A DNA stretch of 64,000 nucleotides, taken from positions 23,402 to 87,401 of the IMG/VR virus record IMGVR_UViG_3300047359_001782, one strand, 5' to 3'. This DNA is from a virus. Of the stretch, positions 1 through 64,000 are shown one piece after another (position 1 is the stretch's first letter; each line of letters begins with the position of its first letter). The notes under the pieces were generated by a model, which was given only the letters and a program-made list of their open reading frames with translations, was not told where the DNA came from and made no database searches. Both the position numbers and the translations under genes were made by a program.

Positions 1-1323
1 ATCTGAGCTGTAAACACATGTATAATTTTGTTTTAGTCTAGAAAATAATTCATCTTCTTCTCCGCTCATTAAAATTTGACCTCGCCTTCCTAATGCGACA
101 TTAAACCCTCCAGATTTTTTGAGAATAGAGGTGCGAAAGCACATATTTGTTCCGACTATATATTCCTCAGATTCTTCCGTAAGAATGACATTTTTTGAAT
201 CGGAATTTTGTATTGATAAAAACTTAAGTAAATTATCGTTTAGCCAGTCAGGTCTTTCGCTGATCCACTTGGGGACAACTTTTCCACCACAAACCGCAAG
301 ATTCTGGAATTTTAAAAATTTAGATTTAAAATTCTCAAGTAAGTCAAAATTTGCTATCGCATCATCGTCTATGTAAAAAATTAAGTCAGTTGTGCATTTA
401 TCTATAGCTATATTACGAGACTCGGACAACCCAGATGTTGGGGTGTGAATATACTCGCAGTGATCATATAAATCGCAAAGAGACTTTAACTTTTTAAAAT
501 GCTCTAATCTCTCACCATCGATTTGATTTATGGGAAAATTATCTATAATAAAAATTTTATTTTTATCATCTGATATAGTTTGTTGTATTAATGATAAAAG
601 AGTTTCTCTGCAGGATTCATAATTGCCATAAGTACAGATGCAAGAGGTAATGCTTAAGTCTTTTTTCCAAAATTCAAAATTATCTTCTATTTTTTTATAA
701 TTTTTTGGGTGATATCTTATCAGATCTTTGTTGATGAAATTTATTCTATAATGGAAGCCTACTTTTTCAAGAGTACAATATTCTATAAATTTAAGATGCT
801 CACATTTAATTGAATTTTTAGTAAAATTATTTTCGTAAAAAATGTCCAAATTAAGTAATTTTGGGTCTTCATGAATTGATATGAGTTTTTTTGCACCTCG
901 ATTTGAAATGTAATAGCAAGCGGAGGATAAGAAATCTGTTGAAGTGAAATTTACAAAATCTAATTTTTCTGGAATATCTGGATTGGAAAGTAAAAGCGTT
1001 AAGAAGTCGGAAAAATTGACATTATCTTCAATAACAAAGCAAAAATCAAGCTCTTGCTCTGCGACTTTGCGCCATATATTTATGTGGGTTTGACATAATC
1101 CAATAAGTTGAGGATTTGTTGAAAAAGAAATAGATTGTTCTTTGCTTATTGGGGTAATATTCTGCAATGAATTATGAGTTAAATCAACTACATTAAGAGT
1201 GTCAATTAGTTCTACTTCTTCTAAAGAATTTTTAATCTCATCTGGTAGCAAATCAAATAAATTAAACGCATCTTTATACGAATTAGATTCTTCGTGACAA
1301 ATAAAAAATATTTTAAAATTCAT
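1..1323 (-). CDS. two-domain glycosyltransferase (GT25-like + GT2), 3' end outside window
   Basis: I translated this frame by hand; it is open from the ATG at 1323 to the window edge (441 codons, no stop seen). Residues about 1-200 resemble GT25/LPS-type glycosyltransferases: an N-terminal FKIFFICH strand, a FVIEDNVNF acidic motif near residue 110, and an SNRGAKKLI segment. Residues about 225 onward are a GT2 (GT-A) domain: SITSCICTYGNYESC, then GLSESRNIAI, FYIDDDA (metal-binding acidic triad) and MSGEEDEL. Both families transfer sugar from nucleotide-sugars; the acceptor here is unknown (virion protein, DNA or host glycan are all possible). Its ATG overlaps the stop of the upstream lipoprotein gene (ATGA), so the two are probably co-transcribed. 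The domain calls are recognition by motif only; the GT2 part is the surer. Confidence 0.75.
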   Translation of the reverse strand, partial: MNFKIFFICHEESNSYKDAFNLFDLLPDEIKNSLEEVELIDTLNVVDLTHNSLQNITPISKEQSISFSTNPQLIGLCQTHINIWRKVAEQELDFCFVIEDNVNFSDFLTLLLSNPDIPEKLDFVNFTSTDFLSSACYYISNRGAKKLISIHEDPKLLNLDIFYENNFTKNSIKCEHLKFIEYCTLEKVGFHYRINFINKDLIRYHPKNYKKIEDNFEFWKKDLSITSCICTYGNYESCRETLLSLIQQTISDDKNKIFIIDNFPINQIDGERLEHFKKLKSLCDLYDHCEYIHTPTSGLSESRNIAIDKCTTDLIFYIDDDAIANFDLLENFKSKFLKFQNLAVCGGKVVPKWISERPDWLNDNLLKFLSIQNSDSKNVILTEESEEYIVGTNMCFRTSILKKSGGFNVALGRRGQILMSGEEDELFSRLKQNYTCVYSSD

Positions 1324-1550
1324 TGTTTTTGACTTACACTATTAAGCTTTCTTTTTTCTATCTCTTTAAGGTATTCTGGCCAAAAGAAGTAAAATGCTGC
1401 ATCATCTTTATTATATATTGCAGTTTTTAGCTCTTGCTCGTATAAATGATACCAATCTCTATTTTTATCTAAAAATAGTGTGTCTCTCGGCATAGGCTCT
1501 TTTTTATGAGAGCAGCCTATAGTAAAAAGAAAGCAAAACAAAAAACGCAT
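1320..1550 (-). CDS. small lipoprotein (spanin-like size)
   Basis: About 76 aa from the ATG at 1550, which starts MRFLFCFLFTIGCSHKKE. That is a short hydrophobic stretch followed by a lipobox-like TIGC, so lipidation of the cysteine near residue 14 is expected. The mature part is charged and rich in Trp/Tyr, with no recognised domain. An ATG five codons further upstream would only add MYIYY and would fall inside the putative promoter, so the later ATG is preferred. It is divergent from the papain-like protease gene. Phage lipoproteins of this size are often outer spanins (Rz1-like) or superinfection-exclusion proteins; neither is shown here. No partner inner spanin is adjacent. Confidence 0.6.
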   Translation of the reverse strand: MRFLFCFLFTIGCSHKKEPMPRDTLFLDKNRDWYHLYEQELKTAIYNKDDAAFYFFWPEYLKEIEKRKLNSVSQKQ

Positions 1551-1557
1551 ATAATAT

Positions 1558-1565
1558 ATATACAC
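1558..1565 (-). promoter_or_regulatory. putative late promoter element GTGTATAT
   Basis: GTGTATAT lies 7 nt upstream of the lipoprotein ATG at 1550. It sits back to back with a second element on the other strand at 1573-1580. It matches the family of GTGTAAWA-like elements in front of virion and lysis genes in this window (see findings). Function is inferred from position only. Confidence 0.45.
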
Positions 1566-1572
1566 TATAGAT

Positions 1573-1580
1573 GTGTAACA
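1573..1580 (+). promoter_or_regulatory. putative late promoter element GTGTAACA
   Basis: GTGTAACA is followed by 6 nt (ACTTAT) and the ATG at 1587 of the protease gene. The spacing and sequence closely parallel the element at 15153-15160 (GTGTAATA, ACTTTA, ATG). It supports 1587 as the true start. Confidence 0.5.
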
Positions 1581-1586
1581 ACTTAT

Positions 1587-2495
1587 ATGATTGGAAGAAT
1601 AATTAAAAAAAATTTATACAAAAATAAAGTCTTAAATGTCCCCGAAACTCCTGTAGACGAAAGGGATTGGTTGTTTAGCGAAGATATGCTTGTCGGCAAT
1701 CAATCAGTCTCTAATAAAGAGTTTAGCAGAAAAAACTTAACCCCATCAGTTAAGAATCAAGGTAAGATAGGGTCTTGCGTTGGTCACAGCGGTAGGGTGG
1801 TTTATGGAGATACTCCAGAATTTAAAGCTAAAGAGCCAAGCGCTATGTGGATATATAAAAAAGGTAAGGAAAATGACCCGTTTCCCGGAGAAGATTACTC
1901 AGGAACAACAATAAAAGGCGCATGTAGGGGCTTGGTTATCGAGGGTTGCTGCGAAGAAGAATATTGGCCATACAGGGATAACGAAGACACTCAGATGATA
2001 GAGGGGGCACAGCAGAATGCTTCTAAGTATAAAATTGAGTCTTATCATGTTGTTTTGAAAAGTAATCATAATTTAATTAAAAAGGCTTTGCTTCAAGAAT
2101 CTTTATGGACATCTATTAATGTGCACGAAGCTTTATACTACACCCCATCAAATGGAATTGTTAACTCAGAAAAATACTTAAAATCTAAACCGATTGGAGG
2201 TCACGCTATAGCTATGACCGGCTGGGAAATAATTGACGGCGATTTATATTGGGAGTTTCAGAACAGTTGGGGTAAATGGTTTGGTAAAAGAGGTTTTTTT
2301 TACTTGGAAAGCTCTTTGTATGAAAAAATACTAATTAATGCTCTAGGCCCAATCTATTTAAAAACTAAATCTGATTCCTTACCCGTAGACCCGAATAAAA
2401 AAATAGAGCCTAAGAAAAATAAATCTATTTTTAGAATAATAGGAATGGCCGTCACTTCAATTCTAGCTTGGTTGTCTAAAAAAATATTTAAGTAG
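1587..2495 (+). CDS. papain-like cysteine protease (C1A) with C-terminal membrane anchor
   Basis: 302 aa. The papain-family catalytic set is visible: oxyanion Gln58 and nucleophile Cys64 in VKNQGKIGSCVGHS, His206 in PIGGHAIAMTGW and Asn226 in FQNSWGKW. The early segment VPETPVDERDWLF resembles the leader of other bacterial C1A enzymes. Residues about 283-300 form a hydrophobic helix followed by lysines (a probable membrane anchor), so the enzyme may work at the host envelope or in a membrane-bound precursor. The ATG at 1587 was chosen over an in-frame ATG at 1506 because the longer form overlaps the divergent lipoprotein and because of the promoter-like element 6 nt upstream. Possible roles are virion protein processing, host protein cleavage at lysis, or entry; none is demonstrated. 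Confidence 0.85.
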   Translation: MIGRIIKKNLYKNKVLNVPETPVDERDWLFSEDMLVGNQSVSNKEFSRKNLTPSVKNQGKIGSCVGHSGRVVYGDTPEFKAKEPSAMWIYKKGKENDPFPGEDYSGTTIKGACRGLVIEGCCEEEYWPYRDNEDTQMIEGAQQNASKYKIESYHVVLKSNHNLIKKALLQESLWTSINVHEALYYTPSNGIVNSEKYLKSKPIGGHAIAMTGWEIIDGDLYWEFQNSWGKWFGKRGFFYLESSLYEKILINALGPIYLKTKSDSLPVDPNKKIEPKKNKSIFRIIGMAVTSILAWLSKKIFK

Positions 2496-2538
2496 CAATC
2501 GTTTTTTTTAAAAAAAATTATTCTTAGGGTGTTTGGTA

Positions 2539-3198
2539 TTACAGTATCATCATTTTTTCGTGGCCAACAATAATAGTTGGATCAATGTATGTTTTGAAAC
2601 CTTTATCTGCTGCACGATGCATAAAAGCGCAATCAGTTGTAGTCATTTCTTTTACATCTCCGATTTCAAGCCAGGTTGGTTGCACCCAAGGATAGTCTAA
2701 AGATTCAAAAACTCCTTTTTTGACGAGAAGCCATCCAAATCCTGTATATGAAACTGGAAATATATTTTTGCGACCTTCGATATCTTTTGACGTTAAAAAT
2801 TGAAAGTGCCCATTTTTCTTAAAAAAGTCTAAATTCCAGTTTTCTACTGTAGCAAAATAAGTTCCGTCCTGCATAAGATATAAGCCTGATAAAATATCGA
2901 CTTTCGTGTCTTGAGCTCTTCTTAATAAATTAAAAAAATTATCTGGACGAAAAACTTGATCGCTGTCTATCCACATTATATAGTCATAGTCCAACTTTCC
3001 TTGAAATGGTTTTTGATTTTTACCTCCCAAGCTATCCCCACCTAAACACGAATTGCAGACAAAGTATCTATTTACGCTATACTTTTGAGAGAGGCCCCAT
3101 TGTATGCCGTGATTTGGGAGCTCTGTGATTAAATCTGTCCAACTAACTAAAAAGTTATTAGTGAATTCTCTTCCGGGTAGACAAAAAATTATTTTCAT
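2539..3198 (-). CDS. GT-A fold glycosyltransferase
   Basis: 219 aa. The N-terminus MKIIFCLPGREFT is a typical nucleotide-binding strand. YDYIMWIDSDQVF (near residue 75) carries the DSD-type metal-binding motif of GT-A enzymes. FPVSYTGFGWLLVKKGVF and DCAFMHRAADKGF match the acceptor and catalytic half seen in phage-encoded GT2-like proteins. It probably transfers a sugar from a nucleotide-sugar; the substrate is unknown. It is last in an operon of overlapping genes headed by the promoter at 3989-4017, and its ATG overlaps the preceding TGA (ATGA). It ends 44 nt from the convergent protease gene. Confidence 0.8.
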   Translation of the reverse strand: MKIIFCLPGREFTNNFLVSWTDLITELPNHGIQWGLSQKYSVNRYFVCNSCLGGDSLGGKNQKPFQGKLDYDYIMWIDSDQVFRPDNFFNLLRRAQDTKVDILSGLYLMQDGTYFATVENWNLDFFKKNGHFQFLTSKDIEGRKNIFPVSYTGFGWLLVKKGVFESLDYPWVQPTWLEIGDVKEMTTTDCAFMHRAADKGFKTYIDPTIIVGHEKMMIL

Positions 3199-3368
3199 AG
3201 GTTTTTAATTTCTTTAAAATACTTTTCTACATCTTGTATCTCAAGTAGAATTTTTTTATGATTGTTTTTTCTGGGTTTATTGACTGCCTGTAATAATTCG
3301 ACAGAAAGCTCAGCCAGCTCCTCTGCGCATTTTAAAAAAAAGAATTTATCTTGATCTGATAATTTCAA
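3195..3368 (-). CDS. small MazG-like protein (TTG start)
   Basis: About 57 aa, hand-translated. It begins with TTG overlapping the previous stop (TTGA) and ends overlapping the next start (ATGA), so translational coupling is likely. Sequence features are FLKCAEELAELSVELLQ, a basic linker, then LLEIQDVEKYF. The EELAE...E...LLEIxD arrangement resembles the helical metal-binding core of short phage MazG-like NTP pyrophosphohydrolases, which hydrolyse nucleoside triphosphates to monophosphates. It is shorter than most members, so the assignment is tentative, and the TTG start is supported only by the overlap geometry. Confidence 0.5.
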   Translation of the reverse strand: MKLSDQDKFFFLKCAEELAELSVELLQAVNKPRKNNHKKILLEIQDVEKYFKEIKNL

Positions 3369-3538
3369 ACTATTTCTTGAAATAAGGTTTCTACTGCTTT
3401 TAACTGCGTTCTTGCTTTTTGTGTGAACTCAATTAAATCTAGAACTTTTCTAAAGGTTTGTTTTTTTGACTTATCTTTTTCGTGATACCATAGCGTATAT
3501 ACCTCAAAATAAAGTTTATCTCTCTCTTCTTTATTCAC
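3365..3538 (-). CDS. small hypothetical protein (GTG start)
   Basis: 57 aa, hand-translated from a GTG at 3538 that overlaps the end of the upstream membrane-protein gene. It begins VNKEERDKLYFEVYTLW and is mostly charged helix (KDKSKKQTFRKVLDLIEF), with no domain I recognise. Its stop overlaps the TTG of the next gene by 4 nt. The tight overlaps on both sides are the main evidence that it is real. Confidence 0.5.
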   Translation of the reverse strand: MNKEERDKLYFEVYTLWYHEKDKSKKQTFRKVLDLIEFTQKARTQLKAVETLFQEIV

Positions 3539-3737
3539 CTCTTAAGTTTATTCCATGGCATTCGCAGTAAGCTACTGAGTATCCTACATTAAAATTAAAT
3601 TTCTCTATAAAACAAATCAAGCCCAAAATGATATAAGGTTCAAACTTTAAATAACCGAAATTATAAAAAAGCAAAAACCCTATGATCAATAATGGACAAA
3701 ACTTGTTAAGAGAATAGTCTACCATTGCCCCTCTCAC
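3531..3737 (-). CDS. small two-helix membrane protein
   Basis: 68 aa from a GTG at 3737 that overlaps the preceding TGA (GTGA); an ATG four codons in (3725) is an alternative start. Two hydrophobic stretches, FCPLLIIGFLLFYNFGYL and YIILGLICFI, suggest two membrane helices, followed by a Cys-rich tail (YCECHG). Function unknown. It lies inside the overlapping operon 2539-3982. Confidence 0.5.
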   Translation of the reverse strand: MRGAMVDYSLNKFCPLLIIGFLLFYNFGYLKFEPYIILGLICFIEKFNFNVGYSVAYCECHGINLRGE

Positions 3738-3982
3738 GATGCGCGAGCAAGGGAAACGATTCTATCATGACGAAATGAACGAACTTCTTGACGACCAAAG
3801 CAGTAAGCTTTGAATCCAATATTGTTTCTCTCTTCTTCTTTGTTTCCAAAGGACTCTGTTAATTGAGGGCGGCCAATTTCATAAGTCTTGACCTCATCTT
3901 CTGCATTTTTATATACTACGAAATAACGTTGATCTTGATTTTTCATAACTTTGTTTTTTAACTTTGATTTAATATTGAACAT
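3734..3982 (-). CDS. small WYL-like domain protein
   Basis: 82 aa. The second half (GFKAYCFGRQEVRSFRHDRI) resembles the end of WYL domains, in which a short strand is followed by VRxFRxDRI. WYL domains bind nucleic-acid or nucleotide ligands and regulate defence and DNA-damage genes. No helix-turn-helix is present, so this is a stand-alone WYL-like module, if correct. The ATG at 3982 lies 6 nt from a strong -10 box, implying a leaderless message; an internal ATG at 3946 (MKNQDQ) is an alternative start. First gene of its operon. Confidence 0.55.
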   Translation of the reverse strand: MFNIKSKLKNKVMKNQDQRYFVVYKNAEDEVKTYEIGRPQLTESFGNKEEERNNIGFKAYCFGRQEVRSFRHDRIVSLARAS

Positions 3983-3988
3983 GCTAGT

Positions 3989-4017
3989 ATTATCTCATAT
4001 ATTCGGTTTTATGTCAA
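3989..4017 (-). promoter_or_regulatory. sigma-70-type early promoter
   Basis: On the minus strand, -35 TTGACA (4017-4012), exactly 17 bp, then -10 GATAAT (3994-3989). The start codon of the WYL-like gene follows 6 nt later, so the transcript should begin at or next to its ATG. The core ATATATGAGATAATACT is shared with the promoter at 7336-7364. Confidence 0.85.
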
Positions 4018-4026
4018 GGCTTAATT

Positions 4027-4467
4027 TTAAGTTCCTGTACTTCCGAATCCACCTTCTCCACGATCAGTATCTGAAAGCTCTTTCGCTTCCTCGACTTCCA
4101 CCCAAGGAAGTTTAATGATAACCAATTGACCGACTTTATCTCCTATGAGATATTCTTTTTCCCCCAAAGCCGGAATGCTCATTCTTAGTTTAATTTCTCC
4201 TCTATAACCTGAATCAATGACGCCTACAGAATTTCTTAAAAAATGATCTGTGTTTGATATGCTTGATCTAGGAAAAAGCAATCCTACATACCCTCTAGGT
4301 ATCTCTACGGCTAAATCTGTACCGTATTCAGAAAACTTTCCTGTACGAACTAGCGTTGTAGCGACTAAGTCCATTCCCGCATCTCCATCTTTTGAATAAA
4401 AAGGAATTTCTGCGCGTTTGTTTAATTTTTTAAACTTTACTTTTACTTTATTCTCACTTCTTTCCAT
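4027..4467 (-). CDS. dut: dUTPase (deoxyuridine 5'-triphosphate nucleotidohydrolase)
   Basis: 146 aa, the usual length of trimeric dUTPases. All five motifs are present: DAGMDL (29-34), PRSSI (66-70), GVIDSGYRGEI (82-92), GDKVGQLVI (109-117) and the C-terminal RGEGGFGSTG (136-145). It hydrolyses dUTP to dUMP and pyrophosphate, keeping uracil out of phage DNA and feeding dTMP synthesis. It acts with the dCMP deaminase two genes upstream. The start overlaps the end of the resolvase-like gene. It is the last gene in the operon headed by the promoter at 7336-7364. Confidence 0.97.
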   Translation of the reverse strand: MERSENKVKVKFKKLNKRAEIPFYSKDGDAGMDLVATTLVRTGKFSEYGTDLAVEIPRGYVGLLFPRSSISNTDHFLRNSVGVIDSGYRGEIKLRMSIPALGEKEYLIGDKVGQLVIIKLPWVEVEEAKELSDTDRGEGGFGSTGT

Positions 4468-5006
4468 GATATTGCTTTTTGTTTTACTAATTGTTTGATT
4501 TGTCTTTGTCTTTGGTTTAATTGTGCGTTGCCACTTTTCACTTCTATAAAAGTTATCACATCATCTCCAAATGATATATAGTCAATAGGCTTTCCTAAAA
4601 AAGAACACCTCTCAGGATCAAATTCGAACTGATCCAAGAAAGGCGCTAGAGTCTCTGCTATATGACCAAGCCTAACTTCTCCGCTCTTTTTCTGCGAAAG
4701 CACTTTCTTGCGAGCTTCAGTCTCGTTGTCAAGCTTTTCCTGAAGCTCTTTTATCTGTTGTGACTGAAGGCTGTTCCTCTTCTCGAAATCCTCTCTATCT
4801 TTTGGAATAGATGACTGTAATTCATTAATAATTTTTGTTAAACTATCTTCTCTATCTTTTGATTCTGTGTTGAATTCATTTAATTTTAATTTTAAAAATT
4901 CATTTTCATTTCTTAGATCATCTAGTTCAGAAGAGTCTTCTGGTCGATTGTTATATACAATATAACAAAGTACGAGTATAATAATAATTGAAATACCTTC
5001 TATCAT
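4443..5006 (-). CDS. membrane-anchored Holliday-junction-resolvase-like endonuclease
   Basis: 187 aa in three parts. There is an N-terminal membrane helix (ISIIIILVLCYIVY), a long charged coiled coil (about 24-105), and a C-terminal nuclease domain (107-187). The last carries a PD-(D/E)xK-type set: E118 in HIAETLAPF, D142 in KPIDYISF, and E155/K157 in FIEVKSG, followed by QRQRQIKQLVKQKAISW. This architecture matches the family annotated as Holliday junction resolvase-related endonuclease. A RuvB-like ATPase is encoded upstream in the same operon, which fits a role in branch processing or DNA degradation. Actual branched-DNA specificity is unproven. Confidence 0.75.
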   Translation of the reverse strand: MIEGISIIIILVLCYIVYNNRPEDSSELDDLRNENEFLKLKLNEFNTESKDREDSLTKIINELQSSIPKDREDFEKRNSLQSQQIKELQEKLDNETEARKKVLSQKKSGEVRLGHIAETLAPFLDQFEFDPERCSFLGKPIDYISFGDDVITFIEVKSGNAQLNQRQRQIKQLVKQKAISWKEVRIK

Positions 5007-5019
5007 TTTAGATGATAAT

Positions 5020-5448
5020 TTAAATTTGTAGCTGTTCTACTTTTATTCCCGCTTTTTTTAGAAGATTTATGCCTGCATTACTGCGATAAAAATCTGAATA
5101 TACAACTCTAATGATGTCTGATTGAATAATAAGCTTGGCGCATTCAATGCAAGGTGAAGTTGTAACATACATTGTTGCTCCAGAACTAGATTGTGTAGAC
5201 TTTGCTAATTTGGTAATTGCATTACTTTCTGCATGCAAAACTTCCTTGCGAGTTACAAGTTGATTAAAATAGTCTATATCTTCACATTGGTTATTGAAAC
5301 CTTTTGGTGTGCCATTATATCCATCGGATATAATTGATCCGTCTTTAACAATTAAACATCCAACTTGGAGCCTCTTAGCTTTAGATAAAGAACTCCACTG
5401 TCTCGCCATTTTTATGTAAGTTTTATCTAGTTCAAGTTGATTTGCCAT
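5020..5448 (-). CDS. dCMP deaminase
   Basis: 142 aa, zinc-dependent deoxycytidylate deaminase family. His72-Ala-Glu74 in VLHAESNAI and Cys100/Cys103 in TTSPCIECAKLI provide the zinc site and the proton-shuttling glutamate. RLQVGCLIVKDG and the GYNGTPKGFNN loop are typical of the family. It converts dCMP to dUMP, the substrate for dTMP synthesis. The start overlaps the preceding gene by 17 nt. No thymidylate synthase is present in this window. Confidence 0.95.
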   Translation of the reverse strand: MANQLELDKTYIKMARQWSSLSKAKRLQVGCLIVKDGSIISDGYNGTPKGFNNQCEDIDYFNQLVTRKEVLHAESNAITKLAKSTQSSSGATMYVTTSPCIECAKLIIQSDIIRVVYSDFYRSNAGINLLKKAGIKVEQLQI

Positions 5449-5938
5449 CGGGCTTTTTCCATATCTGGAATGACTTCAAATCTTTTATATCATCAACTTT
5501 AATCTGAGTTATCTCATCTTTTTCTCCAGCTCTTTTGTATATTCTGTACTTCGCTTTTTTAGCTAATGTTACAAATGGTAAATCGTATCTAATTTTATTA
5601 GAAGAGCTTATCCAAGACGAGAGTTCTTTGCGGTTAACAAAAATAAAATCTTCTTTGCGCTCAAAAACGATAAAGTGTGCATCTCCATGAATCCATCCGT
5701 TCCTACCACTAGCATTTTTGAATTCAATCCAAAGCCAATTTTGGTCTTGTTTTTTATTTTTAATTTTTTTGACATCAACTTTAATTTTAATGGGTTTTCC
5801 TTCTGACCCTTTTCCTGTCAAGATGTGAGATACATTTTTGCAATTTTTGTCAGAACTATTTCTTTTTCTAGGGGTATAACCCCGATTGAAAGCTAGTTCT
5901 TCAAATAAATTTTTAAACTTTGGCTTATCCTCTAGCAC
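5432..5938 (-). CDS. conserved phage hypothetical, possible PD-(D/E)xK-like fold
   Basis: 168 aa. I do not recognise a named family with confidence. The central segment KIKVDVKKIK, then WLWIEFKNASGRNGWIHGDAHFIVF and FIFVNRKEL, resembles small phage proteins in which an acidic residue precedes an ExK-like pair (IEFKN), as in nuclease folds. Basic residues are frequent in the N-terminal half, compatible with nucleic-acid binding. Its position, between a RuvB-like ATPase and the resolvase-like nuclease, is also compatible with DNA processing. The nuclease reading is weak. Confidence 0.45.
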   Translation of the reverse strand: MLEDKPKFKNLFEELAFNRGYTPRKRNSSDKNCKNVSHILTGKGSEGKPIKIKVDVKKIKNKKQDQNWLWIEFKNASGRNGWIHGDAHFIVFERKEDFIFVNRKELSSWISSSNKIRYDLPFVTLAKKAKYRIYKRAGEKDEITQIKVDDIKDLKSFQIWKKPDGKST

Positions 5939-6132
5939 TATCTGATTTTTTGGGGTTTATCTGTATGTACCACTTTGACTTTTTTTAGATCGGGGTCTCT
6001 CCATGTTTTTAACACATTAACTAATTTTTGAGCTCTAGCCTCCGCATCTTCTTTTGAAGAGTAATTTCTTTCTTCAATTCTTCTTGAATTTCTAGTTACT
6101 ACATATACTTTACTTTTTGTTTCTGTTGTCAT
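5938..6132 (-). CDS. small basic hypothetical protein
   Basis: 64 aa. It contains KVYVVTRNSRRIEERNYSS and a helix rich in Ala/Glu/Lys. There is no recognised domain. It starts one codon after the stop of the RuvB-like gene and in the same frame (ATA TAA TAT ATG), and its stop overlaps the next gene's start. The operon position supports expression. Confidence 0.55.
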   Translation of the reverse strand: MTTETKSKVYVVTRNSRRIEERNYSSKEDAEARAQKLVNVLKTWRDPDLKKVKVVHTDKPQKIR

Positions 6133-6135
6133 ATA

Positions 6136-7068
6136 TTATATTGATTTAATTAAATTTTTGCCTGAATTAGTTATCTTTCTTTCTCCATCAATTTGCATAA
6201 AGTTTTTGCGCAGAAGATATATTTCATGGTCTCTTCTTAGAGATGTTGGGCTTAAGCCCGTAATTGCGGATAAGGTTTGCAACTTGCAACTACCTCTTTC
6301 TTCAAGAATTTGTAGAATTTGTTTTTCTGTACAAGTAATTCCATGAGGGAGTATGCCAAGTAAATCTGTAAGGGCTTCATAATCTTTTGATTCAAAAGTG
6401 TTTTGATTTTCGCTCTCACAGTAAAGCACAATTTCTTTTGAACGCATAACTGCATTGCGAGCATTTCCTCTAACGGTTAACGCAAGCTTATCCATTGCTT
6501 CTTCAGAAAAATTGATTTCATCACAATTTAATTTAATAATTTCTCCTAAGTCATTAGCATTGTAGGCTTCAAAGTCAACTGTTGTTAACCTGTCTTTTAA
6601 GGGTGGAAATAATTTATCACTTTCGGTTGTTGCAAAAATAAATGTTTGCTTTGTGAAGTCAAATTCAAAAGTCTGATCTTCAAAAGTAAATTCTTTTTTG
6701 TTTGTCTTTTCTGTGTTAAAGATAGTCAAGAAAGCCATTGTCAAGTCTTTAGGTAACGCATGCGCTTCATCAAATAAAATAGTGATCTCATTATTCATGA
6801 TGATTGGAATAAAGATTTGTTCGAAAAATTGAGTATTGCTTTTAATTGTTGAACAATTTAACTCTAAAAAAGGTCTCTTACCTCCATCTTTATTGTTTAA
6901 GTTTTTGGCGAATTCTTTTGCGAAAAGAGTTTTACCTAATCCTTTAGCTCCTACTAAATTCAGAAAAGGGCATACGCTTGTTGCGTGATAAGCTTTGAGA
7001 TAAAAGTTAAGTTTTTTCTTAACATTTTCTTGACCTATTAAATGAGAAAAATAATTATTCATTATCAA
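6136..7068 (-). CDS. RuvB-like AAA+ ATPase
   Basis: 310 aa. It starts like RuvB with FSHLIGQENVKKKL. Walker A is GAKGLGKT (40-47), Walker B is ILFDEAH (97-103), sensor 1 is FIFATTES, and PPLKDRL corresponds to the arginine-finger/sensor region. The C-terminal ~70 residues look like a winged helix (ILEERGSCKLQTLSAITGLSPTSLRRD), as in RuvB. RuvB drives Holliday-junction branch migration with RuvA; no RuvA is seen here. The pairing with a resolvase-like nuclease in the same operon suggests a phage branch-processing set. A clamp-loader-type or replication-initiator role is an alternative. The start may be the first or third codon (MIMNNYF). Confidence 0.8.
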   Translation of the reverse strand: MIMNNYFSHLIGQENVKKKLNFYLKAYHATSVCPFLNLVGAKGLGKTLFAKEFAKNLNNKDGGKRPFLELNCSTIKSNTQFFEQIFIPIIMNNEITILFDEAHALPKDLTMAFLTIFNTEKTNKKEFTFEDQTFEFDFTKQTFIFATTESDKLFPPLKDRLTTVDFEAYNANDLGEIIKLNCDEINFSEEAMDKLALTVRGNARNAVMRSKEIVLYCESENQNTFESKDYEALTDLLGILPHGITCTEKQILQILEERGSCKLQTLSAITGLSPTSLRRDHEIYLLRKNFMQIDGERKITNSGKNLIKSI

Positions 7069-7327
7069 AAGATGTTATTGCGTATTCAATTTTATCCTCT
7101 ACCCCTTGAAGATCTGAGAAATCGTGAGAGACTTTTTTGTTTGCGAGATAATTTGCATAAAGCCTTCCTTTCACCCAATCTTCACTAACGGGAATAGAGG
7201 AAACTTCTTGTGATGCGAGATCTAAGATCTCGTCAACAGACAAGGAAACAATAGCTAGACCGCTTTTTTTGCCTGAATTACGGCGTTTACGCGGAGTACC
7301 ATCTTTGTTTAATGAGATTTTTTTCAT
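7055..7327 (-). CDS. hypothetical protein with basic N-terminus
   Basis: 90 aa. Residues 1-22 are very basic (KDGTPRKRRNSGKKSG), followed by an acidic, helical remainder (LSVDEILDLASQEVSSIPVSE). No known domain. Its ATG is 8 nt from a strong -10 box, so it heads the operon that ends with dUTPase, and its stop overlaps the start of the RuvB-like gene. DNA binding through the basic tail is possible but unshown. Confidence 0.65.
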   Translation of the reverse strand: MKKISLNKDGTPRKRRNSGKKSGLAIVSLSVDEILDLASQEVSSIPVSEDWVKGRLYANYLANKKVSHDFSDLQGVEDKIEYAITSFDNE

Positions 7328-7335
7328 ATACGAGT

Positions 7336-7364
7336 ATTATCTCATATATATAGTTGTAAGTCAA
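7336..7364 (-). promoter_or_regulatory. sigma-70-type early promoter
   Basis: Minus-strand -35 TTGACT (7364-7359), exactly 17 bp, -10 GATAAT (7341-7336), then 8 nt to the ATG at 7327. It shares the core ATATATGAGATAATACT with the promoter at 3989-4017, so the two may be under common control. Confidence 0.85.
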
Positions 7365-7372
7365 GCGTTAAT

Positions 7373-7528
7373 TTACTTAATTTTCTTAGCAAGGAGACTT
7401 AATTGACTCTTTAATTCTTCAATTGCAGAATCTTGCGTTTCAACTAACTGCTTTAAATCGTGGATTTCATTTAAAGCTAAAATGAGCGCATCATCAGGCT
7501 CAAACATAATTTCATCTTCTTCTTCCAT
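7373..7528 (-). CDS. small acidic coiled-coil protein
   Basis: 51 aa, hand-translated from the ATG at 7528. The first part is acidic (MEEEDEIMFEPDD); the rest is a heptad-like helix (LALNEIHDLKQLVETQDSAI, ending LSLLAKKIK). It sits 27 nt downstream of the tmRNA 3' end, and the next promoter's -35 box lies just beyond its stop. Function unknown; the clean helix and the fit between two features support it. Confidence 0.5.
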   Translation of the reverse strand: MEEEDEIMFEPDDALILALNEIHDLKQLVETQDSAIEELKSQLSLLAKKIK

Positions 7529-7555
7529 AAGGTATTAATACACAAAAATTTAAAT

Positions 7556-7922
7556 TGGTGGACGTGGCGGGAGTCGAACCCGCGTCTTTAAACCTTCAAT
7601 GATGTACATCTACAAGTTTAGTTAATTTTTTTTAAAGTTATGATATTAACATCCAACTACCTGTTTCAATTATTTGCAGTTTGTGATACAGGAAAACTTT
7701 TATCTGTTTTGCAGATTGATGACCTCGTAATCTTTCTATCTGCGTCAAAAGCTACGAGGTGGCATGCGTTACGCTGCCAAAGCAAAAGCCTCGCTTTTTG
7801 GAGCGAAGCTTTTGACACGACTAAGATTTTTGCCATGTAATTTTTTGTGCCTTTTTTAGGAGCCAGACACACTCCTACTTGCAGTACATAAATTCAATTT
7901 AAATCGAATCCGGTACACGCCC
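7556..7922 (-). ncRNA. ssrA: transfer-messenger RNA (tmRNA), phage-encoded
   Basis: 367 nt. On the minus strand the 5' end GGGCGTG (7922-7916) pairs over 7 bp with CACGTCC before an encoded CCA (3' end 7556). The third pair is G-U, the identity signal for alanyl-tRNA synthetase. The T-arm GCGGG-TTCGACT-CCCGC is perfect. The 5' region has TGTACCGGATTCGAT, as in other tmRNAs. Near the middle, TTAGTC precedes a reading frame that ends GCT TTG GCA GCG TAA. The predicted tag is VKSFAPKSEAFALAA or one residue longer, with the classic ALAA degron. The resume codon is uncertain: GTG, directly after TAGTC, would be out of frame with ALAA, so GTC at 7816-7814 is preferred. A 12-bp hairpin lies inside the tag sequence. 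It rescues stalled ribosomes and tags peptides for proteolysis. It lies 15 nt downstream of the holin-like gene. Confidence 0.93.
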
Positions 7923-7937
7923 ATTAACTGTTAAAGA

Positions 7938-8123
7938 TCAATTGTTTTTGTTTTTACCTAAATCTGCTAATCCTTGACCTAAAATATATGCCACTACGGG
8001 GCTTACAATTTGCATCACAATCTCTTGCGTTAGGCCTAGATTAAAAAAATGGTTTACGATAGGTACACCCGCAGCAACAACTGCTGCCCAGAATTTTTTG
8101 CTATGCCAAAATTGTTTTTCCAT
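7938..8123 (-). CDS. holin-like small membrane protein
   Basis: 61 aa. After a short charged start (MEKQFWHSKKFW) come two hydrophobic segments, AAVVAAGVPIVNHFF and IVMQIVSPVVAYILGQGLADLG, ending in KNKNN. The pattern resembles small phage holin-like proteins with a KFW start and a YILGQGLAD end. Holins permeabilise the inner membrane at lysis, but no endolysin gene is adjacent, so the role is tentative. It is co-transcribed with the tmRNA immediately downstream. Confidence 0.55.
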   Translation of the reverse strand: MEKQFWHSKKFWAAVVAAGVPIVNHFFNLGLTQEIVMQIVSPVVAYILGQGLADLGKNKNN

Positions 8124-8125
8124 AA

Positions 8126-8449
8126 TTAAAATAATTCTTCAGGGATATCTTCATTGCTTTTAGAAGATTTAACTTCTTCTGCAGCTTGCTTTGCTACTTG
8201 CTCAACGCTAGCTTTATCCTGAGATGCTTCTTCAGATCTATAAATTACATAGTCCGGTGCTCTTTCGTTTTTATCTCGCCCTTTATTGGTGAAAACAACC
8301 ACTTTCACAGGCTCTGTAACTCCTGGCATTGTTTCGACATTAATTGTTCCTGAAAGATATTTTTGATTCTTTCCGTTGCGTACCCAAAGAGCTCCTAGCT
8401 CACGATTACGCCACTCTGACTGTTGCTTATCTTGTGTTTGATTTTCCAT
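8126..8449 (-). CDS. DUF736-like protein with SSB-type acidic tail
   Basis: 107 aa. The core ELGALWVRNGKNQKYLSG, then VKVVVFTNKG and RAPDYVIYRSE, resembles DUF736-type small proteins (GxLW ... IVVF ... PDYxIY). The C-terminus is acidic and ends EDIPEELF, reminiscent of the protein-interaction tip of single-stranded-DNA-binding proteins. A role in DNA replication or recombination is plausible but not shown. It lies between two small genes in the operon headed by the promoter at 8633-8661. Confidence 0.6.
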   Translation of the reverse strand: MENQTQDKQQSEWRNRELGALWVRNGKNQKYLSGTINVETMPGVTEPVKVVVFTNKGRDKNERAPDYVIYRSEEASQDKASVEQVAKQAAEEVKSSKSNEDIPEELF

Positions 8450-8451
8450 AA

Positions 8452-8625
8452 TTAATTTTGTTTATATAAATTTTTAAGTTCTTGTAAAAATAAAGGTTTT
8501 GCTCCTTCACTAAGTTTTGTATATTGTTTTTTTGCACGAGAATATACTCGCTTTTGTGTTGCATCAGAAAGTTTCGGATCATAGTTGATGATTTTTCTTA
8601 TTTCTTTTGCTATTGATTTGTTCAT
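8452..8625 (-). CDS. small basic hypothetical protein
   Basis: 57 aa from the ATG at 8625 (MNKSIAKEIRKIINYD). An in-frame ATG upstream at 8661 would start inside the promoter and is rejected. It is lysine-rich and helical, with no known domain. The start codon is 7 nt from a perfect -10 box, so this is the leaderless first gene of the operon that includes the tmRNA. Confidence 0.6.
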   Translation of the reverse strand: MNKSIAKEIRKIINYDPKLSDATQKRVYSRAKKQYTKLSEGAKPLFLQELKNLYKQN

Positions 8626-8632
8626 GGTACTG

Positions 8633-8661
8633 ATTATATTATAAATAAATGTAAATGTCAA
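8633..8661 (-). promoter_or_regulatory. consensus sigma-70 early promoter
   Basis: Minus-strand -35 TTGACA (8661-8656), 17 bp, -10 TATAAT (8638-8633): both hexamers are perfect consensus. The ATG at 8625 follows 7 nt after the -10. It drives the small basic gene, the DUF736-like and holin-like genes and probably the tmRNA. Confidence 0.9.
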
Positions 8662-8668
8662 GAGTTAT

Positions 8669-9394
8669 TTATTCAAATGTTGATTTTTCCCAATCAAAAA
8701 GTCCAAAATATGTCTTTGATATGATGCTGTTTGAGGTATATCCTTGGGTGATAAAAGAACATTCTTTCGTCTCAAACTCCTCAATAAAATCAGGTAGTTG
8801 TGGGTTGATGATTTTTTTTAATTTATTGCAATAATTTTTTGATTGTTTTAGTGTCATATTGTTGTGATTAAATTTTGGAAAGATAGCGCAGTGAGCTTTT
8901 TTGCCTCTTTTTGAAAATTCGATTCCCTCTTTATGCTTTGGCATATTGAGTTTAAAATAAAAATTAATAAGTTTAATAATTAAAGGGTTGTGAAAATATC
9001 TGTATTTTAATTCTGTACGCGCACCTTTATTGAAAGTTATAACTTTGCTGGAATTTTTGCCATCTGGTAGATATATTGCTTTTTTTGTTTTTAGTGAATT
9101 TAAATTTAGCTTAATTGATAAATTAATTCCTTGTATAGATTGATTGTGAATATCTGTTTTGTTTATAATAAAATCTTGTTCTCCAAAAAAACATTTCAAG
9201 CAATCTTCTTGCGCCGGTAATTTTCTACTGTAAATTTTTGTATAAAGCTTAATTGAGTTAATTCCTTTTTTTGAATAATCAAGGCCAAAACCATCAAGCG
9301 CTTTATACTTTGACTTTAGATCTTTTGAAAAATCGCAGAAAGCTCTTAAATCTTTAGGGAGGCTGTTATTTAATATGAAATCATAAATTTTCAT
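8669..9394 (-). CDS. unknown protein, last gene of the GMP-reductase operon
   Basis: 241 aa, not recognised with confidence. A segment FGLDYSKKGINSIKLYTKIY and a near-terminal SIISKTYFGLF loosely recall repeat strands of ABBA-type aromatic prenyltransferases (xGxxxxKLY ... KxYFG). That resemblance is weak and could be chance. It has six cysteines (QEDCLKCFFG, KEC) and a basic mid-section. The start overlaps the citrate-synthase-like gene by 14 nt. Because all six genes of this operon overlap, it probably acts in the same pathway. Confidence 0.5.
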   Translation of the reverse strand: MKIYDFILNNSLPKDLRAFCDFSKDLKSKYKALDGFGLDYSKKGINSIKLYTKIYSRKLPAQEDCLKCFFGEQDFIINKTDIHNQSIQGINLSIKLNLNSLKTKKAIYLPDGKNSSKVITFNKGARTELKYRYFHNPLIIKLINFYFKLNMPKHKEGIEFSKRGKKAHCAIFPKFNHNNMTLKQSKNYCNKLKKIINPQLPDFIEEFETKECSFITQGYTSNSIISKTYFGLFDWEKSTFE

Positions 9395-9989
9395 TATTAA
9401 TAGACAAGAAGGAGGGTACTACTTTATTGAATTTAACTTTCGTATCATTATATATCTTGAGCCAACCAAACATTCTTCCTAATAGCGGAAGAAAAAGGCA
9501 ATTATATGGAGCTATTCCATTGTCTAGCGATAGGCAAGCTATAATACAACCGATATTCATTGGTACAGGCATAATTTTTTCCAAATTTATACAAAAATTT
9601 GTACTATCACCGAACACTGATTTGTATTTGTTTTTTAGAAAAATAACTCTGTCATCTTCATTTTTTATAGATGGATGACCGAATCCGGGAATTTTTTGAT
9701 TAGAGTGCCTTTCTGCTACTTCTTTGGGATTATATTTATGATTTTTATGTATAAACTCTGCGATTTGTTGTATTGGTAAATGTTGGTCGCTAATACAATT
9801 TAGCCCCGAAGATAAAGCATGAGCTAGAGATGCGCCTGAATTGCAAGCTAGCGCAACAACTGCTGAGCTTGGCGGTTCTATTTTTACAGGAAAATCTATA
9901 AAAATATTAGATAAATCATTAAATAAATCTAATTGAATTTCTGTTAAATTATCTCCTGCAAGATATTTGTATATATCATTTTTAAACAT
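9381..9989 (-). CDS. citrate-synthase/citryl-CoA-lyase-like protein, catalytic Asp missing
   Basis: 202 aa, shorter than citryl-CoA-lyase-type proteins (~260 aa). Fold signatures are SSAVVALACNSGASLAHAL, His70 in CISDQHLP, His105 in the family hallmark IPGFGHPSIKNEDDR, and IACLSLDNGIAPYN...LLGRMFGWL. In the family a conserved N-V-D-G carries the catalytic aspartate; here that stretch reads NIGC (145-148), so the aspartate seems lost. Classical enzymes condense or cleave acyl-CoA and oxaloacetate-type substrates. This copy may use a different substrate or act as a binding protein. It overlaps both neighbours in the six-gene operon. The fold call is fairly secure; the activity is not. Confidence 0.7.
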   Translation of the reverse strand: MFKNDIYKYLAGDNLTEIQLDLFNDLSNIFIDFPVKIEPPSSAVVALACNSGASLAHALSSGLNCISDQHLPIQQIAEFIHKNHKYNPKEVAERHSNQKIPGFGHPSIKNEDDRVIFLKNKYKSVFGDSTNFCINLEKIMPVPMNIGCIIACLSLDNGIAPYNCLFLPLLGRMFGWLKIYNDTKVKFNKVVPSFLSINNENL

Positions 9990-10476
9990 TTAATAAAGCT
10001 TCATGTTTTGTTGATATTAAATTGGTCTGCGCTTTGTATTTTTCTATAATTTTTTCAGAGTTTTTAATAGACGCTTCATTTTCAAAATGGATTTCATAAA
10101 TAAATTTACTAATGCCAATATCTTTTAAATAATTAGCCATAAAAATTCTTAGTTCAGTGCCTACGTTTTGTCTTCTATAATTTTTATCAACAACTGTCAA
10201 TACTCCTAGCGCTATTGATTCTTCAAGATCGTAAATCTCATTTGGTTTTGTTGAAGCGCAAGTTAAGCCTGCTAGTTTTTCTTTAACAGAATAACCAAAA
10301 ATTGGCTGATCTTCAAAAATAATTGGAAAAATTTCTGATTTATATAAACTATATGCGTTTTTTTCTGTAGGTTTTAGCTTGCCTATAAATAATGAATCAT
10401 TATTATCTATGCAAGATTTTAAGAGTTGAATTATATTATCTTCGTGCTGAAAGTCTAAATGATGTATATTGCTCAT
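9982..10476 (-). CDS. GNAT-family N-acyltransferase
   Basis: 164 aa. The acetyl-CoA-binding motif A is visible as GVLTVVDKNYRRQNVGTELRIFM (strand, then R-R-Q-N-V-G-T pyrophosphate loop and helix). NEASIKNSEKIIEKY corresponds to motif B. It transfers an acyl group from acyl-CoA to an amine; the substrate is unknown. The ATG at 10476 is used because it overlaps the GMP-reductase stop as TGATG; a GTG one codon earlier is possible. Being next to a citrate-synthase-like (CoA-type) protein makes acyl-CoA chemistry a common theme of this operon. Confidence 0.8.
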   Translation of the reverse strand: MSNIHHLDFQHEDNIIQLLKSCIDNNDSLFIGKLKPTEKNAYSLYKSEIFPIIFEDQPIFGYSVKEKLAGLTCASTKPNEIYDLEESIALGVLTVVDKNYRRQNVGTELRIFMANYLKDIGISKFIYEIHFENEASIKNSEKIIEKYKAQTNLISTKHEALLNV

Positions 10477-11453
10477 CACACATAATGATACCCTACAGTT
10501 GATAAACTTTCTAGATTTTTACCTCCTGAGTAGCTTATCGCGCTCTGCATGTCTTGTTGAATTTCTTTTAATTTTTGTTTATATGTCATTCCGTTATTCT
10601 TAATTTTATTTAGTTTTCCTTCAATGTGATTGCGGTGTTTTTTGTTTTCATAGCTTGCGGAACCAAAATAAGCTTTATGGAACTCTCCATTAATTTCTAT
10701 AACAGTAGCAGGACTATCTACGCAGCTCGCAAATAAACCTCCCGCCATAACCATGTCTGCACCAGCAACCATAGCTTTTGCAATATCTCCATTGCATTTT
10801 ATTCCTCCGTCTGCGATAATTGGAACTTTATTTAAATTATCTTCATGTTCACCAACATATACTGAACTACAAGATTTTGCGCAACTAAACATAGGTAGTG
10901 TAAATCCAGTTTTATCTTTTGTCGTGCAAGGAGAACCTTGGCCAATTCCAACTTTTACCACATCTGCTCCTGCGTTAGCTAAATCAATCACCGCCTGTCG
11001 AGTTGCTACGTTACCTGCTATAATTTTTGTGTTAGGTAATTCTTTTTTAATAAATTTAATCATGTCAATCATTTTTTTTGAATGACCATGGGCAATATCT
11101 ATTGTGAGGAAATCAATAGAGTTTCCTCGCCTTCGTATTTTATGTATTTTGTCTTGATCTGGATCTTGAACTCCCACGCTAAACGATATTATTTTCCAGT
11201 TTTCGGCGTTTGCGATAGCTACATTGTCTGCAAGATCATTATTAAATCGATGCATGACATAAAAGTATTCATTTTCGCTCATCCATTTTGCTAAGCTCAT
11301 GTTAATGACAGATTGCATATTGGCAGGAATAATTGGAAGTCTAAATTTAAACCCGCAAAATTCAACACTTGTATTGCATTCTGATCTGCTTGAGCATTCA
11401 CTATATTTTGGAACTAAAACAATATCTGAGTAATCTCTGTATTTAGCTGTCAT
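10476..11453 (-). CDS. guaC: GMP reductase
   Basis: 325 aa from the ATG at 11453, close to the 326 aa of the Bacillus-type GMP reductase. Hallmarks are SRSECNTSVEFCG, PIIPANMQSVI, TIDIAHGHS, IIAGNVAT, the catalytic Cys176 in GIGQGSPCTT, PIIADGGIKCNGDIAKAM and YFGSAS...EGK. It reduces GMP to IMP and ammonia with NADPH. An upstream in-frame ATG (11498) is rejected because that region encodes the small membrane protein in another frame and because MTAKYRDYSD aligns with the family start. GMP reductase is an uncommon phage enzyme. Here it is the third gene of a six-gene overlapping operon and would shift the purine pool from G toward IMP or A. Confidence 0.93.
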   Translation of the reverse strand: MTAKYRDYSDIVLVPKYSECSSRSECNTSVEFCGFKFRLPIIPANMQSVINMSLAKWMSENEYFYVMHRFNNDLADNVAIANAENWKIISFSVGVQDPDQDKIHKIRRRGNSIDFLTIDIAHGHSKKMIDMIKFIKKELPNTKIIAGNVATRQAVIDLANAGADVVKVGIGQGSPCTTKDKTGFTLPMFSCAKSCSSVYVGEHEDNLNKVPIIADGGIKCNGDIAKAMVAGADMVMAGGLFASCVDSPATVIEINGEFHKAYFGSASYENKKHRNHIEGKLNKIKNNGMTYKQKLKEIQQDMQSAISYSGGKNLESLSTVGYHYV

Positions 11454-11565
11454 AAAAATCGTCTTCTTTTTTCTTGTTAAAAAGCCAAATAATTCCACCT
11501 ATGATTCCAAAAACTAAGAAATCTCCAGTGAAAAATTCAAAATAAGAAGTTGCTAGTGTGTACAT
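11443..11565 (-). CDS. 40-aa single-pass membrane protein
   Basis: 40 aa, hand-translated: a short start (MYTLATSYFEF), one hydrophobic helix (FLVFGIIGGIIWLF) and a charged tail (NKKKEDDFYDS). The ATG overlaps the stop of the deoxyribosyltransferase-like gene (TAATG) and the stop overlaps the GMP-reductase start by 11 nt. These overlaps argue that it is a real operon member. It might tether or regulate the enzymes; function unknown. Confidence 0.6.
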   Translation of the reverse strand: MYTLATSYFEFFTGDFLVFGIIGGIIWLFNKKKEDDFYDS

Positions 11566-12104
11566 TATCTATATTCCTTTTGAAGTAGTCTCCATCTGTC
11601 TGAGTCAATAGGCTTGTTTCCGCAATCTATAGCGAAGAGCATATCTATAATCTCATCAACTGTATTATAAATATATTTATGCGGGAACATTCCAAGCATC
11701 CATAAAGGAGTCTTTGATTTTCCGCCTTCCATACTAACAAAAACAGGCTTCTTCTCTCTAACTGCAGTGACAATCTCTTCTGCGCTGCCCCAGCTTGCGA
11801 CCTCAGGAACGAGGTGAGCTACTATAAAATCGCTTCGATCAACTAAATTTAAATCATATGCTCGAACCGTTTTCATTCGATCTGTAACTCGATCGTATTG
11901 TTTTGTCTTCATCCAAGTTTCCATTTCTTGGCGAGAAGCTTCATCTTCTTCTACATCTTTAATAAATGGTTTTTTATAGGGGTCAAAGCAAGTTATTCCT
12001 AGTGGTTCAAGTTTTTCTGTTACATGCTCTCTCCAATTCCTGCCACTAACATATTGCATGTGGCCTACTAAATAACATTTAGTTCTGTACAATAGATTAT
12101 TCAT
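11565..12104 (-). CDS. nucleoside 2-deoxyribosyltransferase-like protein
   Basis: 179 aa. The N-terminal strand CYLVGHMQYVSGRNWRE, the mid motif AYDLNLVDRSDFIVAHL and ASWGSAEEIVTAVREKKPVFV match the Rossmann-like fold of nucleoside 2-deoxyribosyltransferases and related N-glycosidases. In these the Glu of the xGSxxEI motif attacks C1' of a deoxynucleoside. It could swap or remove bases from (deoxy)nucleotides. It heads the operon containing GMP reductase and starts 6 nt from a consensus -10 box. A related nucleotide-binding role (SLOG/TIR-like sensing) cannot be excluded. Confidence 0.75.
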   Translation of the reverse strand: MNNLLYRTKCYLVGHMQYVSGRNWREHVTEKLEPLGITCFDPYKKPFIKDVEEDEASRQEMETWMKTKQYDRVTDRMKTVRAYDLNLVDRSDFIVAHLVPEVASWGSAEEIVTAVREKKPVFVSMEGGKSKTPLWMLGMFPHKYIYNTVDEIIDMLFAIDCGNKPIDSDRWRLLQKEYR

Positions 12105-12110
12105 GCCTGA

Positions 12111-12139
12111 ATTATATCAGACAATAACTTTAATGTCAA
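12111..12139 (-). promoter_or_regulatory. consensus sigma-70 early promoter
   Basis: Minus-strand -35 TTGACA (12139-12134), 17 bp, -10 TATAAT (12116-12111), both perfect. The ATG at 12104 is 6 nt from the -10, implying a leaderless message. It drives the six-gene GMP-reductase operon. Confidence 0.92.
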
Positions 12140-12142
12140 GAC

Positions 12143-13792
12143 TTATCTTGCCGCCATAATGTGAATGTTGTAGTTCGACGCTGGCAAACTATCAAAGTTT
12201 ATCGTAAACTTTTCTTGCGAAATGTTAGATAAAGTATATTTCATGTCAGAATGTGAATCTTCATACGGCCAAGAAGAAAGTTTTACTTCTTTCCAGTCTC
12301 CTTCTTGGTTTGTTTTGTATAAATATTCTCCTGAAAGATGATATCCATCAAAATCAAAATCGTCCTCAAAGTAAAAATTGCTACCACTTACGCTAATTTT
12401 TGCCCAAAAATCCTCTCCAGTACATATGTATAGAAAGTCATTTTCAATCTCTTTTTGTCCGATGCTACCAGATTCTCTTTGTTCAATTACCGCTTCTACC
12501 CTCCTCCATTCGTTTGATGTTGTAAAAATATAATAAAACGGCTCTTCAAAAAACTCGTCTCCTATTCCACCGGCATTAATTGTTTTAAAAGTTTCCTTAG
12601 CTTCTAGGGTTAAATTTATTACAGGTGGTCTATCGAAGGCTTCCGGAAAATATACTTCATTAGAAATTAAACCTCCTGCTAGCAAGCCTGTTGAAAAAGA
12701 CTGTAGTTTTGTTTGGTGTACAGACAAAACTTGTGAGGGAGTTGCGCTAACTTGCATAAAATATCCTGTGCCTGTGATATTTTGTTCGAATTTTATTTCC
12801 ATCGAGCTTTCTGTTATGCTGGAAATATAATGATTTATATAAGGGTCTGCTACAGCGCTCAAAAGCGTTGCCTGTACAGAGGGTATAGATCCAAAAGTTT
12901 TTGGGAACTCAATGTCGTATCTATTGAGTCCTGCAGGTAATTTTTTCGAGAAAAATACTGCTTCATCATATTTTTGAGGCACAACTTTTTCAAAGGAGCC
13001 ATCTTCTCCTGTAACATATAATTCTTGAAAGAAAGCGTCTCCCGAAATATTTAACGCTCCAGAATTTATGGAAAATTTATTTTCTCCAGAAATAACGACA
13101 TCTATTCCAGAGCTTATGTCAACATAATTTTCATCATCAAAAGCTAATTTAAGGTGGTCCTTAGAGATTTCTATAAAACTTTCATTTTGAGTAGATCTCA
13201 ATGAACCCGAAAGAAATAAATCCCCTTTTACTTCCATATCTCCCCCGCAAAATAAATTGCCGGAACAGTGTAAATCTTCTTCAATAGTAATATTATTATG
13301 AGCCTTTAAATTTTCTGACGAAAGATCTCCAGAAAATATACCGGAGCCTTCAGATATTAAGTTTCCTTCTGCATAAATCCCTCCATCAATATTTAGTGCC
13401 CGCTGTAGCGTTTCTTGAGCTGAAGAAAATCTATCTCCGACGCCGATTTTATCAAAAAAAATGTTTTCTCCTAGAAAATTATATCCGCTAATATCCCCCT
13501 CTTGAGTTGTGTCGATAATTTCTTTAGCTAAAAGCTTTCCATTAAATTGGCAGTCATCTTCAAATACTTTTTTGCCTCTAATTAACTGATCTCCAGTTAA
13601 GGAAACTGTATCGTTAACTATCGAGCTCTTAAGATCTTTAAAGTTAATTGTGACACTTTCTTTTTCTGGTTTAGTGACCAAGAATAGGAAATCTTCGTGT
13701 TGCCCTGACTGGGTGTAGCTGGCTGGAATTTGAGCAGGGAAAGCGTGTAATTGATTAATTTTTTTAAAGCTGGATATTCTGTTGTCTTTCAT
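12143..13792 (-). CDS. fibre-type virion protein with H-type-lectin-like module
   Basis: 549 aa. The N-terminal half is a repetitive beta-rich stalk with GNLISEGSGIFSGDLSSENL-like short turns (a pattern of alternating Gly/Ser and hydrophobic residues). LNRYDIEFPKTFGSIPSVQ...ISSITESSMEIKF (about 285-345), and a second weaker copy around VYFPEAFDRPPVINLTL, resemble H-type lectin beta-sandwiches. The C-terminal part has repeated hairpins such as DFLYICTGEDFWAKI and GEYLYKTNQEGDWKEV. Probably a receptor-binding or decoration protein of the tail. It is downstream of, and paralogous to, 13797-15116. Confidence 0.65.
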   Translation of the reverse strand: MKDNRISSFKKINQLHAFPAQIPASYTQSGQHEDFLFLVTKPEKESVTINFKDLKSSIVNDTVSLTGDQLIRGKKVFEDDCQFNGKLLAKEIIDTTQEGDISGYNFLGENIFFDKIGVGDRFSSAQETLQRALNIDGGIYAEGNLISEGSGIFSGDLSSENLKAHNNITIEEDLHCSGNLFCGGDMEVKGDLFLSGSLRSTQNESFIEISKDHLKLAFDDENYVDISSGIDVVISGENKFSINSGALNISGDAFFQELYVTGEDGSFEKVVPQKYDEAVFFSKKLPAGLNRYDIEFPKTFGSIPSVQATLLSAVADPYINHYISSITESSMEIKFEQNITGTGYFMQVSATPSQVLSVHQTKLQSFSTGLLAGGLISNEVYFPEAFDRPPVINLTLEAKETFKTINAGGIGDEFFEEPFYYIFTTSNEWRRVEAVIEQRESGSIGQKEIENDFLYICTGEDFWAKISVSGSNFYFEDDFDFDGYHLSGEYLYKTNQEGDWKEVKLSSWPYEDSHSDMKYTLSNISQEKFTINFDSLPASNYNIHIMAAR

Positions 13793-13796
13793 CGTA

Positions 13797-15116
13797 TTAA
13801 CTAATTCTTTGTTTCTCTTTTTCGGTTGTTATCGTGTGGACGGAAAAGTTTTGTTGAGGAGGATTTTGAAAATTTAATATGTATCCAGTGGTATTTACAC
13901 CTGAAACTACGAATCGATCTTCTGCTTCTAGATTTTCTGGACTAACTAATATTTTAATATCTTCATGGTTATTGGGTAAATTTATGGAATATTGATGGCT
14001 GCCAGATTCTAAATCAACAGAAGATCTATATATGTCTTTTTTTTTGGACGAAAAAATTGAACTAGAATTTAGCATTGCAATAGTATGGATTTTGGAGGTT
14101 TCATTTTCAATATCGCTATCAAAAGTTATTTGATATCCATACTTATCTATATTGCTTATTAAAAAGTTATTTACGCCTGTTTTATTAATCAGGCAGTTTT
14201 CTGTAGCCACAGAGACTACTGGTGTTTCTCTAAACGTTTTTGGAAAAAGTATATCAAAATTTTTCTCTCCAGAATTTATCTCTGTTTTGAAAGCTATAGA
14301 CTCTTCTCCTCCACCAAAAAATTTACCTGAAGTATTGCTGACTGAGGATATAAAAGAAGTTTCATCAAAAGAAACTTCTCCGGAATTAACCCCGTTCTGC
14401 ATTAGATAGTCTTCACCGATTTTTATTTTATCGGAAATGCGGCATGTCCCTGTATTGGATAAATTTAAAAAAATGTCAGAATCATTTTCAAAAATTAAAT
14501 TTTGGTTAGACATGGACAATTCTGATTGAGTGAAGTTTATTTTTTCTTTGAAAAACAAGTTCTTTCCGCTAACCGTTAAATCTTCTGAGTTATAGATGTC
14601 TCCGCTTAAGTTTATAGAGTTGGTTTTTAGTTTATTTAAGTCTACATTTTCGCTGCTCAGGTATTTAAAGACGCTTTCTTGGTTTGAGTTAAAAAAACAA
14701 TCCTCTGTGATGTAAATATCTTTTGTGTTAACCAAGGCTTTTTTTGTAACTTCATGCGTATTGACGCTATTAAAAAAACCAGTTGAACTCATGAAATTAA
14801 TTCCAGAGATATTTCCAGTAGATATAGGTCCGATTGAATTTATAGATAACCTACGATTTATTTCACAATCTTCATCAAAAATTTTTTGCCCGCTTATATT
14901 TTGATCCCCCCTGAGATGTATTGCATGAGTTAAGCATGAATTGTATAAACCAGAAAATGATATAATTTCATTGCTTATCTTTGGATTAATTACCATGAAA
15001 TACCGCTCATTATTAAGCTGAGAGTATGGAGGAGGGGAGCTTTCATAGTTAAAGCTCGTTCCGGAAGAAAAAAGTGGTGCAATCTTAGGTAATTCTGATA
15101 TTCTTTGATTTGGCAT
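13797..15116 (-). CDS. fibre-type virion protein, paralogue of the next gene
   Basis: 439 aa from the ATG at 15116 (MPNQRISELPKIAPLF); a longer in-frame start would run into the divergent gene and is rejected. The middle is a stalk of short NLSGDIYNSEDLTVSGKNLF-like turns. The C-terminal ~180 residues hold two H-type-lectin-like modules, KNFDILFPKTFRETPVVSV...FLISNIDKYGYQITF and HQYSINLPNNHEDIKILVS. The shared phrase 'xxFPKTFxxxPxV' and the stalk style show common ancestry with 12143-13792. A GTGTAATA element lies 12 nt upstream of the start. Confidence 0.65.
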   Translation of the reverse strand: MPNQRISELPKIAPLFSSGTSFNYESSPPPYSQLNNERYFMVINPKISNEIISFSGLYNSCLTHAIHLRGDQNISGQKIFDEDCEINRRLSINSIGPISTGNISGINFMSSTGFFNSVNTHEVTKKALVNTKDIYITEDCFFNSNQESVFKYLSSENVDLNKLKTNSINLSGDIYNSEDLTVSGKNLFFKEKINFTQSELSMSNQNLIFENDSDIFLNLSNTGTCRISDKIKIGEDYLMQNGVNSGEVSFDETSFISSVSNTSGKFFGGGEESIAFKTEINSGEKNFDILFPKTFRETPVVSVATENCLINKTGVNNFLISNIDKYGYQITFDSDIENETSKIHTIAMLNSSSIFSSKKKDIYRSSVDLESGSHQYSINLPNNHEDIKILVSPENLEAEDRFVVSGVNTTGYILNFQNPPQQNFSVHTITTEKEKQRIS

Positions 15117-15128
15117 GGCAGCAAGCTT

Positions 15129-15136
15129 TATTACAC
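15129..15136 (-). promoter_or_regulatory. putative late promoter element GTGTAATA (left-facing)
   Basis: One arm of an inverted repeat (TTATTACAC, 16 nt, GTGTAATAA). Read on the minus strand it gives GTGTAATA 12 nt upstream of the ATG at 15116. Confidence 0.5.
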
Positions 15137-15152
15137 CAAAATACAAGAATTT

Positions 15153-15160
15153 GTGTAATA
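15153..15160 (+). promoter_or_regulatory. putative late promoter element GTGTAATA (right-facing)
   Basis: The second arm of the inverted repeat. It is followed by 6 nt (ACTTTA) and the ATG at 15167, the same geometry as at 1573-1587 and 59758-59772. Confidence 0.55.
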
Positions 15161-15166
15161 ACTTTA

Positions 15167-17854
15167 ATGGCACAAGGAGTAATGGATAGGTTGACCTATG
15201 AGCGGTTAGGGGTAATATTGACTGACGCTCCTGCGTACAAGGAAGCTGGTTCAAAATATAAAGATTTGATTAGGGTTCAAAATATGAGTTACGACTTAAC
15301 TCATCAATCGACAGATATTAAAGCTATTGGAGCCGATGAGCTAGTTACTAGAGATGGACAAAGCCCTGTTGTGAGGGCTCCAGACGTTTCTTGTGATATA
15401 GGGTATTTATTTACCAACGGCCTTAACGAAAACAACATAGGGTTTCACTTGAGTAAAAATGGTAGTGTTTTAAAAAATTTTTTATTACAAAATCATACAG
15501 ACGACATAAATATATTGATTGTTTCATCCAACAAAAATGAAAATGAAGATCTTGTCTTTTTGGAATCGGAGCAAGACTTTGAAAATTTCAATATAATAGG
15601 TATAGGTAATGCATTTTTATCTCGTTATGCATACAGCGCATCAATAGGGCAATTTGCATCTAGCACAATTTCTTATGGAGGGAGTAATATCCAGTTTGAT
15701 TTATATTCTGAACAAAATAGACCAAAGCTCCCTGCTGTAAAACTGGGAGCAAATAATATAAGGTCAGAAGAAGTGCTTGAGCTAGCTCCGGGAAAATTTA
15801 CAGACTTTCATCACTCTTTTGATAAAATATTTGACTCCCATGTTTCTCCTGAAATTTCCGCAATTTCTCCCGGAACGATTAACGCTACAATTTTCAAAAT
15901 TAACGGGGATAGGGGTGGCGCTGTCGTTGATTCCGTAAATGCCGCAATTCAAAATATAAATATAGATCTTCCTATTCCTCGCCAAGCAATTTATGGATTA
16001 GGAAGTAATTTTATATTTGACCGAAAATTAAAATTACCAATTATAGGCTCTTTGTCTATAGATATGATATTAAGAGAATACTCTCAGGATAAATTGGACG
16101 GATTTTTAAACAAAACTAATACATATGACATAATTATCGATCATAAAATCGATCCTCTTTTGGCTGGTAATGAGGGAGATTTTTTCGCAGATGAAATTAG
16201 TGAGAAATTATACATAAACATAGGTGACTCAGAGTGGAAAAGTACTTCGCATGGGCAGGGCTCGACCGAAGAAAATACTTCAATAAGCTCTAGTCAAAAA
16301 GAGTACTTTTCTGGCGATTATAATTTTTATTATGCCAGAATAAAAGATTCTTTGTGGCTAAAGGTTCCTTTAGAGGAGAGTTTTTTCCAGGATCAAGAGG
16401 CGGATGTATTTCAGAAAATTTATCAAAATAATTACATTCATATTAAAACAGAGAGTTCTTGGGTCAAGTTTCTTGTTGAAGATCTGGTTTTAGATAATGA
16501 TCTAATTGAGGGACTATCTTTTGAATCTAAAAGTAAATTAGTTAATAATATAACATTTGAAATTAATAATGCTCAACTTCAAAATCAATCTTATAGTCAC
16601 GAAATAGGTTCTGATGTTATGGTAAGTTCAGCCCTATCTTTTGGGGTTTCTAGAGACGACGGTTTAAAACTTTACCCTCGGTTTTTAGCGAGAGTAGCTC
16701 CAGTTTGGGTGACTAATATAGATAATATAACACACGAAGAAAATGATGAATCGCCTTTAAATTACGATAAAAATATAGATCTTGGTGATAGTAAAGTTAG
16801 TTTTTCTTTAGGTGGAGCTGACTCGGAATACTTTGAGGTTCATCCGAATGGAAATATATTTTTTATAGAGAGTCCTGATTTTGAGATCAAATCTTCATAT
16901 GCTTTATCTGTAACGGCAACAAATGAATCCGGGCATTCATTGAAAAATATAAATGTTCAAATTGTAGATAAAGTTGATTCTAACCCTGTTTGGTCTTTAA
17001 CTGAAGAAACTATAAATCACCCAGAGGGCACAAATATAGTAGAGTACAATCAGGATTTAAATATAGACCCAACCCATGCTTTTTATGGATTGTCCGGAGA
17101 AGACAAAAAGTATTTCTCCCTTTCCTCTTCGGGAGAACTTTCTTTTAGGTTCACTCCTGATTTTGAGACTGCAATTAAAAAAGATTTTGATATATTTATT
17201 ACTGCCTATAATCAGTTTGGTAACACAAGTAAGTATCTTAATATACAAATAGTTAACGTTCAGGATGCGGCTCCCGAGTGGGTCTCTAGCACCGATTCCA
17301 TCAATGTCGAAAGAGGCTCCTTGTCTTCTTTATTAATATCAAGCGAGATAAAAGAATTTGAAGATTATCCAGTGTTTTATACTTTGTCTGGACCAGATTC
17401 GCATCTATTTGAAATATCCAGTACAGGTGAGATTAGATTTATCGGAGACCCTCATTTAGTCAATAAAACGGCACTTTATTTTGAAGCTAGAGTATTTAAC
17501 TCCGCAGGTTCATCGAGTAAACAGTTTAAAATTGAGATCAATCAGCTTATATCTTTTGAAAATAGCAGAGTAGTGTTTCAAAAAAATGAACAGGGAGATT
17601 CTGTTAAGATTGGCGCTGTATTAAAGCAAAGATTATATCCTGCTTATATTTTCCAGGAAGATTATTCCGTTCCCAGTTTTGTTTATTTTGCTTTAACTGG
17701 GTACGGTTGGTTTCAGGTGCCATTAACTGAGTCAGAGTTTAACAGCGATGAGTCATTAAATTTTTACGAAGAAGGGGATAAAATCTTTACAGATAATTTT
17801 GTTCACATATATACTAACTCAGGCGGATGGATGAAAACCGCAATTACACAATAA
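15167..17854 (+). CDS. tail-tube-like protein fused to three cadherin-like repeats
   Basis: 895 aa from the ATG at 15167; an ATG five codons later (15182, after AAGGAG) is an alternative. Residues about 1-320 and 450-525 parallel the tube protein at 17909-19183: LIRVQNMSYDL against LRRVQSANYSF, YLFTNGLNENNIG against YYLTNGINEKILG, NIIGIGNAFLSRYAYSASIG against NVIALGNGFVTNYSVEASVG. Three cadherin-like repeats follow (about 530-810), each with FSLGGADSEYFEV / LSGEDKKYFSLSSSGELSF / LSGPDSHLFEISSTGEIRF. The C-terminus has ALTGYGWFQVPLTES and YTNSGGWMKTAI hairpins. It may be a minor tube subunit displaying adhesive domains. A bidirectional terminator follows its stop. Confidence 0.75.
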   Translation: MAQGVMDRLTYERLGVILTDAPAYKEAGSKYKDLIRVQNMSYDLTHQSTDIKAIGADELVTRDGQSPVVRAPDVSCDIGYLFTNGLNENNIGFHLSKNGSVLKNFLLQNHTDDINILIVSSNKNENEDLVFLESEQDFENFNIIGIGNAFLSRYAYSASIGQFASSTISYGGSNIQFDLYSEQNRPKLPAVKLGANNIRSEEVLELAPGKFTDFHHSFDKIFDSHVSPEISAISPGTINATIFKINGDRGGAVVDSVNAAIQNINIDLPIPRQAIYGLGSNFIFDRKLKLPIIGSLSIDMILREYSQDKLDGFLNKTNTYDIIIDHKIDPLLAGNEGDFFADEISEKLYINIGDSEWKSTSHGQGSTEENTSISSSQKEYFSGDYNFYYARIKDSLWLKVPLEESFFQDQEADVFQKIYQNNYIHIKTESSWVKFLVEDLVLDNDLIEGLSFESKSKLVNNITFEINNAQLQNQSYSHEIGSDVMVSSALSFGVSRDDGLKLYPRFLARVAPVWVTNIDNITHEENDESPLNYDKNIDLGDSKVSFSLGGADSEYFEVHPNGNIFFIESPDFEIKSSYALSVTATNESGHSLKNINVQIVDKVDSNPVWSLTEETINHPEGTNIVEYNQDLNIDPTHAFYGLSGEDKKYFSLSSSGELSFRFTPDFETAIKKDFDIFITAYNQFGNTSKYLNIQIVNVQDAAPEWVSSTDSINVERGSLSSLLISSEIKEFEDYPVFYTLSGPDSHLFEISSTGEIRFIGDPHLVNKTALYFEARVFNSAGSSSKQFKIEINQLISFENSRVVFQKNEQGDSVKIGAVLKQRLYPAYIFQEDYSVPSFVYFALTGYGWFQVPLTESEFNSDESLNFYEEGDKIFTDNFVHIYTNSGGWMKTAITQ

Positions 17855-17886
17855 AAAACCCCCTAATTTTCATTAGGAGGTTTTTT
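17853..17886. terminator. bidirectional intrinsic terminator
   Basis: Arms AACCCCCTAAT and ATTAGGAGGTT (one mismatch) with a TTTC loop, flanked by A6 on the left and T6 on the right, so it works in both directions. It separates the convergent cadherin-fusion gene (+) and tube-protein gene (-). Confidence 0.9.
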
Positions 17887-17908
17887 AAAATAGAGCTGTT
17901 AATTTAAA

Positions 17909-19183
17909 TTAAGCGAAATACTGATGTATTCCTGTGGCGTTTCTTGATCCAGAAATAAATAGTCCGTTTCCTGTATCTTGCGGTCCGCCGATTTGAGCTG
18001 TAAATGTTAAGTCTACTGTTTTATTATCTCCGATTGAGGAACTAAAGGATTCTCCTTCTAACCTTGCATTTCTAATAGTAAACAACATTGCAATGTCTCC
18101 GGTTCCGAATTGATCTGGCTCTCTTAATGTAAATTGTAAATCATGCTGTTCCTGATCAAAGAGAATGTCTGTAACATTACCTTCTTTTAAATCAGAAAGA
18201 ATAGCGCTTACGGAAACATTAATATTTAATGGGAAATCCACAACTTTACTGTATCCATATGGATTTCCGAGTCTTTCAATAGTACTTCTTCCTACTGGAA
18301 TATCAATACTAAAACTCTGAATGTGAGCACTACCTGCATCATAATCTTTTTCTGGATCAGAAAAAGGAAGCGGCTCAAACAAACTGGCTCGACCTCCGTT
18401 ACCTAATGCCATATGAATATCTCCTGGGCGTAAGCAAGAGACTCCTTCTTTACCAAAATCAATTTCACTGTCTACATCGTGAACTCCGCTAATCGCAGGA
18501 GGAATAGAAAACTCTCCCCCTGTCATTGGAATACCAAATTGATTGTTGATTGCCGGAAGCTCAAGGTCTTGAGTTCCTGTATAACTTCTTAAATTAAATC
18601 CGTCAATTGTAACAGAGGCTGTTGGCATTCCACCTACAGAAGCTTCAACTGAATAGTTTGTAACAAAACCATTTCCAAGAGCTATTACATTTTTAAGGGA
18701 CTCATCATCTTCGTTTCCTACTGCATCTGTACCCTCTTGAGTCGTGATGATGAAAAAGTTTTTTCCTCCTGGGTTTTCCGCATCTTCAGTTCTTCCAAGA
18801 AGAATATCTCCTGCAATCGCTGATGTAGCTCCGTCAACGTTCATTCCTAGAATTTTTTCATTAATACCATTAGTTAGATAATATGAAAAATCTAATGTCA
18901 CTGTGGGGGGCTCAAGAGATACGGAATCAATTCTGGCTAGTTGGCCAAACTGATTAACGTCTTCTCTGTTTACTGTAAAACTATAATTTGCACTTTGAAC
19001 TCTGCGTAATTGCATAATTCCAGTGCGTATCTCTCCTCCTGCAGAAACAGCTTCTGCTTTGGTAGAGTATCCGGTTTTTGTGTTCCAATTGTCGCTTGAT
19101 ACGCTGTAGTGATTACCTGTGGCATCAACTGTTCCAGCGTATAACGCCTCGCTTTGATAAATTACTCTTGCTCTATTTGCCAT
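17909..19183 (-). CDS. major tail tube protein (probable)
   Basis: 424 aa, starting MANRARVIYQSEALYAG. Position (after connector and completion genes, before the chaperone/tape-measure run on the other strand), beta-rich composition and paralogy to three other tube-like proteins in the window all suggest the tube subunit. Landmarks are LRRVQSANYSFTVNRED, FSYYLTNGINEKILGMNVDG, NVIALGNGFVTNYSVEASVG, IQSFSIDIPVGRSTIERLG and LTFTAQIGG near the end. It is larger than typical tube proteins (~200-250 aa), so it may carry an extra domain, or be one of several tube components. No GTGTA element was seen upstream. Confidence 0.65.
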   Translation of the reverse strand: MANRARVIYQSEALYAGTVDATGNHYSVSSDNWNTKTGYSTKAEAVSAGGEIRTGIMQLRRVQSANYSFTVNREDVNQFGQLARIDSVSLEPPTVTLDFSYYLTNGINEKILGMNVDGATSAIAGDILLGRTEDAENPGGKNFFIITTQEGTDAVGNEDDESLKNVIALGNGFVTNYSVEASVGGMPTASVTIDGFNLRSYTGTQDLELPAINNQFGIPMTGGEFSIPPAISGVHDVDSEIDFGKEGVSCLRPGDIHMALGNGGRASLFEPLPFSDPEKDYDAGSAHIQSFSIDIPVGRSTIERLGNPYGYSKVVDFPLNINVSVSAILSDLKEGNVTDILFDQEQHDLQFTLREPDQFGTGDIAMLFTIRNARLEGESFSSSIGDNKTVDLTFTAQIGGPQDTGNGLFISGSRNATGIHQYFA

Positions 19184-19247
19184 AATATTTTATATATGAA
19201 GTTAAATTTCTGTTTAAAATTACATTTTTTATGTTATAAAGGGAACT

Positions 19248-20096
19248 TTATTGTCTTGGAAATCTTAAATTGGTTATTTCAAAATCTAAAAATCCAATAA
19301 ATAATGATTGATCTATGTTTTTGTTTATTCTGTCACTAAGTTTAGATGCTCTCACATCTTCTATATGAAAAAGGTTTGTATTTTTTTGAGAAGCAAGTGT
19401 TTTATAGTTGAATCCAGATGCATCTCCAAATTCATTTAATGGGTAATCGGAGAATTCTAATTTTGAGAAAACTTCATTTTTTGAGTCTGAGAATGCAGAT
19501 AAAGCCCCATCAAGCTGAAAAGTATTTTCTGCAAAAATTACGCATCTTATATTTGTCGTCGTTTTATCTTCACCTCCAAACGCAAAAGCTTCGTTCTGCA
19601 CTAATTCTGGATTTACAAAAATTGCAGGTACAACTTGTTTGTGAGGAGCTATGCCGGAAGAGTCTTGCTTGAATCTTCCGTTCGAATCAAATTTACTTTC
19701 AACTATAAGCTGCTCTTCTGTTTGGTTGGTTATGTAGAAATTAAATTCTTTTACAGAATATTGCCCGCTTAATGTCATATTATCTGCCCCAAAAGAAGAA
19801 TCTAATATTACTCGTCCATCATCAAAATCTAATATTAAACCGTTGTCTCCTCTTTCCATAAAGACTCCATCGTTGTAAATTCCGCTAGGTACTTGCGCTC
19901 CTTCAACGCTTTCATCAAAAACCCACTGTTTATGAGGGCTGCTATAAGTGACAAATTCGTCTCCAAGTTGATCGTCTGTAGCCATTGGATAAAGAGAAGA
20001 CGCATAATTTTGATAAGCTTCCGCTTTGTTTGTGATGAAATTATCAGCCCAAAGCATGAAGCTTGTAGTTAATTCGTGTTGGAATTGCGGTTTCAT
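19248..20096 (-). CDS. tail/neck structural protein, unknown
   Basis: 282 aa. It begins MKPQFQHELTTSFMLWADNF and continues as a mixed beta protein (DNGLILDFDDGRVILDSSFG, VKEFNFYITNQTEE), ending GFLDFEITNLRF. I do not recognise it. Between a gp10-like completion protein and the tube gene, the usual candidates are a tail terminator or another neck protein; it is longer than either. Two nt separate it from the upstream stop, so it is co-transcribed. Confidence 0.55.
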   Translation of the reverse strand: MKPQFQHELTTSFMLWADNFITNKAEAYQNYASSLYPMATDDQLGDEFVTYSSPHKQWVFDESVEGAQVPSGIYNDGVFMERGDNGLILDFDDGRVILDSSFGADNMTLSGQYSVKEFNFYITNQTEEQLIVESKFDSNGRFKQDSSGIAPHKQVVPAIFVNPELVQNEAFAFGGEDKTTTNIRCVIFAENTFQLDGALSAFSDSKNEVFSKLEFSDYPLNEFGDASGFNYKTLASQKNTNLFHIEDVRASKLSDRINKNIDQSLFIGFLDFEITNLRFPRQ

Positions 20097-20098
20097 TT

Positions 20099-20722
20099 TT
20101 AAAAGTTTTTCGCGGAAACTCTTGAAGCTTCAATTGAATTTAAATTATCTTCAAATTTTGATAGAATATCTTTAATATATGGTATTCTAACCATTCCTCC
20201 TGAGCTTTTATTTTTGTTTTGGAAGCCTGCTCCAGATCGACTGGTTGCGCTCAACTTATTCATGTACTGACCGAGATTAGGGATTCCTCTACCTTCTATT
20301 TCTCTGAGCCAGCTAGCTCCATTTGACCAAGGCATAGGGGTGCTTGAATATAACTCTTGTAAGGAAGGGGATGTTACAATATATGTCCAAATGAAACCAT
20401 GCATTCCTATGCTTCTGTTTTTTATAAAAATATTTGTCTGTTCAAGTAGATTAGATAAAGGGCTAATTGGGTCAACCCCTTCTTGAAAACCTATAAACCC
20501 ATATAGATTTCCCTCTGGCAAAGTATTGGTGATATTCGAAGCGCCTGAGCCCGCCTTAAGTTCTCTAGTGACAGGGTGGCTTTGAAAGTCCCTAATCATT
20601 TGATTTTTTACGTTCCTAAATTGCTTTTCAATAATCAATCTTGCCTGCACAAGCAGATCTTTATCTTTTTTTACTTGAGATTTTACTGAATTTCTAATTG
20701 ATCTACTGAGTGCTTTGGCCAT
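20099..20722 (-). CDS. putative tail completion protein (gp10-like position)
   Basis: 207 aa. It has a basic helical N-terminus (SIRNSVKSQVKKDKDLLVQA, then IEKQFRNVKNQMIRDF), a central region with LPEGNLYGFIGFQEG and WTYIVTSPSLQELY, and a C-terminal helix. The helix-rich basic start and gene position (between connector and tube) suggest the HK97 gp10/lambda Z group, which caps the tail's head-proximal end. The sequence match is by character, not motif. The start overlaps the previous gene by 20 nt. Confidence 0.5.
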   Translation of the reverse strand: MAKALSRSIRNSVKSQVKKDKDLLVQARLIIEKQFRNVKNQMIRDFQSHPVTRELKAGSGASNITNTLPEGNLYGFIGFQEGVDPISPLSNLLEQTNIFIKNRSIGMHGFIWTYIVTSPSLQELYSSTPMPWSNGASWLREIEGRGIPNLGQYMNKLSATSRSGAGFQNKNKSSGGMVRIPYIKDILSKFEDNLNSIEASRVSAKNF

Positions 20723-21182
20723 TTTGTTCTATTGGTCTTAAAAATAATGTTATGAATTGAACTTTGTCAAAAAGCCCATGAGCTCTAGGGTCAGATTCTA
20801 CATGAAACATTCTTCCATCTAATTCTACTCTTTTCGCTTCTTTTAAATAATCATAATCCTCCAGTTTTAATTTTATTCTGACTACGCTACTAGGATCGGG
20901 CCTATTAACTTTTATTTGTGTTCCCGCTTCTCCAAATTGCTCAAGAGTTCTGTCGGTGTCATACCTTATTCTTGCTTTAAAAACTTTTTTAACAGGAACG
21001 TTTTGTACGCTAGGGGTCGATTTTCCAGAATTTCCGTATAGATAATTGTAATTAGGGTCTGTACTTATAATTACTTTCTTAGCTTCTTTGTAAACAATAA
21101 TATCCCTTCCGAATGTATCATGAAGGTTAAGTAAGTTTTCGGCAATACTCTCTTTTTCTTCAGCTGAAAAGAAATCTGTCAT
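20703..21182 (-). CDS. putative head-tail connector/closure protein
   Basis: 159 aa from the ATG at 21182 (MTDFFSAEEKESIAENLLNL). A longer start at 21203 would place the promoter-like element inside the gene, so it is rejected. A helical N-terminus precedes a beta-barrel-like part (KVFKARIRYDTDR, SSVVRIKLKLEDYDYLKEAKRVELDG, VQFITLFLRPIE). That layout is typical of head-closure or adaptor proteins. It is the first gene of the leftward neck/tube operon. Confidence 0.5.
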   Translation of the reverse strand: MTDFFSAEEKESIAENLLNLHDTFGRDIIVYKEAKKVIISTDPNYNYLYGNSGKSTPSVQNVPVKKVFKARIRYDTDRTLEQFGEAGTQIKVNRPDPSSVVRIKLKLEDYDYLKEAKRVELDGRMFHVESDPRAHGLFDKVQFITLFLRPIEQNGQSTQ

Positions 21183-21188
21183 GAATAG

Positions 21189-21196
21189 ATTTACAC
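21189..21196 (-). promoter_or_regulatory. putative late promoter element GTGTAAAT
   Basis: Minus-strand GTGTAAAT followed by 6 nt (CTATTC) and the ATG at 21182. It decides the start of the connector gene and would drive the neck/tube operon. Confidence 0.5.
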
Positions 21197-21254
21197 TAAA
21201 CATTATTTTTTGTGTATCTCATTGTAGGCACAAGGTCAAATAAAGGTAAAATTA

Positions 21255-21542
21255 ATGGAAGCAGAAGACATTTTTAAAAAATGTTATCACAGGAATACAG
21301 TCTCCTTATTTAAAGGATTTCTGATTATTCTTGAGGATTTATATAAAGAGCATCAAATAAGTTTTGATAAGTTAAAGGATAATCTCCCAGAGGGTTGCAT
21401 GCCTGTTGTTGATCAGGCCGATTATTTCAGCGAAGAGAAATTAAAACATCTTCGAAAAAAAACTTTAGATATTGGCAATGAAACTATTAGAAATATCGAG
21501 AGCGAATTAGATAATTATACTATAGGATTTACATTTAAATAA
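21255..21542 (+). CDS. small hypothetical protein, first gene of the tail run
   Basis: 95 aa, mostly charged helix: MEAEDIFKKCYHRNTVSLFKG at the start, later YFSEEKLKHLRKKTLDIGNE. No recognised domain. AAAGG lies 8 nt before the ATG, a plausible ribosome-binding site. It ends 2 nt before the next gene. Position before the putative tail chaperones suggests a morphogenesis role. Confidence 0.6.
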   Translation: MEAEDIFKKCYHRNTVSLFKGFLIILEDLYKEHQISFDKLKDNLPEGCMPVVDQADYFSEEKLKHLRKKTLDIGNETIRNIESELDNYTIGFTFK

Positions 21543-21544
21543 TC

Positions 21545-22369
21545 ATGACAGAATCAGCAACAAAAGAAAAATTAGAAACAATGGACGATACTCGAAAAAA
21601 GCTGAGAGAAATCTACAGCTTCACTTTTGAGAAAGAAGAAAAAACGAAAAGGACCGAGACTAGCGAAGTCACTAATCCTGAAACTGGCGAAAAGGAAGAG
21701 GTCTCTGTAACTAAAGAGGTTTCTGAAAAAGTTCCATACAGAATTATAATGAAGCAGCCTACACGAAGGCAAATTGAAGAAGCTGAATTAGAGTTTAGTG
21801 TTGAAATGAGTAACTGCATTAAAAAAGGTGTTCTTACGAAAGCTATGTTAGCTAAGAAATACAGTGATACCGGAGGTTTATTGGCGGAAGATGACGCAAA
21901 AGCTTTAACTAAAATGTATGTTTCTTATGGAGAGCTATCTCAAGAAAGCGAAAAACTAAATGTAAAAACTACTGGGCGCACAGAAAAAGATGACGCAAGA
22001 ATTAAAGAAATATCTGGTGAAATCTCGTTGTTAAGAAAAGATATTATTAATGTAGAAACTTCGTACGCTAATTTATTTAATCACACGGCAGACGTTCGTG
22101 CGGAAAATAAAGTGATTCAGTGGTATATTTTAAATTTAACACATATTCAAAAAGATGATGAAGATAGCTCTAAGCCTTTGTTTGAAGGTAGAGATTTTGA
22201 AGATAAGCTTCAGCGTTACTACGAACTAGAAGAAGAAGGCGACGAAGTTTATGATATAATCGGTGGAAAAATTGCAGCTTTATTTAGCTTTTGGTATTAT
22301 AGTTCTGGCGCCGTGACTAGAGCCGACTTCGAAAAACTTGATAGCGATATCGAAGAAGGTAATATATAA
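21545..22369 (+). CDS. putative tail assembly chaperone (gpG-like position)
   Basis: 274 aa, acidic and helical. It contains KVPYRIIMKQPTRRQIEEAELEFSVEM, typical of proteins that precede the tape measure in marine siphophages, and a long charged coiled coil (AENKVIQWYILNLTHIQKDDED). In lambda the gpG/gpGT pair in this position chaperones the tape measure, and the longer form arises by frameshifting. Here the next gene is in the same frame, separated by a single TAA and one codon, so the fused product would need stop readthrough, not a frameshift. The chaperone call rests on position. Confidence 0.55.
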   Translation: MTESATKEKLETMDDTRKKLREIYSFTFEKEEKTKRTETSEVTNPETGEKEEVSVTKEVSEKVPYRIIMKQPTRRQIEEAELEFSVEMSNCIKKGVLTKAMLAKKYSDTGGLLAEDDAKALTKMYVSYGELSQESEKLNVKTTGRTEKDDARIKEISGEISLLRKDIINVETSYANLFNHTADVRAENKVIQWYILNLTHIQKDDEDSSKPLFEGRDFEDKLQRYYELEEEGDEVYDIIGGKIAALFSFWYYSSGAVTRADFEKLDSDIEEGNI

Positions 22370-22372
22370 TAT

Positions 22373-23359
22373 GTGGAAACCACAAGGCGCAGAAGAGTAT
22401 TTAGGGATGTAGTCAGAGGTTATTCCACTACAGTTCTAGACGACAAAGTCGTATACATTAAGCATCTTACTCCTCATGATCAGGTAGAGCTTGAGGAAAT
22501 AGAGGAACGTTATTTCGAATCTGCGAAGAAGAGAGGTGTCCCAACCGAACAGGATATGCTTGACTATCTAAAGGAAGAGGGGCAATGGACGGAAGAGGAT
22601 GAAAGAATTATCACTGAAAAAACTTTATATGTTGAAAACTTAAAAACAACATTAACTAAATTAGTTTTAAAAGCTGAAATTGATCAACAGAAAAAGGTAA
22701 TTGAAGAAGAAAGCTCTATTCTTACTCGCAAACAAAACGAAAAAATTAATTTAATTGGCAATACTTGCGAAAGATATGCAAAAGAAAGATTAAATGATTT
22801 TTATATGATTTATTCTTTTTATAAAGATGAAGATATGAGTTGTAAGTTGTTTAGTGAGAACGAGTTTGATGAATTAGAAAACGAAGATATAAAGCTTGTT
22901 ATAAATAAATATAATCAAGTATTCGAAGGATTCTCAGAAGAAAATATACAATATACTGTTCTTGAAGATTTTTATAATCCTTATCTTAGTTTTGCTGAGG
23001 ACAGTCTTCAATTTTACGGAAAACCATTTTGTGAGTTAACATATAATCAAATAAGATTAATCGTTTATACTAGAGTATTTAAAAATATATTTGACACAAA
23101 TGAAAATATACCAGAAAAAATAAGAAAAGATCCTGCGAAACTTTTAGAATTTGGTAGTAGCTCAAGAGAAGAAAGAGAAAAAATAAAAGATAAAGTGACG
23201 AGCGGGGACGGAGGTACTATTGTTGGGGCCAAAAAAGAAGATTATGATCGATTGGGAATAGAAAGACCTACTGGCAGCGTTAATTTACATGAAGAAGCCA
23301 AAAAGAAAGGTGGTAGCCTTAACATGGAGGATTTAATGAAATTGCACGGAGTCGTTTAA
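22373..23359 (+). CDS. putative tail assembly chaperone, second part (gpT-like position)
   Basis: 328 aa from a GTG at 22373 (METTRRRRVFRDVVRGYSTTV). No Shine-Dalgarno-like sequence precedes it, only TAATATATAATAT. It is strongly charged, with IKHLTPHDQVELEEIEERYFE and long Glu/Lys helices. The C-terminus GSLNMEDLMKLHGVV may contact the tape measure. It lies in the same frame as the upstream gene after TAA-TAT, so an extended 604-residue product is possible if the stop is read through. Confidence 0.55.
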   Translation: METTRRRRVFRDVVRGYSTTVLDDKVVYIKHLTPHDQVELEEIEERYFESAKKRGVPTEQDMLDYLKEEGQWTEEDERIITEKTLYVENLKTTLTKLVLKAEIDQQKKVIEEESSILTRKQNEKINLIGNTCERYAKERLNDFYMIYSFYKDEDMSCKLFSENEFDELENEDIKLVINKYNQVFEGFSEENIQYTVLEDFYNPYLSFAEDSLQFYGKPFCELTYNQIRLIVYTRVFKNIFDTNENIPEKIRKDPAKLLEFGSSSREEREKIKDKVTSGDGGTIVGAKKEDYDRLGIERPTGSVNLHEEAKKKGGSLNMEDLMKLHGVV

Positions 23360-23365
23360 TTTTTA

Positions 23366-23373
23366 GTGTATAG
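23366..23373 (+). promoter_or_regulatory. putative late promoter element GTGTATAG
   Basis: GTGTATAG 26 nt upstream of the tape-measure ATG, leaving a short leader that carries AAGGAATAAGGAAAA (a good ribosome-binding site). The spacing differs from the leaderless class, so this is a weaker member. Confidence 0.35.
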
Positions 23374-23399
23374 ATACCTTATCTAAGGAATAAGGAAAA

Positions 23400-26300
23400 A
23401 TGGCTATTAATCTTGACGTACACGGTAATACACAACCTCTTGAGGCAGCGGTTCAAGCTGCAGTAAATAGAATTCGCAGAACGCCAATTAAAATAACTGT
23501 TGACGATAAGGGTGCGACGCAGCCCTTAGGCAACATGAAACGGGGCGCTGACGAATTTACAAAGTCAATGGAAGCGGCAAATGCTCGTATTATAGCATTC
23601 GGCGCCTCTATGGCAATTATAAATGGCGTAGCAGATTCTTTTAAGGCCATGGTTAGAAATATGGTTGAGGTTGAAAAATCTCTTGCAGATATTAATGTTG
23701 TTATGGGCTTGAATGCTCAGAGCCTTGAAAAGTTCAGCGATGGATTGTTTAAAGTCGCGAAAGAAACGGGAGCGGCATTTAAAATAGCCGCCGATGCAGC
23801 AACAGAATATGCTCGTCAAGGCCTCAACGTAGAGGAATCTCTTAAAAGAACCAAAGACGCTCTTATTCTTACTCGATTAACAGGAATGGATTCTGCAGAG
23901 GCAGTAAAGTCTTTGACTGCCGCCATGAATACTTACGGGCATCAAATAAAGGATACTACTCAATTGGTGAGTAAGTTTGCTGCGGTAGATGTAAAGTTTG
24001 CTGTTAGTGCAGAAGATTTTGCTGACGCTATTTCCAGAACTGGTGCTGCAGCAAAAGGAGCTGGCGTGGATATTGATGAATTAATAGGCTTGGTTACCGC
24101 TGCTCAACAACAAACTGCTCGAGGCGGAAAGGTTATTGGTAACTCGTTTAAAACAATTTTTACTCGTATCGGAAGGACAGATACATTAAATCAATTGGAA
24201 AATCTTGGAATTGCTGTTAGAGATATTGAAGGAAGAACTCTTGGAGCAAAGCGAATACTTAGTGATTTAGCAAATACATTTGATACATTATCTGAAGCTC
24301 AAAAGGCTCAAATAGCTCAAACTGTTGGTGGAGTTTTCCAAATCAACGTTTTAAAGGCTGTTCTTGGTGACGCCGCAAAACAAAATGGTATTCTTGCAAA
24401 TGCCACGCAAATATCTGCAAACGCAACAGACGAGGCTATAACAAAAAATGAACAATTAAGAAACACAATGGCCGCAATGGCCACAGAAACAGGTCTCGCA
24501 ATAAAACAAGTTAGCGCTCAAGCGGGCGAAATAGCATTAGGTCCTGGAATAGAAAAAGTGCTTAATACAGTTAAGGCTATCGCTGAAAATATAAGTGGTT
24601 CATTGGGTGATGGAGAAGGCGCTGGAAATGAATTCGCTAAAGGTTTATTAAGAGGTATTGGCAATGTTATTACGGGTCCTGGATTAGTAGTTTTAACGAC
24701 GGTATTTATAAAGTTATTTGGTCAAGCATTTAAGTTTACCAAAGACAGCTTAGGATCTCTAATTGGCATAACCAATGAAGCTCAAAAACAAAAAGCCATT
24801 CAAACATCGATTGTTACTTTATTTGGGCAAAACGCCGCGTTAAGTAAGGAAATGTTGCGCACAGATATAAGCAGGACAGAAAAAGAAAAAATAATTTTAA
24901 GTTTACTTAAAGCTCAAGTTGCTGAAGCTAATGTTTTAAATAACGTAAGTAAGCAGGCCGCTGCAACTTTATATACTAAAGGATATGGGGCAAACTTAAC
25001 CCCAAGAAAAGGTCGCGCCTACGGCCATATTCCTAATTTCGCTCATCCAGAGAGAGAGCAAGCTGCCAAAGGTGGATATTCTGCAGGAAATATTCGAGAA
25101 ATGAATATGCCTGGAGAGGGCCCAATTATTTACAATAGCTCTGAGACAGTTAAGAATTTTAAGGGAATGAATCAGCCTGCAATTATGCCTCCTCAATCAA
25201 GCAAAGCTGGAAAAAACTATCAACAAGCATTTGGGGATATACATGGATTTGATCCGTATGCTGCAGGGGGATATATACCGAATTTTGCGAAAAAAACTGC
25301 GGCCGAATATTTAGAGAATGCAAGAAATGCAAAAACAACCGCTAATTTAACAAACATTGTTAAGGGGCGGCAAATAGGAGGGGTGACATTCTCCCCCGAA
25401 CAACAAGCTGCTGCAGCTGCAGCTTTACGAGAAAGATCTGCAGCAATAAAAACCGTATCAACCTCTAGTCAATTAAAAGCAAAAGATAATGATGTTATCA
25501 GTCAGATATATAATAAAAGTGGTAAAATGGTTTTGTTTGCCGCATCCGCCCAAGGGGGAGGTTCTTATGCTGGAGACAGAAAGAAAAACATTATTTATTT
25601 AAATCCCAATCCAACAAAAGGAGGTTCGAAGTTTAGCACAACCAATAAAACGGGTATGGTACCCGTGAATGTTCCATATTTTACTATTGGTAAAAACGAT
25701 GAAGAACGAGCTAAGAACGATCCTAAAATTAAAAATAAGATCGAGGGGGACTTGGTCAATCAGGCGCAAAAAACCACAAATCATTTAGTAAGCACAATAT
25801 TCAAAGAGGAGTCTATACCTAATGTAATAAAACCTGGTGACGTTGCTGTTACAGTTGGTAATGTTTTTGAAAAAATTCTTATGTCTGTGCAAAAGGGGGT
25901 TGCAAAGGAAGCTTATGATGCAGACCCTCCAGGTAATGCTTTATTGGATATTCCTAGAGGCGGTAGAGATGCACTGTGGAATTTGTTTGGCGCGACTCCG
26001 CTTGGAAGTCTTGGCGCGGAAGCTAAAATAGCCCTAGGAAGTGACGGCGACGCTGCGCACCTTAAATCTGCTGCAGAAAAATTTTACAAGATCGATAGTT
26101 ATAAGGGCCCAGGAGGCAAAAAAGCCAAAGCATTTGCTCCAGCAGGACAAGCCCAAGTAAAAAGAGGTGGAACTAAAGCTTCAGGCCACATCCCTAATTT
26201 CGCAAAAGTAAAATGGTCCATTGATAAAAAGAAAGGTCAATATGGATTGACCGGGTCTCATATGGAATTAATGCAATTCGTGGATTACCTTGAAAGAGCT

Positions 26301-29300
26301 GGCGTCGAACCTAAGAAACTAGAAGTTTTAAAAACAAGAATTAAGAAAATCCAATCAAACATAGGCAAAAAACGAACAGAATTTAAGCAAAATAATGTTC
26401 CAGGTTTTGGCAGGTCTGGAGCAAGGTATTACGACCAACTTAAGGCTATCAGTCAAGGTAGCTATCTTGATACAAAAGGAACTTTCATAAAAGACCTTGG
26501 TAAGTATGTTAAAGATTTTAATCGAGGTGGAGGTATGTTTGCTGCTGGTCTAAATGCAGGCAAAGGTTTTATACCTAACTTTGCAGCAGATCCCTTAACT
26601 GATGCAATAGGCAGAGAGCGCGACGCAGGAATTCCTGTTTCTCAAATCAGGGTAGGAACGCATCCAGCCTTAATGAATAAAGGTAATCCAATTGGTCTTG
26701 GCGTAACAAATACAAAAGATGAGCCGAATGGTTTACGTGATGTGTTTGGTTCGGCTAATGGATTTGTGCCGAATTATGCTTCTGAAGATTATTTTAAAAC
26801 AAAAGATATAGATGATTCTTCTTTAAACAGGAAAGCAAGAAATGAGTTAATGCTAAAAGTAAATAAAGAGCTCAAAAAAGAATTAAGTCAACTACCAAAA
26901 GGTAGAAGAGCTGCAGAAAATGTAGCATCGATAATGGAAAAACTTACTGGAAAATACAAGCTTAATGAGCAGGCCGTAACTCGAGTTTCTCAGTCACTTT
27001 CGTCATCTAAAGGGTATATTGATAAATTAAATGTTCGTAGACAACAATTATCTTCTGCGTATCAAAAAAGTATGCTTGGAAAAGTTAGTTCTTCAGCAGG
27101 TAAAATGTTTGGCGGTGGAGTAGGGATGACAGCAATGATTGGAGCTCCAATGGCAGCAGGATTTTTGCAATCAGAAGGCGCTGGACAAACAGGTGCGGGG
27201 AGCGCTATGTATGCAGCAGGTGGCGCTTTACAAGGTGCAGCGTCAGGGGGTATGATGGCGAGCATGATTGCACCGTTTTTTGGGCCTGCAGCTCCTTTAG
27301 TTATTGGGGTTGGAGGTTTAATGGGAGCAGTAAGCGGTATGATGTCTGCAAGTGAAGCAAATACAGAGGCTCTAAAAGAAAACGCTCGACAAGAAAATAT
27401 TAGAATAAGAAATATGGCGACAACGTCAAGCTCTGTACTTGCTGAAAACATAGATCCGAATTTAAAATTATCCGAAACTGAAATGACCGGCACTTATTTC
27501 AAACAAAATCAAGAAAAACTTGGGGACATCGGAATTTTAGAAGCTCTAAAAACTTTTGGGCTTGGAGATCTAACTAACGTTTCTAAAGATAATAGTTATG
27601 CGAAAAAGCTTGAGGAATCTATGGCTAGAATTGAAAAATTTACAGGTGAAAGCCCAGTTTCGGCCAGAAGGAGTGGGGGATTGGGAAAATTTCAAAGAGA
27701 TTTGTTGATTCAAGGTATGAAGGGTAGAGAAAAAGAGGTAATTACTGACTCCTCGATTATAGAATCTTTTGGCTTCGAAGGTAAGGATGAAGTTCTCGGC
27801 GAGGATTTGATTAAAAAAATAAAATCTACGCAGGGCGGCACTGGATCCGAAGGAGAGAAGAGGATAAATGCGATGATGTTTGGTTTAGTTAAGATACTCA
27901 ATGAAAGAGTTAAGTCTCAAAAAAAGATTGCGAACGGCTTAATTCTTCAACTCAATCTTCAGAAAGCCATGATTCACGCTCAGCAAAAAAGCGCCGAAGC
28001 TCAATTGGATATTAAAGCTGAGTACATTGATATGTCGAATTCATTAAAGACCGAAAAACAGTTAATGGGTAGTTTAATAAGCGAAGAAAGGAAAGCTCGT
28101 ATAGATTTTATTGGGGCTATTAATAAAGCTGAAGAGGCTTATGAGTTGGGAACAAATCAAGCCAAATCTGAATTTAAAAAAGGACTCATAAGTGATGTTT
28201 CTTCCGGGCAAAACGCTGGTTTAACACAGGCTTTAAAGCAAAAGCTTTTTAAAGATTTGAATGAGGCAGCTTTAGAAGATAAAACAACAGTAGATCTTAC
28301 TAACGAATTAAACAGTAAAAGCGCTGAAGATTTATTACAAATATTAAAAGATATTGGAGTTAATGAGGACCAAGCAAATAAAATAGTAGAAAATAGAAGC
28401 CTTTTATATCAAAATCAAATTACATTATTAGGTAAACAAAAAACAATCTCAGACTCTCAAGCTAATTCAGAGTTAACAATAAATAATATACTTGGCAAAA
28501 GAAGAGAGTTGCTTGAAGATATGAATCAGAGTATTCAAAACTTTAATAGAAACTCTAGTTTTCTTTCTGAAAGTTCTGCTCTTGATAAAAGAATAGCGGA
28601 TGCAGGTAGGTCTGTAGGGGGATATACCTCAAAGCAAAAACAGTTGCAAATCGATAGATCTGATTTAGAAAGTAGAATCGTTCCTGGTATGGTGCGAAAA
28701 AGTTCAGGCGCTAAATTAGGAATATTACAACAAGCCTCGAAGGATCTTGAGATTGGCGGATTTACGGACGAAGAAATTGATAAAATATTGAAAATGGAAG
28801 GCAAAGAAGTTGATATAAGTTCGATATTAGAATCACGATTCAAGGACGCTGGCGGAAAAAATGAAATAACTAATTTGCAAGATGTACTGGGAGGATACGG
28901 TAAAGATTTGTTGAGCGATGAAGAGTTTCAACAAACTGTTGGGGGTGGAGAGACTCGCCAAGAGATGAAGCAACGCCTTGAAGAATTAAAAATTTTAGAT
29001 CAACAAAGATTAGGAGTAAACGAAGACTTAAATAAAGAAATAAAAAACATAAACGATAGCCTTATTCAACAAAATATATTAAAAGAAAAGGGCGTTCAGG
29101 CTGTAGAGAGCGAATTATCTGCTAGGGAGAAAAATGATAGGTATATGCGCGGGCAGTCTGTTACTATCGATGGACAGGTTGATGATAGGTCTGCAATAAC
29201 TAGAGGTATGTCTAATTCATTTGCCGAAATGAGAGATCAAGCTCAATATATGCATTATGAAATAGGCAAAAGAGTTCCTAATTTATTGGCTGATGGATTA

Positions 29301-31574
29301 GCTGAAGCTATGCAAGTAGCTTTAAATGGCGCAGATGATCTTGGTGATGCAATGACTCAAATAGGAATAAATTTTTTGCAATCTATACAGTCTGCATTTT
29401 TACAGCAAGCCGCTCAAGGTATTGTTGGAATGATGGGTTTTAATGCCACTAATAGATATAATGGTGGACCTATAAGGAATTACTCCAAAGGCGGATCTGT
29501 TCCCGCTATGGTTTCCGATGGAGAATACCTTATGAGTAAAGAAGCTGTTAATAGGTACGGCGGAAGCTTTATGCATACTTTAAATTCTGGCGGTAAAATA
29601 CCTAAATACGCTAATGGAGGATGGGTTGACTCAGGCTTGAGTGGCGCTTTTGCATCTACCCCATCTACTTCATCTCCTCTATCACCTCCTTCCACGTCTT
29701 TCGATAATTTCTTCGCTCCTCAACCAGAGTTTAGCGTTCTCCCTCCAAAGAGTTTTAAGCAAAAAATGATGGGCTTTATAAATGATGATGACAATATGAA
29801 ATTGTTTGAGCAGGAGTATCAAAAAGCTCAAGCTGAAGCTTTTGCTCCAAGCACTGCTCTTGCAGATGTGTTTAGTAATCCTCCTGCGTCGCCTATATTT
29901 ACCGAACCTCCTTCAGAGTTTAGCGTTCTTCCTCCAAGAAGCTTCAAAAATAAAATGATGGACTTTCTTGGTGACTCAGATAATATGAAATTGTTTGAAG
30001 ACCAGTATGGTTTAGCTCAAAAGAAGGCTGCTGGAATAGAAGCGTTTTCTTTAAAAAACCAACCTAGCCCCCAACAAAAAATGGAGAAAGCAACTTCCCC
30101 ATTCAACTGGAAACAGAATAGCGATGGAACTGTTGATTTTGGATCAACACCATTCGAAACTCCTTTGAGAAGGTCAACTACCGTTAGTGATATAGATGGA
30201 ACTGGAAACACTAAAAAAGGTAATTGGGATCCATTTGCTTTAATTGACCCTAATAAAATCCAAGGGCCACCTGCAGTAGATCAAAGCGCAGACATTCTTA
30301 AGCTCGTAGAAAAGCAATTGGTAAAAGAAAGATCTCAAGAAGTACGGCAAAAGGGTGCTAATATATCTCAAATAAGGAAGAAATACGATTACCTTTTAAA
30401 TAGTCTAAGAAATAAAGATGAAAATGTTTTTGATTACGGCAAAACACAGGATGAGACTTTTTCGGATTTAATATATTCTACTGAGAATGGTAAATTCAGG
30501 GGTTGGGATACTTCTGCATATGGCCCGACCCCAAAAAAGAAAGTTCGATATACAAACTCGCTAGATAAATGGTTGCGGGGGTATATTCACGAAAAAAGAA
30601 ATCCGCCTTTTAATAAGAGGGGCTTTTCTAAAGGAGGAAGAGTTCAGAATTTCGCAGAAGGAGGGGATGTTGAAAAGCTTATTCCAGAAGAAGGGTCTGC
30701 GTTAGCTGAAAACTTTGGAGGAGGAAGAGCGTTTGAGTCAGGGAGAGCCTATCAGTCTAAGGCTATGAGCGGATATTTTTACAGTGGATTAGCTGGCAAT
30801 GTCGGAATAGAAGATGACGCTTCAAAGCTTAGAGAAGTTCTTGCGGAAGAAGAGCGTCAGCGACAAAAAGCTTTAATGAAAAAAAGGAAAAAGAAGCAGT
30901 TTTGGCAAAGTTTAGCGGGAACGGCTTTAAGCGCTGGAATAGCTTGGGGAACTAAAAATCTTGGCGATATGTTTCAAAAACCAGATGCAACGTTAGATCT
31001 GTCTAGAGAAGCAATACTGAACGCGCCTAGCGAGTCTTTTAATACGGGTTTAGGAGATAGTTTTGGCTCTTTTGATAATATTAGTAGTCTAAGTAGCTCT
31101 TCTCTTGCCAATCAGTATGATTATTTTGGCAGGCCTAAAATAGGTAGAAACAGTGGAGGTTTTATTAGAAAATACGCGGGGGGTGGGTATATTTCAGGTA
31201 AATCTGGTATAGATCAAATTCCGGCAATGCTAAGTGAGGGTGAATATGTTATTAAGGCAAGTAGCGCAAGAAAATTAGGAAAGTCAACTCTTGACAGTAT
31301 TAATGCTGGTAAATTTAATGATGGCGGACCTGTATCAGGGGAGTTTGGTTCATCCGATAGTAATATTTCTGGGGGTAATACTAATAATATTAATATTTCA
31401 ATAAATATGGAGCGAGGTAAAGCTTCTAGCGAAAGCGAACAAAAATCAGGTCAAAATCCAGCAGAACAATCAGAAGAGCAAAGCAGTAATGTCGCTCTAG
31501 CAGATAAAATTAAACAGCAAGTAGTTTCAGTTATAGTTGAAGAACAAAGGCCTGGCGGTTTATTAAGCGGTTAA
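23400..31574 (+). CDS. tail tape measure protein
   Basis: 2724 aa. Residues about 40-350 are the TP901-type tape-measure core (EVEKSLADINVVMG, ATEYARQGLNVEESLKRTK, GVDIDELIGLVTAAQQQTARGG). Five copies of a G-[HYF]-[IV]-P-N-[FY]-A heptapeptide follow at roughly residues 541, 622, 929, 1054 and 1119, in Gly/Lys-rich linkers. A hydrophobic region (about 1240-1320) could insert in the host membrane. Long coiled coils span 1330-1960. Near the end there are two copies of a 'PAMxSxGEYxxxxxAxxxxG' motif (about 2035 and 2615) and a tandem ~60-residue duplication (EFSVLPP[KR]SFKxKMM...DNMKLFE). It sets tail length and is ejected with the DNA. AAGGAATAAGG precedes the ATG. Confidence 0.95.
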   Translation: MAINLDVHGNTQPLEAAVQAAVNRIRRTPIKITVDDKGATQPLGNMKRGADEFTKSMEAANARIIAFGASMAIINGVADSFKAMVRNMVEVEKSLADINVVMGLNAQSLEKFSDGLFKVAKETGAAFKIAADAATEYARQGLNVEESLKRTKDALILTRLTGMDSAEAVKSLTAAMNTYGHQIKDTTQLVSKFAAVDVKFAVSAEDFADAISRTGAAAKGAGVDIDELIGLVTAAQQQTARGGKVIGNSFKTIFTRIGRTDTLNQLENLGIAVRDIEGRTLGAKRILSDLANTFDTLSEAQKAQIAQTVGGVFQINVLKAVLGDAAKQNGILANATQISANATDEAITKNEQLRNTMAAMATETGLAIKQVSAQAGEIALGPGIEKVLNTVKAIAENISGSLGDGEGAGNEFAKGLLRGIGNVITGPGLVVLTTVFIKLFGQAFKFTKDSLGSLIGITNEAQKQKAIQTSIVTLFGQNAALSKEMLRTDISRTEKEKIILSLLKAQVAEANVLNNVSKQAAATLYTKGYGANLTPRKGRAYGHIPNFAHPEREQAAKGGYSAGNIREMNMPGEGPIIYNSSETVKNFKGMNQPAIMPPQSSKAGKNYQQAFGDIHGFDPYAAGGYIPNFAKKTAAEYLENARNAKTTANLTNIVKGRQIGGVTFSPEQQAAAAAALRERSAAIKTVSTSSQLKAKDNDVISQIYNKSGKMVLFAASAQGGGSYAGDRKKNIIYLNPNPTKGGSKFSTTNKTGMVPVNVPYFTIGKNDEERAKNDPKIKNKIEGDLVNQAQKTTNHLVSTIFKEESIPNVIKPGDVAVTVGNVFEKILMSVQKGVAKEAYDADPPGNALLDIPRGGRDALWNLFGATPLGSLGAEAKIALGSDGDAAHLKSAAEKFYKIDSYKGPGGKKAKAFAPAGQAQVKRGGTKASGHIPNFAKVKWSIDKKKGQYGLTGSHMELMQFVDYLERAGVEPKKLEVLKTRIKKIQSNIGKKRTEFKQNNVPGFGRSGARYYDQLKAISQGSYLDTKGTFIKDLGKYVKDFNRGGGMFAAGLNAGKGFIPNFAADPLTDAIGRERDAGIPVSQIRVGTHPALMNKGNPIGLGVTNTKDEPNGLRDVFGSANGFVPNYASEDYFKTKDIDDSSLNRKARNELMLKVNKELKKELSQLPKGRRAAENVASIMEKLTGKYKLNEQAVTRVSQSLSSSKGYIDKLNVRRQQLSSAYQKSMLGKVSSSAGKMFGGGVGMTAMIGAPMAAGFLQSEGAGQTGAGSAMYAAGGALQGAASGGMMASMIAPFFGPAAPLVIGVGGLMGAVSGMMSASEANTEALKENARQENIRIRNMATTSSSVLAENIDPNLKLSETEMTGTYFKQNQEKLGDIGILEALKTFGLGDLTNVSKDNSYAKKLEESMARIEKFTGESPVSARRSGGLGKFQRDLLIQGMKGREKEVITDSSIIESFGFEGKDEVLGEDLIKKIKSTQGGTGSEGEKRINAMMFGLVKILNERVKSQKKIANGLILQLNLQKAMIHAQQKSAEAQLDIKAEYIDMSNSLKTEKQLMGSLISEERKARIDFIGAINKAEEAYELGTNQAKSEFKKGLISDVSSGQNAGLTQALKQKLFKDLNEAALEDKTTVDLTNELNSKSAEDLLQILKDIGVNEDQANKIVENRSLLYQNQITLLGKQKTISDSQANSELTINNILGKRRELLEDMNQSIQNFNRNSSFLSESSALDKRIADAGRSVGGYTSKQKQLQIDRSDLESRIVPGMVRKSSGAKLGILQQASKDLEIGGFTDEEIDKILKMEGKEVDISSILESRFKDAGGKNEITNLQDVLGGYGKDLLSDEEFQQTVGGGETRQEMKQRLEELKILDQQRLGVNEDLNKEIKNINDSLIQQNILKEKGVQAVESELSAREKNDRYMRGQSVTIDGQVDDRSAITRGMSNSFAEMRDQAQYMHYEIGKRVPNLLADGLAEAMQVALNGADDLGDAMTQIGINFLQSIQSAFLQQAAQGIVGMMGFNATNRYNGGPIRNYSKGGSVPAMVSDGEYLMSKEAVNRYGGSFMHTLNSGGKIPKYANGGWVDSGLSGAFASTPSTSSPLSPPSTSFDNFFAPQPEFSVLPPKSFKQKMMGFINDDDNMKLFEQEYQKAQAEAFAPSTALADVFSNPPASPIFTEPPSEFSVLPPRSFKNKMMDFLGDSDNMKLFEDQYGLAQKKAAGIEAFSLKNQPSPQQKMEKATSPFNWKQNSDGTVDFGSTPFETPLRRSTTVSDIDGTGNTKKGNWDPFALIDPNKIQGPPAVDQSADILKLVEKQLVKERSQEVRQKGANISQIRKKYDYLLNSLRNKDENVFDYGKTQDETFSDLIYSTENGKFRGWDTSAYGPTPKKKVRYTNSLDKWLRGYIHEKRNPPFNKRGFSKGGRVQNFAEGGDVEKLIPEEGSALAENFGGGRAFESGRAYQSKAMSGYFYSGLAGNVGIEDDASKLREVLAEEERQRQKALMKKRKKKQFWQSLAGTALSAGIAWGTKNLGDMFQKPDATLDLSREAILNAPSESFNTGLGDSFGSFDNISSLSSSSLANQYDYFGRPKIGRNSGGFIRKYAGGGYISGKSGIDQIPAMLSEGEYVIKASSARKLGKSTLDSINAGKFNDGGPVSGEFGSSDSNISGGNTNNINISINMERGKASSESEQKSGQNPAEQSEEQSSNVALADKIKQQVVSVIVEEQRPGGLLSG

Positions 31575-31575
31575 T

Positions 31576-32454
31576 ATGAGTTATTCTAATTACGAGCAAA
31601 CTGTAATTATAAATGGTTACGAATTATTAGGTGTTCAGTCCGTAGATGGCAGTTATGGAATTAGCGAGAAACCAATTAGGGTTGCTGGCGTAGGATTCAT
31701 TGACGCATTAATTGATTCACCTTTGCAAGGCAACTTTTCTATAGGTAGAAAAATGGTTGGCTACGATCCTTTGTTAGAGAAAAATATATATGGTAAATAT
31801 AAATTTGATGAAGAAGAGATTAACGGTTCAATACTATACGAAAATAATACAAAGGGCTTTGGCTTTACAAAAGGAAGAGTTTCAAGATATTCTGTAAACT
31901 GTTCAGTTGGTGAAATTCCTGATATTCAAACTGATATTATAGTTTATGGGCAGCTCGGAAAGGATGTGTCTATGAGTCCGGCAACAAAAGAAAATAAAAA
32001 TATAAAATATCCGGATCAGTCAACAATAAGGGTTACTATTAGCGATTTTTCAATCGATGCAGTTAGTTCTTTTGCTTACAGTAGAGGAATAAATGTAAAT
32101 GCTGTATATGGTTTGCCTAAGGGTAATTCTTCTGACTGGGAAAACTCTCAAGCTTCCGTTAAAAACTTAGAGCCAATTCAGATCGACACTCAATACCCTA
32201 TTGAAACAGATGTCAATGTATCTATTATTGCTGATCAATATGAAATTAGAGAAATAAAAGATAGAATTCAAGCTGCTCCGAAAAGCGATGTTAAAATAGA
32301 AATTTTAGATTCTTACGCTCAAACTGATATTAATACATTTGAGATTGAGAATGCTCGATTAATTAGCGAAGCAATTAATAGTACTGTTGCAGAGGAAATG
32401 AATATTTCTCTAGCCTACAAAGGTTATGAAACCTACCACAATCCTTTAGTATGA
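31576..32454 (+). CDS. tube-fold distal tail protein 1
   Basis: 292 aa, starting MSYSNYEQTVIINGYELLGV. It shares the tube-protein plan: VSRYSVNCSVGEIPDIQTDIIVYG parallels the FVTNYSVEASVGGMPTASVTIDG block of the tube protein. INVNAVYGLP and IQIDTQYPIETDVNVSIIAD parallel the IQSFSIDIPVGRS...NVSVSAILSD block. Placed right after the tape measure, it probably forms part of the distal tail ring or cone, to which the tip complex attaches. Its stop overlaps the next start by 4 nt. Confidence 0.65.
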   Translation: MSYSNYEQTVIINGYELLGVQSVDGSYGISEKPIRVAGVGFIDALIDSPLQGNFSIGRKMVGYDPLLEKNIYGKYKFDEEEINGSILYENNTKGFGFTKGRVSRYSVNCSVGEIPDIQTDIIVYGQLGKDVSMSPATKENKNIKYPDQSTIRVTISDFSIDAVSSFAYSRGINVNAVYGLPKGNSSDWENSQASVKNLEPIQIDTQYPIETDVNVSIIADQYEIREIKDRIQAAPKSDVKIEILDSYAQTDINTFEIENARLISEAINSTVAEEMNISLAYKGYETYHNPLV

Positions 32455-33353
32455 GCGATAAATTATTAAGATTTGAAGATGGTAAAATTACTATTGGGGG
32501 TAAAGATTTATTGGCTAGCTCTGCTAATTTATCTATATCTCCTAAGCTTGAGGCGGAAAGAGTATACGGCGATTATGATAGTTCTATTGTTGGCGCGAAA
32601 ACAGAGTTTGTAAAATTTGCTCCTGTTGGAGGATTAACTGGTAAATTATCTATAAATTTTTATATATCTTCTGATAAATTTACTATTGATGGTAATCCTA
32701 ATTCTATAGAAAGAATGTTTGATATTGCTGCTGGCATGGATGAGCGTTCTATTAATAATAATATTGTTGGTAGATATAGTTTTAATAATATGTATTTAAA
32801 TTCTTTTAGTTTTGAAATGTCTCCTTTTAGAATGGTGATGGCTAGCGCCTCTTACGACATATATGGGTCAATTGAAAGAGTGATCGATCAGAGATTTCGT
32901 CAATCTAATGTAAATTTCGCGCACGGACTTAAGTCTTTCGGGAATATACTTGCCAGTGGGGTTGAACAAAATGAATTTGAAATTTCTAAGTTAAAATATA
33001 GTATCGTTGTTAATAGAAAAATACATGATCAAATACGAGCTAATGAAAATACTTCAATAAATACTAGCCCTAGCGGAACTGTTCCTGTGAGATGTTCTGT
33101 AGAAAATATAGAAAAAGAAATGAGAATCGAAGGTAATGAAATTATTGAAAAAATCAACGCATACGGAGATAAGCAAACATCTTCCGCTGCAGAGGGAATA
33201 GAAGATTCTAAGATAGAAGCTTTTCTTTTATCTCTTGAGGGAGAAAAGGTTGCAAGGTTTTCCGCGAAAGGCAAGATTCAGACTCAAGACATTGCTATAT
33301 CAGAAGGTCAATATGCTACAGCTAATATAACGATAAAAGAAATTATTAAATAA
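32451..33353 (+). CDS. tube-fold distal tail protein 2
   Basis: 300 aa, starting MSDKLLRFEDGKITIGGKDLL. It is beta-rich, with SFEMSPFRMVMASASYDIYGS in the place where the tube paralogues have their YSVxxSVG block. LKYSIVVNRKIHDQI and a late EKVARFSAKGKIQTQDIAISEGQYATANITI segment follow. It appears to be a divergent copy of 31576-32454. It overlaps the following gene start by 1 nt. A structural role at the tail end is inferred from order and resemblance. Confidence 0.6.
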   Translation: MSDKLLRFEDGKITIGGKDLLASSANLSISPKLEAERVYGDYDSSIVGAKTEFVKFAPVGGLTGKLSINFYISSDKFTIDGNPNSIERMFDIAAGMDERSINNNIVGRYSFNNMYLNSFSFEMSPFRMVMASASYDIYGSIERVIDQRFRQSNVNFAHGLKSFGNILASGVEQNEFEISKLKYSIVVNRKIHDQIRANENTSINTSPSGTVPVRCSVENIEKEMRIEGNEIIEKINAYGDKQTSSAAEGIEDSKIEAFLLSLEGEKVARFSAKGKIQTQDIAISEGQYATANITIKEIIK

Positions 33354-35674
33354 TGAATAATTTAGAAGGGCTGTTAAAATCTCAAAACGTAACTCATGTA
33401 ACGAATTATTCTGGTGAGTTTCAGACTGGCGTTGATTATAAAAAATTTGACTTCGTATATTATACTGGAGATGGTAGATTTTATTACGCCAAAGAAGATG
33501 CGATTAATGGCGGAGGAAATTTTATAGAGGCAAGTCAAAGATTAGCTTTAGTTCCTGATGGGCCAATCTCTAGCGAGGGTCAAACTCACTATATAGTTGA
33601 TTTAATGAATAGGCCCGATGCTGTTAATTTAGAGTTGCGAGTTGGCCAAGTTTTAAATCTAGAAGGTTGTACTGGTGATAATAGCGGAATATATAGGGTT
33701 CTTGATATAGAAAAAGATATTAAGTCCTTGAATAATGACCCTGATCTCGAGGGAACCGCTATACAGGTTCTGCCTGTTAGTGGTGGGTTTAATGATTTTG
33801 AACCTATCGGACCTCAAACTATTTCGCTGTCTTCTATAAACACTTATCCATCTGATAATTCAAACGCCTGGACTGCGGATAAATTTTTCTTTGACGCCGA
33901 TTATAATTCAACAGCTAATTTTAAGGCAAATAATTATAAGTATCAATATGGAAATGGTTATTATATAGTTCAGCCAAAAAACATTAATTCATTAACTTTT
34001 GAATTAGATTTAGAATTTAAAAATAGAACTAATAGAGAATCGAATGCAATAGTTCATTTCCTTGAAAATCATCAGGGGCAGCACGAAGAAGACATGCCTT
34101 CTCCTAATCTAAAATATTCTCAAGGTATATCTGGTTTTAAATGGGATGGTAATGCAGCGTTTTTTCCTTATAATTCAAACGAGATGCAACTTAAGAAATT
34201 TTATTGCAATGAATGGAGCCACGCGTTAAATTTTGAAAATAGTAATGATATTACTGTTAGATTTAGAAACTTAGATACATCAATATTAAATAAATCGGAG
34301 GGGCTTTTTCTTAATCCTGCAGATGAATATTCTGATACTGAATATTATGAAAAAAATGATGTTGTTTATTCTGATGAAAATAAAAAATTTTATTATTGGA
34401 GCGGAGAATCTCCTGAGGTGGGCAAGTCTCCTGTCGAAGCTCAGGATTCTTGGACTAGGGAAAATGGTTATTTTAAAGATGTTAATACTGAGTATTGGAG
34501 TAGGTCATTCTTTTGGAAGCCTTCATTGAGTTTAAACGTCACTCAAAAGCCAAGGATGAATGAAATAATGTCTGAAGGGGGATATTCTCAGTTGTATCGT
34601 GATGGAATAAATGAAAGCCTTCTTTCTTTAGAGTTAGAATTTAATAATAGAAACGATAGCGAAGCTTATGCAATACTACATTTCCTTGAGCAACATCTAG
34701 GTTATATACCTTTTGAGTTTAAGCCCCCGTCTCCATACGAAGCTTCTAAAAATTTTATATGTCAGCAATGGCAACATAGATACACTTATAAAAATAATCA
34801 CTCTATTAAGGCTGTATTTGAGCAATTCCCTTTGAATTTTACCGCTTCAGAATACGATAATCATATTAGCCCCCCAAAAACTCTGCGGGCTGAATTATTG
34901 TGCGCTAACCCTGTAATTGTTGCAGAGGTTAATGTTGATGAACCTGTCTATTTGGGTGGTCTCGCTAAAAAAAGAGTGGAGCTTAGGAATATAGGAGGAG
35001 AAGCTGTTACAGTATATAATTTAAGGCAATTAGACGAGTATAGTCCTTTATCAATAGTTTCTCAAACTTCAGAAGATGATGTATGTATTGTAAACTTAAA
35101 TTCATTAAACTCTGATGATTTTATTTATCAGTTAGATGACGATAATTCCCTGCCTTTTAATTTATCTAATCAATACGTTAAAGTTGATAAATCTTACACT
35201 GAAGGATTAGAGGGTGGCCAGTTCTTTACTGTTATGGAAAGAGACGGCGATAACTACACTAGGAAGACTTATAATGGTCTAATAGATAAGTATTTTCAGG
35301 ATAATAGGGGTAACATAAAATCAATTGCTAGGGCACAATTGGGAGAATTAATAAGTTCTGCGTTGCATAGCGAATTTCTCATTAAGAATTTTTTTATAAA
35401 AAATAAAACAAATCAAATTCCTGGTGGTCAGAGCGCTTTTTTTGACCTAGCCTTTTATGGAGAAATAAATCCGCTAAATTATGATTTTATATACCACATG
35501 AATAATGAAAATGCTGAGCTTGGTGATTTAGTTTTTGTTACTGAAGGAGGGGAGGAAGTCTTAATTAGCTCTTTGTTTGGGCAAGGTTATTACGGTGGCG
35601 GAATTAATGTTGGAAATTCTTCTTTAGAAGATAATATACTTATTAATGCGTCTATATATATAAGTGATGTCTAG
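33353..35674 (+). CDS. lambda gpM-like minor tail protein with duplicated M domain
   Basis: 773 aa. Two copies of a phage minor-tail-protein (lambda M-type) module are visible. The first, at about 220-310, has LTFELDLEFKNRTNRESNAI, HFLENHQGQ and FYCNEWSHALNFENSNDITV. The second, at about 415-505, has LLSLELEFNNRNDSEAYAIL, HFLEQHLGYIPFEF and FICQQWQHRYTYKNNHSIKA. Between them lies a short Trp/Tyr carbohydrate-binding-like segment (YYEKNDVVYSDENKKFYYW). The N-terminus has a similar segment, and the C-terminal third is beta-rich with no clear match. Lambda M is a ~110-aa tail-tip protein, so this is a much enlarged, duplicated version. Confidence 0.75.
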   Translation: MNNLEGLLKSQNVTHVTNYSGEFQTGVDYKKFDFVYYTGDGRFYYAKEDAINGGGNFIEASQRLALVPDGPISSEGQTHYIVDLMNRPDAVNLELRVGQVLNLEGCTGDNSGIYRVLDIEKDIKSLNNDPDLEGTAIQVLPVSGGFNDFEPIGPQTISLSSINTYPSDNSNAWTADKFFFDADYNSTANFKANNYKYQYGNGYYIVQPKNINSLTFELDLEFKNRTNRESNAIVHFLENHQGQHEEDMPSPNLKYSQGISGFKWDGNAAFFPYNSNEMQLKKFYCNEWSHALNFENSNDITVRFRNLDTSILNKSEGLFLNPADEYSDTEYYEKNDVVYSDENKKFYYWSGESPEVGKSPVEAQDSWTRENGYFKDVNTEYWSRSFFWKPSLSLNVTQKPRMNEIMSEGGYSQLYRDGINESLLSLELEFNNRNDSEAYAILHFLEQHLGYIPFEFKPPSPYEASKNFICQQWQHRYTYKNNHSIKAVFEQFPLNFTASEYDNHISPPKTLRAELLCANPVIVAEVNVDEPVYLGGLAKKRVELRNIGGEAVTVYNLRQLDEYSPLSIVSQTSEDDVCIVNLNSLNSDDFIYQLDDDNSLPFNLSNQYVKVDKSYTEGLEGGQFFTVMERDGDNYTRKTYNGLIDKYFQDNRGNIKSIARAQLGELISSALHSEFLIKNFFIKNKTNQIPGGQSAFFDLAFYGEINPLNYDFIYHMNNENAELGDLVFVTEGGEEVLISSLFGQGYYGGGINVGNSSLEDNILINASIYISDV

Positions 35675-36734
35675 TTCTAATCAAAATTTTAATAAAAGCC
35701 TGTTTTCAATAAATCCGGATGTAATTATTGATTTATTTGATATAGATTTTAGTAGCTTACAGTCTGATTTTCAGGAATTGAAAGATGTATATGGAGTGAA
35801 TTTGGGGTCGGATTCAGTTTATAGATTTTGCCCTATGATTAATGGGTCAAACCCAATAATATGGCAGGGTTATTCTTATCAACCTTTACCTATATCAATA
35901 GAGGGTTTCGAGCAGAAGTCAGATGGCACACTTCCTCGACCTAAATTAAAAATTGCTAACCCTCAAGGCTTATTCTCTAAGATATTTTATTCAAACGAAG
36001 ATTTTATAGGCTGTAAAGTTTCAAGGAAACGAACTTATGCTAGATTTTTAGATGATGAAAATTTTCAGCAGCAAAGCGGTAATCCTTTTGGGGGTGCAGA
36101 TCCTAATGCCAGATTTAACGAAGACGTCTTTTTTATAAATAGGAAAATATCTGAAGATAAGAATTTCATAGAAATAGAGCTCGTTTCTGTTCTAGAGTTA
36201 GAAGAGTCTTGGGTTCCAGCGAGAATCATACTTGCGGATTATTGTAATTGGACATATCGATGCGAAATCGGATGTGGTTATAAAGGTTTAGGTATAGAGA
36301 CTATAGATGGTAAAAGCTTAATTGAGGGTTTTGGATTTAAAGACTCTTCCGGAAGAATTGATCCCAACAAGTACCAAGACGTAAATCAAGTTCCAGAGTG
36401 GAATAAATTAGGCTTGCTTGATGGGGAGACTCAAAATGACGGTTATAAATTGGGCGATATAGTAAAAATTAGCCCAGACTCTAATAAGGATCCGTATAAA
36501 AGGTCTATTGGTGTATTTGTATGTATTCAAGATCACTCCGACCCTATAAATCACCACCCTTTTTTAGATAGAGAATTCTGGTTAAAAGATGAATGTTCGA
36601 AAACTCTTGAATCATGCAAAAAAAGATTTTCAAAAGAGGACTCTTCTTTGATTGATTTTAATAAAATCGACTCTACTCATGAGGGCTTAAGATTTGGAGG
36701 TTTTCCTGGGACAGAAAAATACAGCATTGAATGA
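35667..36734 (+). CDS. lambda gpL-like minor tail protein (Fe-S cysteines)
   Basis: 355 aa from the ATG at 35667 (a GTG one codon earlier is possible). The hallmark C-terminal features of gpL are present: ADYCNWTYRCEIGCGYKG, then DECSKTLESCKKRF and LRFGGFPG. In lambda L the conserved cysteines hold an iron-sulphur cluster in the tail tip. A 110-residue insertion between the cysteine groups (YKLGDIVKISPDSNKDPYKR...FVCIQDHSDP) looks like the carbohydrate-binding-type Trp/Tyr module found in the neighbouring fibre. It overlaps both neighbours. Confidence 0.85.
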   Translation: MSSSNQNFNKSLFSINPDVIIDLFDIDFSSLQSDFQELKDVYGVNLGSDSVYRFCPMINGSNPIIWQGYSYQPLPISIEGFEQKSDGTLPRPKLKIANPQGLFSKIFYSNEDFIGCKVSRKRTYARFLDDENFQQQSGNPFGGADPNARFNEDVFFINRKISEDKNFIEIELVSVLELEESWVPARIILADYCNWTYRCEIGCGYKGLGIETIDGKSLIEGFGFKDSSGRIDPNKYQDVNQVPEWNKLGLLDGETQNDGYKLGDIVKISPDSNKDPYKRSIGVFVCIQDHSDPINHHPFLDREFWLKDECSKTLESCKKRFSKEDSSLIDFNKIDSTHEGLRFGGFPGTEKYSIE

Positions 36735-37053
36735 TATCCCTAGGCAGGTATTAAATCAAATTAAAGATTTATCTCATTTGCATCAAGATGAGGAAGTTTG
36801 TGGTATTATTTATAATAAATATAAAGATATTATGCCATGTCAAAATATTAGTAACAATAAATCTAATTCTTTTTGTATTGACCCTTATATGTTTATTGAA
36901 TATGATGTTGATGTAGTTTTTCATTCTCATATTACTGGTAGCTCTTACCCTTCTTGTTGGGATATGGAATCTTCAGCTAAAATAAATATACCATATTTAA
37001 TATATAGTTTAAGAGATAAAGACTTTTACTTATATAATAATATAGGTGTATAA
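36694..37053 (+). CDS. JAB/MPN metallopeptidase, lambda gpK-like N-terminal domain only
   Basis: 119 aa from the ATG at 36694. A TTG at 36727 would overlap the gpL-like gene by only 8 nt instead of 41 and fits the family start better. The JAMM zinc motif is VFHSHITGSSYPSCWDMESS (H-x-H, seven residues, then S and D), preceded by EEVCGII, where the glutamate completes the site. Lambda K has this domain plus a C-terminal NlpC/P60 cell-wall hydrolase; the latter is absent here. It probably cleaves a peptide during tail-tip assembly or DNA entry. Confidence 0.8.
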   Translation: MEVFLGQKNTALNDIPRQVLNQIKDLSHLHQDEEVCGIIYNKYKDIMPCQNISNNKSNSFCIDPYMFIEYDVDVVFHSHITGSSYPSCWDMESSAKINIPYLIYSLRDKDFYLYNNIGV

Positions 37054-37075
37054 AATATGTAAGGTTTAAGGTAAG

Positions 37076-40000
37076 GTGAAGAAGATTTTTTTACATGGAG
37101 AAATTGGCACTCTTTTTGATAAAGAGTGGTGCTTGAATGTAGATACTGTAGAGGAAGCTGTTCAGGCCATAGATGCTAATTCAGATGGCTTTATTGATTT
37201 TTTGATTAGAGAGCAAATTAATGGAAAAAATTATTTATGTTTACATAAACATCCTGAAAAAATAAAAACAAAAGGTGATTTTAAGAAAAATATCATTAAT
37301 CATCATCAGGATAGAATTAAATCTTCAATGCATATCGTTTGCGCCGCAGACGGAGGTTTTGTTACCGCTATGGCTACCAGTATTTTTGGCGCTGGAACTT
37401 TAGCTGCTCAAATTTTTACTTCTGTAGTTTGGGGAGCTATTACTCAGGTAGCAATGAATGTTTTATTTAAGCCTCCAAAACCTCCTGATCCGGGAAAAGC
37501 CGTTTCGACTAAATCTTTTTTAATAAAAGGGGCAACGAATCGACAAGCGCAAGGGATACCTGTTCCATTGGGCTACGGAAGGTTAATGATTGGGTCATCT
37601 AATGTTTCGGCTTCAATAAGAAGTTTTCCCCTCCCGAGGAAAACTAGTGTGGGTGACACAGCCTTAGAGTCTTATAGCGAGTTAACTTATTTAGATATTC
37701 TTTCTGAAGGGCCAATTCATGGTTTTGTTAATAAATTTGGAGGCAGTATTTCTGGTGGAGATATACGAGAGGGCATTTTTCTCAACAAGGTTCAGGTTAA
37801 AAATACAACCTCTGATGGAAGTGGTAGATTGAATTATATATTGAACGAAAACGAATCAGAGAGTTTCCCTTCTATTAAGAATGGGGCTGATTCTGAGTCA
37901 GTGGTAATGCTGCCTTACACTTCTTCCGTAGCTCAATACGATCAACTTTTATATGGAGCAGCTCCATACGGGAAAAAAAATGCTGGAGCGGCCGAATATT
38001 TTAGCCTTGAAAGCGCGGAATATAATGGAGCTTTAGCTTTTAATCATTTTGTATCTAACCCTAATGTTCAAAAACTAATTTTTGCGTTTAGGGTGGAACT
38101 TCGTAAAACAGTAATCGAGGGTAAAAAAGAAAAAGCTAAGCCAGTAACTAGACCTAATACGGTAAATTTCGCTATATACATATCTAAGGATAACCACTAC
38201 GTCCCTATAGTTGATGAGGAGTCTGGTTGTTCATACAAGTTTCATAAAGAATCTAATATTTCTATCTATGAACAGGGCGAAACTAAGCGAGGGTTTTCTT
38301 TGTCTGGAGTAGCCACATCCCCTTACCAGTTTGATATAGAAGTCGATTTTAGTAAACATAAATTAGTAATTGATGAGAGCGGGGGAGTGACATTTAAGGT
38401 TGTGAAATTAAGTCCTGAATATGATGGCTCTGCCAGAGGCGGTGATGTTGGTGGTATGGATAGAACTAGAACTTTGCAATTAGCTCACGTAGAAGAAGTT
38501 ATAGAAAGCAAGCTTTTGTATCCGCATTCCGCTATGTGCAAAGTCATTTTTGATAGCAAGAATTTTAGTTCAGTACCCGAAAGGAATTATCATTTAAAAT
38601 TAAAAAAAGTATTAATTCCGAGCAATTATGATCCTGTTAGTAGGTCTTATAATGGAGCTTGGAATGGACTGTTTAAAGGTCAGTATACCAAAAATCAGTC
38701 TTTAAGCTCCGTTAATGATGCCTTTCGATATTGGAGTGATAATCCAGCGTGGGTATTTTTTGATATACTCCATAATCCTAGGTTTGGTTTGGGTAAGTAT
38801 GGAATGAATGAAGATTTTATTGATAAATGGCAATTATATAAAGTAGCTAAGTATTGTGACGAGCTAGTTGAGACAGATTTCCCTATAGAGTGCGAGAATA
38901 ATATGCCTAAACCTTTTGAGACTTTCAATGTAGAATCAATTTCTTCAAGCGGAAATAAATCTTTTTCTATTACTATAGATGAGGGGTTTTTCGAATTAGA
39001 TTCGAATGATAGCTATCAGTTTTCTTCATACAAAGAAAGCTTATCTAGCGAAGATAAGAATGAAATCTTTAAGTCTGAATTTGGTGACGGAGAAAGCTTT
39101 AAAGGTAAAAAGATGGCCTTTTTTATTTATCAACATGGATATCAATTTGAGCAACTGAGTGAAGAACAAGTAAATAGTATAAAAAGAAAATCTGCAATGA
39201 GGGAAAGAGAGTTTGTTATACAAGAGCGGGCTATTTTATTTAGCGATGTAAACACAAAAACCGTTACTTTATCTGGGCCATCTTTTTCTGACAGTCAGGC
39301 CGTTTTTAAAGTTTCGGGCTCGTCCTCTCATAAGGTTGCTGGAGCATGCTGTGTTCAGAAGAATCATCCAGTCGTAGAGCCTCGGTTTACGGCTAATATA
39401 TACATATCTGATAAAACTGAAGCTCTTGATGCAATTAATTCTATGTCTTCGATTTTTAGGGGTATGATTACATACGCTTCAGGTAAAATATTTTCCACGC
39501 AAGATTCCTTGAAGCCTGCTGTAATGCTATTTAATAATTCTAATGTATCTAAAACAGGATTTCTATATTCTGGAATGAGCAAAACTAAAAGAGTTACTGC
39601 TGTATTGGTTAGATTTAATAATAAAGATAAGCAATTTAAGCCGGACGTTGTTTATGAAGAAGATGCGTCTGCCATGCAAAAATTTGGCTTCATAGATCAA
39701 GAAATTATGGGATTTGGTTTAACCTCTGAATCTCAAGCGAGAAGATTGGCTAAGTGGGTTTTATTAACCGCTCAATTAGAAAAAGAAACCGTAAGGTTTA
39801 CTGCTGGGCAAGAGGCTTCATATCTTCTCCCGGGCTCTATTTTTGAAGTTTCTGACGAAATCAGGGCTGGCCCAGACAAAAGCGGAAGAATTATTGGGGT
39901 TAGGGATAATCTAGAGTATACTGTAAACGAATCAAGTTTTCAGATTAACCAAACTGTTATATTGATAGATAAATCTATTAGTTCTTCTCTTAGTTTATCT

Positions 40001-41638
40001 TCTGTTGAACTTACGGTTTCTAGTCCGAGCCCTAATGAGAGTATTGAGAATATAGAAATTAGATCTCAAAATGAAAATGATTCAAATGATCAAGACGCTG
40101 AGATTAACGCATTAAGTTCTCCTCAGGTTTTAAAATTTGATGGCTCATTAGATTCTGTTTATTTTAAAGGTTCTGATAACGCTAATAGTCGTCAAACTGT
40201 AGTTAAGAATCTGCAGCTAAAGAAACTTTTTGAGGTAGAGTTGTCGTCGAATAAAATCAAATGCTTTAATCATGGTTTAACTGAAGGGGAGAGAATTAGA
40301 TTTTCATCTATGGGCGTTCTTCCTGGAGGGATATCTAGCAAGTATGTTTACCAAGTTAATTCTGTTACTAAGCACACTTTTAAGATTAAAAAAACCGCAG
40401 CCAATAATAATGTTAATATTGTAGATATTGGTAGAGACGAATTTTTGAATACGGGTGGAGATCATTATTTTATATATCAAGACAATAATAAAATAAGCGA
40501 CGCTTTGAGTTCAATACAAATCGGAGCTGTATATAGTATTAAGGGCATAATTGGAATAAAAGAAGAATTTTCCTGGTCTGAAGAAGAGAAAGGTAAACTC
40601 GGGTTAGTTTCTTCATCTGAATCCTCTTTTTATCAATCAGAATTCCTAGGAAGCGTTCAGCCTGGGGATGAATGGATATTTAGCCCGACTATGAATTGGG
40701 TGTATGTAGAAAATTTAAAAAGAGATATTTCCAATCAGGACCAGATGTGGCTTTTTGAAAAAGATATTGGTTGGTTTTGGACAAATAACGCAATTAAGGA
40801 TTCATTTTGGTATATAATTTCTATTAAAAAATGGGTTAATATTATATTTGAAGGAGATAGAAAGGAAGTTATTAGCGGTTTTTTTGTATATGACTATTCC
40901 TTGGTAAAAAAAGGAGATATTTATGTATTAGGTGATAGTAAGAAATTACCTATTGTAGAAACCACTTCTAATGGTTTTTTCCTTTCTCTAACTCAATCTA
41001 TTAACCTTCAGGATTTTGTTTTAAATCAATTAGGTTCCGCAGCTCAAGAGTCTTTAATTGACTTCGATTCTAACCCTGGTTTGTTTAAATCTAGGATTAA
41101 AGAATTTCATGCTGTGAATTCAGCAAATTCTCTTCAGGGGCAAAATTCTATAATTATTGAATTTTTTAATGAAAATAATTTAGATTTAAATTTAAATAAT
41201 GAATTAACTATAGAGCAAGTTTCTTCTGGTAATCTTGAATTTGATCAATTTATTAATAAAGACTTATCAGTTATTTTTGTAAACAAAAATTCCGTTGAGA
41301 TCGTTGATTCTTCAGGGGCTTATGATCTATTATCAATGATTGATATAAATGATTTCGCTATTATATCTGGAGTATCCGGTATTGGTTATGCAAGTTATAT
41401 AGCTAGACCAGAAGCTTCCGCAGAAAGAAAACTTCAGTCCCAATTATTTAGAGCTCTAAGCGTTAAAGAAGTTTCTAAGAATGAATTTGAGGTCACTGGT
41501 TTAGAGTATAATCCATATAAGTTTAGATATGTCGATAAAAAAGGTATAGCAAGAAAGCCAAAATCACCAATCCCTCCTCAAGCAGATATGGACGTTCCTG
41601 AAGCTCCTACTAATTTAATCTTAACAAGCCTAGTATAA
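37076..41638 (+). CDS. fused lambda gpI/gpJ-like tail tip attachment protein
   Basis: 1520 aa from a GTG (VKKIFLHGEIGTLFDKEW) preceded by TAAGGTTTAAGGTAAG. Residues 1-80 resemble the beta-grasp N-terminus of lambda I, followed by a hydrophobic stretch (ATSIFGAGTLAAQIFTSVVW). The I/J junction follows: FKPPKPPDPGKAVSTKSFLIKG, QAQGIPVPLGYGRLMIGS. The J-type body contains YLDILSEGPIHGFVN, ILHNPRFGLGKYG and SSIFRGMITYASGKIF. In lambda J the C-terminus binds the receptor; here the chain ends soon after a proline-rich hinge (KSPIPPQADMDVPEAPTNL) and continues as a separate 2037-aa protein. Its stop overlaps that protein's start (TAATG). Confidence 0.9.
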   Translation: MKKIFLHGEIGTLFDKEWCLNVDTVEEAVQAIDANSDGFIDFLIREQINGKNYLCLHKHPEKIKTKGDFKKNIINHHQDRIKSSMHIVCAADGGFVTAMATSIFGAGTLAAQIFTSVVWGAITQVAMNVLFKPPKPPDPGKAVSTKSFLIKGATNRQAQGIPVPLGYGRLMIGSSNVSASIRSFPLPRKTSVGDTALESYSELTYLDILSEGPIHGFVNKFGGSISGGDIREGIFLNKVQVKNTTSDGSGRLNYILNENESESFPSIKNGADSESVVMLPYTSSVAQYDQLLYGAAPYGKKNAGAAEYFSLESAEYNGALAFNHFVSNPNVQKLIFAFRVELRKTVIEGKKEKAKPVTRPNTVNFAIYISKDNHYVPIVDEESGCSYKFHKESNISIYEQGETKRGFSLSGVATSPYQFDIEVDFSKHKLVIDESGGVTFKVVKLSPEYDGSARGGDVGGMDRTRTLQLAHVEEVIESKLLYPHSAMCKVIFDSKNFSSVPERNYHLKLKKVLIPSNYDPVSRSYNGAWNGLFKGQYTKNQSLSSVNDAFRYWSDNPAWVFFDILHNPRFGLGKYGMNEDFIDKWQLYKVAKYCDELVETDFPIECENNMPKPFETFNVESISSSGNKSFSITIDEGFFELDSNDSYQFSSYKESLSSEDKNEIFKSEFGDGESFKGKKMAFFIYQHGYQFEQLSEEQVNSIKRKSAMREREFVIQERAILFSDVNTKTVTLSGPSFSDSQAVFKVSGSSSHKVAGACCVQKNHPVVEPRFTANIYISDKTEALDAINSMSSIFRGMITYASGKIFSTQDSLKPAVMLFNNSNVSKTGFLYSGMSKTKRVTAVLVRFNNKDKQFKPDVVYEEDASAMQKFGFIDQEIMGFGLTSESQARRLAKWVLLTAQLEKETVRFTAGQEASYLLPGSIFEVSDEIRAGPDKSGRIIGVRDNLEYTVNESSFQINQTVILIDKSISSSLSLSSVELTVSSPSPNESIENIEIRSQNENDSNDQDAEINALSSPQVLKFDGSLDSVYFKGSDNANSRQTVVKNLQLKKLFEVELSSNKIKCFNHGLTEGERIRFSSMGVLPGGISSKYVYQVNSVTKHTFKIKKTAANNNVNIVDIGRDEFLNTGGDHYFIYQDNNKISDALSSIQIGAVYSIKGIIGIKEEFSWSEEEKGKLGLVSSSESSFYQSEFLGSVQPGDEWIFSPTMNWVYVENLKRDISNQDQMWLFEKDIGWFWTNNAIKDSFWYIISIKKWVNIIFEGDRKEVISGFFVYDYSLVKKGDIYVLGDSKKLPIVETTSNGFFLSLTQSINLQDFVLNQLGSAAQESLIDFDSNPGLFKSRIKEFHAVNSANSLQGQNSIIIEFFNENNLDLNLNNELTIEQVSSGNLEFDQFINKDLSVIFVNKNSVEIVDSSGAYDLLSMIDINDFAIISGVSGIGYASYIARPEASAERKLQSQLFRALSVKEVSKNEFEVTGLEYNPYKFRYVDKKGIARKPKSPIPPQADMDVPEAPTNLILTSLV

Positions 41639-44600
41639 TGTTATCTACAGCAATATCGATAGAATTTGAAGTTCATGATTTAGACTCTTTTTATAAAATT
41701 GTCGGGAGTTCTCAAAATTATTCTTTTGAAGAAAATCTAGGATTGGGCTCAAATTTGGTTGACCACGAAGGATCTGTTGCGAATAAAGTAATATCCTTAA
41801 AAGGTAACTATGGAGAATTTTCTATTAAACTGTTTGCTGAGAGCTCCTTAGGTATAAGGTCTAGTTTTATAGAGGAAGATATTGTTGTTTCTCCCCCTTC
41901 TTTTGATGGAACTTTTACTTTTTCTAATTTAAGAGTTAGTAATTTACCCGAAGATAGTAATAGGGGTTATCACATTGATACCCAGCCAACTATAAGTCAG
42001 AATGAGTTGATTGTACATTCTGAGTTTATAAATAAAAATATATCTTTTAACTGGGAGTTAGTTCCACCTGAAGGTCATTACTTACAGGGAAAAAGTGTGT
42101 CCTCTGATTTATTGAATGATGATTTTCTTTCGGGATTTAAATTGGAATTTTTAAATAATGGACAATCATTAGATTTTTCATCCATGGATGAAAATTCCGA
42201 CGGAATGATTGCTTTATCCGAACAGTTCTCGACTGCACCAGGTAATATATATAATGTATTTAATAACTATAGAAATTTTTCTTTTGAATTAAATCAGGAT
42301 GTATTCGAAGGGCTCGATTTGTCGAGAGAAATAGATTTAAGGATAACGGCTGTAGATTCGTTTGGGGTGGAGTCTACAGGAGCAATTAAAGCAAAAAATT
42401 ATCCTCCTACTATATTTAATTTTGTAGATTCTTTTAGATCTTCATCTATAGATATGTCTTGGTCCGAGGGGGATACAGATTATTCTGGTGTGAGAATTAG
42501 AGCCTTAGCTATACCTTATGAAAATAAAATTTTCAACGAAAAAAGTATATCTGACTCTCTTCAGTATTACTCTGGACTAAGCAACTCTAGGCCTTACCAA
42601 GCTCTTAATTACTCTAAATATTATGCTGGAGAAAAAGTCTTATATCAAGATGGTAATGTATATGAATGTTTGGAATCTTTTGTTAGGCGGTCCGTTAGTG
42701 ATGATCCAGCTCATTCATCAAGTAAATGGAGAAGTCTTGGAGAGTCTATAAATTTTGAGTATACGGAAGAGTTTGTTAATTTATATAGTTTTTCATTAAA
42801 TCAAAGCTGGGGCTTGAAATATTATTACGACCTACTACCTTTTGATCAGTATGGTTCTGGGGATTTAATGAATGTATCTGATCAGGGTTTATCTTTGGCG
42901 AGCGATTCAATATTAAAAAGTTATCAGTCAGAAATAAAATTAAGTGAAATTCAATACAGAGAAAATAAAGATAGTTTTATTTTTAACTGGGAAGTACTGG
43001 ATCAAGATAATCAGTCTGTTGATATTGACAAATTTAGATTCTCATTATCCAGCTCCGATATTCCTTCTATATTAGGAATAAGTGGATCTTTGTTTGATAG
43101 TGATACGAATGTGTTTCTTAGTGGAATTACGGAAGGTAATAACTCTAAAAGTTTATCTGTAGATTCTGATGGGTTTGCTCAAGTTAATTTTGAGCTTCCT
43201 ACAACGAAGAACTTCAGCTCCTTTCAGTATACTCGAGAGCTGAATAATGAAATATATGGGACAGGTGGTTTTGTTAGCAATTACAGAGATTATGAAATCG
43301 GGCAATCATATTCATCTGCAGATTACGTTTTGTCTGAAGATGGAAAAATATTTCAACTATTGTTTGAACCGCAATTAGAGGTTAGTCCTTTTTATGAAGA
43401 TTGGTCTAATACTAAAAGTTATTCGGTTGGGGATAAGTTTAAATATCAAAATGTAATTTTTAATACAAAATCTTCTTTCAGAGAAAATGATTCTAGGTTT
43501 AAGGGTATATATAGCGAAAGCGGATCTTATTCTATTAATGATATTGTTATTTCTCCTAATTATCAAATAAGAATTTTCTCTTTGGGGACAACATATGACC
43601 AAGGAGAGTTTATTCTTTATGAAGGGTGTATATACAAAGCTTTATTTTCAAACAATCAAACTCCATCTCCTTTGTCAGATTTTTGGGAAAAAGCTACGCC
43701 TTTTGATGATGTAGCTTGCGACTATTATAAGTTAGTTAATGATTTTAATATAAAAATACCTCATGAGTCTCCGTATAACTGGAAAAAAATAAACCCATTA
43801 ATTTTATCAGATGATTCGGATTATTTTGAGGTTTATATCCCTAGTTATCAATATAATGTTTCTCATTGGTCTAGTCAGGAAAGCTATAGTCCTGGTGATA
43901 TAGTTTTATATAATAATGATATATGGAGCGGCCTAGATTTTAGTTATAATCAAATACCTACTAGCAGCCCGAATCATTGGAGCGATAATATTGCTCAATA
44001 CTCATCTTATTATGGTAGGAATTATCTTTCTGGAGATTTAGTTCAAAGTAATAATTATATTTACAAGTGTTTGGTGGATAACCCTTCTGGTGGACCTCTA
44101 TTAGCTCAATCTAATGTTGGTGAAAAAATAAATTCAACGTATCTGGAATCTAATTGGCTTCCTGTTTGGGAAGAGAAAATAGAATATAATGATCTCATTT
44201 TTAGTCACATAGGAATTCCAGAAAGCGGTAAGAGGAATATAGGTATAGAAATTGGTATTATAGATACAGATGGTAATATTGTAGATATAAAAAGGAAGGT
44301 TGCTGAGAATCCTCCTCCTGTTATTACTGATAATAGTTTTAAGTATCAAAATATTACTAATGTTAAAATCCCTAATAGCTTAGACTCTTTGACGGAGGCT
44401 AGTAAGGTTAAATTTAATTTTAATTATATTGACGGAGGGCTTAGGGAAAAAACAACAAAGGTTAATCTTTATAGATCTAGCGAACAAAACTTTTCAATAA
44501 CAGGGGTTGACGGGTTACTCTACGACTCTTTAACTGAGGGAGGTTCAACCTTAGTTAAAACAGTTATTGGTGCAGCAGATGCAACGTTCGGCGATAATAT

Positions 44601-47600
44601 TAATCAGATAATTGATGAACCTCCAGTACCTGTAGTTAATGGTGTTGAAGAAAAAACTGGTTACTTTTATAAAATACTTCCTTTTGACGATTTTGGATCG
44701 GGCTCTTTGTATCAAGTAGATGAGAAAGTTCTAGTTTGGCCTCGCAATTACAGTAATAATAATAAAAATGGTTTGCCTGGGCCGGTATTAAGTTTGACCG
44801 AAGACGAAATTCCTGGATCGGTGAATAATTTTAATGGAGATACGAGTTTTAATACTTACTTTCTTAATTGGGATATGCCTTCATCTCAGAGATTGAATAA
44901 TAATATTATTAATATCCCTCCAAATGATTTAAGCCATTATGAGTTATGGTTTAAATATATTAATGATGATAATGAGCAGTCTTTAATAGATAAGGGCGAT
45001 TTAGATGCTAATTTTAAAACGGGAGACAATGAGAATTTTAAAAGCGAAGATAATGATGGGTATAGAAGAATTAATGGGGATATATTATCTTCTATTGGCG
45101 CTTCTGAGGATATTCCTGTAGATCAATTAGATCCGGGTTTAAAAATAACTAATGCGACTAATATATTTAATATTCCTGCATCTTCTCCTTCTATTAATGT
45201 GTCTCATGCAGGGGAAGTTCATGAAAGTGGATTCTTTTGGGTTAGAGCTGTAGATAAAGCTGGCAATAAAGGCCCTTTCATGGGAGACGCTTCTGAGTCG
45301 GAAGAAAGCTTGTACGTACCAGGTTTACCTCTTGTTTTAGCAGGGGTGAGAACTACGGATGTAGTTGGTTTCCAAAAAGACATAACTAAGGAATTCAGAA
45401 ATACACCTATGATAATTTCGTCTCAGGGTAATGATCCATTCTCTCTTAGTAATGGGCTTCTATCTTGGATTACTCATACTGTATGGCTAAACGGCAACGC
45501 TTATCACGTAAACTCTGGTACTGCAACTAATAATTCTGATCAAATTAATTATATATATTGGGATCCATCTGCTGGCTCCAACTATACCCTATTAAACGAG
45601 AATCCTTCTAATGATGAAAATAATTCTGGTTTCATTATAGCGACTTTCACAAAAGATGTTAAACAAGTTAGTTATCATGCTTTTGCTAATGCATTGATTG
45701 GTACGGCTCAAATTTCAAATGCAGCAATAACTGATGCTAAGATCAAAAGTTTAAAAGCGGATCAGATAACCGCTGGAGATGGATTAATAGCAGATCTTCA
45801 GATAACAGAAGGATTAATTAAGTCTAAAAATTTCGACATCAATGGTAGTGGGAAAGGTTTTCAATTAAAAAATGATGGCACTTTTATATTTAGAGGATTT
45901 AGTAATCAGGGTGGAGAAAGTTCTTTGGAATTAGATTCTAATTCCAACTTAATTTTGAAGGGGAAATTTAGGCAGGTTAGTGGAAATGATTTTGACTTTA
46001 TTGAAATTGTACCCTCTCCTTCTTATTTTAAATATATTGAACATAATGGGGGGTTAGTGTTAGATGAGAATTCTCATGATAAAATTTTAATAGATGTTTA
46101 TTTTAGGAATACTAGCGTAAGTAGCACAAATGATGTAACTTTAAGCTTGAAATATATTGATTCAAATGGAGATATTCAGCAAATATCTAATTCAGACAGT
46201 AATTTTACTGCCATAAAGAATTCTGCTCAATTTAGTTCGCTAAATAATCAAAGTGACGGAAGCGTTGTAAGTTATGAAGTTTCTGCTACTCAATTCAATT
46301 CTTTGATTACCAAGGGCGATTTTATGGCAGATAGTTTGATGTTTTTTATCAAAAGTAATCTATCAAATATAGAGCAATCAATAAGTATACCTAGGTTAAC
46401 TGAAGGTAAGGAGGGATCTCCTGCTAGGGTTGTTAAATTGGAGGCGGATTCTTATATAATAAAATACGATAATAACGAACAAAATCCTGATCCTGATGAA
46501 ATAAAATTTACTATTGAAGAACAGGGTTTTAAAGATCCAAAGTACATATGGAAAATAGACGGCTTTACTAGAAGTGCGCCCGATACATCTAATACTTTAA
46601 CTATTGATACTGATGATTATGATTGGTTTGATTTTCGAAGTAAACCTTATCTTGTTAATGCGGAAGTAAGGGAGCGGGATGATTCGTTGGTTAGTGCGAC
46701 TGATAGTGTAACAATTGTGTCTATTAGGGATGGAATTCAGGGGTCTGTGGGAAGAACTCCAACATATAGAGGTGAGTGGAGTCAGTATGAGACTTATTAT
46801 TCTGTAGGGGATGTCGAGGATAAGGCTGTTAGAGGAGATGTGGTAAGATATGAAGAAAATAATAACACAGCAGATAAGTACTTTATATGCGTCAAAACCC
46901 ATAATACTCAAAAAAGTAAAGCTTATTCCAAGAAGCCGGTTTTTGGTGCTGGTTATACAACACTAAACTCTACTTATTGGGCTCCATTTGGCGCAGAATT
47001 TGAGAGTGTAGCCACCTCACTTTTGCTTACTGAAAAAGCTTATGTTACTAATTCTTTAATTATAGGAGATGGTGAAAGAACTGGTACTATAGTGTCAAAT
47101 GAAGAAAATAATGATTCAGGTGTTTTTGTTGGGGGTTTTGATCAAGATGGAAATAAAAAGGCTAATGACCTTGGGTATTTGTATCCTGGATTTAGAATAG
47201 AAAGGGGTTTAGATGAAAGTGGTTCAGGTTTTGTTGTATTTGATGTTGGTGGAGCAAGAGAAAATGACGAAGATCTTGTTTCTTACATTAGATATAGCTC
47301 TGCCGTTGGGAAGTTTGAGATTAGGGGGGCAAGCGTTAATAATACGAGTCGGGAAAATGTTATTGCCTCATTTAATTCCTTAGATGATAGTTTTAGTTAT
47401 GTCGATGAAGATATTAAGGATACGTTAGCTACTTTTGTTGGAGGTGGGTACGATAATAAAATTCAAGATCCAGATAAAGACACTAATAGTTATAAATCTC
47501 TTGCGTCATGCATTATAGGCGGCGGGAAGAACGAAATTGAAGGAAGGTTTTCTTTTGTTGGTGCTGGTTTTGGGAATGTCTGTAAGGATAATTTTTCTGC

Positions 47601-47751
47601 AATTATTGCGGGTTATAATAATAAAATGCCTGAAGATAGCGCAAGTAATCAGGGGGCTAATTTTATAGGGGGCGGGCAAAATAATATTATAGAGGGTGGG
47701 ACAAATCAAGCTATTTTAAATGGGCAGAATAATATAATAGGCAATGTCTGA
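41638..47751 (+). CDS. giant central tail fibre with tandem carbohydrate-binding-like modules
   Basis: 2037 aa. The first ~450 residues have fibronectin-III-like strands continuing the J protein (KLSEIQYRENKDSFIFNWEV). From about 310 to 850 come at least six modules of the form 'Y/W..G..V.Y.....Y.......P....W' (for example YYAGEKVLYQDGNVYECLES, YSPGDIVLYNNDIWSGLDFS), resembling CBM5/12 carbohydrate-binding domains. A DUF1983-like region (ISNAAITDAKIKSLKADQIT, near 1360) is typical of J-type fibres. The C-terminus has head-like repeats, GGGYDNKI, IGGGKNEIEG and FIGGGQNNII, and lacks an S74 chaperone. It probably binds host surface glycan. Confidence 0.8.
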   Translation: MLSTAISIEFEVHDLDSFYKIVGSSQNYSFEENLGLGSNLVDHEGSVANKVISLKGNYGEFSIKLFAESSLGIRSSFIEEDIVVSPPSFDGTFTFSNLRVSNLPEDSNRGYHIDTQPTISQNELIVHSEFINKNISFNWELVPPEGHYLQGKSVSSDLLNDDFLSGFKLEFLNNGQSLDFSSMDENSDGMIALSEQFSTAPGNIYNVFNNYRNFSFELNQDVFEGLDLSREIDLRITAVDSFGVESTGAIKAKNYPPTIFNFVDSFRSSSIDMSWSEGDTDYSGVRIRALAIPYENKIFNEKSISDSLQYYSGLSNSRPYQALNYSKYYAGEKVLYQDGNVYECLESFVRRSVSDDPAHSSSKWRSLGESINFEYTEEFVNLYSFSLNQSWGLKYYYDLLPFDQYGSGDLMNVSDQGLSLASDSILKSYQSEIKLSEIQYRENKDSFIFNWEVLDQDNQSVDIDKFRFSLSSSDIPSILGISGSLFDSDTNVFLSGITEGNNSKSLSVDSDGFAQVNFELPTTKNFSSFQYTRELNNEIYGTGGFVSNYRDYEIGQSYSSADYVLSEDGKIFQLLFEPQLEVSPFYEDWSNTKSYSVGDKFKYQNVIFNTKSSFRENDSRFKGIYSESGSYSINDIVISPNYQIRIFSLGTTYDQGEFILYEGCIYKALFSNNQTPSPLSDFWEKATPFDDVACDYYKLVNDFNIKIPHESPYNWKKINPLILSDDSDYFEVYIPSYQYNVSHWSSQESYSPGDIVLYNNDIWSGLDFSYNQIPTSSPNHWSDNIAQYSSYYGRNYLSGDLVQSNNYIYKCLVDNPSGGPLLAQSNVGEKINSTYLESNWLPVWEEKIEYNDLIFSHIGIPESGKRNIGIEIGIIDTDGNIVDIKRKVAENPPPVITDNSFKYQNITNVKIPNSLDSLTEASKVKFNFNYIDGGLREKTTKVNLYRSSEQNFSITGVDGLLYDSLTEGGSTLVKTVIGAADATFGDNINQIIDEPPVPVVNGVEEKTGYFYKILPFDDFGSGSLYQVDEKVLVWPRNYSNNNKNGLPGPVLSLTEDEIPGSVNNFNGDTSFNTYFLNWDMPSSQRLNNNIINIPPNDLSHYELWFKYINDDNEQSLIDKGDLDANFKTGDNENFKSEDNDGYRRINGDILSSIGASEDIPVDQLDPGLKITNATNIFNIPASSPSINVSHAGEVHESGFFWVRAVDKAGNKGPFMGDASESEESLYVPGLPLVLAGVRTTDVVGFQKDITKEFRNTPMIISSQGNDPFSLSNGLLSWITHTVWLNGNAYHVNSGTATNNSDQINYIYWDPSAGSNYTLLNENPSNDENNSGFIIATFTKDVKQVSYHAFANALIGTAQISNAAITDAKIKSLKADQITAGDGLIADLQITEGLIKSKNFDINGSGKGFQLKNDGTFIFRGFSNQGGESSLELDSNSNLILKGKFRQVSGNDFDFIEIVPSPSYFKYIEHNGGLVLDENSHDKILIDVYFRNTSVSSTNDVTLSLKYIDSNGDIQQISNSDSNFTAIKNSAQFSSLNNQSDGSVVSYEVSATQFNSLITKGDFMADSLMFFIKSNLSNIEQSISIPRLTEGKEGSPARVVKLEADSYIIKYDNNEQNPDPDEIKFTIEEQGFKDPKYIWKIDGFTRSAPDTSNTLTIDTDDYDWFDFRSKPYLVNAEVRERDDSLVSATDSVTIVSIRDGIQGSVGRTPTYRGEWSQYETYYSVGDVEDKAVRGDVVRYEENNNTADKYFICVKTHNTQKSKAYSKKPVFGAGYTTLNSTYWAPFGAEFESVATSLLLTEKAYVTNSLIIGDGERTGTIVSNEENNDSGVFVGGFDQDGNKKANDLGYLYPGFRIERGLDESGSGFVVFDVGGARENDEDLVSYIRYSSAVGKFEIRGASVNNTSRENVIASFNSLDDSFSYVDEDIKDTLATFVGGGYDNKIQDPDKDTNSYKSLASCIIGGGKNEIEGRFSFVGAGFGNVCKDNFSAIIAGYNNKMPEDSASNQGANFIGGGQNNIIEGGTNQAILNGQNNIIGNV

Positions 47752-48421
47752 GAATTTAATATATAATACAACAACTGGAGGTAAGGATGGTGAAAATCCT
47801 AAATTAAAGTTGAGCCCGTCTTCTTTTTTCCATAAAACAAAAACAGGCAGGGAGACAATAGCTTATGATCAAAATGATAGAGCGTATCTTCAGTACACAT
47901 TTCCTTCATTAAGCAGAGAAGGTTGGTTGTTTGACACTTGGATGTTTTCTTTTGATCGAGCTCGCCAACAAAGTTTGTCGTATGCAGACGAGGGTTTGTT
48001 GTTACTGCCTTCTTTTCCTGCAAACTCTATCACTGTAGATTATTCTAATAGGTGGGTGTATAGTTTGTTTTTTAAGACTTGGGTTTTTATAGGAAGCGTT
48101 TCAAATTTAGGTATGTATGTATATATACCTCATAAATTTGATGATTACCCTCTGGGTTACTGTTGGTTTGGTCGAAAGTTTATTTTTTCTAAAAGCACTG
48201 ATATTATATGGCAAGGCTTGCTTGAAAATATGACAGATTCTTCTATTGAGAAAATATTTTCAGAAAAAGCTGATTTTTCTGACGGACAATGCATTATTTT
48301 TTTTAGCGAAAGGTTTTCTGGTTGGGGCTCAATGATTATCAATAGCAATAAGAAACATTTGGTGTCTAGTCGTATAACCGGAACTATGGATTACAAATTC
48401 TTGCAACACTCTAATCTTTAA
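47744..48421 (+). CDS. virion-associated hypothetical protein
   Basis: 225 aa. It is aromatic-rich (SREGWLFDTWMFSFDRARQQ, WVYSLFFKTWVFIG, YPLGYCWFGRKFIF). I recognise no domain. The start overlaps the giant fibre by 8 nt, and the next gene follows after 4 nt, so it belongs to the tail-tip cluster. It could be a fibre segment or a receptor-binding head. Confidence 0.55.
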   Translation: MSENLIYNTTTGGKDGENPKLKLSPSSFFHKTKTGRETIAYDQNDRAYLQYTFPSLSREGWLFDTWMFSFDRARQQSLSYADEGLLLLPSFPANSITVDYSNRWVYSLFFKTWVFIGSVSNLGMYVYIPHKFDDYPLGYCWFGRKFIFSKSTDIIWQGLLENMTDSSIEKIFSEKADFSDGQCIIFFSERFSGWGSMIINSNKKHLVSSRITGTMDYKFLQHSNL

Positions 48422-48425
48422 TTTT

Positions 48426-49694
48426 ATGCCTGAACAAAGAGAATCTGAAGGAACCGAATTCCCTTTTGAGAGAGCTCCTTCTTCGTTTATGGAAGGTTTT
48501 ACTAGTGATTTTAATTTAATAGTTGGAAGCGAAAATGTTCAAATGATGTCGTGCGAAGGGTGTTCTGCTGTGAATGCGATAAATTTACCTATGTTTAATA
48601 ATGTTAATTCTCATATTCTTGGAGGGTCTAGAAGTGTTTCGGTGAATACTCCCAAAAAAAATGGAGATGTTGTATGGCAATTTACTAATGAAGATGTTGG
48701 GTACTCAATGGAGAATAAAACTGATTATGTCTTTGATCAAGGAGATTATTATCAAATATATTGGGGTGAAAAAATAACTCTTTATTTCCCTACTTATCAA
48801 CAAAAATATTTTAATTTCTTTATGAGGTATGTTAATCTGTCTAGACTAGATGGCAAAATTACTATTAAAGGAATTTCGATTGAAAATCACACCACAAGAG
48901 AAATAAACGTTTTTAGGATTCCTAGTTCATCGAGTTCTAGCTCCTGGGATGTATTAAGCGTATTTTTTTGTTCTGTAGATGAATTCTTGATGATAGAAAT
49001 AGAATCTGCTCCCTTGGACGTTAGCACTGGTGAATCTTTATATGTACAGAAATATAGCAAGTATACAATGCAGTCTGGTCAAAATTTTACACTTGCTCAA
49101 ACGTCCGAAGAAGAATATTATCTTAGTGATGAAGATGGGAATGATGTAGGTATAGACTGGTTGGGTGGGGGAGACACTAATACTAATTTACTAAATATTC
49201 TTTACTCTAATTTAGAAAATCTTTCTTTTCAAGAGGGGGATGAAATTAATGTTCCTTCTTGGAGCGTTTTTTCTTTTAACAGTATTAATAATCCATATTA
49301 CCAACGATTGGGGGCAACACCAGCATTAATTAATGATGATCAATCTATGTTTTTTTGTGATAACGGTTTGTTTGTCGAGGGAGATGTTAACGCTTTTTAT
49401 TCTTCAGACGCATTACTTAAGAAGGATAAAAAAACTTTAAACTTAAAATTGTCTGATATATTATCAATTGAGCCCACCTGTTTTGAGTGGAGGGATAACC
49501 AGAAGGCTTATGTTGGTCAAGATATAGGTTTTATAGCGCAGGATTTGGAAAGGGTTTGTCCGTTATTAGTTGTTCAAAGAAATGACGGTTATAAGGCAGT
49601 GGATTATAAAAAAACATGCGTTATGTCTGTGCATGGTGTAAAAATGGTTAATGAGTGCATTCAAAGAATTAAAGGGAAAATTCGAAATTTATGA
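48426..49694 (+). CDS. tail spike/fibre with C-terminal S74 chaperone domain
   Basis: 422 aa. The C-terminal ~95 residues form a peptidase S74 intramolecular chaperone: FYSSDALLKKDKKTL (self-cleavage Ser-Asp near 332), FEWRDNQKAYVGQDIGFIAQDLERVCPLLV and KAVDYKKTCVMSVHGVKMVNE. Such domains trimerise fibres and then cut themselves off. Upstream, YSMENKTDYVFDQGDYYQIY and Ser-rich hinge segments form the body. The stop overlaps the next start by 4 nt. The lysines replacing part of the usual SDxRLKxxI motif (SDALLKKDKK) may weaken cleavage. Confidence 0.85.
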   Translation: MPEQRESEGTEFPFERAPSSFMEGFTSDFNLIVGSENVQMMSCEGCSAVNAINLPMFNNVNSHILGGSRSVSVNTPKKNGDVVWQFTNEDVGYSMENKTDYVFDQGDYYQIYWGEKITLYFPTYQQKYFNFFMRYVNLSRLDGKITIKGISIENHTTREINVFRIPSSSSSSSWDVLSVFFCSVDEFLMIEIESAPLDVSTGESLYVQKYSKYTMQSGQNFTLAQTSEEEYYLSDEDGNDVGIDWLGGGDTNTNLLNILYSNLENLSFQEGDEINVPSWSVFSFNSINNPYYQRLGATPALINDDQSMFFCDNGLFVEGDVNAFYSSDALLKKDKKTLNLKLSDILSIEPTCFEWRDNQKAYVGQDIGFIAQDLERVCPLLVVQRNDGYKAVDYKKTCVMSVHGVKMVNECIQRIKGKIRNL

Positions 49695-50203
49695 GTAAAA
49701 ATAATTCTATTTTAAATGGCTACAATAATCAAATTAATAAAAGTGATAATTGTATGGTTATTAATGGCTCTAATAATGTAATATCTCAAAAACAAAATGT
49801 AACTATTATTGGAGATGATATAAATGCAGATTTAGATAATGCATTTTATGTTGGATGTTCAAATGGTATGCACTGTAGTGGTGATATAGTTGCTTTCTCT
49901 GCGTCCGATAAAAGACTAAAAAAAGATATTAAGCAAATTAATGATTGCTTATCTAAAGTTTTATCTCTTGACGCTATAGAGTTTACATGGGATTCTACTC
50001 TTTGCGCTAAAAGTGGAAGGGATATAGGTTTAATAGCCCAGCAGGTTGAGAAAATAGCTCCAGAAATAGTCGAGACCAGGAAAAATGGTTACAAGGCAAT
50101 TAAATATGAGAAAATTAATGTTTTATTAATTGGAGCAATAAAAGAGCAGCAAAAAATTATTGAGGATCTAGAAAAAGAGGTTGATAATTTTATTAAGAGT
50201 TGA
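49691..50203 (+). CDS. short fibre tip with second S74 chaperone domain
   Basis: 170 aa. The N-terminus has ILNGYNNQINKSDNC and VINGSNNVISQKQN repeats, the same head-repeat style that ends the giant fibre. Then comes a canonical S74 domain: FSASDKRLKKDIKQI (self-cleavage Ser-Asp), FTWDSTLCAKSGRDIGLIAQQVEKIAPEIV, KAIKYEKINVLLIGAIKEQQ and a terminal coiled coil. It looks like the detached tip and chaperone of the giant fibre, encoded separately. It ends convergent with the annealing-protein gene, overlapping by 11 nt. Confidence 0.85.
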   Translation: MSKNNSILNGYNNQINKSDNCMVINGSNNVISQKQNVTIIGDDINADLDNAFYVGCSNGMHCSGDIVAFSASDKRLKKDIKQINDCLSKVLSLDAIEFTWDSTLCAKSGRDIGLIAQQVEKIAPEIVETRKNGYKAIKYEKINVLLIGAIKEQQKIIEDLEKEVDNFIKS

Positions 50204-51020
50204 TTAGTTTCATCAATATTCTTGAGTCTGTAGGCTCTATATCTTCATAACTATTCCAGTTTTTTGCATTCTCGTTTTGATATTTTCCAGACTTCCACCA
50301 ATCTCTTAAAATTACTTTAAATTCTTCAAAATTAGAACAGTTTAGCTTTTCTTTTGCTAGAGACTCTACCATTGAATATGGTGTGAGTGACGGAGATTGG
50401 TTTATGCTGTTTTGAGGTAAACTGTTAGATTTATCTATTTCGTCATCTCCAACAATATGTACATTAAGAAAATTTCTTACACATCTAACAAATGCTCTGT
50501 TACATGCAATTGTTTCTAGAAACTTAGTAGCAAAACTACTTGTGTTATTCAGTGTAGCATTTGCCATATCTTGGAACGTGACAGCTTTACTACCTGTTTC
50601 ATAGTTAGGTAAGAAGGTTACCTTACAAATTACGGCAACATGATCTGGTTGGCACTTGACAACTTCGTAGGAAACATCTGAGAAACCCCTTAGTTTTGCT
50701 AATTCTTTTATTCCTGATAATTTAATTAATAGTTGGTGATCTTTTAACCCGTCGATAGTTCTTGGTATATCTTTTTTGCGTAGATCAAACCATGATTTAT
50801 TTGGGAATAAATGCTCGTCCTTAATCATAGATCTCCAATTAACCGATCCATCTTCATCAAATTCGTACCCTACTTCGTTTAATAACCCGAATTCATTCCT
50901 GCAAAAGCGACCTGGGCCGTTTAGGTATTTTTTTGGTATAGATTTTTTAATTGATTTATTTGATGTGTCGGATTCGTATGTAATTGAATTATCTGCTGCT
51001 GTTACTGTTTTTGGTGACAT
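50193..51020 (-). CDS. putative recombination/annealing protein (Rad52/ERF-like character)
   Basis: 275 aa. The central domain includes QLLIKLSGIKELAKLRGFSD, VAVICKVTFLP, FQDMANATLNNTSSFATKFL and ETIACNRAFVRCVRNFLNVHIVGDDEI. The pattern 'xETIAxNRAxxRxVRNxLxI' resembles the alanine/arginine helix found near the end of ERF/Rad52-type phage single-strand annealing proteins. A less conserved C-terminal tail follows. The assignment is by character only. Nearby SSB-like, winged-helix and glycosyltransferase genes share the operon. Such proteins anneal complementary single strands during replication and repair. Confidence 0.45.
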   Translation of the reverse strand: MSPKTVTAADNSITYESDTSNKSIKKSIPKKYLNGPGRFCRNEFGLLNEVGYEFDEDGSVNWRSMIKDEHLFPNKSWFDLRKKDIPRTIDGLKDHQLLIKLSGIKELAKLRGFSDVSYEVVKCQPDHVAVICKVTFLPNYETGSKAVTFQDMANATLNNTSSFATKFLETIACNRAFVRCVRNFLNVHIVGDDEIDKSNSLPQNSINQSPSLTPYSMVESLAKEKLNCSNFEEFKVILRDWWKSGKYQNENAKNWNSYEDIEPTDSRILMKLINS

Positions 51021-51021
51021 T

Positions 51022-52179
51022 TTATTTTTCGTTATAAAGTTTAAGATTAATTATTTCGTCCCAGAAATCTGGGTCATCAATGATCTCATCATGCCTTCCT
51101 GGGATATTATTTTTCCACGCAACCTTACTTGCGTATAATTGGTTATTAGAAGATATGATTTGAGAGCTTTTATAACGAGTATTATTGCATATTTTTTTAT
51201 AGTTGTCAATGTCTTTTTTTGTTTTTTCTTCTATAAAATTAATATCCCAATCGAAGAATTTTAATTTAATTTCGTCTATAGTATTTTCGTCTTTACATAT
51301 AAGTTTTAGTTTTATACCTAGTTTTTTTAAGTTTTTGAAGAAAGTTTCATTGTCGTCTGGTTTTACAAAATAATTGATTTGATGAATATTAGATTTTACT
51401 GTTTTGAGATATTCTATATTCATTGGCTGGTCTAGAAATATATTTACTTTTCTATTGTATGCCCACCTAGTTATATTTTGTTCGTCAAAATGTTCATGAC
51501 CTAAAATATTTGCGGGCTGATTTGGTGCAAAATTATTTGGCATTACGTGATTGGGGATAACGGCTAAAGAGCCTGCGTGATAAGCTTGCCCGATATGTAT
51601 TGTCTCTATATTGTTTAAATTATGTTCTATTCCCAACATATCTAATACTGCGCAGGCAATTTTTTCAGGCATGATTGAGTTTATTGTTTTGGGGTTCTCT
51701 TGGTCGGAAAAAGATGCTTTGTACTTATTTCTGTCGGGCTCAAATAATATACAATCATTAGAGTCGCTCCAGTATGGCCCACAGCATTCTTTGTATAATA
51801 CAGAATATAAGCTTACTATTTTTTTATTAAATCCAGATGCTACATGGGTACTAAATGAGTCTGTACCTAAGTGGAGCATGGAATTTTTGATTATGTACGC
51901 AGCTTGTTTTATAGTTGTTCTTCCTTGATAGTGTAGACAGTTGCTAATTTTAGGCTCTTCTTTGTTTCCTATTTGTACAACTTCAATACCGTTTTTTCTT
52001 AAAAATGGATATATGTAATCAATTACATCATTATAGTAATCATAGGTTTTTGACTGTATTCTGTGGCTTGCGTGAAGAGTAATATATTTTTCCGCCTCAA
52101 CGGGAAAGTAAGATGTCTCAATGAATGGTTTGTCTATTTTCACCCCACAGGATAGCGCGTATTGTTCTACTAAGTGCAT
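51022..52179 (-). CDS. glycosyltransferase, GT9 C-terminal half plus extra domain
   Basis: 385 aa. It opens directly with the mid-linker of heptosyltransferase-like (GT9) enzymes (MHLVEQYALSCGVK), then the donor-binding half: KYITLHASHRIQSKTYDY, IKQAAYIIKNSMLHLGTDSFSTHVASGF and KKIVSLYS. The acceptor-binding N-terminal half is encoded at the end of the upstream gene in another frame. The last ~180 residues are a separate Rossmann-like segment (QPANILGHEHFDEQ, VNIFLDQPMNIEYL). The ATG overlaps the upstream stop by 10 nt. Either the two chains form a split enzyme or a -1 shift joins them. Confidence 0.7.
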   Translation of the reverse strand: MHLVEQYALSCGVKIDKPFIETSYFPVEAEKYITLHASHRIQSKTYDYYNDVIDYIYPFLRKNGIEVVQIGNKEEPKISNCLHYQGRTTIKQAAYIIKNSMLHLGTDSFSTHVASGFNKKIVSLYSVLYKECCGPYWSDSNDCILFEPDRNKYKASFSDQENPKTINSIMPEKIACAVLDMLGIEHNLNNIETIHIGQAYHAGSLAVIPNHVMPNNFAPNQPANILGHEHFDEQNITRWAYNRKVNIFLDQPMNIEYLKTVKSNIHQINYFVKPDDNETFFKNLKKLGIKLKLICKDENTIDEIKLKFFDWDINFIEEKTKKDIDNYKKICNNTRYKSSQIISSNNQLYASKVAWKNNIPGRHDEIIDDPDFWDEIINLKLYNEK

Positions 52180-54071
52180 AAATCAAATTGTATTTTATCT
52201 TTTCCGTTATGTGTAAAGTTTATTATTCTCTGTGTCCCTAGGAAAGGAATGAAGACAATGTCAAAGTAACCTTTCATTTCTCCTTGCCCTTCCATCGCTG
52301 GTAGGTTGGCTAGTGAATCATGGTGAGGTATGCATTTATGAATGCACGGGTTTCCATCTAAGACTTCAAAATATTGTGGTTTTGTTGCGTAATAAATATT
52401 ATGCTTTGGGTATTGTTTTCTTATGTTTGGTAATAGGGATGTAGAAAGATATACATCTCCTATTCTTTCAGGCATAACAATAAGTAATCTATTTTCCTCT
52501 CCTTCGTCATCAAGTAACTCGGATAGTTCTACTTTTTTGTTTTCTTGATTTTCTTTCTCTGCAACACTCTTGAAATATTTTAATACGTCTTCTCTTGTTA
52601 AATCTGTATTTAATCTTTGCATCCAATGTTTGTACCCATCTTCTAATTCATTTGTTTCTACTTTTAAAATATTTTTATATAAATCAATTATCCAATCTGA
52701 GTCGTTATCTATATCTGGGGGGTTGTAGTTTGGATCTCTTTCTTCTATTTTAAAATCAAAATCCCAATCTACTTTCGGCATATCGTCAATGATGCTTTCT
52801 AATTTCTTTCCTATTACTTCTGTGCTATAATTATCTATAACAAACTTTCTGGCGTTTTTACCCATTAATTGCCTGTCTTTTTTAGACATATTTAAAACCT
52901 TAGTTAATTGACTTTCTATGCTTTTGGGGTCTGTGCTAGCTTTAATGAAGTGAGTCCCAGGCTCTCTGTACTCTGTCCAATCTAAAGGTAAACTGCTGGC
53001 TTGCTTAACACAGCAGTCTTCTCCGCAACTATAGTTGGTTATTAATGTGATAAGTTCTGTTAGTTTAGCTTCTTGAATTGGAATCTCTTGCCCTCCGCTT
53101 GTAAATGGGTGACAATATACATCCATTAAATTGTATATTTCATTTAATTGCTCTTCATCAACTCCAAATTTAGTACTTGTTGTAGTCTGAGATTTTTCGC
53201 TGCCGCAAAATGAACAATTTTGATTTTCTCCTTCGAATGGTTTGACTTCGTATTCACCGCAGTTTTTGCAAAAATAAGTTGTTAAAACTTTACTAGGTTC
53301 AATGTTTTTTTCTTTTATTAATCTTGTTATATCCCAGCCTTCTCCCCAGTGAGTATGAAGTAATAACTTTGCATTTGTTTTCGGGTTTTTTTCGCAAAAA
53401 ATTTTAAATCCCTCTAGCAAGTTTGGTACGCTCTTTCTTAATTGATTCCTGAAAACAAAACCTATAATAAAGTCAGAGTCTTCAATAGAGAACTTTTCTC
53501 TTAGAGCTTTTCTCTTTTTATTTTTTAATTTAAAAAAATTAGATGTGTCTACCGCGCCTCTTAATGTTTTTACGTGACTCTGTCCAATTTCATTTAAAGA
53601 TTTTTGCGCGAAACTTGCCCATGTGTAGTAATTTTTAATTTTTGGCGCAGCTCGAACGGCGTCAGGAAGTATTGGTAAACTATCTAATGTAGTCCACACC
53701 ATACAGTTTATTTTATTCCACCATTTTTTTTCTGTATATCCGGTAAATGCCCATATATCTTCGATCCCTATATAGACATCAGGTTTTTCTGATTCAATTA
53801 TTTTATCTATCATCTCTGCTCCGTACCCCGCGCTCCTTGCTAATTGAGGATCTTTATTTAACTTCGAAAGTAGTGCAGGGTTGTTTGGTAATGAACCTTC
53901 CGCTTTCCAGGGTAGAGATTTTAATGAGGGATCTCCCCATCTTATACCATTAGAAAATTCAACTATTTCATACTTTTTTGTTTTTTGTAAATATATGAGT
54001 ATGTTTTTTACATGCTTACCGAAACCTGTGAAAGCTTTGCAGTGATTGCTATGTATGAGAACTTTTTTCAT
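52170..54071 (-). CDS. GT4 glycosyltransferase - zinc ribbon - DUF4214 - GT9 N-terminal half
   Basis: 633 aa in four parts. First a GT-B/GT4 fold (KVLIHSNHCKAFTGFGKHVK, FIIGFVFRNQLRKSVPNLLEGF, YCHPFTSGGQEIPIQEA) interrupted by a zinc ribbon (CKNCGEYEV...CSFCGSEK, near 268-292). Then a DUF4214-like helical unit (DSDWIIDLYKNILKVETNEL, about 455-505). Last, the first half of a GT9 domain (LLIVMPERIGDVYLSTSLLP ... IHKCIPHHDSLANLP), which stops at FDLCT just where the GT9 linker begins. The rest of GT9 is in the next gene. GT4 and GT9 enzymes transfer sugars from nucleotide-sugars. It is the largest of at least five glycosyltransferase genes here. Confidence 0.75.
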   Translation of the reverse strand: MKKVLIHSNHCKAFTGFGKHVKNILIYLQKTKKYEIVEFSNGIRWGDPSLKSLPWKAEGSLPNNPALLSKLNKDPQLARSAGYGAEMIDKIIESEKPDVYIGIEDIWAFTGYTEKKWWNKINCMVWTTLDSLPILPDAVRAAPKIKNYYTWASFAQKSLNEIGQSHVKTLRGAVDTSNFFKLKNKKRKALREKFSIEDSDFIIGFVFRNQLRKSVPNLLEGFKIFCEKNPKTNAKLLLHTHWGEGWDITRLIKEKNIEPSKVLTTYFCKNCGEYEVKPFEGENQNCSFCGSEKSQTTTSTKFGVDEEQLNEIYNLMDVYCHPFTSGGQEIPIQEAKLTELITLITNYSCGEDCCVKQASSLPLDWTEYREPGTHFIKASTDPKSIESQLTKVLNMSKKDRQLMGKNARKFVIDNYSTEVIGKKLESIIDDMPKVDWDFDFKIEERDPNYNPPDIDNDSDWIIDLYKNILKVETNELEDGYKHWMQRLNTDLTREDVLKYFKSVAEKENQENKKVELSELLDDEGEENRLLIVMPERIGDVYLSTSLLPNIRKQYPKHNIYYATKPQYFEVLDGNPCIHKCIPHHDSLANLPAMEGQGEMKGYFDIVFIPFLGTQRIINFTHNGKDKIQFDLCT

Positions 54072-54637
54072 TAAAACGGGGCATCTTCTGTGTCAGTATT
54101 TTTATTATTTTTATTTTTAGATTTGTACTTCTCCAGTTTAATCGCTTCTTCCTTTTTTCTGTGATCATAAAGACAGCTTAGGTAATACCTAAAGAACTCT
54201 AGTAAATTCTCTACTTCGCCAGGCTCTAATGGAATTCTGAATGTTTGAGATCCATTTCTTGTAAAAGTAATTCCAAAGGCTGGCAAAGTAACCCATTCCT
54301 CTTTGTCTCCATTTTTAATTTTAGTTTTTTTATCCCAAGGGACACACTTGATTGAGGTTTTATTTTCCTCAAAACTATGATACGCAGAGAATTCATTTCT
54401 GTTTTTGAATGAGCTCATGATTCCACCGATTTCAAATTCCGTAAATTTTAAGTTAATTTTTTTATCTGGATCTCCAGAGTTGCCTGAGAAATTTGCCGTT
54501 TTAGATGAATCATTCCAGCTAAATTGCTGGATAGCATTCACGTATATTACAGGTTCTTTGTTTTTATTATTTCCTATTGAAAAATTAAAGGCGCAGCCTG
54601 TATTCTTACTGTTTGGTTTATATAGGGATATTGACAT
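54071..54637 (-). CDS. putative ssDNA-binding protein with acidic DAPF tail
   Basis: 188 aa. The N-terminal domain (MSISLYKPNSKNTGCAFNFS, VIYVNAIQQFSWND, KTANFSGN) and a later FEIGGIMSSFKNRNEFSAYHS suggest a compact beta/alpha fold like ssDNA-binding whirly/PC4-type proteins. VENLLEFFRYYLSCLYD is a helix. The linker is Lys/Asn-rich and the end DTEDAPF mimics the DDIPF tip of SSB, which recruits replication partners. The fold assignment is tentative; the tail is directly visible. A second, classical SSB is encoded at 56604-56987. Confidence 0.5.
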   Translation of the reverse strand: MSISLYKPNSKNTGCAFNFSIGNNKNKEPVIYVNAIQQFSWNDSSKTANFSGNSGDPDKKINLKFTEFEIGGIMSSFKNRNEFSAYHSFEENKTSIKCVPWDKKTKIKNGDKEEWVTLPAFGITFTRNGSQTFRIPLEPGEVENLLEFFRYYLSCLYDHRKKEEAIKLEKYKSKNKNNKNTDTEDAPF

Positions 54638-54680
54638 AACTGAATGATTATATGTGAATTACCTTAAACTTCAAAATAAA

Positions 54681-54995
54681 TTAGGTTTTTCCTCTTATCA
54701 TTAATTCTCCTTTAGGTAAAACTAGAGTTCTTAGTACTGTAGCTGTATTATTGCAAGTTTTTATTCTCTGTACGTGCCCTGCTTTGTTGAGACGCGATAA
54801 GCTTGCGGATATCTTGCCGTAAGACATGCCTCCTAAATCTTGACCTATTTTCTTGTTCGATAAATATATAGCCTTTCCATGTGAGCCCTTGGACACAAGG
54901 TAATTATAGACAAGGAGGTCGTTACTAATCAATTTTCCATTTATTATGTCTAAATGAATCTCGAATGGAATCTGCGTAAATTTATTCAATACCAT
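54681..54995 (-). CDS. winged-helix DNA-binding regulator
   Basis: 104 aa. It starts MVLNKFTQIPFEIHLDII, followed by LLVYNYLVSKGS and a helix-turn-helix/wing: IYLSNKKIGQDLGGMSYGKI, then SASLSRLNKAGHVQRI (recognition helix and wing), and TVLRTLVLPKGEL. This is the layout of small phage winged-helix repressors and of replication-initiator DNA-binding domains. It is divergent from the dNMP kinase/sigma operon, and two operator-like repeats lie directly upstream, so it probably controls both promoters. The start may be this ATG or the in-frame TTG at 54989, which lies 6 nt from the -10 box. Confidence 0.75.
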   Translation of the reverse strand: MVLNKFTQIPFEIHLDIINGKLISNDLLVYNYLVSKGSHGKAIYLSNKKIGQDLGGMSYGKISASLSRLNKAGHVQRIKTCNNTATVLRTLVLPKGELMIRGKT

Positions 54996-55024
54996 AGATT
55001 ACCATAAGTGATTATTAAGGTCAA
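54996..55024 (-). promoter_or_regulatory. putative promoter for the winged-helix operon
   Basis: Minus-strand -35 TTGACC (55024-55019), 17 bp, then TAATCT (55001-54996), a weak -10, directly next to the ATG at 54995. If used, transcription would begin inside the annotated start, favouring the TTG at 54989. The operator-like repeats begin 3 bp beyond the -35. Confidence 0.5.
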
Positions 55025-55026
55025 GC

Positions 55027-55072
55027 ACATTCAAAAAATTGAACGTCGGACATTCGAAAAATTGAACGTTGT
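55027..55072. repeat. two tandem 23-bp operator/iteron-like repeats
   Basis: Copy 1 is 55027-55049, copy 2 is 55050-55072, adjoining exactly. Both share ACATTC[A/G]AAAAATTGAACGT and differ at few positions. Each contains a TTC(A/G)A-A4-TTGAA near-palindrome. An AT-rich stretch (55070-55120) follows. Position between divergent promoters beside a winged-helix gene suggests repressor binding; an origin (iteron) role is an alternative. Confidence 0.75.
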
Positions 55073-55124
55073 TAATATATAAGATATTCATATATAATTT
55101 ATTAATAATATATAAATATAAGAA

Positions 55125-55153
55125 TTGACATTTAGTTTAAAAGATGGTATAGT
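55125..55153 (+). promoter_or_regulatory. sigma-70-type early promoter
   Basis: -35 TTGACA (55125-55130), 17 bp, -10 TATAGT (55148-55153), then 7 nt to the ATG at 55161. Drives the rightward kinase/sigma/SSB operon as a leaderless message. Confidence 0.85.
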
Positions 55154-55160
55154 TTTAATT

Positions 55161-55457
55161 ATGAAGTTTTTAGACTTAAGTGAAGGCAGGTTTTATTTAG
55201 TAAGATGCTCTGATTGGGCTAATGTAATTCAAGCAGAAGACGAAACGCAGGCCTGCGTCGAGTCTCTAGTAGAAATGCTAGAGAGGAAGGGTAGGGATTT
55301 AAAACTGTCATCAGTAATGATAACTCAGAGATTAGGAAGTGATATTATGAGTGAAGATTACGATGAAGAAGTATGTTACCATTCGGTTTCAACTATGTTG
55401 GCGAACGCAGGTCAACACGAACTATCCTCTAACCTGAAATCTATTTTCGGAGCATGA
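55161..55457 (+). CDS. small acidic early protein, unknown
   Basis: 98 aa from the ATG at 55161 (MKFLDLSEGRFYLVRCSDWA). An in-frame ATG at 55125 overlaps the -35 box and is rejected. The protein is acidic, with ETQACVESLVEMLERKGRDL and a later YDEEVCYHSVSTMLANAGQHE. No recognised domain. First gene of the rightward early operon; the stop overlaps the kinase start by 4 nt. Early position and size are typical of host-modulating proteins, but no function can be assigned. Confidence 0.65.
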   Translation: MKFLDLSEGRFYLVRCSDWANVIQAEDETQACVESLVEMLERKGRDLKLSSVMITQRLGSDIMSEDYDEEVCYHSVSTMLANAGQHELSSNLKSIFGA

Positions 55458-56008
55458 GTGGAAAACTTATAGGGCTTTGCGGCTTAGCTAGGTGCGGAAA
55501 AGATAGTTTTTTCGAAGTATCCGAGAGTATTTTAAGTAAACAAGGTATAGATGTTAAGAGGTATGCATTTGCAGACTCCCTAAAGCAAGAGTGTGATGAA
55601 TTATTAAATAAATATGTAGGTATCTCAGCATTCACAGAGAAATCTTCAGAAAAAGAAATAATACGACCTCTGCTAGTTACGTACGGAACACATATAAGGC
55701 GAAAACTAAACCAGAACTGCTGGATAGATAAAATAAATAATGATGTATTAAAAAGTATATCTAACAATAAAATTGTTTTTGTCACAGACGTAAGGTTTGA
55801 GAATGAAATTAACTGGATACATAGTCTGAAAGGCGAAAGTATACATATAACTAGGGAAGGTAATTCAGCACCCAATAAAGAAGAATTAAAAAATGACCCG
55901 ATCCTTAAGGAAAAATCAACACAAAACATATATTGGAAAAACTTTGATTCAATAAAATCAAAAGATATATCGAATATAGTCAACAATATCTTACTATCTA
56001 TTCTATGA
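55454..56008 (+). CDS. deoxynucleoside monophosphate kinase
   Basis: 184 aa. The P-loop is GLCGLARCGKDSF (near residues 6-18). KRYAFADSLKQECDELLNKY, a YGTHIRRKLNQNCWIDKI lid-type segment and VFVTDVRFENEINWI match phage dNMP kinases (T4 gene 1 type). It phosphorylates dNMPs to dNDPs, recycling nucleotides released from host DNA and feeding replication along with dUTPase and dCMP deaminase. It overlaps both neighbours by 4 nt. Confidence 0.9.
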   Translation: MSGKLIGLCGLARCGKDSFFEVSESILSKQGIDVKRYAFADSLKQECDELLNKYVGISAFTEKSSEKEIIRPLLVTYGTHIRRKLNQNCWIDKINNDVLKSISNNKIVFVTDVRFENEINWIHSLKGESIHITREGNSAPNKEELKNDPILKEKSTQNIYWKNFDSIKSKDISNIVNNILLSIL

Positions 56009-56607
56009 TCACTGAATATACAGACCTAGAATTAATAAGTAACCTTAAGAATAATGTAGACGAACAGAATAGTCTAAAGATGTTAGTCGACAGGCATAGT
56101 GGAATATACCTAGATATGGTAAACTCATATTCGAGTCCAGATAATCCCTATATAGACTATCATGAGTTAATACGAGATAAGGAATATAAAATATATGACG
56201 CTGCATTAAAATTCGACGAAACAAGAGGGGCTAAATTCAGCACTTACTTAGGCAATGAAACGAAATGGATGTGCCTAAATACATACAATAGAAACAAAAG
56301 AAGACCTATGTTTAACAGCGAATACATAGAAAATATGAAAAAAGATAACGATATAGAAATAGAATGCGACACAATATCAGAGAGTATACGTAACGATTTA
56401 TTCGGGAAAGTTTTAAGTGCCATAGAAAAGCATCCAGACGAAAGGGTTGAAAAAATATTCAAAATGAGGTACATAGTCGGAAGAAAAAATAAAGTAATGC
56501 CTTGGAAGCAAATTGGAGACAGTATGAATTTAAGTATACAAGGATGCATAAATATACATAATTCAGCAATAGAAACATTTAAAAACGAATTAAAACAAGA
56601 TATATGA
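56005..56607 (+). CDS. phage-encoded RNA polymerase sigma factor
   Basis: 200 aa, near the size of T4 gp55. Region 2 is visible as KMLVDRHSGIYLDMVNSY and DAALKFDETRGAKFSTYLGN, then TKWMCLNTYNRNKRRP (regions 2.3-2.4). Region 4 is VEKIFKMRYIVG and MPWKQIGDSMNLSIQGCINI with a helix-turn-helix. Regions 1.1 and 3 are lacking, as in late or alternative sigma factors. It probably redirects host polymerase to late promoters; the GTGTAAWA elements in front of virion genes are candidates for its -10. Co-transcribed with the dNMP kinase and SSB genes. Confidence 0.85.
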   Translation: MITEYTDLELISNLKNNVDEQNSLKMLVDRHSGIYLDMVNSYSSPDNPYIDYHELIRDKEYKIYDAALKFDETRGAKFSTYLGNETKWMCLNTYNRNKRRPMFNSEYIENMKKDNDIEIECDTISESIRNDLFGKVLSAIEKHPDERVEKIFKMRYIVGRKNKVMPWKQIGDSMNLSIQGCINIHNSAIETFKNELKQDI

Positions 56608-56987
56608 ATAAATTTATCGGACTAGGCAATTTAACCAAAGACCCAAACTTTAAAAACTTAAACAACGGAAACAATGTTTGTGAGTTCTCGATAGCAATAA
56701 ACAACAAAGCAAATAATTCAGTTTTTTTTATTGATGTAGAATCTTGGGGTAATGTAGCAGAAAACTGCAAGCGCTTCCTATCAAAAGGAAGAAAAGTTTT
56801 AATAGAAGGAAGATTGATGTCCAGCAATTGGACGTCAAAATCAGGAGAAAAAAGAACAAAAACCTTCTGCAGGGCAGATCTCGTTACGTTCCTTGATAAC
56901 TCTCAGCAAGAATCTCAAGAAAAAAGTATTGAAGAAAAAGCAAAACAAATAATAGAAGACGATCAATTCGCAGATATACCATTTTAA
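56604..56987 (+). CDS. ssb: single-stranded DNA-binding protein
   Basis: 127 aa. OB fold: MNKFIGLGNLTKDPNFKNL, then VCEFSIAINNKA, VFFIDVESWGNVAENCKRFL, KGRKVLIEGRLMSSNW and KTFCRADLVTFL, as in bacterial SSB. A Glu/Gln-rich linker leads to QFADIPF, the partner-binding acidic tip. It coats single-stranded DNA during replication and recombination. The start overlaps the sigma gene stop by 4 nt. Confidence 0.96.
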   Translation: MNKFIGLGNLTKDPNFKNLNNGNNVCEFSIAINNKANNSVFFIDVESWGNVAENCKRFLSKGRKVLIEGRLMSSNWTSKSGEKRTKTFCRADLVTFLDNSQQESQEKSIEEKAKQIIEDDQFADIPF

Positions 56988-56988
56988 T

Positions 56989-58044
56989 ATGAATAAAATA
57001 ATTTATAAAGCCCCACTAAATTCACTATCCTTTGGTAATGTTTCATTTAATTTACTAAAAGAAATGTACAAAAGAAAAATGGAAGTATCTATGTTTCCTA
57101 TAGGCAATGTAGATGTTAGTTCTTATGGAGAACAGGATGATGGCTTCAAAAAATGGCTTCAAGAGTGCATATCTAATAGATTTGAAAATCTTAATAAAGA
57201 AACCACAACCTTACAGCTATGGCATTTAAACGGATCAGAGCAAAGAATATCATCTAGGCAAATATTATATACATTTTATGAATTAGATAACCCAACTCTT
57301 GCAGAAAAAAGCTTATCAAATCTTCAGGACAAAACAGTATTCAGCAGTACTTACGCTTCAAATCAATTCGAAGGGTCTCATTTTTCCCCGCTTGGTTTTG
57401 ATACTTCATTCTATAAAACAGGAAAAGAATACATGCCAGATAAAATCCACTTCGGGTTAATGGGAAAATTCGAAAAAAGAAAACATACAGAAAAAATAAT
57501 AAAAGCCTGGATAAAGAAGTATGGAAATAATTACAAATACCAATTATCATGTTGTATAACAAATCCTTTCTTTAAAAAAGGTCAAATGGAATCAGTTATA
57601 GCAAACATACTTGAAGGAGAAAGGTATGGCAATATAAACTTCCTACCTTTTTTACCTAAAAACCAGCAAGTAAATGATTTTTTGAATTCAATAGATATAG
57701 ACTTAGGAGGAATGAGTGGAGCCGAAGGGTGGAACCTTCCCTCTTTTAATGCAACCTGCTTAGGTAAGTGGAGTATCGTGTTAAACTCGACGAGTCATAC
57801 AGATTGGGCGAATAACAAAAATAGTGTAATAGTCGAGCCTTCAGGGAAAGAAAACGCAGAAGATGGAATATTTTTCACCAAAGATTCTCAATTTAATACA
57901 GGTAATATTTTTACATTCAGCGAAGAAGAATTTATATTTGCAATGGAAATTGCGGAATCAAAATGTAAAATAAGTAATACAGAAGGAGAAAAACTAAAAG
58001 AGCAATTTACTTACTCTAAAACTTTAGATAATATCTTAAAATAA
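56989..58044 (+). CDS. GT4-like glycosyltransferase
   Basis: 351 aa, GT-B fold. The C-terminal donor half carries KIHFGLMGKFEKRKHTEKII, INFLPFLPKNQQVNDFLNSI and DIDLGGMSGAEGWNLPSFNA, where the E-G-W-N-L-P segment corresponds to the E-x7-E motif region of GT4 enzymes. The N-terminal half (YKAPLNSLSFGNVSFNLLKE, QLWHLNGSEQRISSRQILYT) is the acceptor side. Unusually for an early cluster, it sits directly after ssb (1-nt gap), so a role in modifying DNA, or protecting it during replication, is as plausible as virion glycosylation. Substrate unknown. Confidence 0.8.
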   Translation: MNKIIYKAPLNSLSFGNVSFNLLKEMYKRKMEVSMFPIGNVDVSSYGEQDDGFKKWLQECISNRFENLNKETTTLQLWHLNGSEQRISSRQILYTFYELDNPTLAEKSLSNLQDKTVFSSTYASNQFEGSHFSPLGFDTSFYKTGKEYMPDKIHFGLMGKFEKRKHTEKIIKAWIKKYGNNYKYQLSCCITNPFFKKGQMESVIANILEGERYGNINFLPFLPKNQQVNDFLNSIDIDLGGMSGAEGWNLPSFNATCLGKWSIVLNSTSHTDWANNKNSVIVEPSGKENAEDGIFFTKDSQFNTGNIFTFSEEEFIFAMEIAESKCKISNTEGEKLKEQFTYSKTLDNILK

Positions 58045-58388
58045 TGCCTCTATACACATACGAACACCCTAAAACTAAAGAAATTATAGACGTAATCCAA
58101 GGGATGAACGATGAGCATGTTCACATAGACGAAAAAGGTGTTGAATGGAAAAGAATCTGGAACGTGCCTCAAGCAAGCATAGACTCCTCCTCAGATCCTT
58201 TTGATAATCAAGCATTTAAAAATAAAACTGCAAACCAAAAAGGTTCTTACGGAGATCTAATTGATCAAAGTAAAGAGATGAGTCAAAAAAGAAAAGATAA
58301 GCTAGGATATGACCCTATTCAAAAAAAATACTTCAAAGAATACAGCGAGAAAAGACGAGGAATAAAGCATCCTTTAGATAAAAGCTAA
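58044..58388 (+). CDS. FmdB-like small protein without zinc cysteines
   Basis: 114 aa. The start MPLYTYEHPKTKEIIDVIQG and VEWKRIWNVPQASID follow the pattern of FmdB-type zinc-ribbon regulators (MPxYxYxC..C), found in many phages, but the cysteines are absent. The C-terminal half is charged (KEMSQKRKDKLGYDPIQKKY). The start overlaps the glycosyltransferase stop by 1 nt. It is the last gene before a putative late promoter element. Function unknown. Confidence 0.6.
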   Translation: MPLYTYEHPKTKEIIDVIQGMNDEHVHIDEKGVEWKRIWNVPQASIDSSSDPFDNQAFKNKTANQKGSYGDLIDQSKEMSQKRKDKLGYDPIQKKYFKEYSEKRRGIKHPLDKS

Positions 58389-58394
58389 AAAAAA

Positions 58395-58402
58395 GTGTAA
58401 TA
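58395..58402 (+). promoter_or_regulatory. putative late promoter element GTGTAATA
   Basis: GTGTAATA, 9 nt before the ATG at 58412, exactly at the boundary between replication/regulation genes and fibre genes. Confidence 0.5.
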
Positions 58403-58411
58403 CTTTCCGTT

Positions 58412-59167
58412 ATGTCTAGCTCGGAAAAGTATAAAAATAACCCTCTATATGGAGATATAACTAGATTAGATCACCTATCTCCTCAACCAACATTTGCATA
58501 TTCGTGGAATATAGAAACATCCACATGGGAACCAAATACCTCTGAACCTCAAGTGTTAAAAGTTTCTCCTTCTTACAAGACCTTAACTAAAACAGTTGAA
58601 CAAAAAATAGAGGAAGATTTTTTCTTACTAGAAAACATAACAGATGAATTAAGGTATGGAGTTTATTCGGGCGAATGCTTTGGAGAAGACAAATTTATCA
58701 TGGACGACATATTTAATGTTCATTTTGAAAACGCAAGAACAAATCCTAGTACGCCTGAAACAGGTCATCCAGACTATTTTATTCATACGGAACATACAGA
58801 CACGGGCAGGTGTATCGAATCAAATGGAGTTTTTCATAGCGACACTTCATATGGGCTTAGGGCTGAAAATAAAGACTCATCAACAATCAATTCTTATCAA
58901 TTAAAAGACTTCTCTAATTTATACGAATCTGGAGTTGCAGAAAGTGTTATATTATTCAATGAATCCCCTTATCCTATTCAATTTCATACAGCAAACAAAA
59001 CAACTAACGGAGACTTGAAGTACGGAAGTATATTATATTTATATCCTGACGGAGCGGTACAAATAAACACTAATGAAGCCAGTAATGTTTTTATTAAAAG
59101 GCCCCACACTATATCAGGATATACAGTTAAATATGCAATAAACTATAGAGAAACTGAATCCTTGTAA
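58412..59167 (+). CDS. virion/fibre-associated protein, unknown
   Basis: 251 aa. It begins MSSSEKYKNNPLYGDITRLD and has FAYSWNIETSTWEPNTSEP, a mid beta region (YFIHTEHTDTGRCIESNGVF) and VILFNESPYPIQFHTANKTT near the end. No domain recognised. The Trp-rich N-terminal hairpin resembles those in other fibre proteins of this window. It overlaps the next gene by 1 nt and is led by a late promoter element, so a structural role is likely. Confidence 0.55.
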   Translation: MSSSEKYKNNPLYGDITRLDHLSPQPTFAYSWNIETSTWEPNTSEPQVLKVSPSYKTLTKTVEQKIEEDFFLLENITDELRYGVYSGECFGEDKFIMDDIFNVHFENARTNPSTPETGHPDYFIHTEHTDTGRCIESNGVFHSDTSYGLRAENKDSSTINSYQLKDFSNLYESGVAESVILFNESPYPIQFHTANKTTNGDLKYGSILYLYPDGAVQINTNEASNVFIKRPHTISGYTVKYAINYRETESL

Positions 59168-59754
59168 TGCAATTTTTTGAAACACAAAAAGCTATAAAGA
59201 GGGTTGGGCCTCAAAAATATGTTATAGGACAAAACCCATTGCAACCCCAGTTATCTCTAGATGGAGACACCCTGCAAGTCAAAAATATACAAGCCGCCAC
59301 AGGTCTATTCATTAGTGGAATTAATTTCATAGAATATATTACTGGAGACATATCTATAGGGGGGAATTTTGAAAATCAATTTTATTCACATAGACATAAT
59401 TTAACAGAAGCTTTTGAAGAGGACGAGAATGGAGACTTAATGCCTTCTGAGGCGCAAGGAGTCTCTGACCCAATCTGGATACTTAAAAACGAAAACGATC
59501 TAGAACTAAGAGCTAATCATTGGAGGCGCAATGAAGGCAACGAATCTTTTACTGAAGACGTATCCATAGGTATATATGAAGAAGATTACTTAGAGAATGG
59601 AAAATTTAATTCTTTAAAGTTTGGATCACACCCAATACCTACCGGAATTAATGCTTCAGGGGAAATTGGTCAAGTATCTTATTCAAAAGATAGCCTATAC
59701 CTTTGCGTAGGCGAAAATGAATGGAAAAGAATGCTTTTGGTAGATTTTGAATAA
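59167..59754 (+). CDS. virion/fibre-associated protein with terminal YLC..W hairpin
   Basis: 195 aa. The N-terminal part has LDGDTLQVKNIQAATGLFIS, the short-turn stalk style of the fibres at 12143-15116. The C-terminus SLYLCVGENEWKRMLLVDF is the same hairpin unit seen repeatedly in the fibre proteins. The centre is acidic (EEDENGDLMPSEAQG). Probably a base or stalk component of the long fibre encoded by the next gene. Confidence 0.55.
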   Translation: MQFFETQKAIKRVGPQKYVIGQNPLQPQLSLDGDTLQVKNIQAATGLFISGINFIEYITGDISIGGNFENQFYSHRHNLTEAFEEDENGDLMPSEAQGVSDPIWILKNENDLELRANHWRRNEGNESFTEDVSIGIYEEDYLENGKFNSLKFGSHPIPTGINASGEIGQVSYSKDSLYLCVGENEWKRMLLVDFE

Positions 59755-59757
59755 ACA

Positions 59758-59765
59758 GTGTAATA
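59758..59765 (+). promoter_or_regulatory. putative late promoter element GTGTAATA
   Basis: GTGTAATA followed by 6 nt (TATTAG) and the ATG at 59772. Starts 3 nt after the preceding stop codon. Confidence 0.55.
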
Positions 59766-59771
59766 TATTAG

Positions 59772-62360
59772 ATGGCCACAAAAAATTTAGTCCCAAGAAA
59801 CAGCGGAGAAGGTAGCGTAGGTAAAATATCTAAACCCTGGGAATCCGGAGTTTTCGACAACCTGTATATCAAAGGCGTAGAATTTACTGCAGATCAATCG
59901 CTCGAAACTGGAGATAATGTTGAATTTAATAGCGGTAATTTCATAAATGGGCTAACAGTGGGCGGAATTGATGTGGCAACATCTGTTGATTCAATACAGC
60001 AAACATTAGAAGAAAGTTCTCCATTTATATTCTTCTCAGACGTATTAGATAATATAGGAGTTACTGATAAAACTTTTTACGAAAATACTCCTAATTCCGA
60101 AACTCATTTATCAGGAGTTGTAGTTGCAAAAGCGGAAGATATAAAAGCATATATTCAATGGGACGGACCTAATGATGAATACATTGGTCAAGCCTCAATT
60201 AACGGACAACAAATTCCTTTAAGCAATATATCTCAATTAGGTACAGACACAAGAAGATTTGAAGGTTATTTAGATAATTTAAATTTGATAGGAGAAACAG
60301 GTATAACTGGAGAGGCTAATGGTAGATCAGTAGTTTTACCCATATCAGAGCTAGGAGGAGGTCCGACACCAAATAATATACTCATTGATTCAATATCTAA
60401 TTCCACAGCTAAACCAGGAGAAGAGAAAGGATTAAGTCATTTAAAAGAAGGGGATTCGATCAACATATATATAGATTTTCCAACCAATGATGTAGATCTT
60501 ATAAAAATTCATGATTACGGAATAGCTAAAGAAATAGATTTCACCAATTACTCCCTTCAAAATGTGAATGGTTTTTATAGAGCTACTATCCCTATAGAGG
60601 TCTCAAGTCGAGAGGGGTCTCTTTCTGTAGCCGTACAAGCAATAAATTCTTTTGGGACTACAGGAGAATTAAAAGAGTCCTCAGACTTTGATCATGCTAG
60701 TGGAACAAGAGATGTAGATCAAACTTATCCTACAATCAACGCATCAAATCCCACATCATATAATGGAAGATCTGATGGCTTAAGAGAAGGAGAATCAACG
60801 TCATTTTCGAATACAATTTCAAATTGGATAAATAATACAGATACAGTCTCATACACACCGTTATCAAATGATATCTCAATAAACAATCAAAACACCTATT
60901 CTTCACTTAAAACAGTTAATTATCAAGGAGGGATATATAATAATTCAGACAATCTAGAAATATATGCGGTTCGAGTAGGTAATGGAGCTACAGACCGAAA
61001 AAGAGTTAATGTCAAAATAGCAAATGGACCAGTTATAGTTTCGACTCAAATGGATTCTCTAGCATCTTCAGCATCCAGCCCTCACATAGTAGGCACTACT
61101 GAAGTTAAAGCTGGAGACGTATTAAATGCAAAAATAGAAGTAGACGGAAAAGGTGTTTCTATAAATGATATATCTATATCTTTATCGAACTCAGGAATAA
61201 GCGATGGCTCGCAGATCTCCTACTCTTCAAGTTATTCAAAAACAACTTTATTAAACGGAAACTTTGAATTCTCTATTCCAATAAATGTATACGGAACATT
61301 AGGATATTCAACAAGAGACGGAGATCAACCCGCAACTTTTACCGCTAGAAATAATTTCGGAACATTAAGCGATCCAGTAACTACTACAGATACCGCAAGA
61401 ATATTAAATGGCATAATTCCCACAATAAACATATCAAACATTAATTATCCAATATATCAAGAAGCATTAAAACAACAAGAGTCTGCATCAATTGACATAG
61501 AAATATTAAACAAGGATTCAGTAGAATACTCTTCCCCTAACTCCCAGCTTTTAATATCTAATCCAAATACATATACTTTCACAAAATATTGCGCACGCAT
61601 TTCTGGATCATATAACATTGATGGAGATAATGGTGAAAATAATTTAAAAATATCTGCAATAAAAACCTCAAATGGTGTCTATGTGCAAGATTATGCAATA
61701 ATTAATATAGCAAACTCTCCACTAGATCTAACAATACTAAACTTAAACTCTTTATTAAACAGTTCGCCTGAAGGAGAAGATTACTCTTTTAACCTGCAAT
61801 CCAATCAATTAATGATCTCTTCTCCTACATTAAGCATTGATTCCTCGCAAGCATCCCCTTCAATTTTATCAATAAATTCTTCAGGTACAGGCAAAATAAG
61901 CAATTCCTTCATCTTAACAGTGTCGGATACAGACACTAAGGGTACGTTTAATTGGGTGGTTTCCGCAACAAATTTAGCGGGAATTACAACTACCACAATA
62001 GCAACAAATCCGACTTATACACTACAAGGATTTAATTCAAGAACAATTATAGCTTCACCGAATAACTTAGGCGCAGGTCTTGCGCCAGTAGGCACTTCAG
62101 TGACAAACCCCAATAATTTATCTTTCGAAAATGTATCCGAAGGTGGTACAGCTCCAAATGGAGGAACGATTTATACATACGAAAGCTATTCAGATGGAAT
62201 CCAACTAGATAATTCTTATGATTTAAATAATAAATTTACTGTATGTGATTCAAACGGAATCACAGATAGTAATGGAGACCATGTTTTTAATTTAGATAAG
62301 TTAAACAGGTCAGCAAATAGTTCTACGGCAAACCCAGCAACTTTTATTGTTTCAGAATAA
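59772..62360 (+). CDS. long tail fibre/adhesin with Ig-like repeats
   Basis: 862 aa. The N-terminus MATKNLVPRNSGEGSVGKIS, then WESGVFDNLYIKGVEF, is a fibre start seen in marine phages, where such a segment anchors the fibre. From about 200 there are repeating beta-sandwich units of ~110 residues, for example LREGESTSFSNTISNWINN, TEVKAGDVLNAKIEVDG and YQEALKQQESASIDIEIL, each followed by an 'FxxxNNFGTxSxP'-like turn. Ser/Asn/Thr content is high and cysteine nearly absent, as expected for a secreted-type adhesin. Its stop directly abuts the convergent gene. Probably binds host surface. Confidence 0.7.
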   Translation: MATKNLVPRNSGEGSVGKISKPWESGVFDNLYIKGVEFTADQSLETGDNVEFNSGNFINGLTVGGIDVATSVDSIQQTLEESSPFIFFSDVLDNIGVTDKTFYENTPNSETHLSGVVVAKAEDIKAYIQWDGPNDEYIGQASINGQQIPLSNISQLGTDTRRFEGYLDNLNLIGETGITGEANGRSVVLPISELGGGPTPNNILIDSISNSTAKPGEEKGLSHLKEGDSINIYIDFPTNDVDLIKIHDYGIAKEIDFTNYSLQNVNGFYRATIPIEVSSREGSLSVAVQAINSFGTTGELKESSDFDHASGTRDVDQTYPTINASNPTSYNGRSDGLREGESTSFSNTISNWINNTDTVSYTPLSNDISINNQNTYSSLKTVNYQGGIYNNSDNLEIYAVRVGNGATDRKRVNVKIANGPVIVSTQMDSLASSASSPHIVGTTEVKAGDVLNAKIEVDGKGVSINDISISLSNSGISDGSQISYSSSYSKTTLLNGNFEFSIPINVYGTLGYSTRDGDQPATFTARNNFGTLSDPVTTTDTARILNGIIPTINISNINYPIYQEALKQQESASIDIEILNKDSVEYSSPNSQLLISNPNTYTFTKYCARISGSYNIDGDNGENNLKISAIKTSNGVYVQDYAIINIANSPLDLTILNLNSLLNSSPEGEDYSFNLQSNQLMISSPTLSIDSSQASPSILSINSSGTGKISNSFILTVSDTDTKGTFNWVVSATNLAGITTTTIATNPTYTLQGFNSRTIIASPNNLGAGLAPVGTSVTNPNNLSFENVSEGGTAPNGGTIYTYESYSDGIQLDNSYDLNNKFTVCDSNGITDSNGDHVFNLDKLNRSANSSTANPATFIVSE

Positions 62361-62549
62361 TTAAACTGAATCAAAATCAGCTTTAGTACAAAATTTTGTT
62401 AATTTAGTTCCATCCTCATCTACAGCTTTTAAAGAATATCTTATAGATAATTTTCCTGCCTTAGTAGTCTTTTCATATGTTTTTTTAGAAACTTTTTCTT
62501 CAGGTATTAATACCTTTTGTTTTTTCTTTACATTATAAAACTCTATCAT
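62361..62549 (-). CDS. small conserved basic protein
   Basis: 62 aa. MIEFYNVKKKQKVLIPEEKV, then YEKTTKAGKLSIRYSLKAVD and DGTKLTKFCTKADFD. This resembles short proteins of the DUF5679-like type (FYNVKxRxKVxxPxxKV ... DGTKLxxFVxK), but without their paired zinc cysteines. Function unknown. It shares an operon with the J-domain gene upstream (9-nt gap). Its stop abuts the fibre-gene stop on the other strand. Confidence 0.55.
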   Translation of the reverse strand: MIEFYNVKKKQKVLIPEEKVSKKTYEKTTKAGKLSIRYSLKAVDEDGTKLTKFCTKADFDSV

Positions 62550-62558
62550 AGTTTATGA

Positions 62559-63239
62559 TTATAAAGGCTTTTGATTTTTTGTCAATAATTCAAATATAGA
62601 TTTCTTAATATCAGGATTTCCCTTGTGCCACTTATACATTATATCATTCCTAATATGATGTATCTGTTTTTGCATTTTTTGTATCTCTTTCTTTAATTGG
62701 CTTATAAATTCTGGAGATATATTTTTAATACCTATATTTAGCTCTAAGGCTACCTTTAGTATTTTGCGAAAATCTCCGTTTTGTTTTCCCTCTATAACCT
62801 CATTATACATATCTAGTCTTTCATTCAATTCGTCTTTTGGTAAGTTTTTATTTAAATCTGGATGAGTTTTTTTAACAACTTCTCGAAATAAATCATTCAT
62901 CTCATCGTTAGATAACTCAGTAGATCCATCTCTTTCATCAGGAACGGACTGAAATGGGTCTTGTATTTTTTTATTATTACAGTAATCAAGCATTTTACCT
63001 ATAAAATCTCTTCTAATTTCATCAAATTCTTCAACTAAGTCTTCATATTCCATATTCAAATATATAGCTTTATGCCTTAATTTATTAAATATTTTCTTTA
63101 ACTTTTTTTGAGCTTGAGGTTCAGAATATCTTGTTGGTAAATTTTCTTTAATAAACTTTTTATTGCCAGGCTCATATTTGCCCAGAGGATGCTTCTCTCT
63201 CTCCGAAAATAAATCATTAAACAAATCTTTTTCATTCAT
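62559..63239 (-). CDS. J-domain (DnaJ-like) protein
   Basis: 226 aa. A divergent J domain lies at about 110-165: DEMNDLFREVVKKTHPDLNK with the essential His-Pro-Asp (126-128), then ELNERLDMYNEVIEGKQNGD and FRKILKVALEL. J domains stimulate the ATPase of host Hsp70 (DnaK). The N-terminal 100 residues are charged helix (YSEPQAQKKLKKIFNKLRHK) and the C-terminus has another helical pair; either may bind a virion client. Flanked by fibre genes and led by a late promoter element, it probably helps fold large fibre proteins. Confidence 0.75.
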   Translation of the reverse strand: MNEKDLFNDLFSEREKHPLGKYEPGNKKFIKENLPTRYSEPQAQKKLKKIFNKLRHKAIYLNMEYEDLVEEFDEIRRDFIGKMLDYCNNKKIQDPFQSVPDERDGSTELSNDEMNDLFREVVKKTHPDLNKNLPKDELNERLDMYNEVIEGKQNGDFRKILKVALELNIGIKNISPEFISQLKKEIQKMQKQIHHIRNDIMYKWHKGNPDIKKSIFELLTKNQKPL

Positions 63240-63245
63240 ATATTA

Positions 63246-63253
63246 TTTTACAC
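63246..63253 (-). promoter_or_regulatory. putative late promoter element GTGTAAAA
   Basis: Minus-strand GTGTAAAA, then 6 nt (TAATAT) and the ATG at 63239. It directly follows the T-run of the upstream terminator. Confidence 0.5.
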
Positions 63254-63279
63254 AAAAAAGGCGGTCCCTAAGGACCGCC
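63254..63279 (-). terminator. intrinsic terminator of the repetitive fibre gene
   Basis: Perfect 8-bp stem GGCGGTCC/GGACCGCC with a 4-nt loop, followed on the minus strand by T6. It terminates transcription coming from the gene at 63303 onward; a new promoter element starts immediately after. Confidence 0.9.
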
Positions 63280-63302
63280 AAAAATAAACAAATATTTTTC
63301 TA

Positions 63303-64000
63303 TTAAACAGAAGCTAAAACTTCCAATGTGTAGTCATTACTAGTTGCAATATCATCACTAAGCTGGAATACAGCTTCAGTTGTTGATATGCTTGATAATT
63401 GACACGCAATAATTGGAGAGCTCGATCCAGCTTTCATGATACCAATTACTTTTGGCGCAGAAGCAAATGTTCTACCAAAAGTTACGGTAACTTCGCTAAT
63501 TGGCGAGTTTTCTGTTCCGTTAATAGCTTGACTTATCGCAACAACGTCATTAGTTGATATATCTGCAGCTAAACTGGAGATATCAACATCAAGATCAGAT
63601 GTTCCAGCTGAGCTTACAGCAGCAAGGCTGGAGATGTCTGTATCATGACCAGAATCGATTGAAGCGAGACTTGAAACGTCAACACTAAGATCAGATTCGT
63701 TTTTAACGTCTGCAGCTTGTAGGCTAGAGATATCAACGCTAAGATCAGATTCGTTTTTAACGTCTACAGCTTGAAGGCTGGAGATGTCTGTATCATGACC
63801 AGAATCGATTGAAGCGAGACTTGAAACGTCAACGCTAAGATCAGATTCGTTTTTAACGTCTGCAGCTTGAAGGCTGGAGATATCAACATCAAGATCAGAT
63901 GTTCCAGCTGAGCTTACAGCAGCAAGGCTGGAGATGTCTGTATCATGACCAGAATCGATTGAAGCGAGACTTGAAACGTCAACACTAAGATCAGATTCGT
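63303..64000 (-). CDS. repetitive fibre protein with lectin-like C-terminus, 5' end outside window
   Basis: 232 codons visible, hand-translated; the start lies beyond the right edge. The N-terminal part is a tandem array of 14- and 18-residue units beginning D-[IV]-SSL: DVSSLASIDSGHDT, DISSLAAVSSAGTSDLDV, DISSLQAADVKNESDLSV. This suggests a beta-helix or triple-coil fibre shaft. The last ~80 residues (EVTVTFGRTFASAPKVIGIM, then SSISTTEAVFQLSDDI and YTLEVLASV) form a module like the H-type-lectin-like domains at 12143-15116. Probable tail fibre with a sugar-binding tip. Confidence 0.75.
   Translation of the reverse strand, partial: ESDLSVDVSSLASIDSGHDTDISSLAAVSSAGTSDLDVDISSLQAADVKNESDLSVDVSSLASIDSGHDTDISSLQAVDVKNESDLSVDISSLQAADVKNESDLSVDVSSLASIDSGHDTDISSLAAVSSAGTSDLDVDISSLAADISTNDVVAISQAINGTENSPISEVTVTFGRTFASAPKVIGIMKAGSSSPIIACQLSSISTTEAVFQLSDDIATSNDYTLEVLASV
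63570..64000. repeat. near-identical 300-bp repeats within the fibre gene
   Basis: The block beginning GTTCCAGCTGAGCTTACAGC at 63601 recurs at 63901, exactly 300 nt (100 codons) away, with near-identical flanks. Shorter copies of the 54- and 42-nt units lie between. The low divergence points to recent or ongoing unequal recombination. Confidence 0.85.

What the first reader, a model, noticed from the sequence alone, without database searches (positions are those of the whole stretch)
1558..63253. Recurrent GTGTAAWA element in front of virion, lysis and chaperone genes: candidate late promoter
GTGTA[A/T][A/T/C]N occurs directly upstream of genes starting at 1550, 1587, 15116, 15167, 21182, 23400, 58412, 59772 and 63239. 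In five cases exactly 6 nt separate it from the ATG. None of these genes has a sigma-70-type -35/-10, and none of the metabolic operons has this element. The element at 58395 marks the switch from early to fibre genes. By analogy with the T4 late TATAAATA box, it may be the -10 read by the phage sigma factor at 56005-56607.
Basis: partly seen in the sequence, partly recalled or inferred. Interest (0 to 1): 0.8.

Follow-up and report, generated by a model that had tools for sequence, protein, structure and literature searches.

The report
Phage sigma late promoter, leaderless mRNAs
An uncultivated group of large tailed phages appears to switch on its virion genes with a short promoter box, GTGTAA, placed so close to the start codon that the messenger RNA should begin at the start codon itself, probably read by the phage's own sigma factor.

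Summary
The element is real and is very probably a promoter. Its raw count in the window is no more than chance, but its position is not. GTGTAA is the most enriched of all 4,096 hexamers just upstream of independently called starts, in this genome (8 of 26 copies, 0.33 expected) and in every sigma subgroup of its relatives (pooled 157 of 574 against 2.2 expected).
The box is GTGTA(A/T)(A/T)(A/T), with no -35, usually 8-9 nt (counted from GTGTAA) before ATG.
Short-spaced boxes have no Shine-Dalgarno (1/204), long-leader ones often do (13/33). A terminator T-run directly abuts the box at two kinds of locus. Early TTGACA-N17-TATAAT promoters also end 6-8 nt before ATG (181 of 264).
The sigma operon starts with such an early promoter in all 12 genomes checked. 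The sigma has regions 2 and 4 only. That it reads the box is inferred, not shown.
Boxes also precede some non-virion genes. Closest known kinds: T4 gp55 and phiEco32 gp36 promoters; neither sigma is a detectable sequence relative.

The parts
1573..1580 (+). box GTGTAACA, 6 nt before ATG 1587 (papain-family peptidase gene 1587-2495)
1558..1565 (-). box GTGTATAT, divergent partner; ATG 1550 of a weak short ORF
1334..1339 (-). GTGTAA, 10 nt before ATG 1323 (gene 1-1323); boxed in 2 of 3 genomes that have the gene
7538..7543 (-). GTGTAT, 9 nt before ATG 7528, just downstream of a tmRNA gene
15129..15136 (-). box GTGTAATA, 12 nt before ATG 15116 (gene 13797-15116)
15153..15160 (+). box GTGTAATA, 6 nt before ATG 15167 (gene 15167-17854); divergent pair with the previous box, also seen in L079 and L082
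21189..21196 (-). box GTGTAAAT, 6 nt before ATG 21182 (gene 20703-21182); boxed in 5 of 7 genomes
21212..21217 (+). GTGTAT, divergent partner; 37-nt leader to ATG 21255, head of the tape-measure/tail operon
23366..23371 (+). GTGTAT with a 28-nt leader and Shine-Dalgarno before the tape-measure gene 23400
37046..37051 (+). GTGTAT with a 24-nt leader and AAGG before GTG 37076 (J-like tail tip gene)
58395..58402 (+). box GTGTAATA, 9 nt before ATG 58412; box kept in 25 of 25 genomes with this gene
59758..59765 (+). box GTGTAATA, 6 nt before ATG 59772; kept in 16 of 19 genomes
63246..63253 (-). box GTGTAAAA, 6 nt before ATG 63239 (DnaJ-like gene); kept in 7 of 10 genomes
63254..63279 (-). intrinsic terminator GGCGGTCCTTAGGGACCGCC-TTTTTT whose T-run directly touches the box
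56005..56607 (+). sigma factor (sigma2 + sigma4, 200 aa), candidate reader of the box
55125..55153 (+). early promoter TTGACA-N17-TATAGT of the sigma operon, 7 nt before ATG 55161
3989..4017 (-). early promoter TTGACA-N17-GATAAT, 6 nt before ATG 3982
7336..7364 (-). early promoter TTGACT-N17-GATAAT, 8 nt before ATG 7327
12111..12139 (-). early promoter TTGACA-N17-TATAAT, 6 nt before ATG 12104
62558..62585 (-). early promoter TTGACA-N16-TATAAT, 8 nt before ATG 62549

Best explanation
GTGTA(A/T)(A/T)(A/T) is the -10-position element of a phage-specific, mainly late promoter that has no -35. Host RNA polymerase with host sigma-70 first transcribes early genes from TTGACA/TATAAT promoters, among them the operon that holds the phage sigma (56005-56607). 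The phage sigma then directs the host core enzyme to the box. In most cases the box lies so that +1 falls on, or within a few bases of, the A of ATG, so the first cistron is a leaderless mRNA. A minority of boxes lie 18-32 nt upstream and are followed by a normal leader, often with a Shine-Dalgarno. Shown here by sequence: the box, its spacing, its conservation, the missing Shine-Dalgarno, the abutting terminator and the early promoter of the sigma operon.
For: Annotation-free scan: GTGTAA + 8 nt + ATG is first of all hexamer/spacing pairs. It is first of 4,096 hexamers upstream of called starts in the own genome (p 9e-10), in four sigma subgroups down to 40% identity (p 6e-8 to 5e-27) and in a fifth, more distant set (p 2e-49). 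Pooled: 157 of 574 against 2.2 expected; of all single-base variants only GTGTAT is comparably enriched. The same method recovers the known T4 late box as rank 1 and finds no GTGTAA signal in T4, HTVC008M or P-SSM2. Orthologues keep the box: 25/25, 16/19, 7/10, 5/7. Divergent pairs 9 against 1.6 expected. Boxes and early promoters avoid each other (4 shared, 23 expected). Shine-Dalgarno: 1/204 at short spacing, 13/33 at long spacing. Terminator T-run touching the box, with variable hairpins. Early promoters calibrate the start: 181 of 264 end 6-8 nt before ATG. The terminase operon of the 184-kb relative starts with a box; its helicase and ribonucleotide reductase genes, and the operon that holds its DNA polymerase, have early promoters. 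Sigma family; early promoter at the head of the sigma operon in 12 genomes, with no box inside it in the ten relatives scanned.
Against: No transcript data exist for these phages. Some boxed genes are not virion genes, so 'late' may be 'middle and late'. The box is invariant across the family, so sigma and box cannot be shown to co-vary. Most of the 26 copies in the own genome lie inside genes, as chance predicts. Host unknown.
Confidence: 0.78

Rival explanations
1. The box is a late promoter, but it is read by host RNA polymerase with a host sigma plus another phage protein (activator or co-activator, for example the small winged-helix protein encoded divergently at 54681-54995), not by the 56005 sigma.
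For: The sigma-box link is by association only. A second candidate regulator lies next to the sigma operon.
Against: The box departs from a host -10 by G at the position of the key A (GTATAA is enriched only 5-fold against 70-fold). The sigma is present wherever a long record was tested (all 12 records of at least 65 kb, of which 3 were found through the box rather than the sigma).
Confidence: 0.13
2. The box is a translation start signal in the mRNA (a non-Shine-Dalgarno ribosome-binding motif), which is why its distance to ATG is nearly fixed.
For: Tight spacing of 8-9 nt and absence of Shine-Dalgarno at the same starts.
Against: A terminator T-run touches the box, so mRNA from upstream would end there. 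Copies also stand 18-32 nt from starts that have a Shine-Dalgarno. They sit back to back on both strands in divergent intergenic regions and avoid starts with an early promoter. Early promoters show the same spacing to ATG without the box.
Confidence: 0.04
3. The box is an operator for a dimeric regulator (TTACAC...GTGTAA inverted repeat) and the promoters are elsewhere.
For: Several inverted pairs, TTACAC-N9-16-GTGTAA.
Against: Most sites are single. The orientation points to the gene start, convergent pairs are nearly absent (1), and no other promoter is found at these starts.
Confidence: 0.04
4. Chance or composition artefact of an AT-rich genome.
For: Total count of the motif equals chance.
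Against: Position enrichment of 24-fold in the own genome and 70-fold pooled, replicated in subgroups and in orthologues; no such signal in other AT-rich phages.
Confidence: 0.01

Closest known systems
T4 late promoters (TATAAATA, sigma gp55)
   Same: Single box at the -10 position, no -35, virion genes, small phage sigma; recovered by the same scan in T4.
   Different: Box sequence GTGTAATA; leaders absent here, but in T4 the box lies mostly about 15-30 nt from the start and starts have a Shine-Dalgarno; the sigma here has a region 4 domain and no detectable sequence relation to gp55. Sliding-clamp coupling not tested.
phiEco32 / 7-11 phage promoters (tAATGTAtA, TGATGT), sigma gp36
   Same: Small phage-encoded sigma; a single box that contains TGT(A), in front of middle and late genes (PMC4331800); the sigma gene lies close to a nucleotide-kinase gene in both.
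   Different: Different box; long leaders with Shine-Dalgarno in phiEco32; no detectable relation of the sigmas.
Pelagibacter phage HTVC008M, T4-type late box ATAAATAG
   Same: The box ends 5 nt before ATG in six genes, so leaderless late mRNAs are predicted there too.
   Different: T4-type box, unrelated myovirus; no GTGTAA enrichment at starts.

Membership tests
Phage late promoter read by a phage sigma (general kind) | common box upstream of virion operons, absent from early-promoter genes | tested here: met
Phage late promoter read by a phage sigma (general kind) | phage-encoded sigma expressed from an early promoter | tested here: met
   sigma; early-type promoter by sequence, 12 of 12 genomes looked at
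Phage late promoter read by a phage sigma (general kind) | the sigma directs initiation at the box | not testable with these tools
   needs in vitro or in vivo transcription
T4 gp55 late promoter | TATAAATA box | tested here: not met
   box is GTGTA(A/T)(A/T)(A/T)
T4 gp55 late promoter | sigma homologous to gp55 (region 2 only) | tested here: not met
   region 4 domain present
T4 gp55 late promoter | dependence on sliding clamp and gp33-like co-activator | not tested
   no search made for these partners
phiEco32 gp36 promoter | tAATGTAtA box | tested here: not met
   consensus from PMC4331800
phiEco32 gp36 promoter | sigma homologous to gp36 | tested here: inconclusive
   no relation found, but compared with a single gp36 sequence only
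Sigma-70 family | region 2 fold and motif | tested here: met
   Pfam Sigma70_r2 hits in 32 of 33 members, best 7e-6, weak (0.15, below cut-off) for the window's own protein; profile match to RpoD region 2, E 1e-7; fold matches are sigma factors
Sigma-70 family | region 4 helix-turn-helix | tested here: met
   Sigma70_r4 in 6 of 33, phrog_36 in 32 of 33, helices 146-199 in the model
Leaderless mRNA | promoter position puts +1 on the start codon | tested here: met
   (by sequence)
Leaderless mRNA | mapped 5' end at the AUG | not testable with these tools
   no transcript data

The most novel reading that the evidence does not exclude
The whole lineage runs a two-stage transcription programme in which nearly every operon-head mRNA, early and late, is leaderless, so that phage messages use a separate route of ribosome entry, possibly favoured during infection by a phage-encoded change to translation (the lineage also carries its own tmRNA).
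Probability: 0.2. Interest if true: 0.85.

Novelty: new variant of a known kind. Interest (0 to 1): 0.64.

Why it matters
It gives a sequence-only reading of the early-to-late switch in a large uncultivated phage lineage (267 sigma-encoding stretches in IMG/VR; none found in the 50,697 named phage records). It predicts the exact 5' ends of its mRNAs, and it shows a phage genome built largely on leaderless messages, which makes leaderless translation in its host directly testable. The strict GTGT half of the box and the altered region 2 of the sigma offer a clean test of how a sigma accepts G in place of the key A of the -10 element.

Tried and rejected
Raw motif count in the window: no enrichment, so position had to be tested. 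Nearest named phage by DNA or sigma protein: none. Host by sigma homologues in bacterial genomes: only two full-length hits, MAG contigs labelled Halobacteriovorax and Flavobacteriales; not a reliable host call, since the contigs may be mis-binned phage. Sigma-box co-variation: not possible, because the box is the same in all groups down to 31-34% sigma identity. Contigs found through the box alone: all 3 of at least 65 kb carry the sigma, all 14 shorter ones (under 60 kb) lack it, which for fragments says little. phiEco32 as a second positive control: TAATGT ranks first at 14-100 nt, weakly. GTGTAA 5-9 nt before any ATG is not rare by chance in whole control genomes; only position relative to real starts discriminates.

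Full report
What the window is. The window is positions 23402-87401 of an 87,401-base virus record, part of a large tailed phage with a tape-measure gene (23400), a lambda J-like tail-tip gene (37076) and rIIA/rIIB-like genes. No named phage record matches the 25 kb of DNA searched or the sigma. The longest close relative, G006, is 184 kb, so this record is probably incomplete.

The observation. All listed boxes exist. The enrichment is positional. An annotation-free scan of all hexamers and 13 spacings before ATG puts GTGTAA + 8 nt first (7 against 0.43). With starts called by a separate dicodon model that does not know the motif, 8 of 26 copies lie 0-20 nt upstream of a start (0.33 expected, p 9e-10), the best of all 4,096 hexamers.

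Replication in relatives. The sigma protein finds 39 loci at 33-73% identity and 267 stretches with a profile. In loci grouped by sigma identity (60% or more, 47-50, 44-46, 40-43) GTGTAA is rank 1 each time, and again in a more distant set (31 of 64, 0.45 expected). Pooled over 149 loci with repeated contexts removed: 157 of 574 copies lie 6-12 nt before a start, 2.2 expected. Of the 18 single-base variants only GTGTAT (16-fold) comes near; GTATAA, GTGTAC and GTGTAG are 4-5-fold (the last two on 3-4 sites), ATGTAA 2.7-fold, the rest about background. These p-values rank the signal; the loci share ancestry and are not fully independent. Controls: in T4 the same method returns the known late box (TAAATA/TATAAA) first at 10-45 nt and Shine-Dalgarno at 4-14 nt, and GTGTAA is absent from starts of T4, HTVC008M and P-SSM2. 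Orthologues keep the box: gene 58412 in 25 of 25 genomes, 59772 in 16 of 19, 62559 in 7 of 10, 20703 in 5 of 7.

Anatomy. In 47 non-redundant sites the only information outside GTGTAA is T/A, A/T after it and general A+T richness; there is no -35. Spacing GTGTAA to ATG: 65 at 8 nt, 33 at 9, 20 at 10, 31 at 11. Divergent box pairs are 9 against 1.6 expected, convergent 1.

Leaderless design. Four observations agree. (a) Starts with the box at 6-12 nt have a Shine-Dalgarno (4 or more bases) in 1 of 204 cases, those with the box at 18-32 nt in 13 of 33, all starts in 272 of 2,326. (b) In front of the 62559 gene and its orthologues, and of a second gene, a terminator hairpin of variable sequence ends in TTTTTT that touches the G of the box: TTTTTT|GTGTAAtA|N6|ATG. 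If the terminator works, the downstream mRNA must start inside those 14 bases. (c) Early sigma-70 promoters in the same genomes (TTGAC..N16-18..-10) end 6, 7 or 8 nt before ATG in 181 of 264 starts, the textbook distance from -10 to +1. (d) The TGTAAT part of the box lies at about the same distance from ATG as TATAAT. That +1 is the A of ATG is an inference from position.

Two classes. Early promoters and boxes share only 4 starts, 23 expected. In G006 the early region is dense in early promoters; the helicase and ribonucleotide reductase genes and the operon holding DNA polymerase carry them, while the terminase operon, a tail-region gene and fibre genes start with a box. But boxes also precede ribonucleotide reductase, a polynucleotide-kinase-like gene and a ClpA-like protease in some relatives, so the class is 'mainly late', perhaps middle and late.

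The sigma. The family (33 members aligned) matches sigma-70 region 2 (Pfam hits in 32 of 33, weak for the window's own protein; RpoD by profile) and region 4. The model has two helical domains and a low-confidence linker, and the fold matches listed are overwhelmingly sigma factors. In the alignment to RpoD, W433 of sigma-70 corresponds to an invariant N84, and I439, T440 and R441 to invariant C90-L91-N92; which of these read the box is speculation. The sigma operon starts with TTGACA-N17-TATAGT-N7-ATG at 55125-55161 here, with a similar promoter at the head of the G006 operon, and with one 0.9-1.6 kb upstream of the sigma gene in ten loci scanned. So the TTG-start ORF at 55125 is an artefact of the -35. 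The chain host sigma-70, then phage sigma, then box is consistent but not demonstrated.

Comparison. The kind is known: T4 gp55 with TATAAATA, phiEco32 gp36 with tAATGTAtA (PMC4331800). This sigma shows no detectable relation to gp55 or to the one gp36 sequence tried, and the box differs, so it is not filed as a member of either; it works like them. The AR9 paper remarks that phage transcripts are often leaderless (PMC5312081), so leaderless phage mRNA as such is not new. A lineage in which both promoter classes are placed this way was not found in the papers searched, which is a limited search.

Limits. No transcript data; host unknown; starts are predictions; fragments limit absence claims.

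Noticed in passing
window 7556-7922 (-): Complete one-piece tmRNA gene (Rfam RF00023, 135.5 bits), missed by ARAGORN; reading the tag frame by eye gives GKNLSRVKSFAPKSEAFALAA-stop. Relative G006 has one too (L046 7321-7682).
   Followed up: partly
L164 (Pelagibacter phage HTVC008M) starts 6280, 16007(-), 18916(-), 19456, 31132, 49760: T4-type late box ATAAATA ends exactly 5 nt before ATG in six genes, so leaderless late mRNAs are predicted in a SAR11 phage; PMC7029224 reports that late-promoter prediction failed in such phages.
   Followed up: partly
window 23366-23400 and relatives: Leader of the tape-measure gene has CCTTAT...ATAAGG that could pair and hide the Shine-Dalgarno; similar leaders recur in relatives.
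   Followed up: no
window 54681-54995 (-): Small winged-helix-like protein (weak Pfam hits) encoded divergently from the sigma operon; a possible second regulator. Its upstream region holds a twice-repeated ACGTTCAATTTTTxGAATGT.
   Followed up: no
window 63571-64000: 150-base direct repeats inside a coding region at the window end.
   Followed up: no
L001 17122-17211 (-): tRNA gene by Rfam, outside the window.
   Followed up: no
window 1587-2495 (+): Papain-family (C1) cysteine peptidase gene under the late box.
   Followed up: no

What the first reader, a model, noticed from the sequence alone, without database searches (positions are those of the whole stretch)
8669..12104. Six-gene overlapping operon joining GMP reductase with deoxyribosyltransferase-like, GNAT and citrate-synthase-like proteins
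Seen: one consensus promoter, then six genes with every junction overlapping (1-14 nt). They encode a nucleoside-deoxyribosyltransferase-like protein, a 40-aa membrane protein, GMP reductase, GNAT, a citrate-synthase-like protein and an unknown 241-aa protein. Known: guaC lowers the G pool; deoxyribosyltransferases exchange or remove bases; GNAT and the citrate-synthase fold use acyl-CoA. Inference: this may be an undescribed purine- or base-modification pathway (an acylated nucleotide or DNA base), or a device that changes nucleotide signalling such as the G/A balance or ppGpp. I know of no described phage operon with this combination.
Basis: partly seen in the sequence, partly recalled or inferred. 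Interest (0 to 1): 0.85.

Follow-up and report, generated by a model that had tools for sequence, protein, structure and literature searches.

The report
Swappable prenyltransferase module in phage operon
An operon in a marine tailed phage carries a three-gene module whose unknown member is predicted to be a prenyltransferase of the peptide-modifying ABBA type; none had turned up in phages in our searches, and the module comes and goes as a unit while the prenyltransferase gene is swapped between otherwise matching operons.

Summary
The operon is real: six overlapping minus-strand genes behind a perfect sigma-70-type promoter. It is not one purine or base-modification pathway. Across 58 dereplicated relatives the stretch between the NDT-like gene and the downstream block is a cargo slot. 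NDT and usually the 40-aa membrane gene are the fixed side. GuaC is a separable GMP reductase: 15 loci have GuaC without the citrate-synthase-like gene, 3 the reverse. GNAT, the citrate-synthase-like gene and the 'unknown' gene form one module: the last two are both present in 12 loci, both absent in 46, never apart, and GNAT is always with them. The unknown 241-aa protein models as an ABBA-type prenyltransferase. Two members (26% identical; pLDDT 78 and 90) both hit PirF first (probability 1.00), followed mostly by other ABBA prenyltransferases. The citrate-synthase-like protein resembles citryl-CoA lyase but has lost the catalytic Asp. The prenyltransferase gene alone is exchanged between otherwise collinear operons (GNAT 90%, CS 90%, PT 21%). 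Best reading: an acylation/prenylation module acting on an unknown acceptor, more likely a peptide or protein than a nucleobase. Fold and module are well supported; catalysis and acceptor are inferred.

The parts
12111..12139 (-). Consensus sigma-70-type promoter TTGACA-N17-TATAAT; -10 ends 6 nt before the ATG of the NDT-like gene, so the mRNA is probably leaderless
   Evidence: same 6-8 nt spacing in 36 of 40 relatives whose NDT start aligns to an ATG
11565..12104 (-). Nucleoside 2-deoxyribosyltransferase-like protein, 179 aa (PF15891); fixed left border of the cargo slot
   Evidence: Pfam 33.3 bits vs cutoff 30; 80-100% identical in the best 80 of 154 IMG/VR hits
11443..11565 (-). 40-aa single-span membrane protein; stays with NDT when the module is absent
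10476..11453 (-). GMP reductase (GuaC2 type); separable cargo
   Evidence: NCBIfam NF003966 344.6 bits vs cutoff 344; B. anthracis GMPR 1ypf E 9.8e-98
9982..10479 (-). GNAT acetyltransferase, first gene of the module
   Evidence: PF00583 22.5 bits vs cutoff 20.7; dN/dS 0.21
9381..9989 (-). Citryl-CoA-lyase/citrate-synthase C-terminal-domain-like protein lacking the catalytic Asp, second gene of the module
   Evidence: dN/dS 0.12
8669..9394 (-). ABBA-type prenyltransferase-fold protein (the 'unknown 241 aa'), third gene of the module; exchanged as a single gene between operons
   Evidence: AlphaFold2 models, Foldseek to PirF/DciF/PagF, swap
8633..8661 (-). Second perfect promoter, marking the end of the operon and starting the gene at 8452-8625

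Best explanation
The operon is a phage cargo slot driven from one strong promoter. The NDT-like gene (with the 40-aa membrane gene) is the fixed part. GuaC is an independent cargo gene that should convert GMP to IMP. The last three genes are a co-inherited modification module: a GNAT acyltransferase, a citryl-CoA-lyase-like protein and an ABBA-type prenyltransferase. Inferred mechanism: the prenyltransferase moves a short prenyl group (DMAPP or GPP from the host) onto a side chain of an acceptor peptide or protein, and the GNAT acylates the same acceptor from acyl-CoA. The citryl-CoA-lyase-like protein binds or processes the acyl-CoA, or acts as an obligate partner. Exchange of the prenyltransferase allele changes what is prenylated or with what. 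Shown: gene content, co-inheritance, predicted fold, purifying selection, allele swap. Inferred: catalysis, donor, acceptor, benefit to the phage.
For: Two AF2 models of members 26% identical (window pLDDT 78/pTM 0.80; L084 pLDDT 90/pTM 0.89) both give PirF geranyltransferase as top PDB hit (E 1.5e-4 and 5.6e-5, probability 1.00). Most of the other high-probability hits are ABBA prenyltransferases: DciF, PagF, IptA, LimF, AmbP1 and TleC, CdpNPT, NotF, CloQ, FgaPT2. Residues invariant over 14 sequences include barrel-strand Lys/Tyr pairs of one parity (K49-Y51-K53, Y131-Y133, K227 with Y229 at 93%), as expected for diphosphate binding. CS and PT: 12 loci both, 0 one only, 46 neither; GNAT in 12 of 12. 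Larger phages keep GuaC-GNAT-CS-PT order and add a Cupin_8/JmjC-like protein and an arginase-like protein with six ureohydrolase-type metal ligands, chemistry also seen on peptides (OspR, PMC10028609). dN/dS 0.12-0.21. Precise PT swap.
Against: No sequence-level match to TIGR04445 or any solved prenyltransferase. Superposition is only moderate (TM 0.60 and 0.41). No precursor peptide gene specific to module carriers was found within 8 kb. The citrate-synthase-like protein lacks the catalytic Asp, so its role is unclear. Arginase-like relatives also occur in cyanophages away from any such module. No biochemical data.
Confidence: 0.5

Rival explanations
1. The module makes a small prenylated and acylated metabolite (for example an aromatic or amino-acid derivative) rather than modifying a peptide. 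ABBA enzymes outside cyanobactins act on small aromatics.
For: Several Foldseek hits are small-molecule prenyltransferases (TleC, CdpNPT, CloQ, FgaPT2). No precursor peptide was found nearby.
Against: The top hit in both searches is a peptide prenyltransferase (PirF), and DciF and PagF follow in the first. No small-molecule scaffold enzyme is in the operon.
Confidence: 0.22
2. One purine/base modification pathway: GuaC and the NDT-like protein reshape or detach a base that the GNAT, CS-like and last enzyme then acylate or prenylate into DNA or a nucleotide.
For: All six genes are in one operon. GuaC is mildly enriched with the module (9 of 12 loci, Fisher p 0.018). Allele swapping would also fit evasion of restriction.
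Against: Three of 12 dereplicated module loci lack GuaC and 15 GuaC loci lack the module. NDT is conserved at 80-100% in phages with neither. None of the proteins is known to act on polymer DNA.
Confidence: 0.12
3. The ABBA-fold and CS-like proteins are repurposed binding proteins, for example sponges or inhibitors of a host defence signal, not enzymes.
For: The CS-like protein has lost the catalytic Asp in all 12 sequences. Rapid allele exchange is typical of genes in an arms race.
Against: Invariant Lys/Tyr pairs on the strands look like a retained diphosphate site. GNAT co-occurs in every case.
Confidence: 0.13

Closest known systems
Cyanobactin (F-family) ABBA peptide prenyltransferases PirF, PagF, DciF, LimF
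   Same: Predicted alternating helix and strand-pair barrel fold; PirF is the top structural hit twice; retained strand Lys/Tyr pairs
   Different: No detectable sequence similarity; shorter (241 aa versus about 290); no cyanobactin protease or precursor genes; encoded by phages
Citryl-CoA lyase / C-terminal module of ATP-citrate lyase (6hxp, 6qcl)
   Same: Aligned over most of the protein (E about 3e-7); GFGH His retained
   Different: Catalytic Asp replaced by Gly147 in all 12 sequences; first part of the domain missing; found only in viruses in the collections searched
GMP reductase GuaC (B. anthracis 1ypf)
   Same: Full length, catalytic Cys loop GSPCTTK, passes the NCBIfam equivalog cutoff
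   Different: Phage-encoded, in a cargo slot; phage GuaC is known from other phages and pelagimyophages (PMC7029224)
Peptide arginase OspR (PMC10028609), compared with the 218-aa protein of larger relatives
   Same: Six metal-ligand residues in three motifs
   Different: Motifs in permuted order (IDID first); no Pfam match; not present in the window

Membership tests
ABBA-type prenyltransferase fold | Ten-stranded antiparallel barrel of repeated helix and strand-pair units | tested here: met
   Two AF2 models with ten strands and intervening helices; Foldseek probability 1.00 to PirF in both; predicted, not solved
ABBA-type prenyltransferase fold | Basic and Tyr residues on inward strand positions binding diphosphate | tested here: inconclusive
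   Invariant K49/Y51/K53, Y131/Y133, K227 share parity per strand, overall alternation p 0.04; no coordinates to superpose
Cyanobactin prenyltransferase (TIGR04445) | Match to the family profile | tested here: not met
   12 members scanned, no TIGR04445 hit at E 10
RiPP biosynthetic cluster | Precursor peptide gene next to the modifying enzymes | tested here: inconclusive
   No small ORF specific to carriers within about 8 kb at tblastn E 0.01; very short peptides could be missed
Citrate synthase / citryl-CoA lyase | Catalytic His and Asp | tested here: not met
   His of GFGH kept (H105), Asp aligns with G147 in all 12 sequences
GMP reductase | Curated equivalog cutoff and catalytic Cys loop | tested here: met
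   NF003966 344.6 vs 344 bits; alignment to 1ypf
Nucleoside 2-deoxyribosyltransferase superfamily | Pfam cutoff | tested here: met
   PF15891 33.3 vs 30 bits
Nucleoside 2-deoxyribosyltransferase superfamily | Deoxyribosyl transfer or N-glycosidase activity | not testable with these tools
   Needs an assay; a Glu at the expected place (SWGSAEE) is conserved, judged by eye only
GNAT acetyltransferase | Pfam cutoff | tested here: met
   PF00583 22.5 vs 20.7 bits
Phage base-hypermodification operon | Nucleotide genes co-inherited with the modifying genes | tested here: not met
   GuaC and the module are separable

The most novel reading that the evidence does not exclude
A virus-specific prenylation system: a phage-encoded ABBA prenyltransferase, working with an obligate citryl-CoA-lyase-like partner and a GNAT, modifies peptides or proteins during infection, and its specificity is diversified by exchange of the prenyltransferase gene alone.
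Probability: 0.4. Interest if true: 0.85.

Novelty: new variant of a known kind. Interest (0 to 1): 0.66.

Why it matters
No relative of this protein was found in 50,697 annotated phage records, and no paper describing a prenyltransferase of this fold in phages was found in the library searched. A compact, sequence-divergent branch with natural allele swaps would widen the known range of peptide prenylation, give a direct test of what a phage gains by prenylating something in its host, and supply small enzymes whose specificity can be compared between natural alleles.

Tried and rejected
Single six-gene pathway: rejected by the cargo survey. 40-aa membrane protein as prenylation substrate: rejected, since it stays when the module is absent. 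Local precursor peptide: none found. Cellular homologues: none for the CS-like protein in 84,980 species genomes by pattern scan; none for the PT profile in 399 genomes of one phylum (uninformative without a positive control). TIGR04445 in the same 399 genomes gave no sequence to compare with. Profile search of PDB with 5 and 12 PT sequences: nothing. BFVD fold search: only weak hits, the best a cyanophage protein of low TM-score. Host: not resolved; the one bacterial-genome hit, L107, lies on a 49-kb contig of a Proteobacteria MAG that carries a cargo locus of the same kind (NDT, GuaC) and is probably phage.

Full report
Observation. The six minus-strand genes and their overlaps are as described. 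The only adjustment is GuaC, whose likely start is ATG 11453 (11-nt overlap). The promoter upstream matches the consensus at 12 of 12 positions, and a second perfect promoter at 8633-8661 closes the operon. The record is an 87.4-kb IMG/VR virus. A tail-sheath protein at 59772-62360 and an rIIA-like protein outside the window (by eye) mark it as a myovirus.

Relatives. Scans of IMG/VR with the CS-like, GuaC, NDT and 241-aa proteins gave many loci with the same surroundings. The NDT scan returned 154 relatives, and the best 80 are at least 80% identical on contigs up to 211 kb. Mapping the window genes on all loci and cataloguing what lies between NDT and the next conserved block showed a cargo slot. 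Contents range from nothing, through GuaC alone or another acetyltransferase-like protein, to GNAT-CS-PT, GuaC-GNAT-CS-PT and, in large phages, Cupin_8-GuaC-GNAT-CS-158aa-218aa-PT.

Co-inheritance. After dereplication (58 loci; same cargo and NDT gene at least 95% identical counted once) CS and PT are both present in 12, both absent in 46, never one alone (Fisher p 1e-12). GNAT is present in all 12 and in 3 others. GuaC occurs without CS in 15 and CS without GuaC in 3. These loci share ancestry, so the p-values overstate independence, but they span CS identities down to 33-38%. Thus the module is GNAT-CS-PT, and GuaC and NDT are not parts of it.

The unknown protein. It has no convincing Pfam, PHROG or NCBIfam match. 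An AlphaFold2 model from five family sequences reached pLDDT 78 and pTM 0.80. A second, of the 26%-identical L084 member with 12 sequences, reached 90 and 0.89. The two alignments share members, so the models are not fully independent. Foldseek against PDB put PirF geranyltransferase first for both (E 1.5e-4 and 5.6e-5, probability 1.00), followed mostly by other ABBA prenyltransferases; other barrels scored lower and a few unrelated folds are interspersed with lower probabilities. Invariant residues over 14 sequences include K49, Y51, K53, Y131, Y133 and K227 on strands, with Y229 at 93%. I recall Lys-x-Tyr pairs from ABBA enzymes; that resemblance is a lead, not a test. Sequence profiles do not reach any known prenyltransferase, so it is a very divergent branch or a repurposed fold.

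Its partners. The CS-like protein aligns with citryl-CoA lyases. It keeps the GFGH histidine but has Gly where the catalytic Asp should be, in all 12 members. No relative was found in the GTDB species genomes by pattern scan. The GNAT passes its Pfam cutoff. All three module genes are under purifying selection (dN/dS 0.12-0.21).

Allele exchange. L021 and L023 share GNAT and CS at 90% but PT at 21%. L018 and L021 share CS at 91% and PT at 24%, while L020 and L021 share PT at 86% with CS at 69% and GNAT at 35%. At DNA level L021 and L018 are collinear up to position 2747, at the end of CS, and again from 3542, just at the end of PT; between these points only the PT gene differs. The window and L003 show the same. 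GNAT alleles are exchanged too (L018 and L023: CS 95%, GNAT 49%). A gene exchanged cleanly inside an otherwise conserved operon suggests selection on specificity. No neighbouring gene was seen to change with the PT type within about 6 kb downstream in L021 versus L018.

Context. The larger phages add a Cupin_8/JmjC-like protein and a 218-aa protein with the six metal ligands of arginase-like enzymes in a permuted order, compared with the motifs published for peptide arginase OspR (PMC10028609). Peptide chemistry is a consistent theme, but arginase-like relatives also occur in cyanophages without this module, so this is weak support.

Verdict. Predicted fold and module are well supported, catalysis likely, and the acceptor unknown. 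What remains is a phage module whose CS-like and PT proteins are not matched in the 50,697 phage records searched, with a clear set of tests.

Noticed in passing
window 12102-12139, 8623-8661, 62547-62585 (all minus): Three perfect TTGACA/TATAAT promoters have an ATG 6-8 nt after the -10 box, implying leaderless mRNAs; 0.04 expected by chance. The NDT spacing is kept in 36 of 40 relatives whose start aligns to an ATG.
   Followed up: partly
window 11565-12104: The NDT-like protein is 80-100% identical across the best 80 of 154 viral hits, while adjacent genes fall to 25-60%; only one distant hit (31%) in annotated phage records. Its strong constraint is unexplained.
   Followed up: partly
L063 12128-12784, L070, L084, L102 12027-12665: A 212-224-aa arginase-like protein with ureohydrolase-type metal-ligand motifs in permuted order; one cyanophage relative is annotated arginase-like.
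   Followed up: partly
L063 8655-9626, L084 8598-9632: Phage Cupin_8/JmjC-like protein between NDT and GuaC.
   Followed up: no
L034 8669-9193, L036 8663-9187, L042 9623-10156: A different acetyltransferase-like cargo protein of 174-177 aa occupies the same slot, with or without GuaC; assignment by eye.
   Followed up: no
L102 13936-15978: Large protein that looks by eye like the DUF1549/DUF1553 type common in Planctomycetes and Verrucomicrobia; a possible hint about the host of that phage.
   Followed up: no
L156 1350-2372 (outside the window, same record); L102 10994-12037: UvdE-like UV endonuclease genes by eye, in the window's own phage and next to the arginase-like gene in L102.
   Followed up: no
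L107: The only GTDB genome hit of the NDT-like protein is a 49-kb contig in a Proteobacteria MAG carrying the same NDT-GuaC cargo arrangement, probably a phage contig binned with a bacterium.
   Followed up: partly
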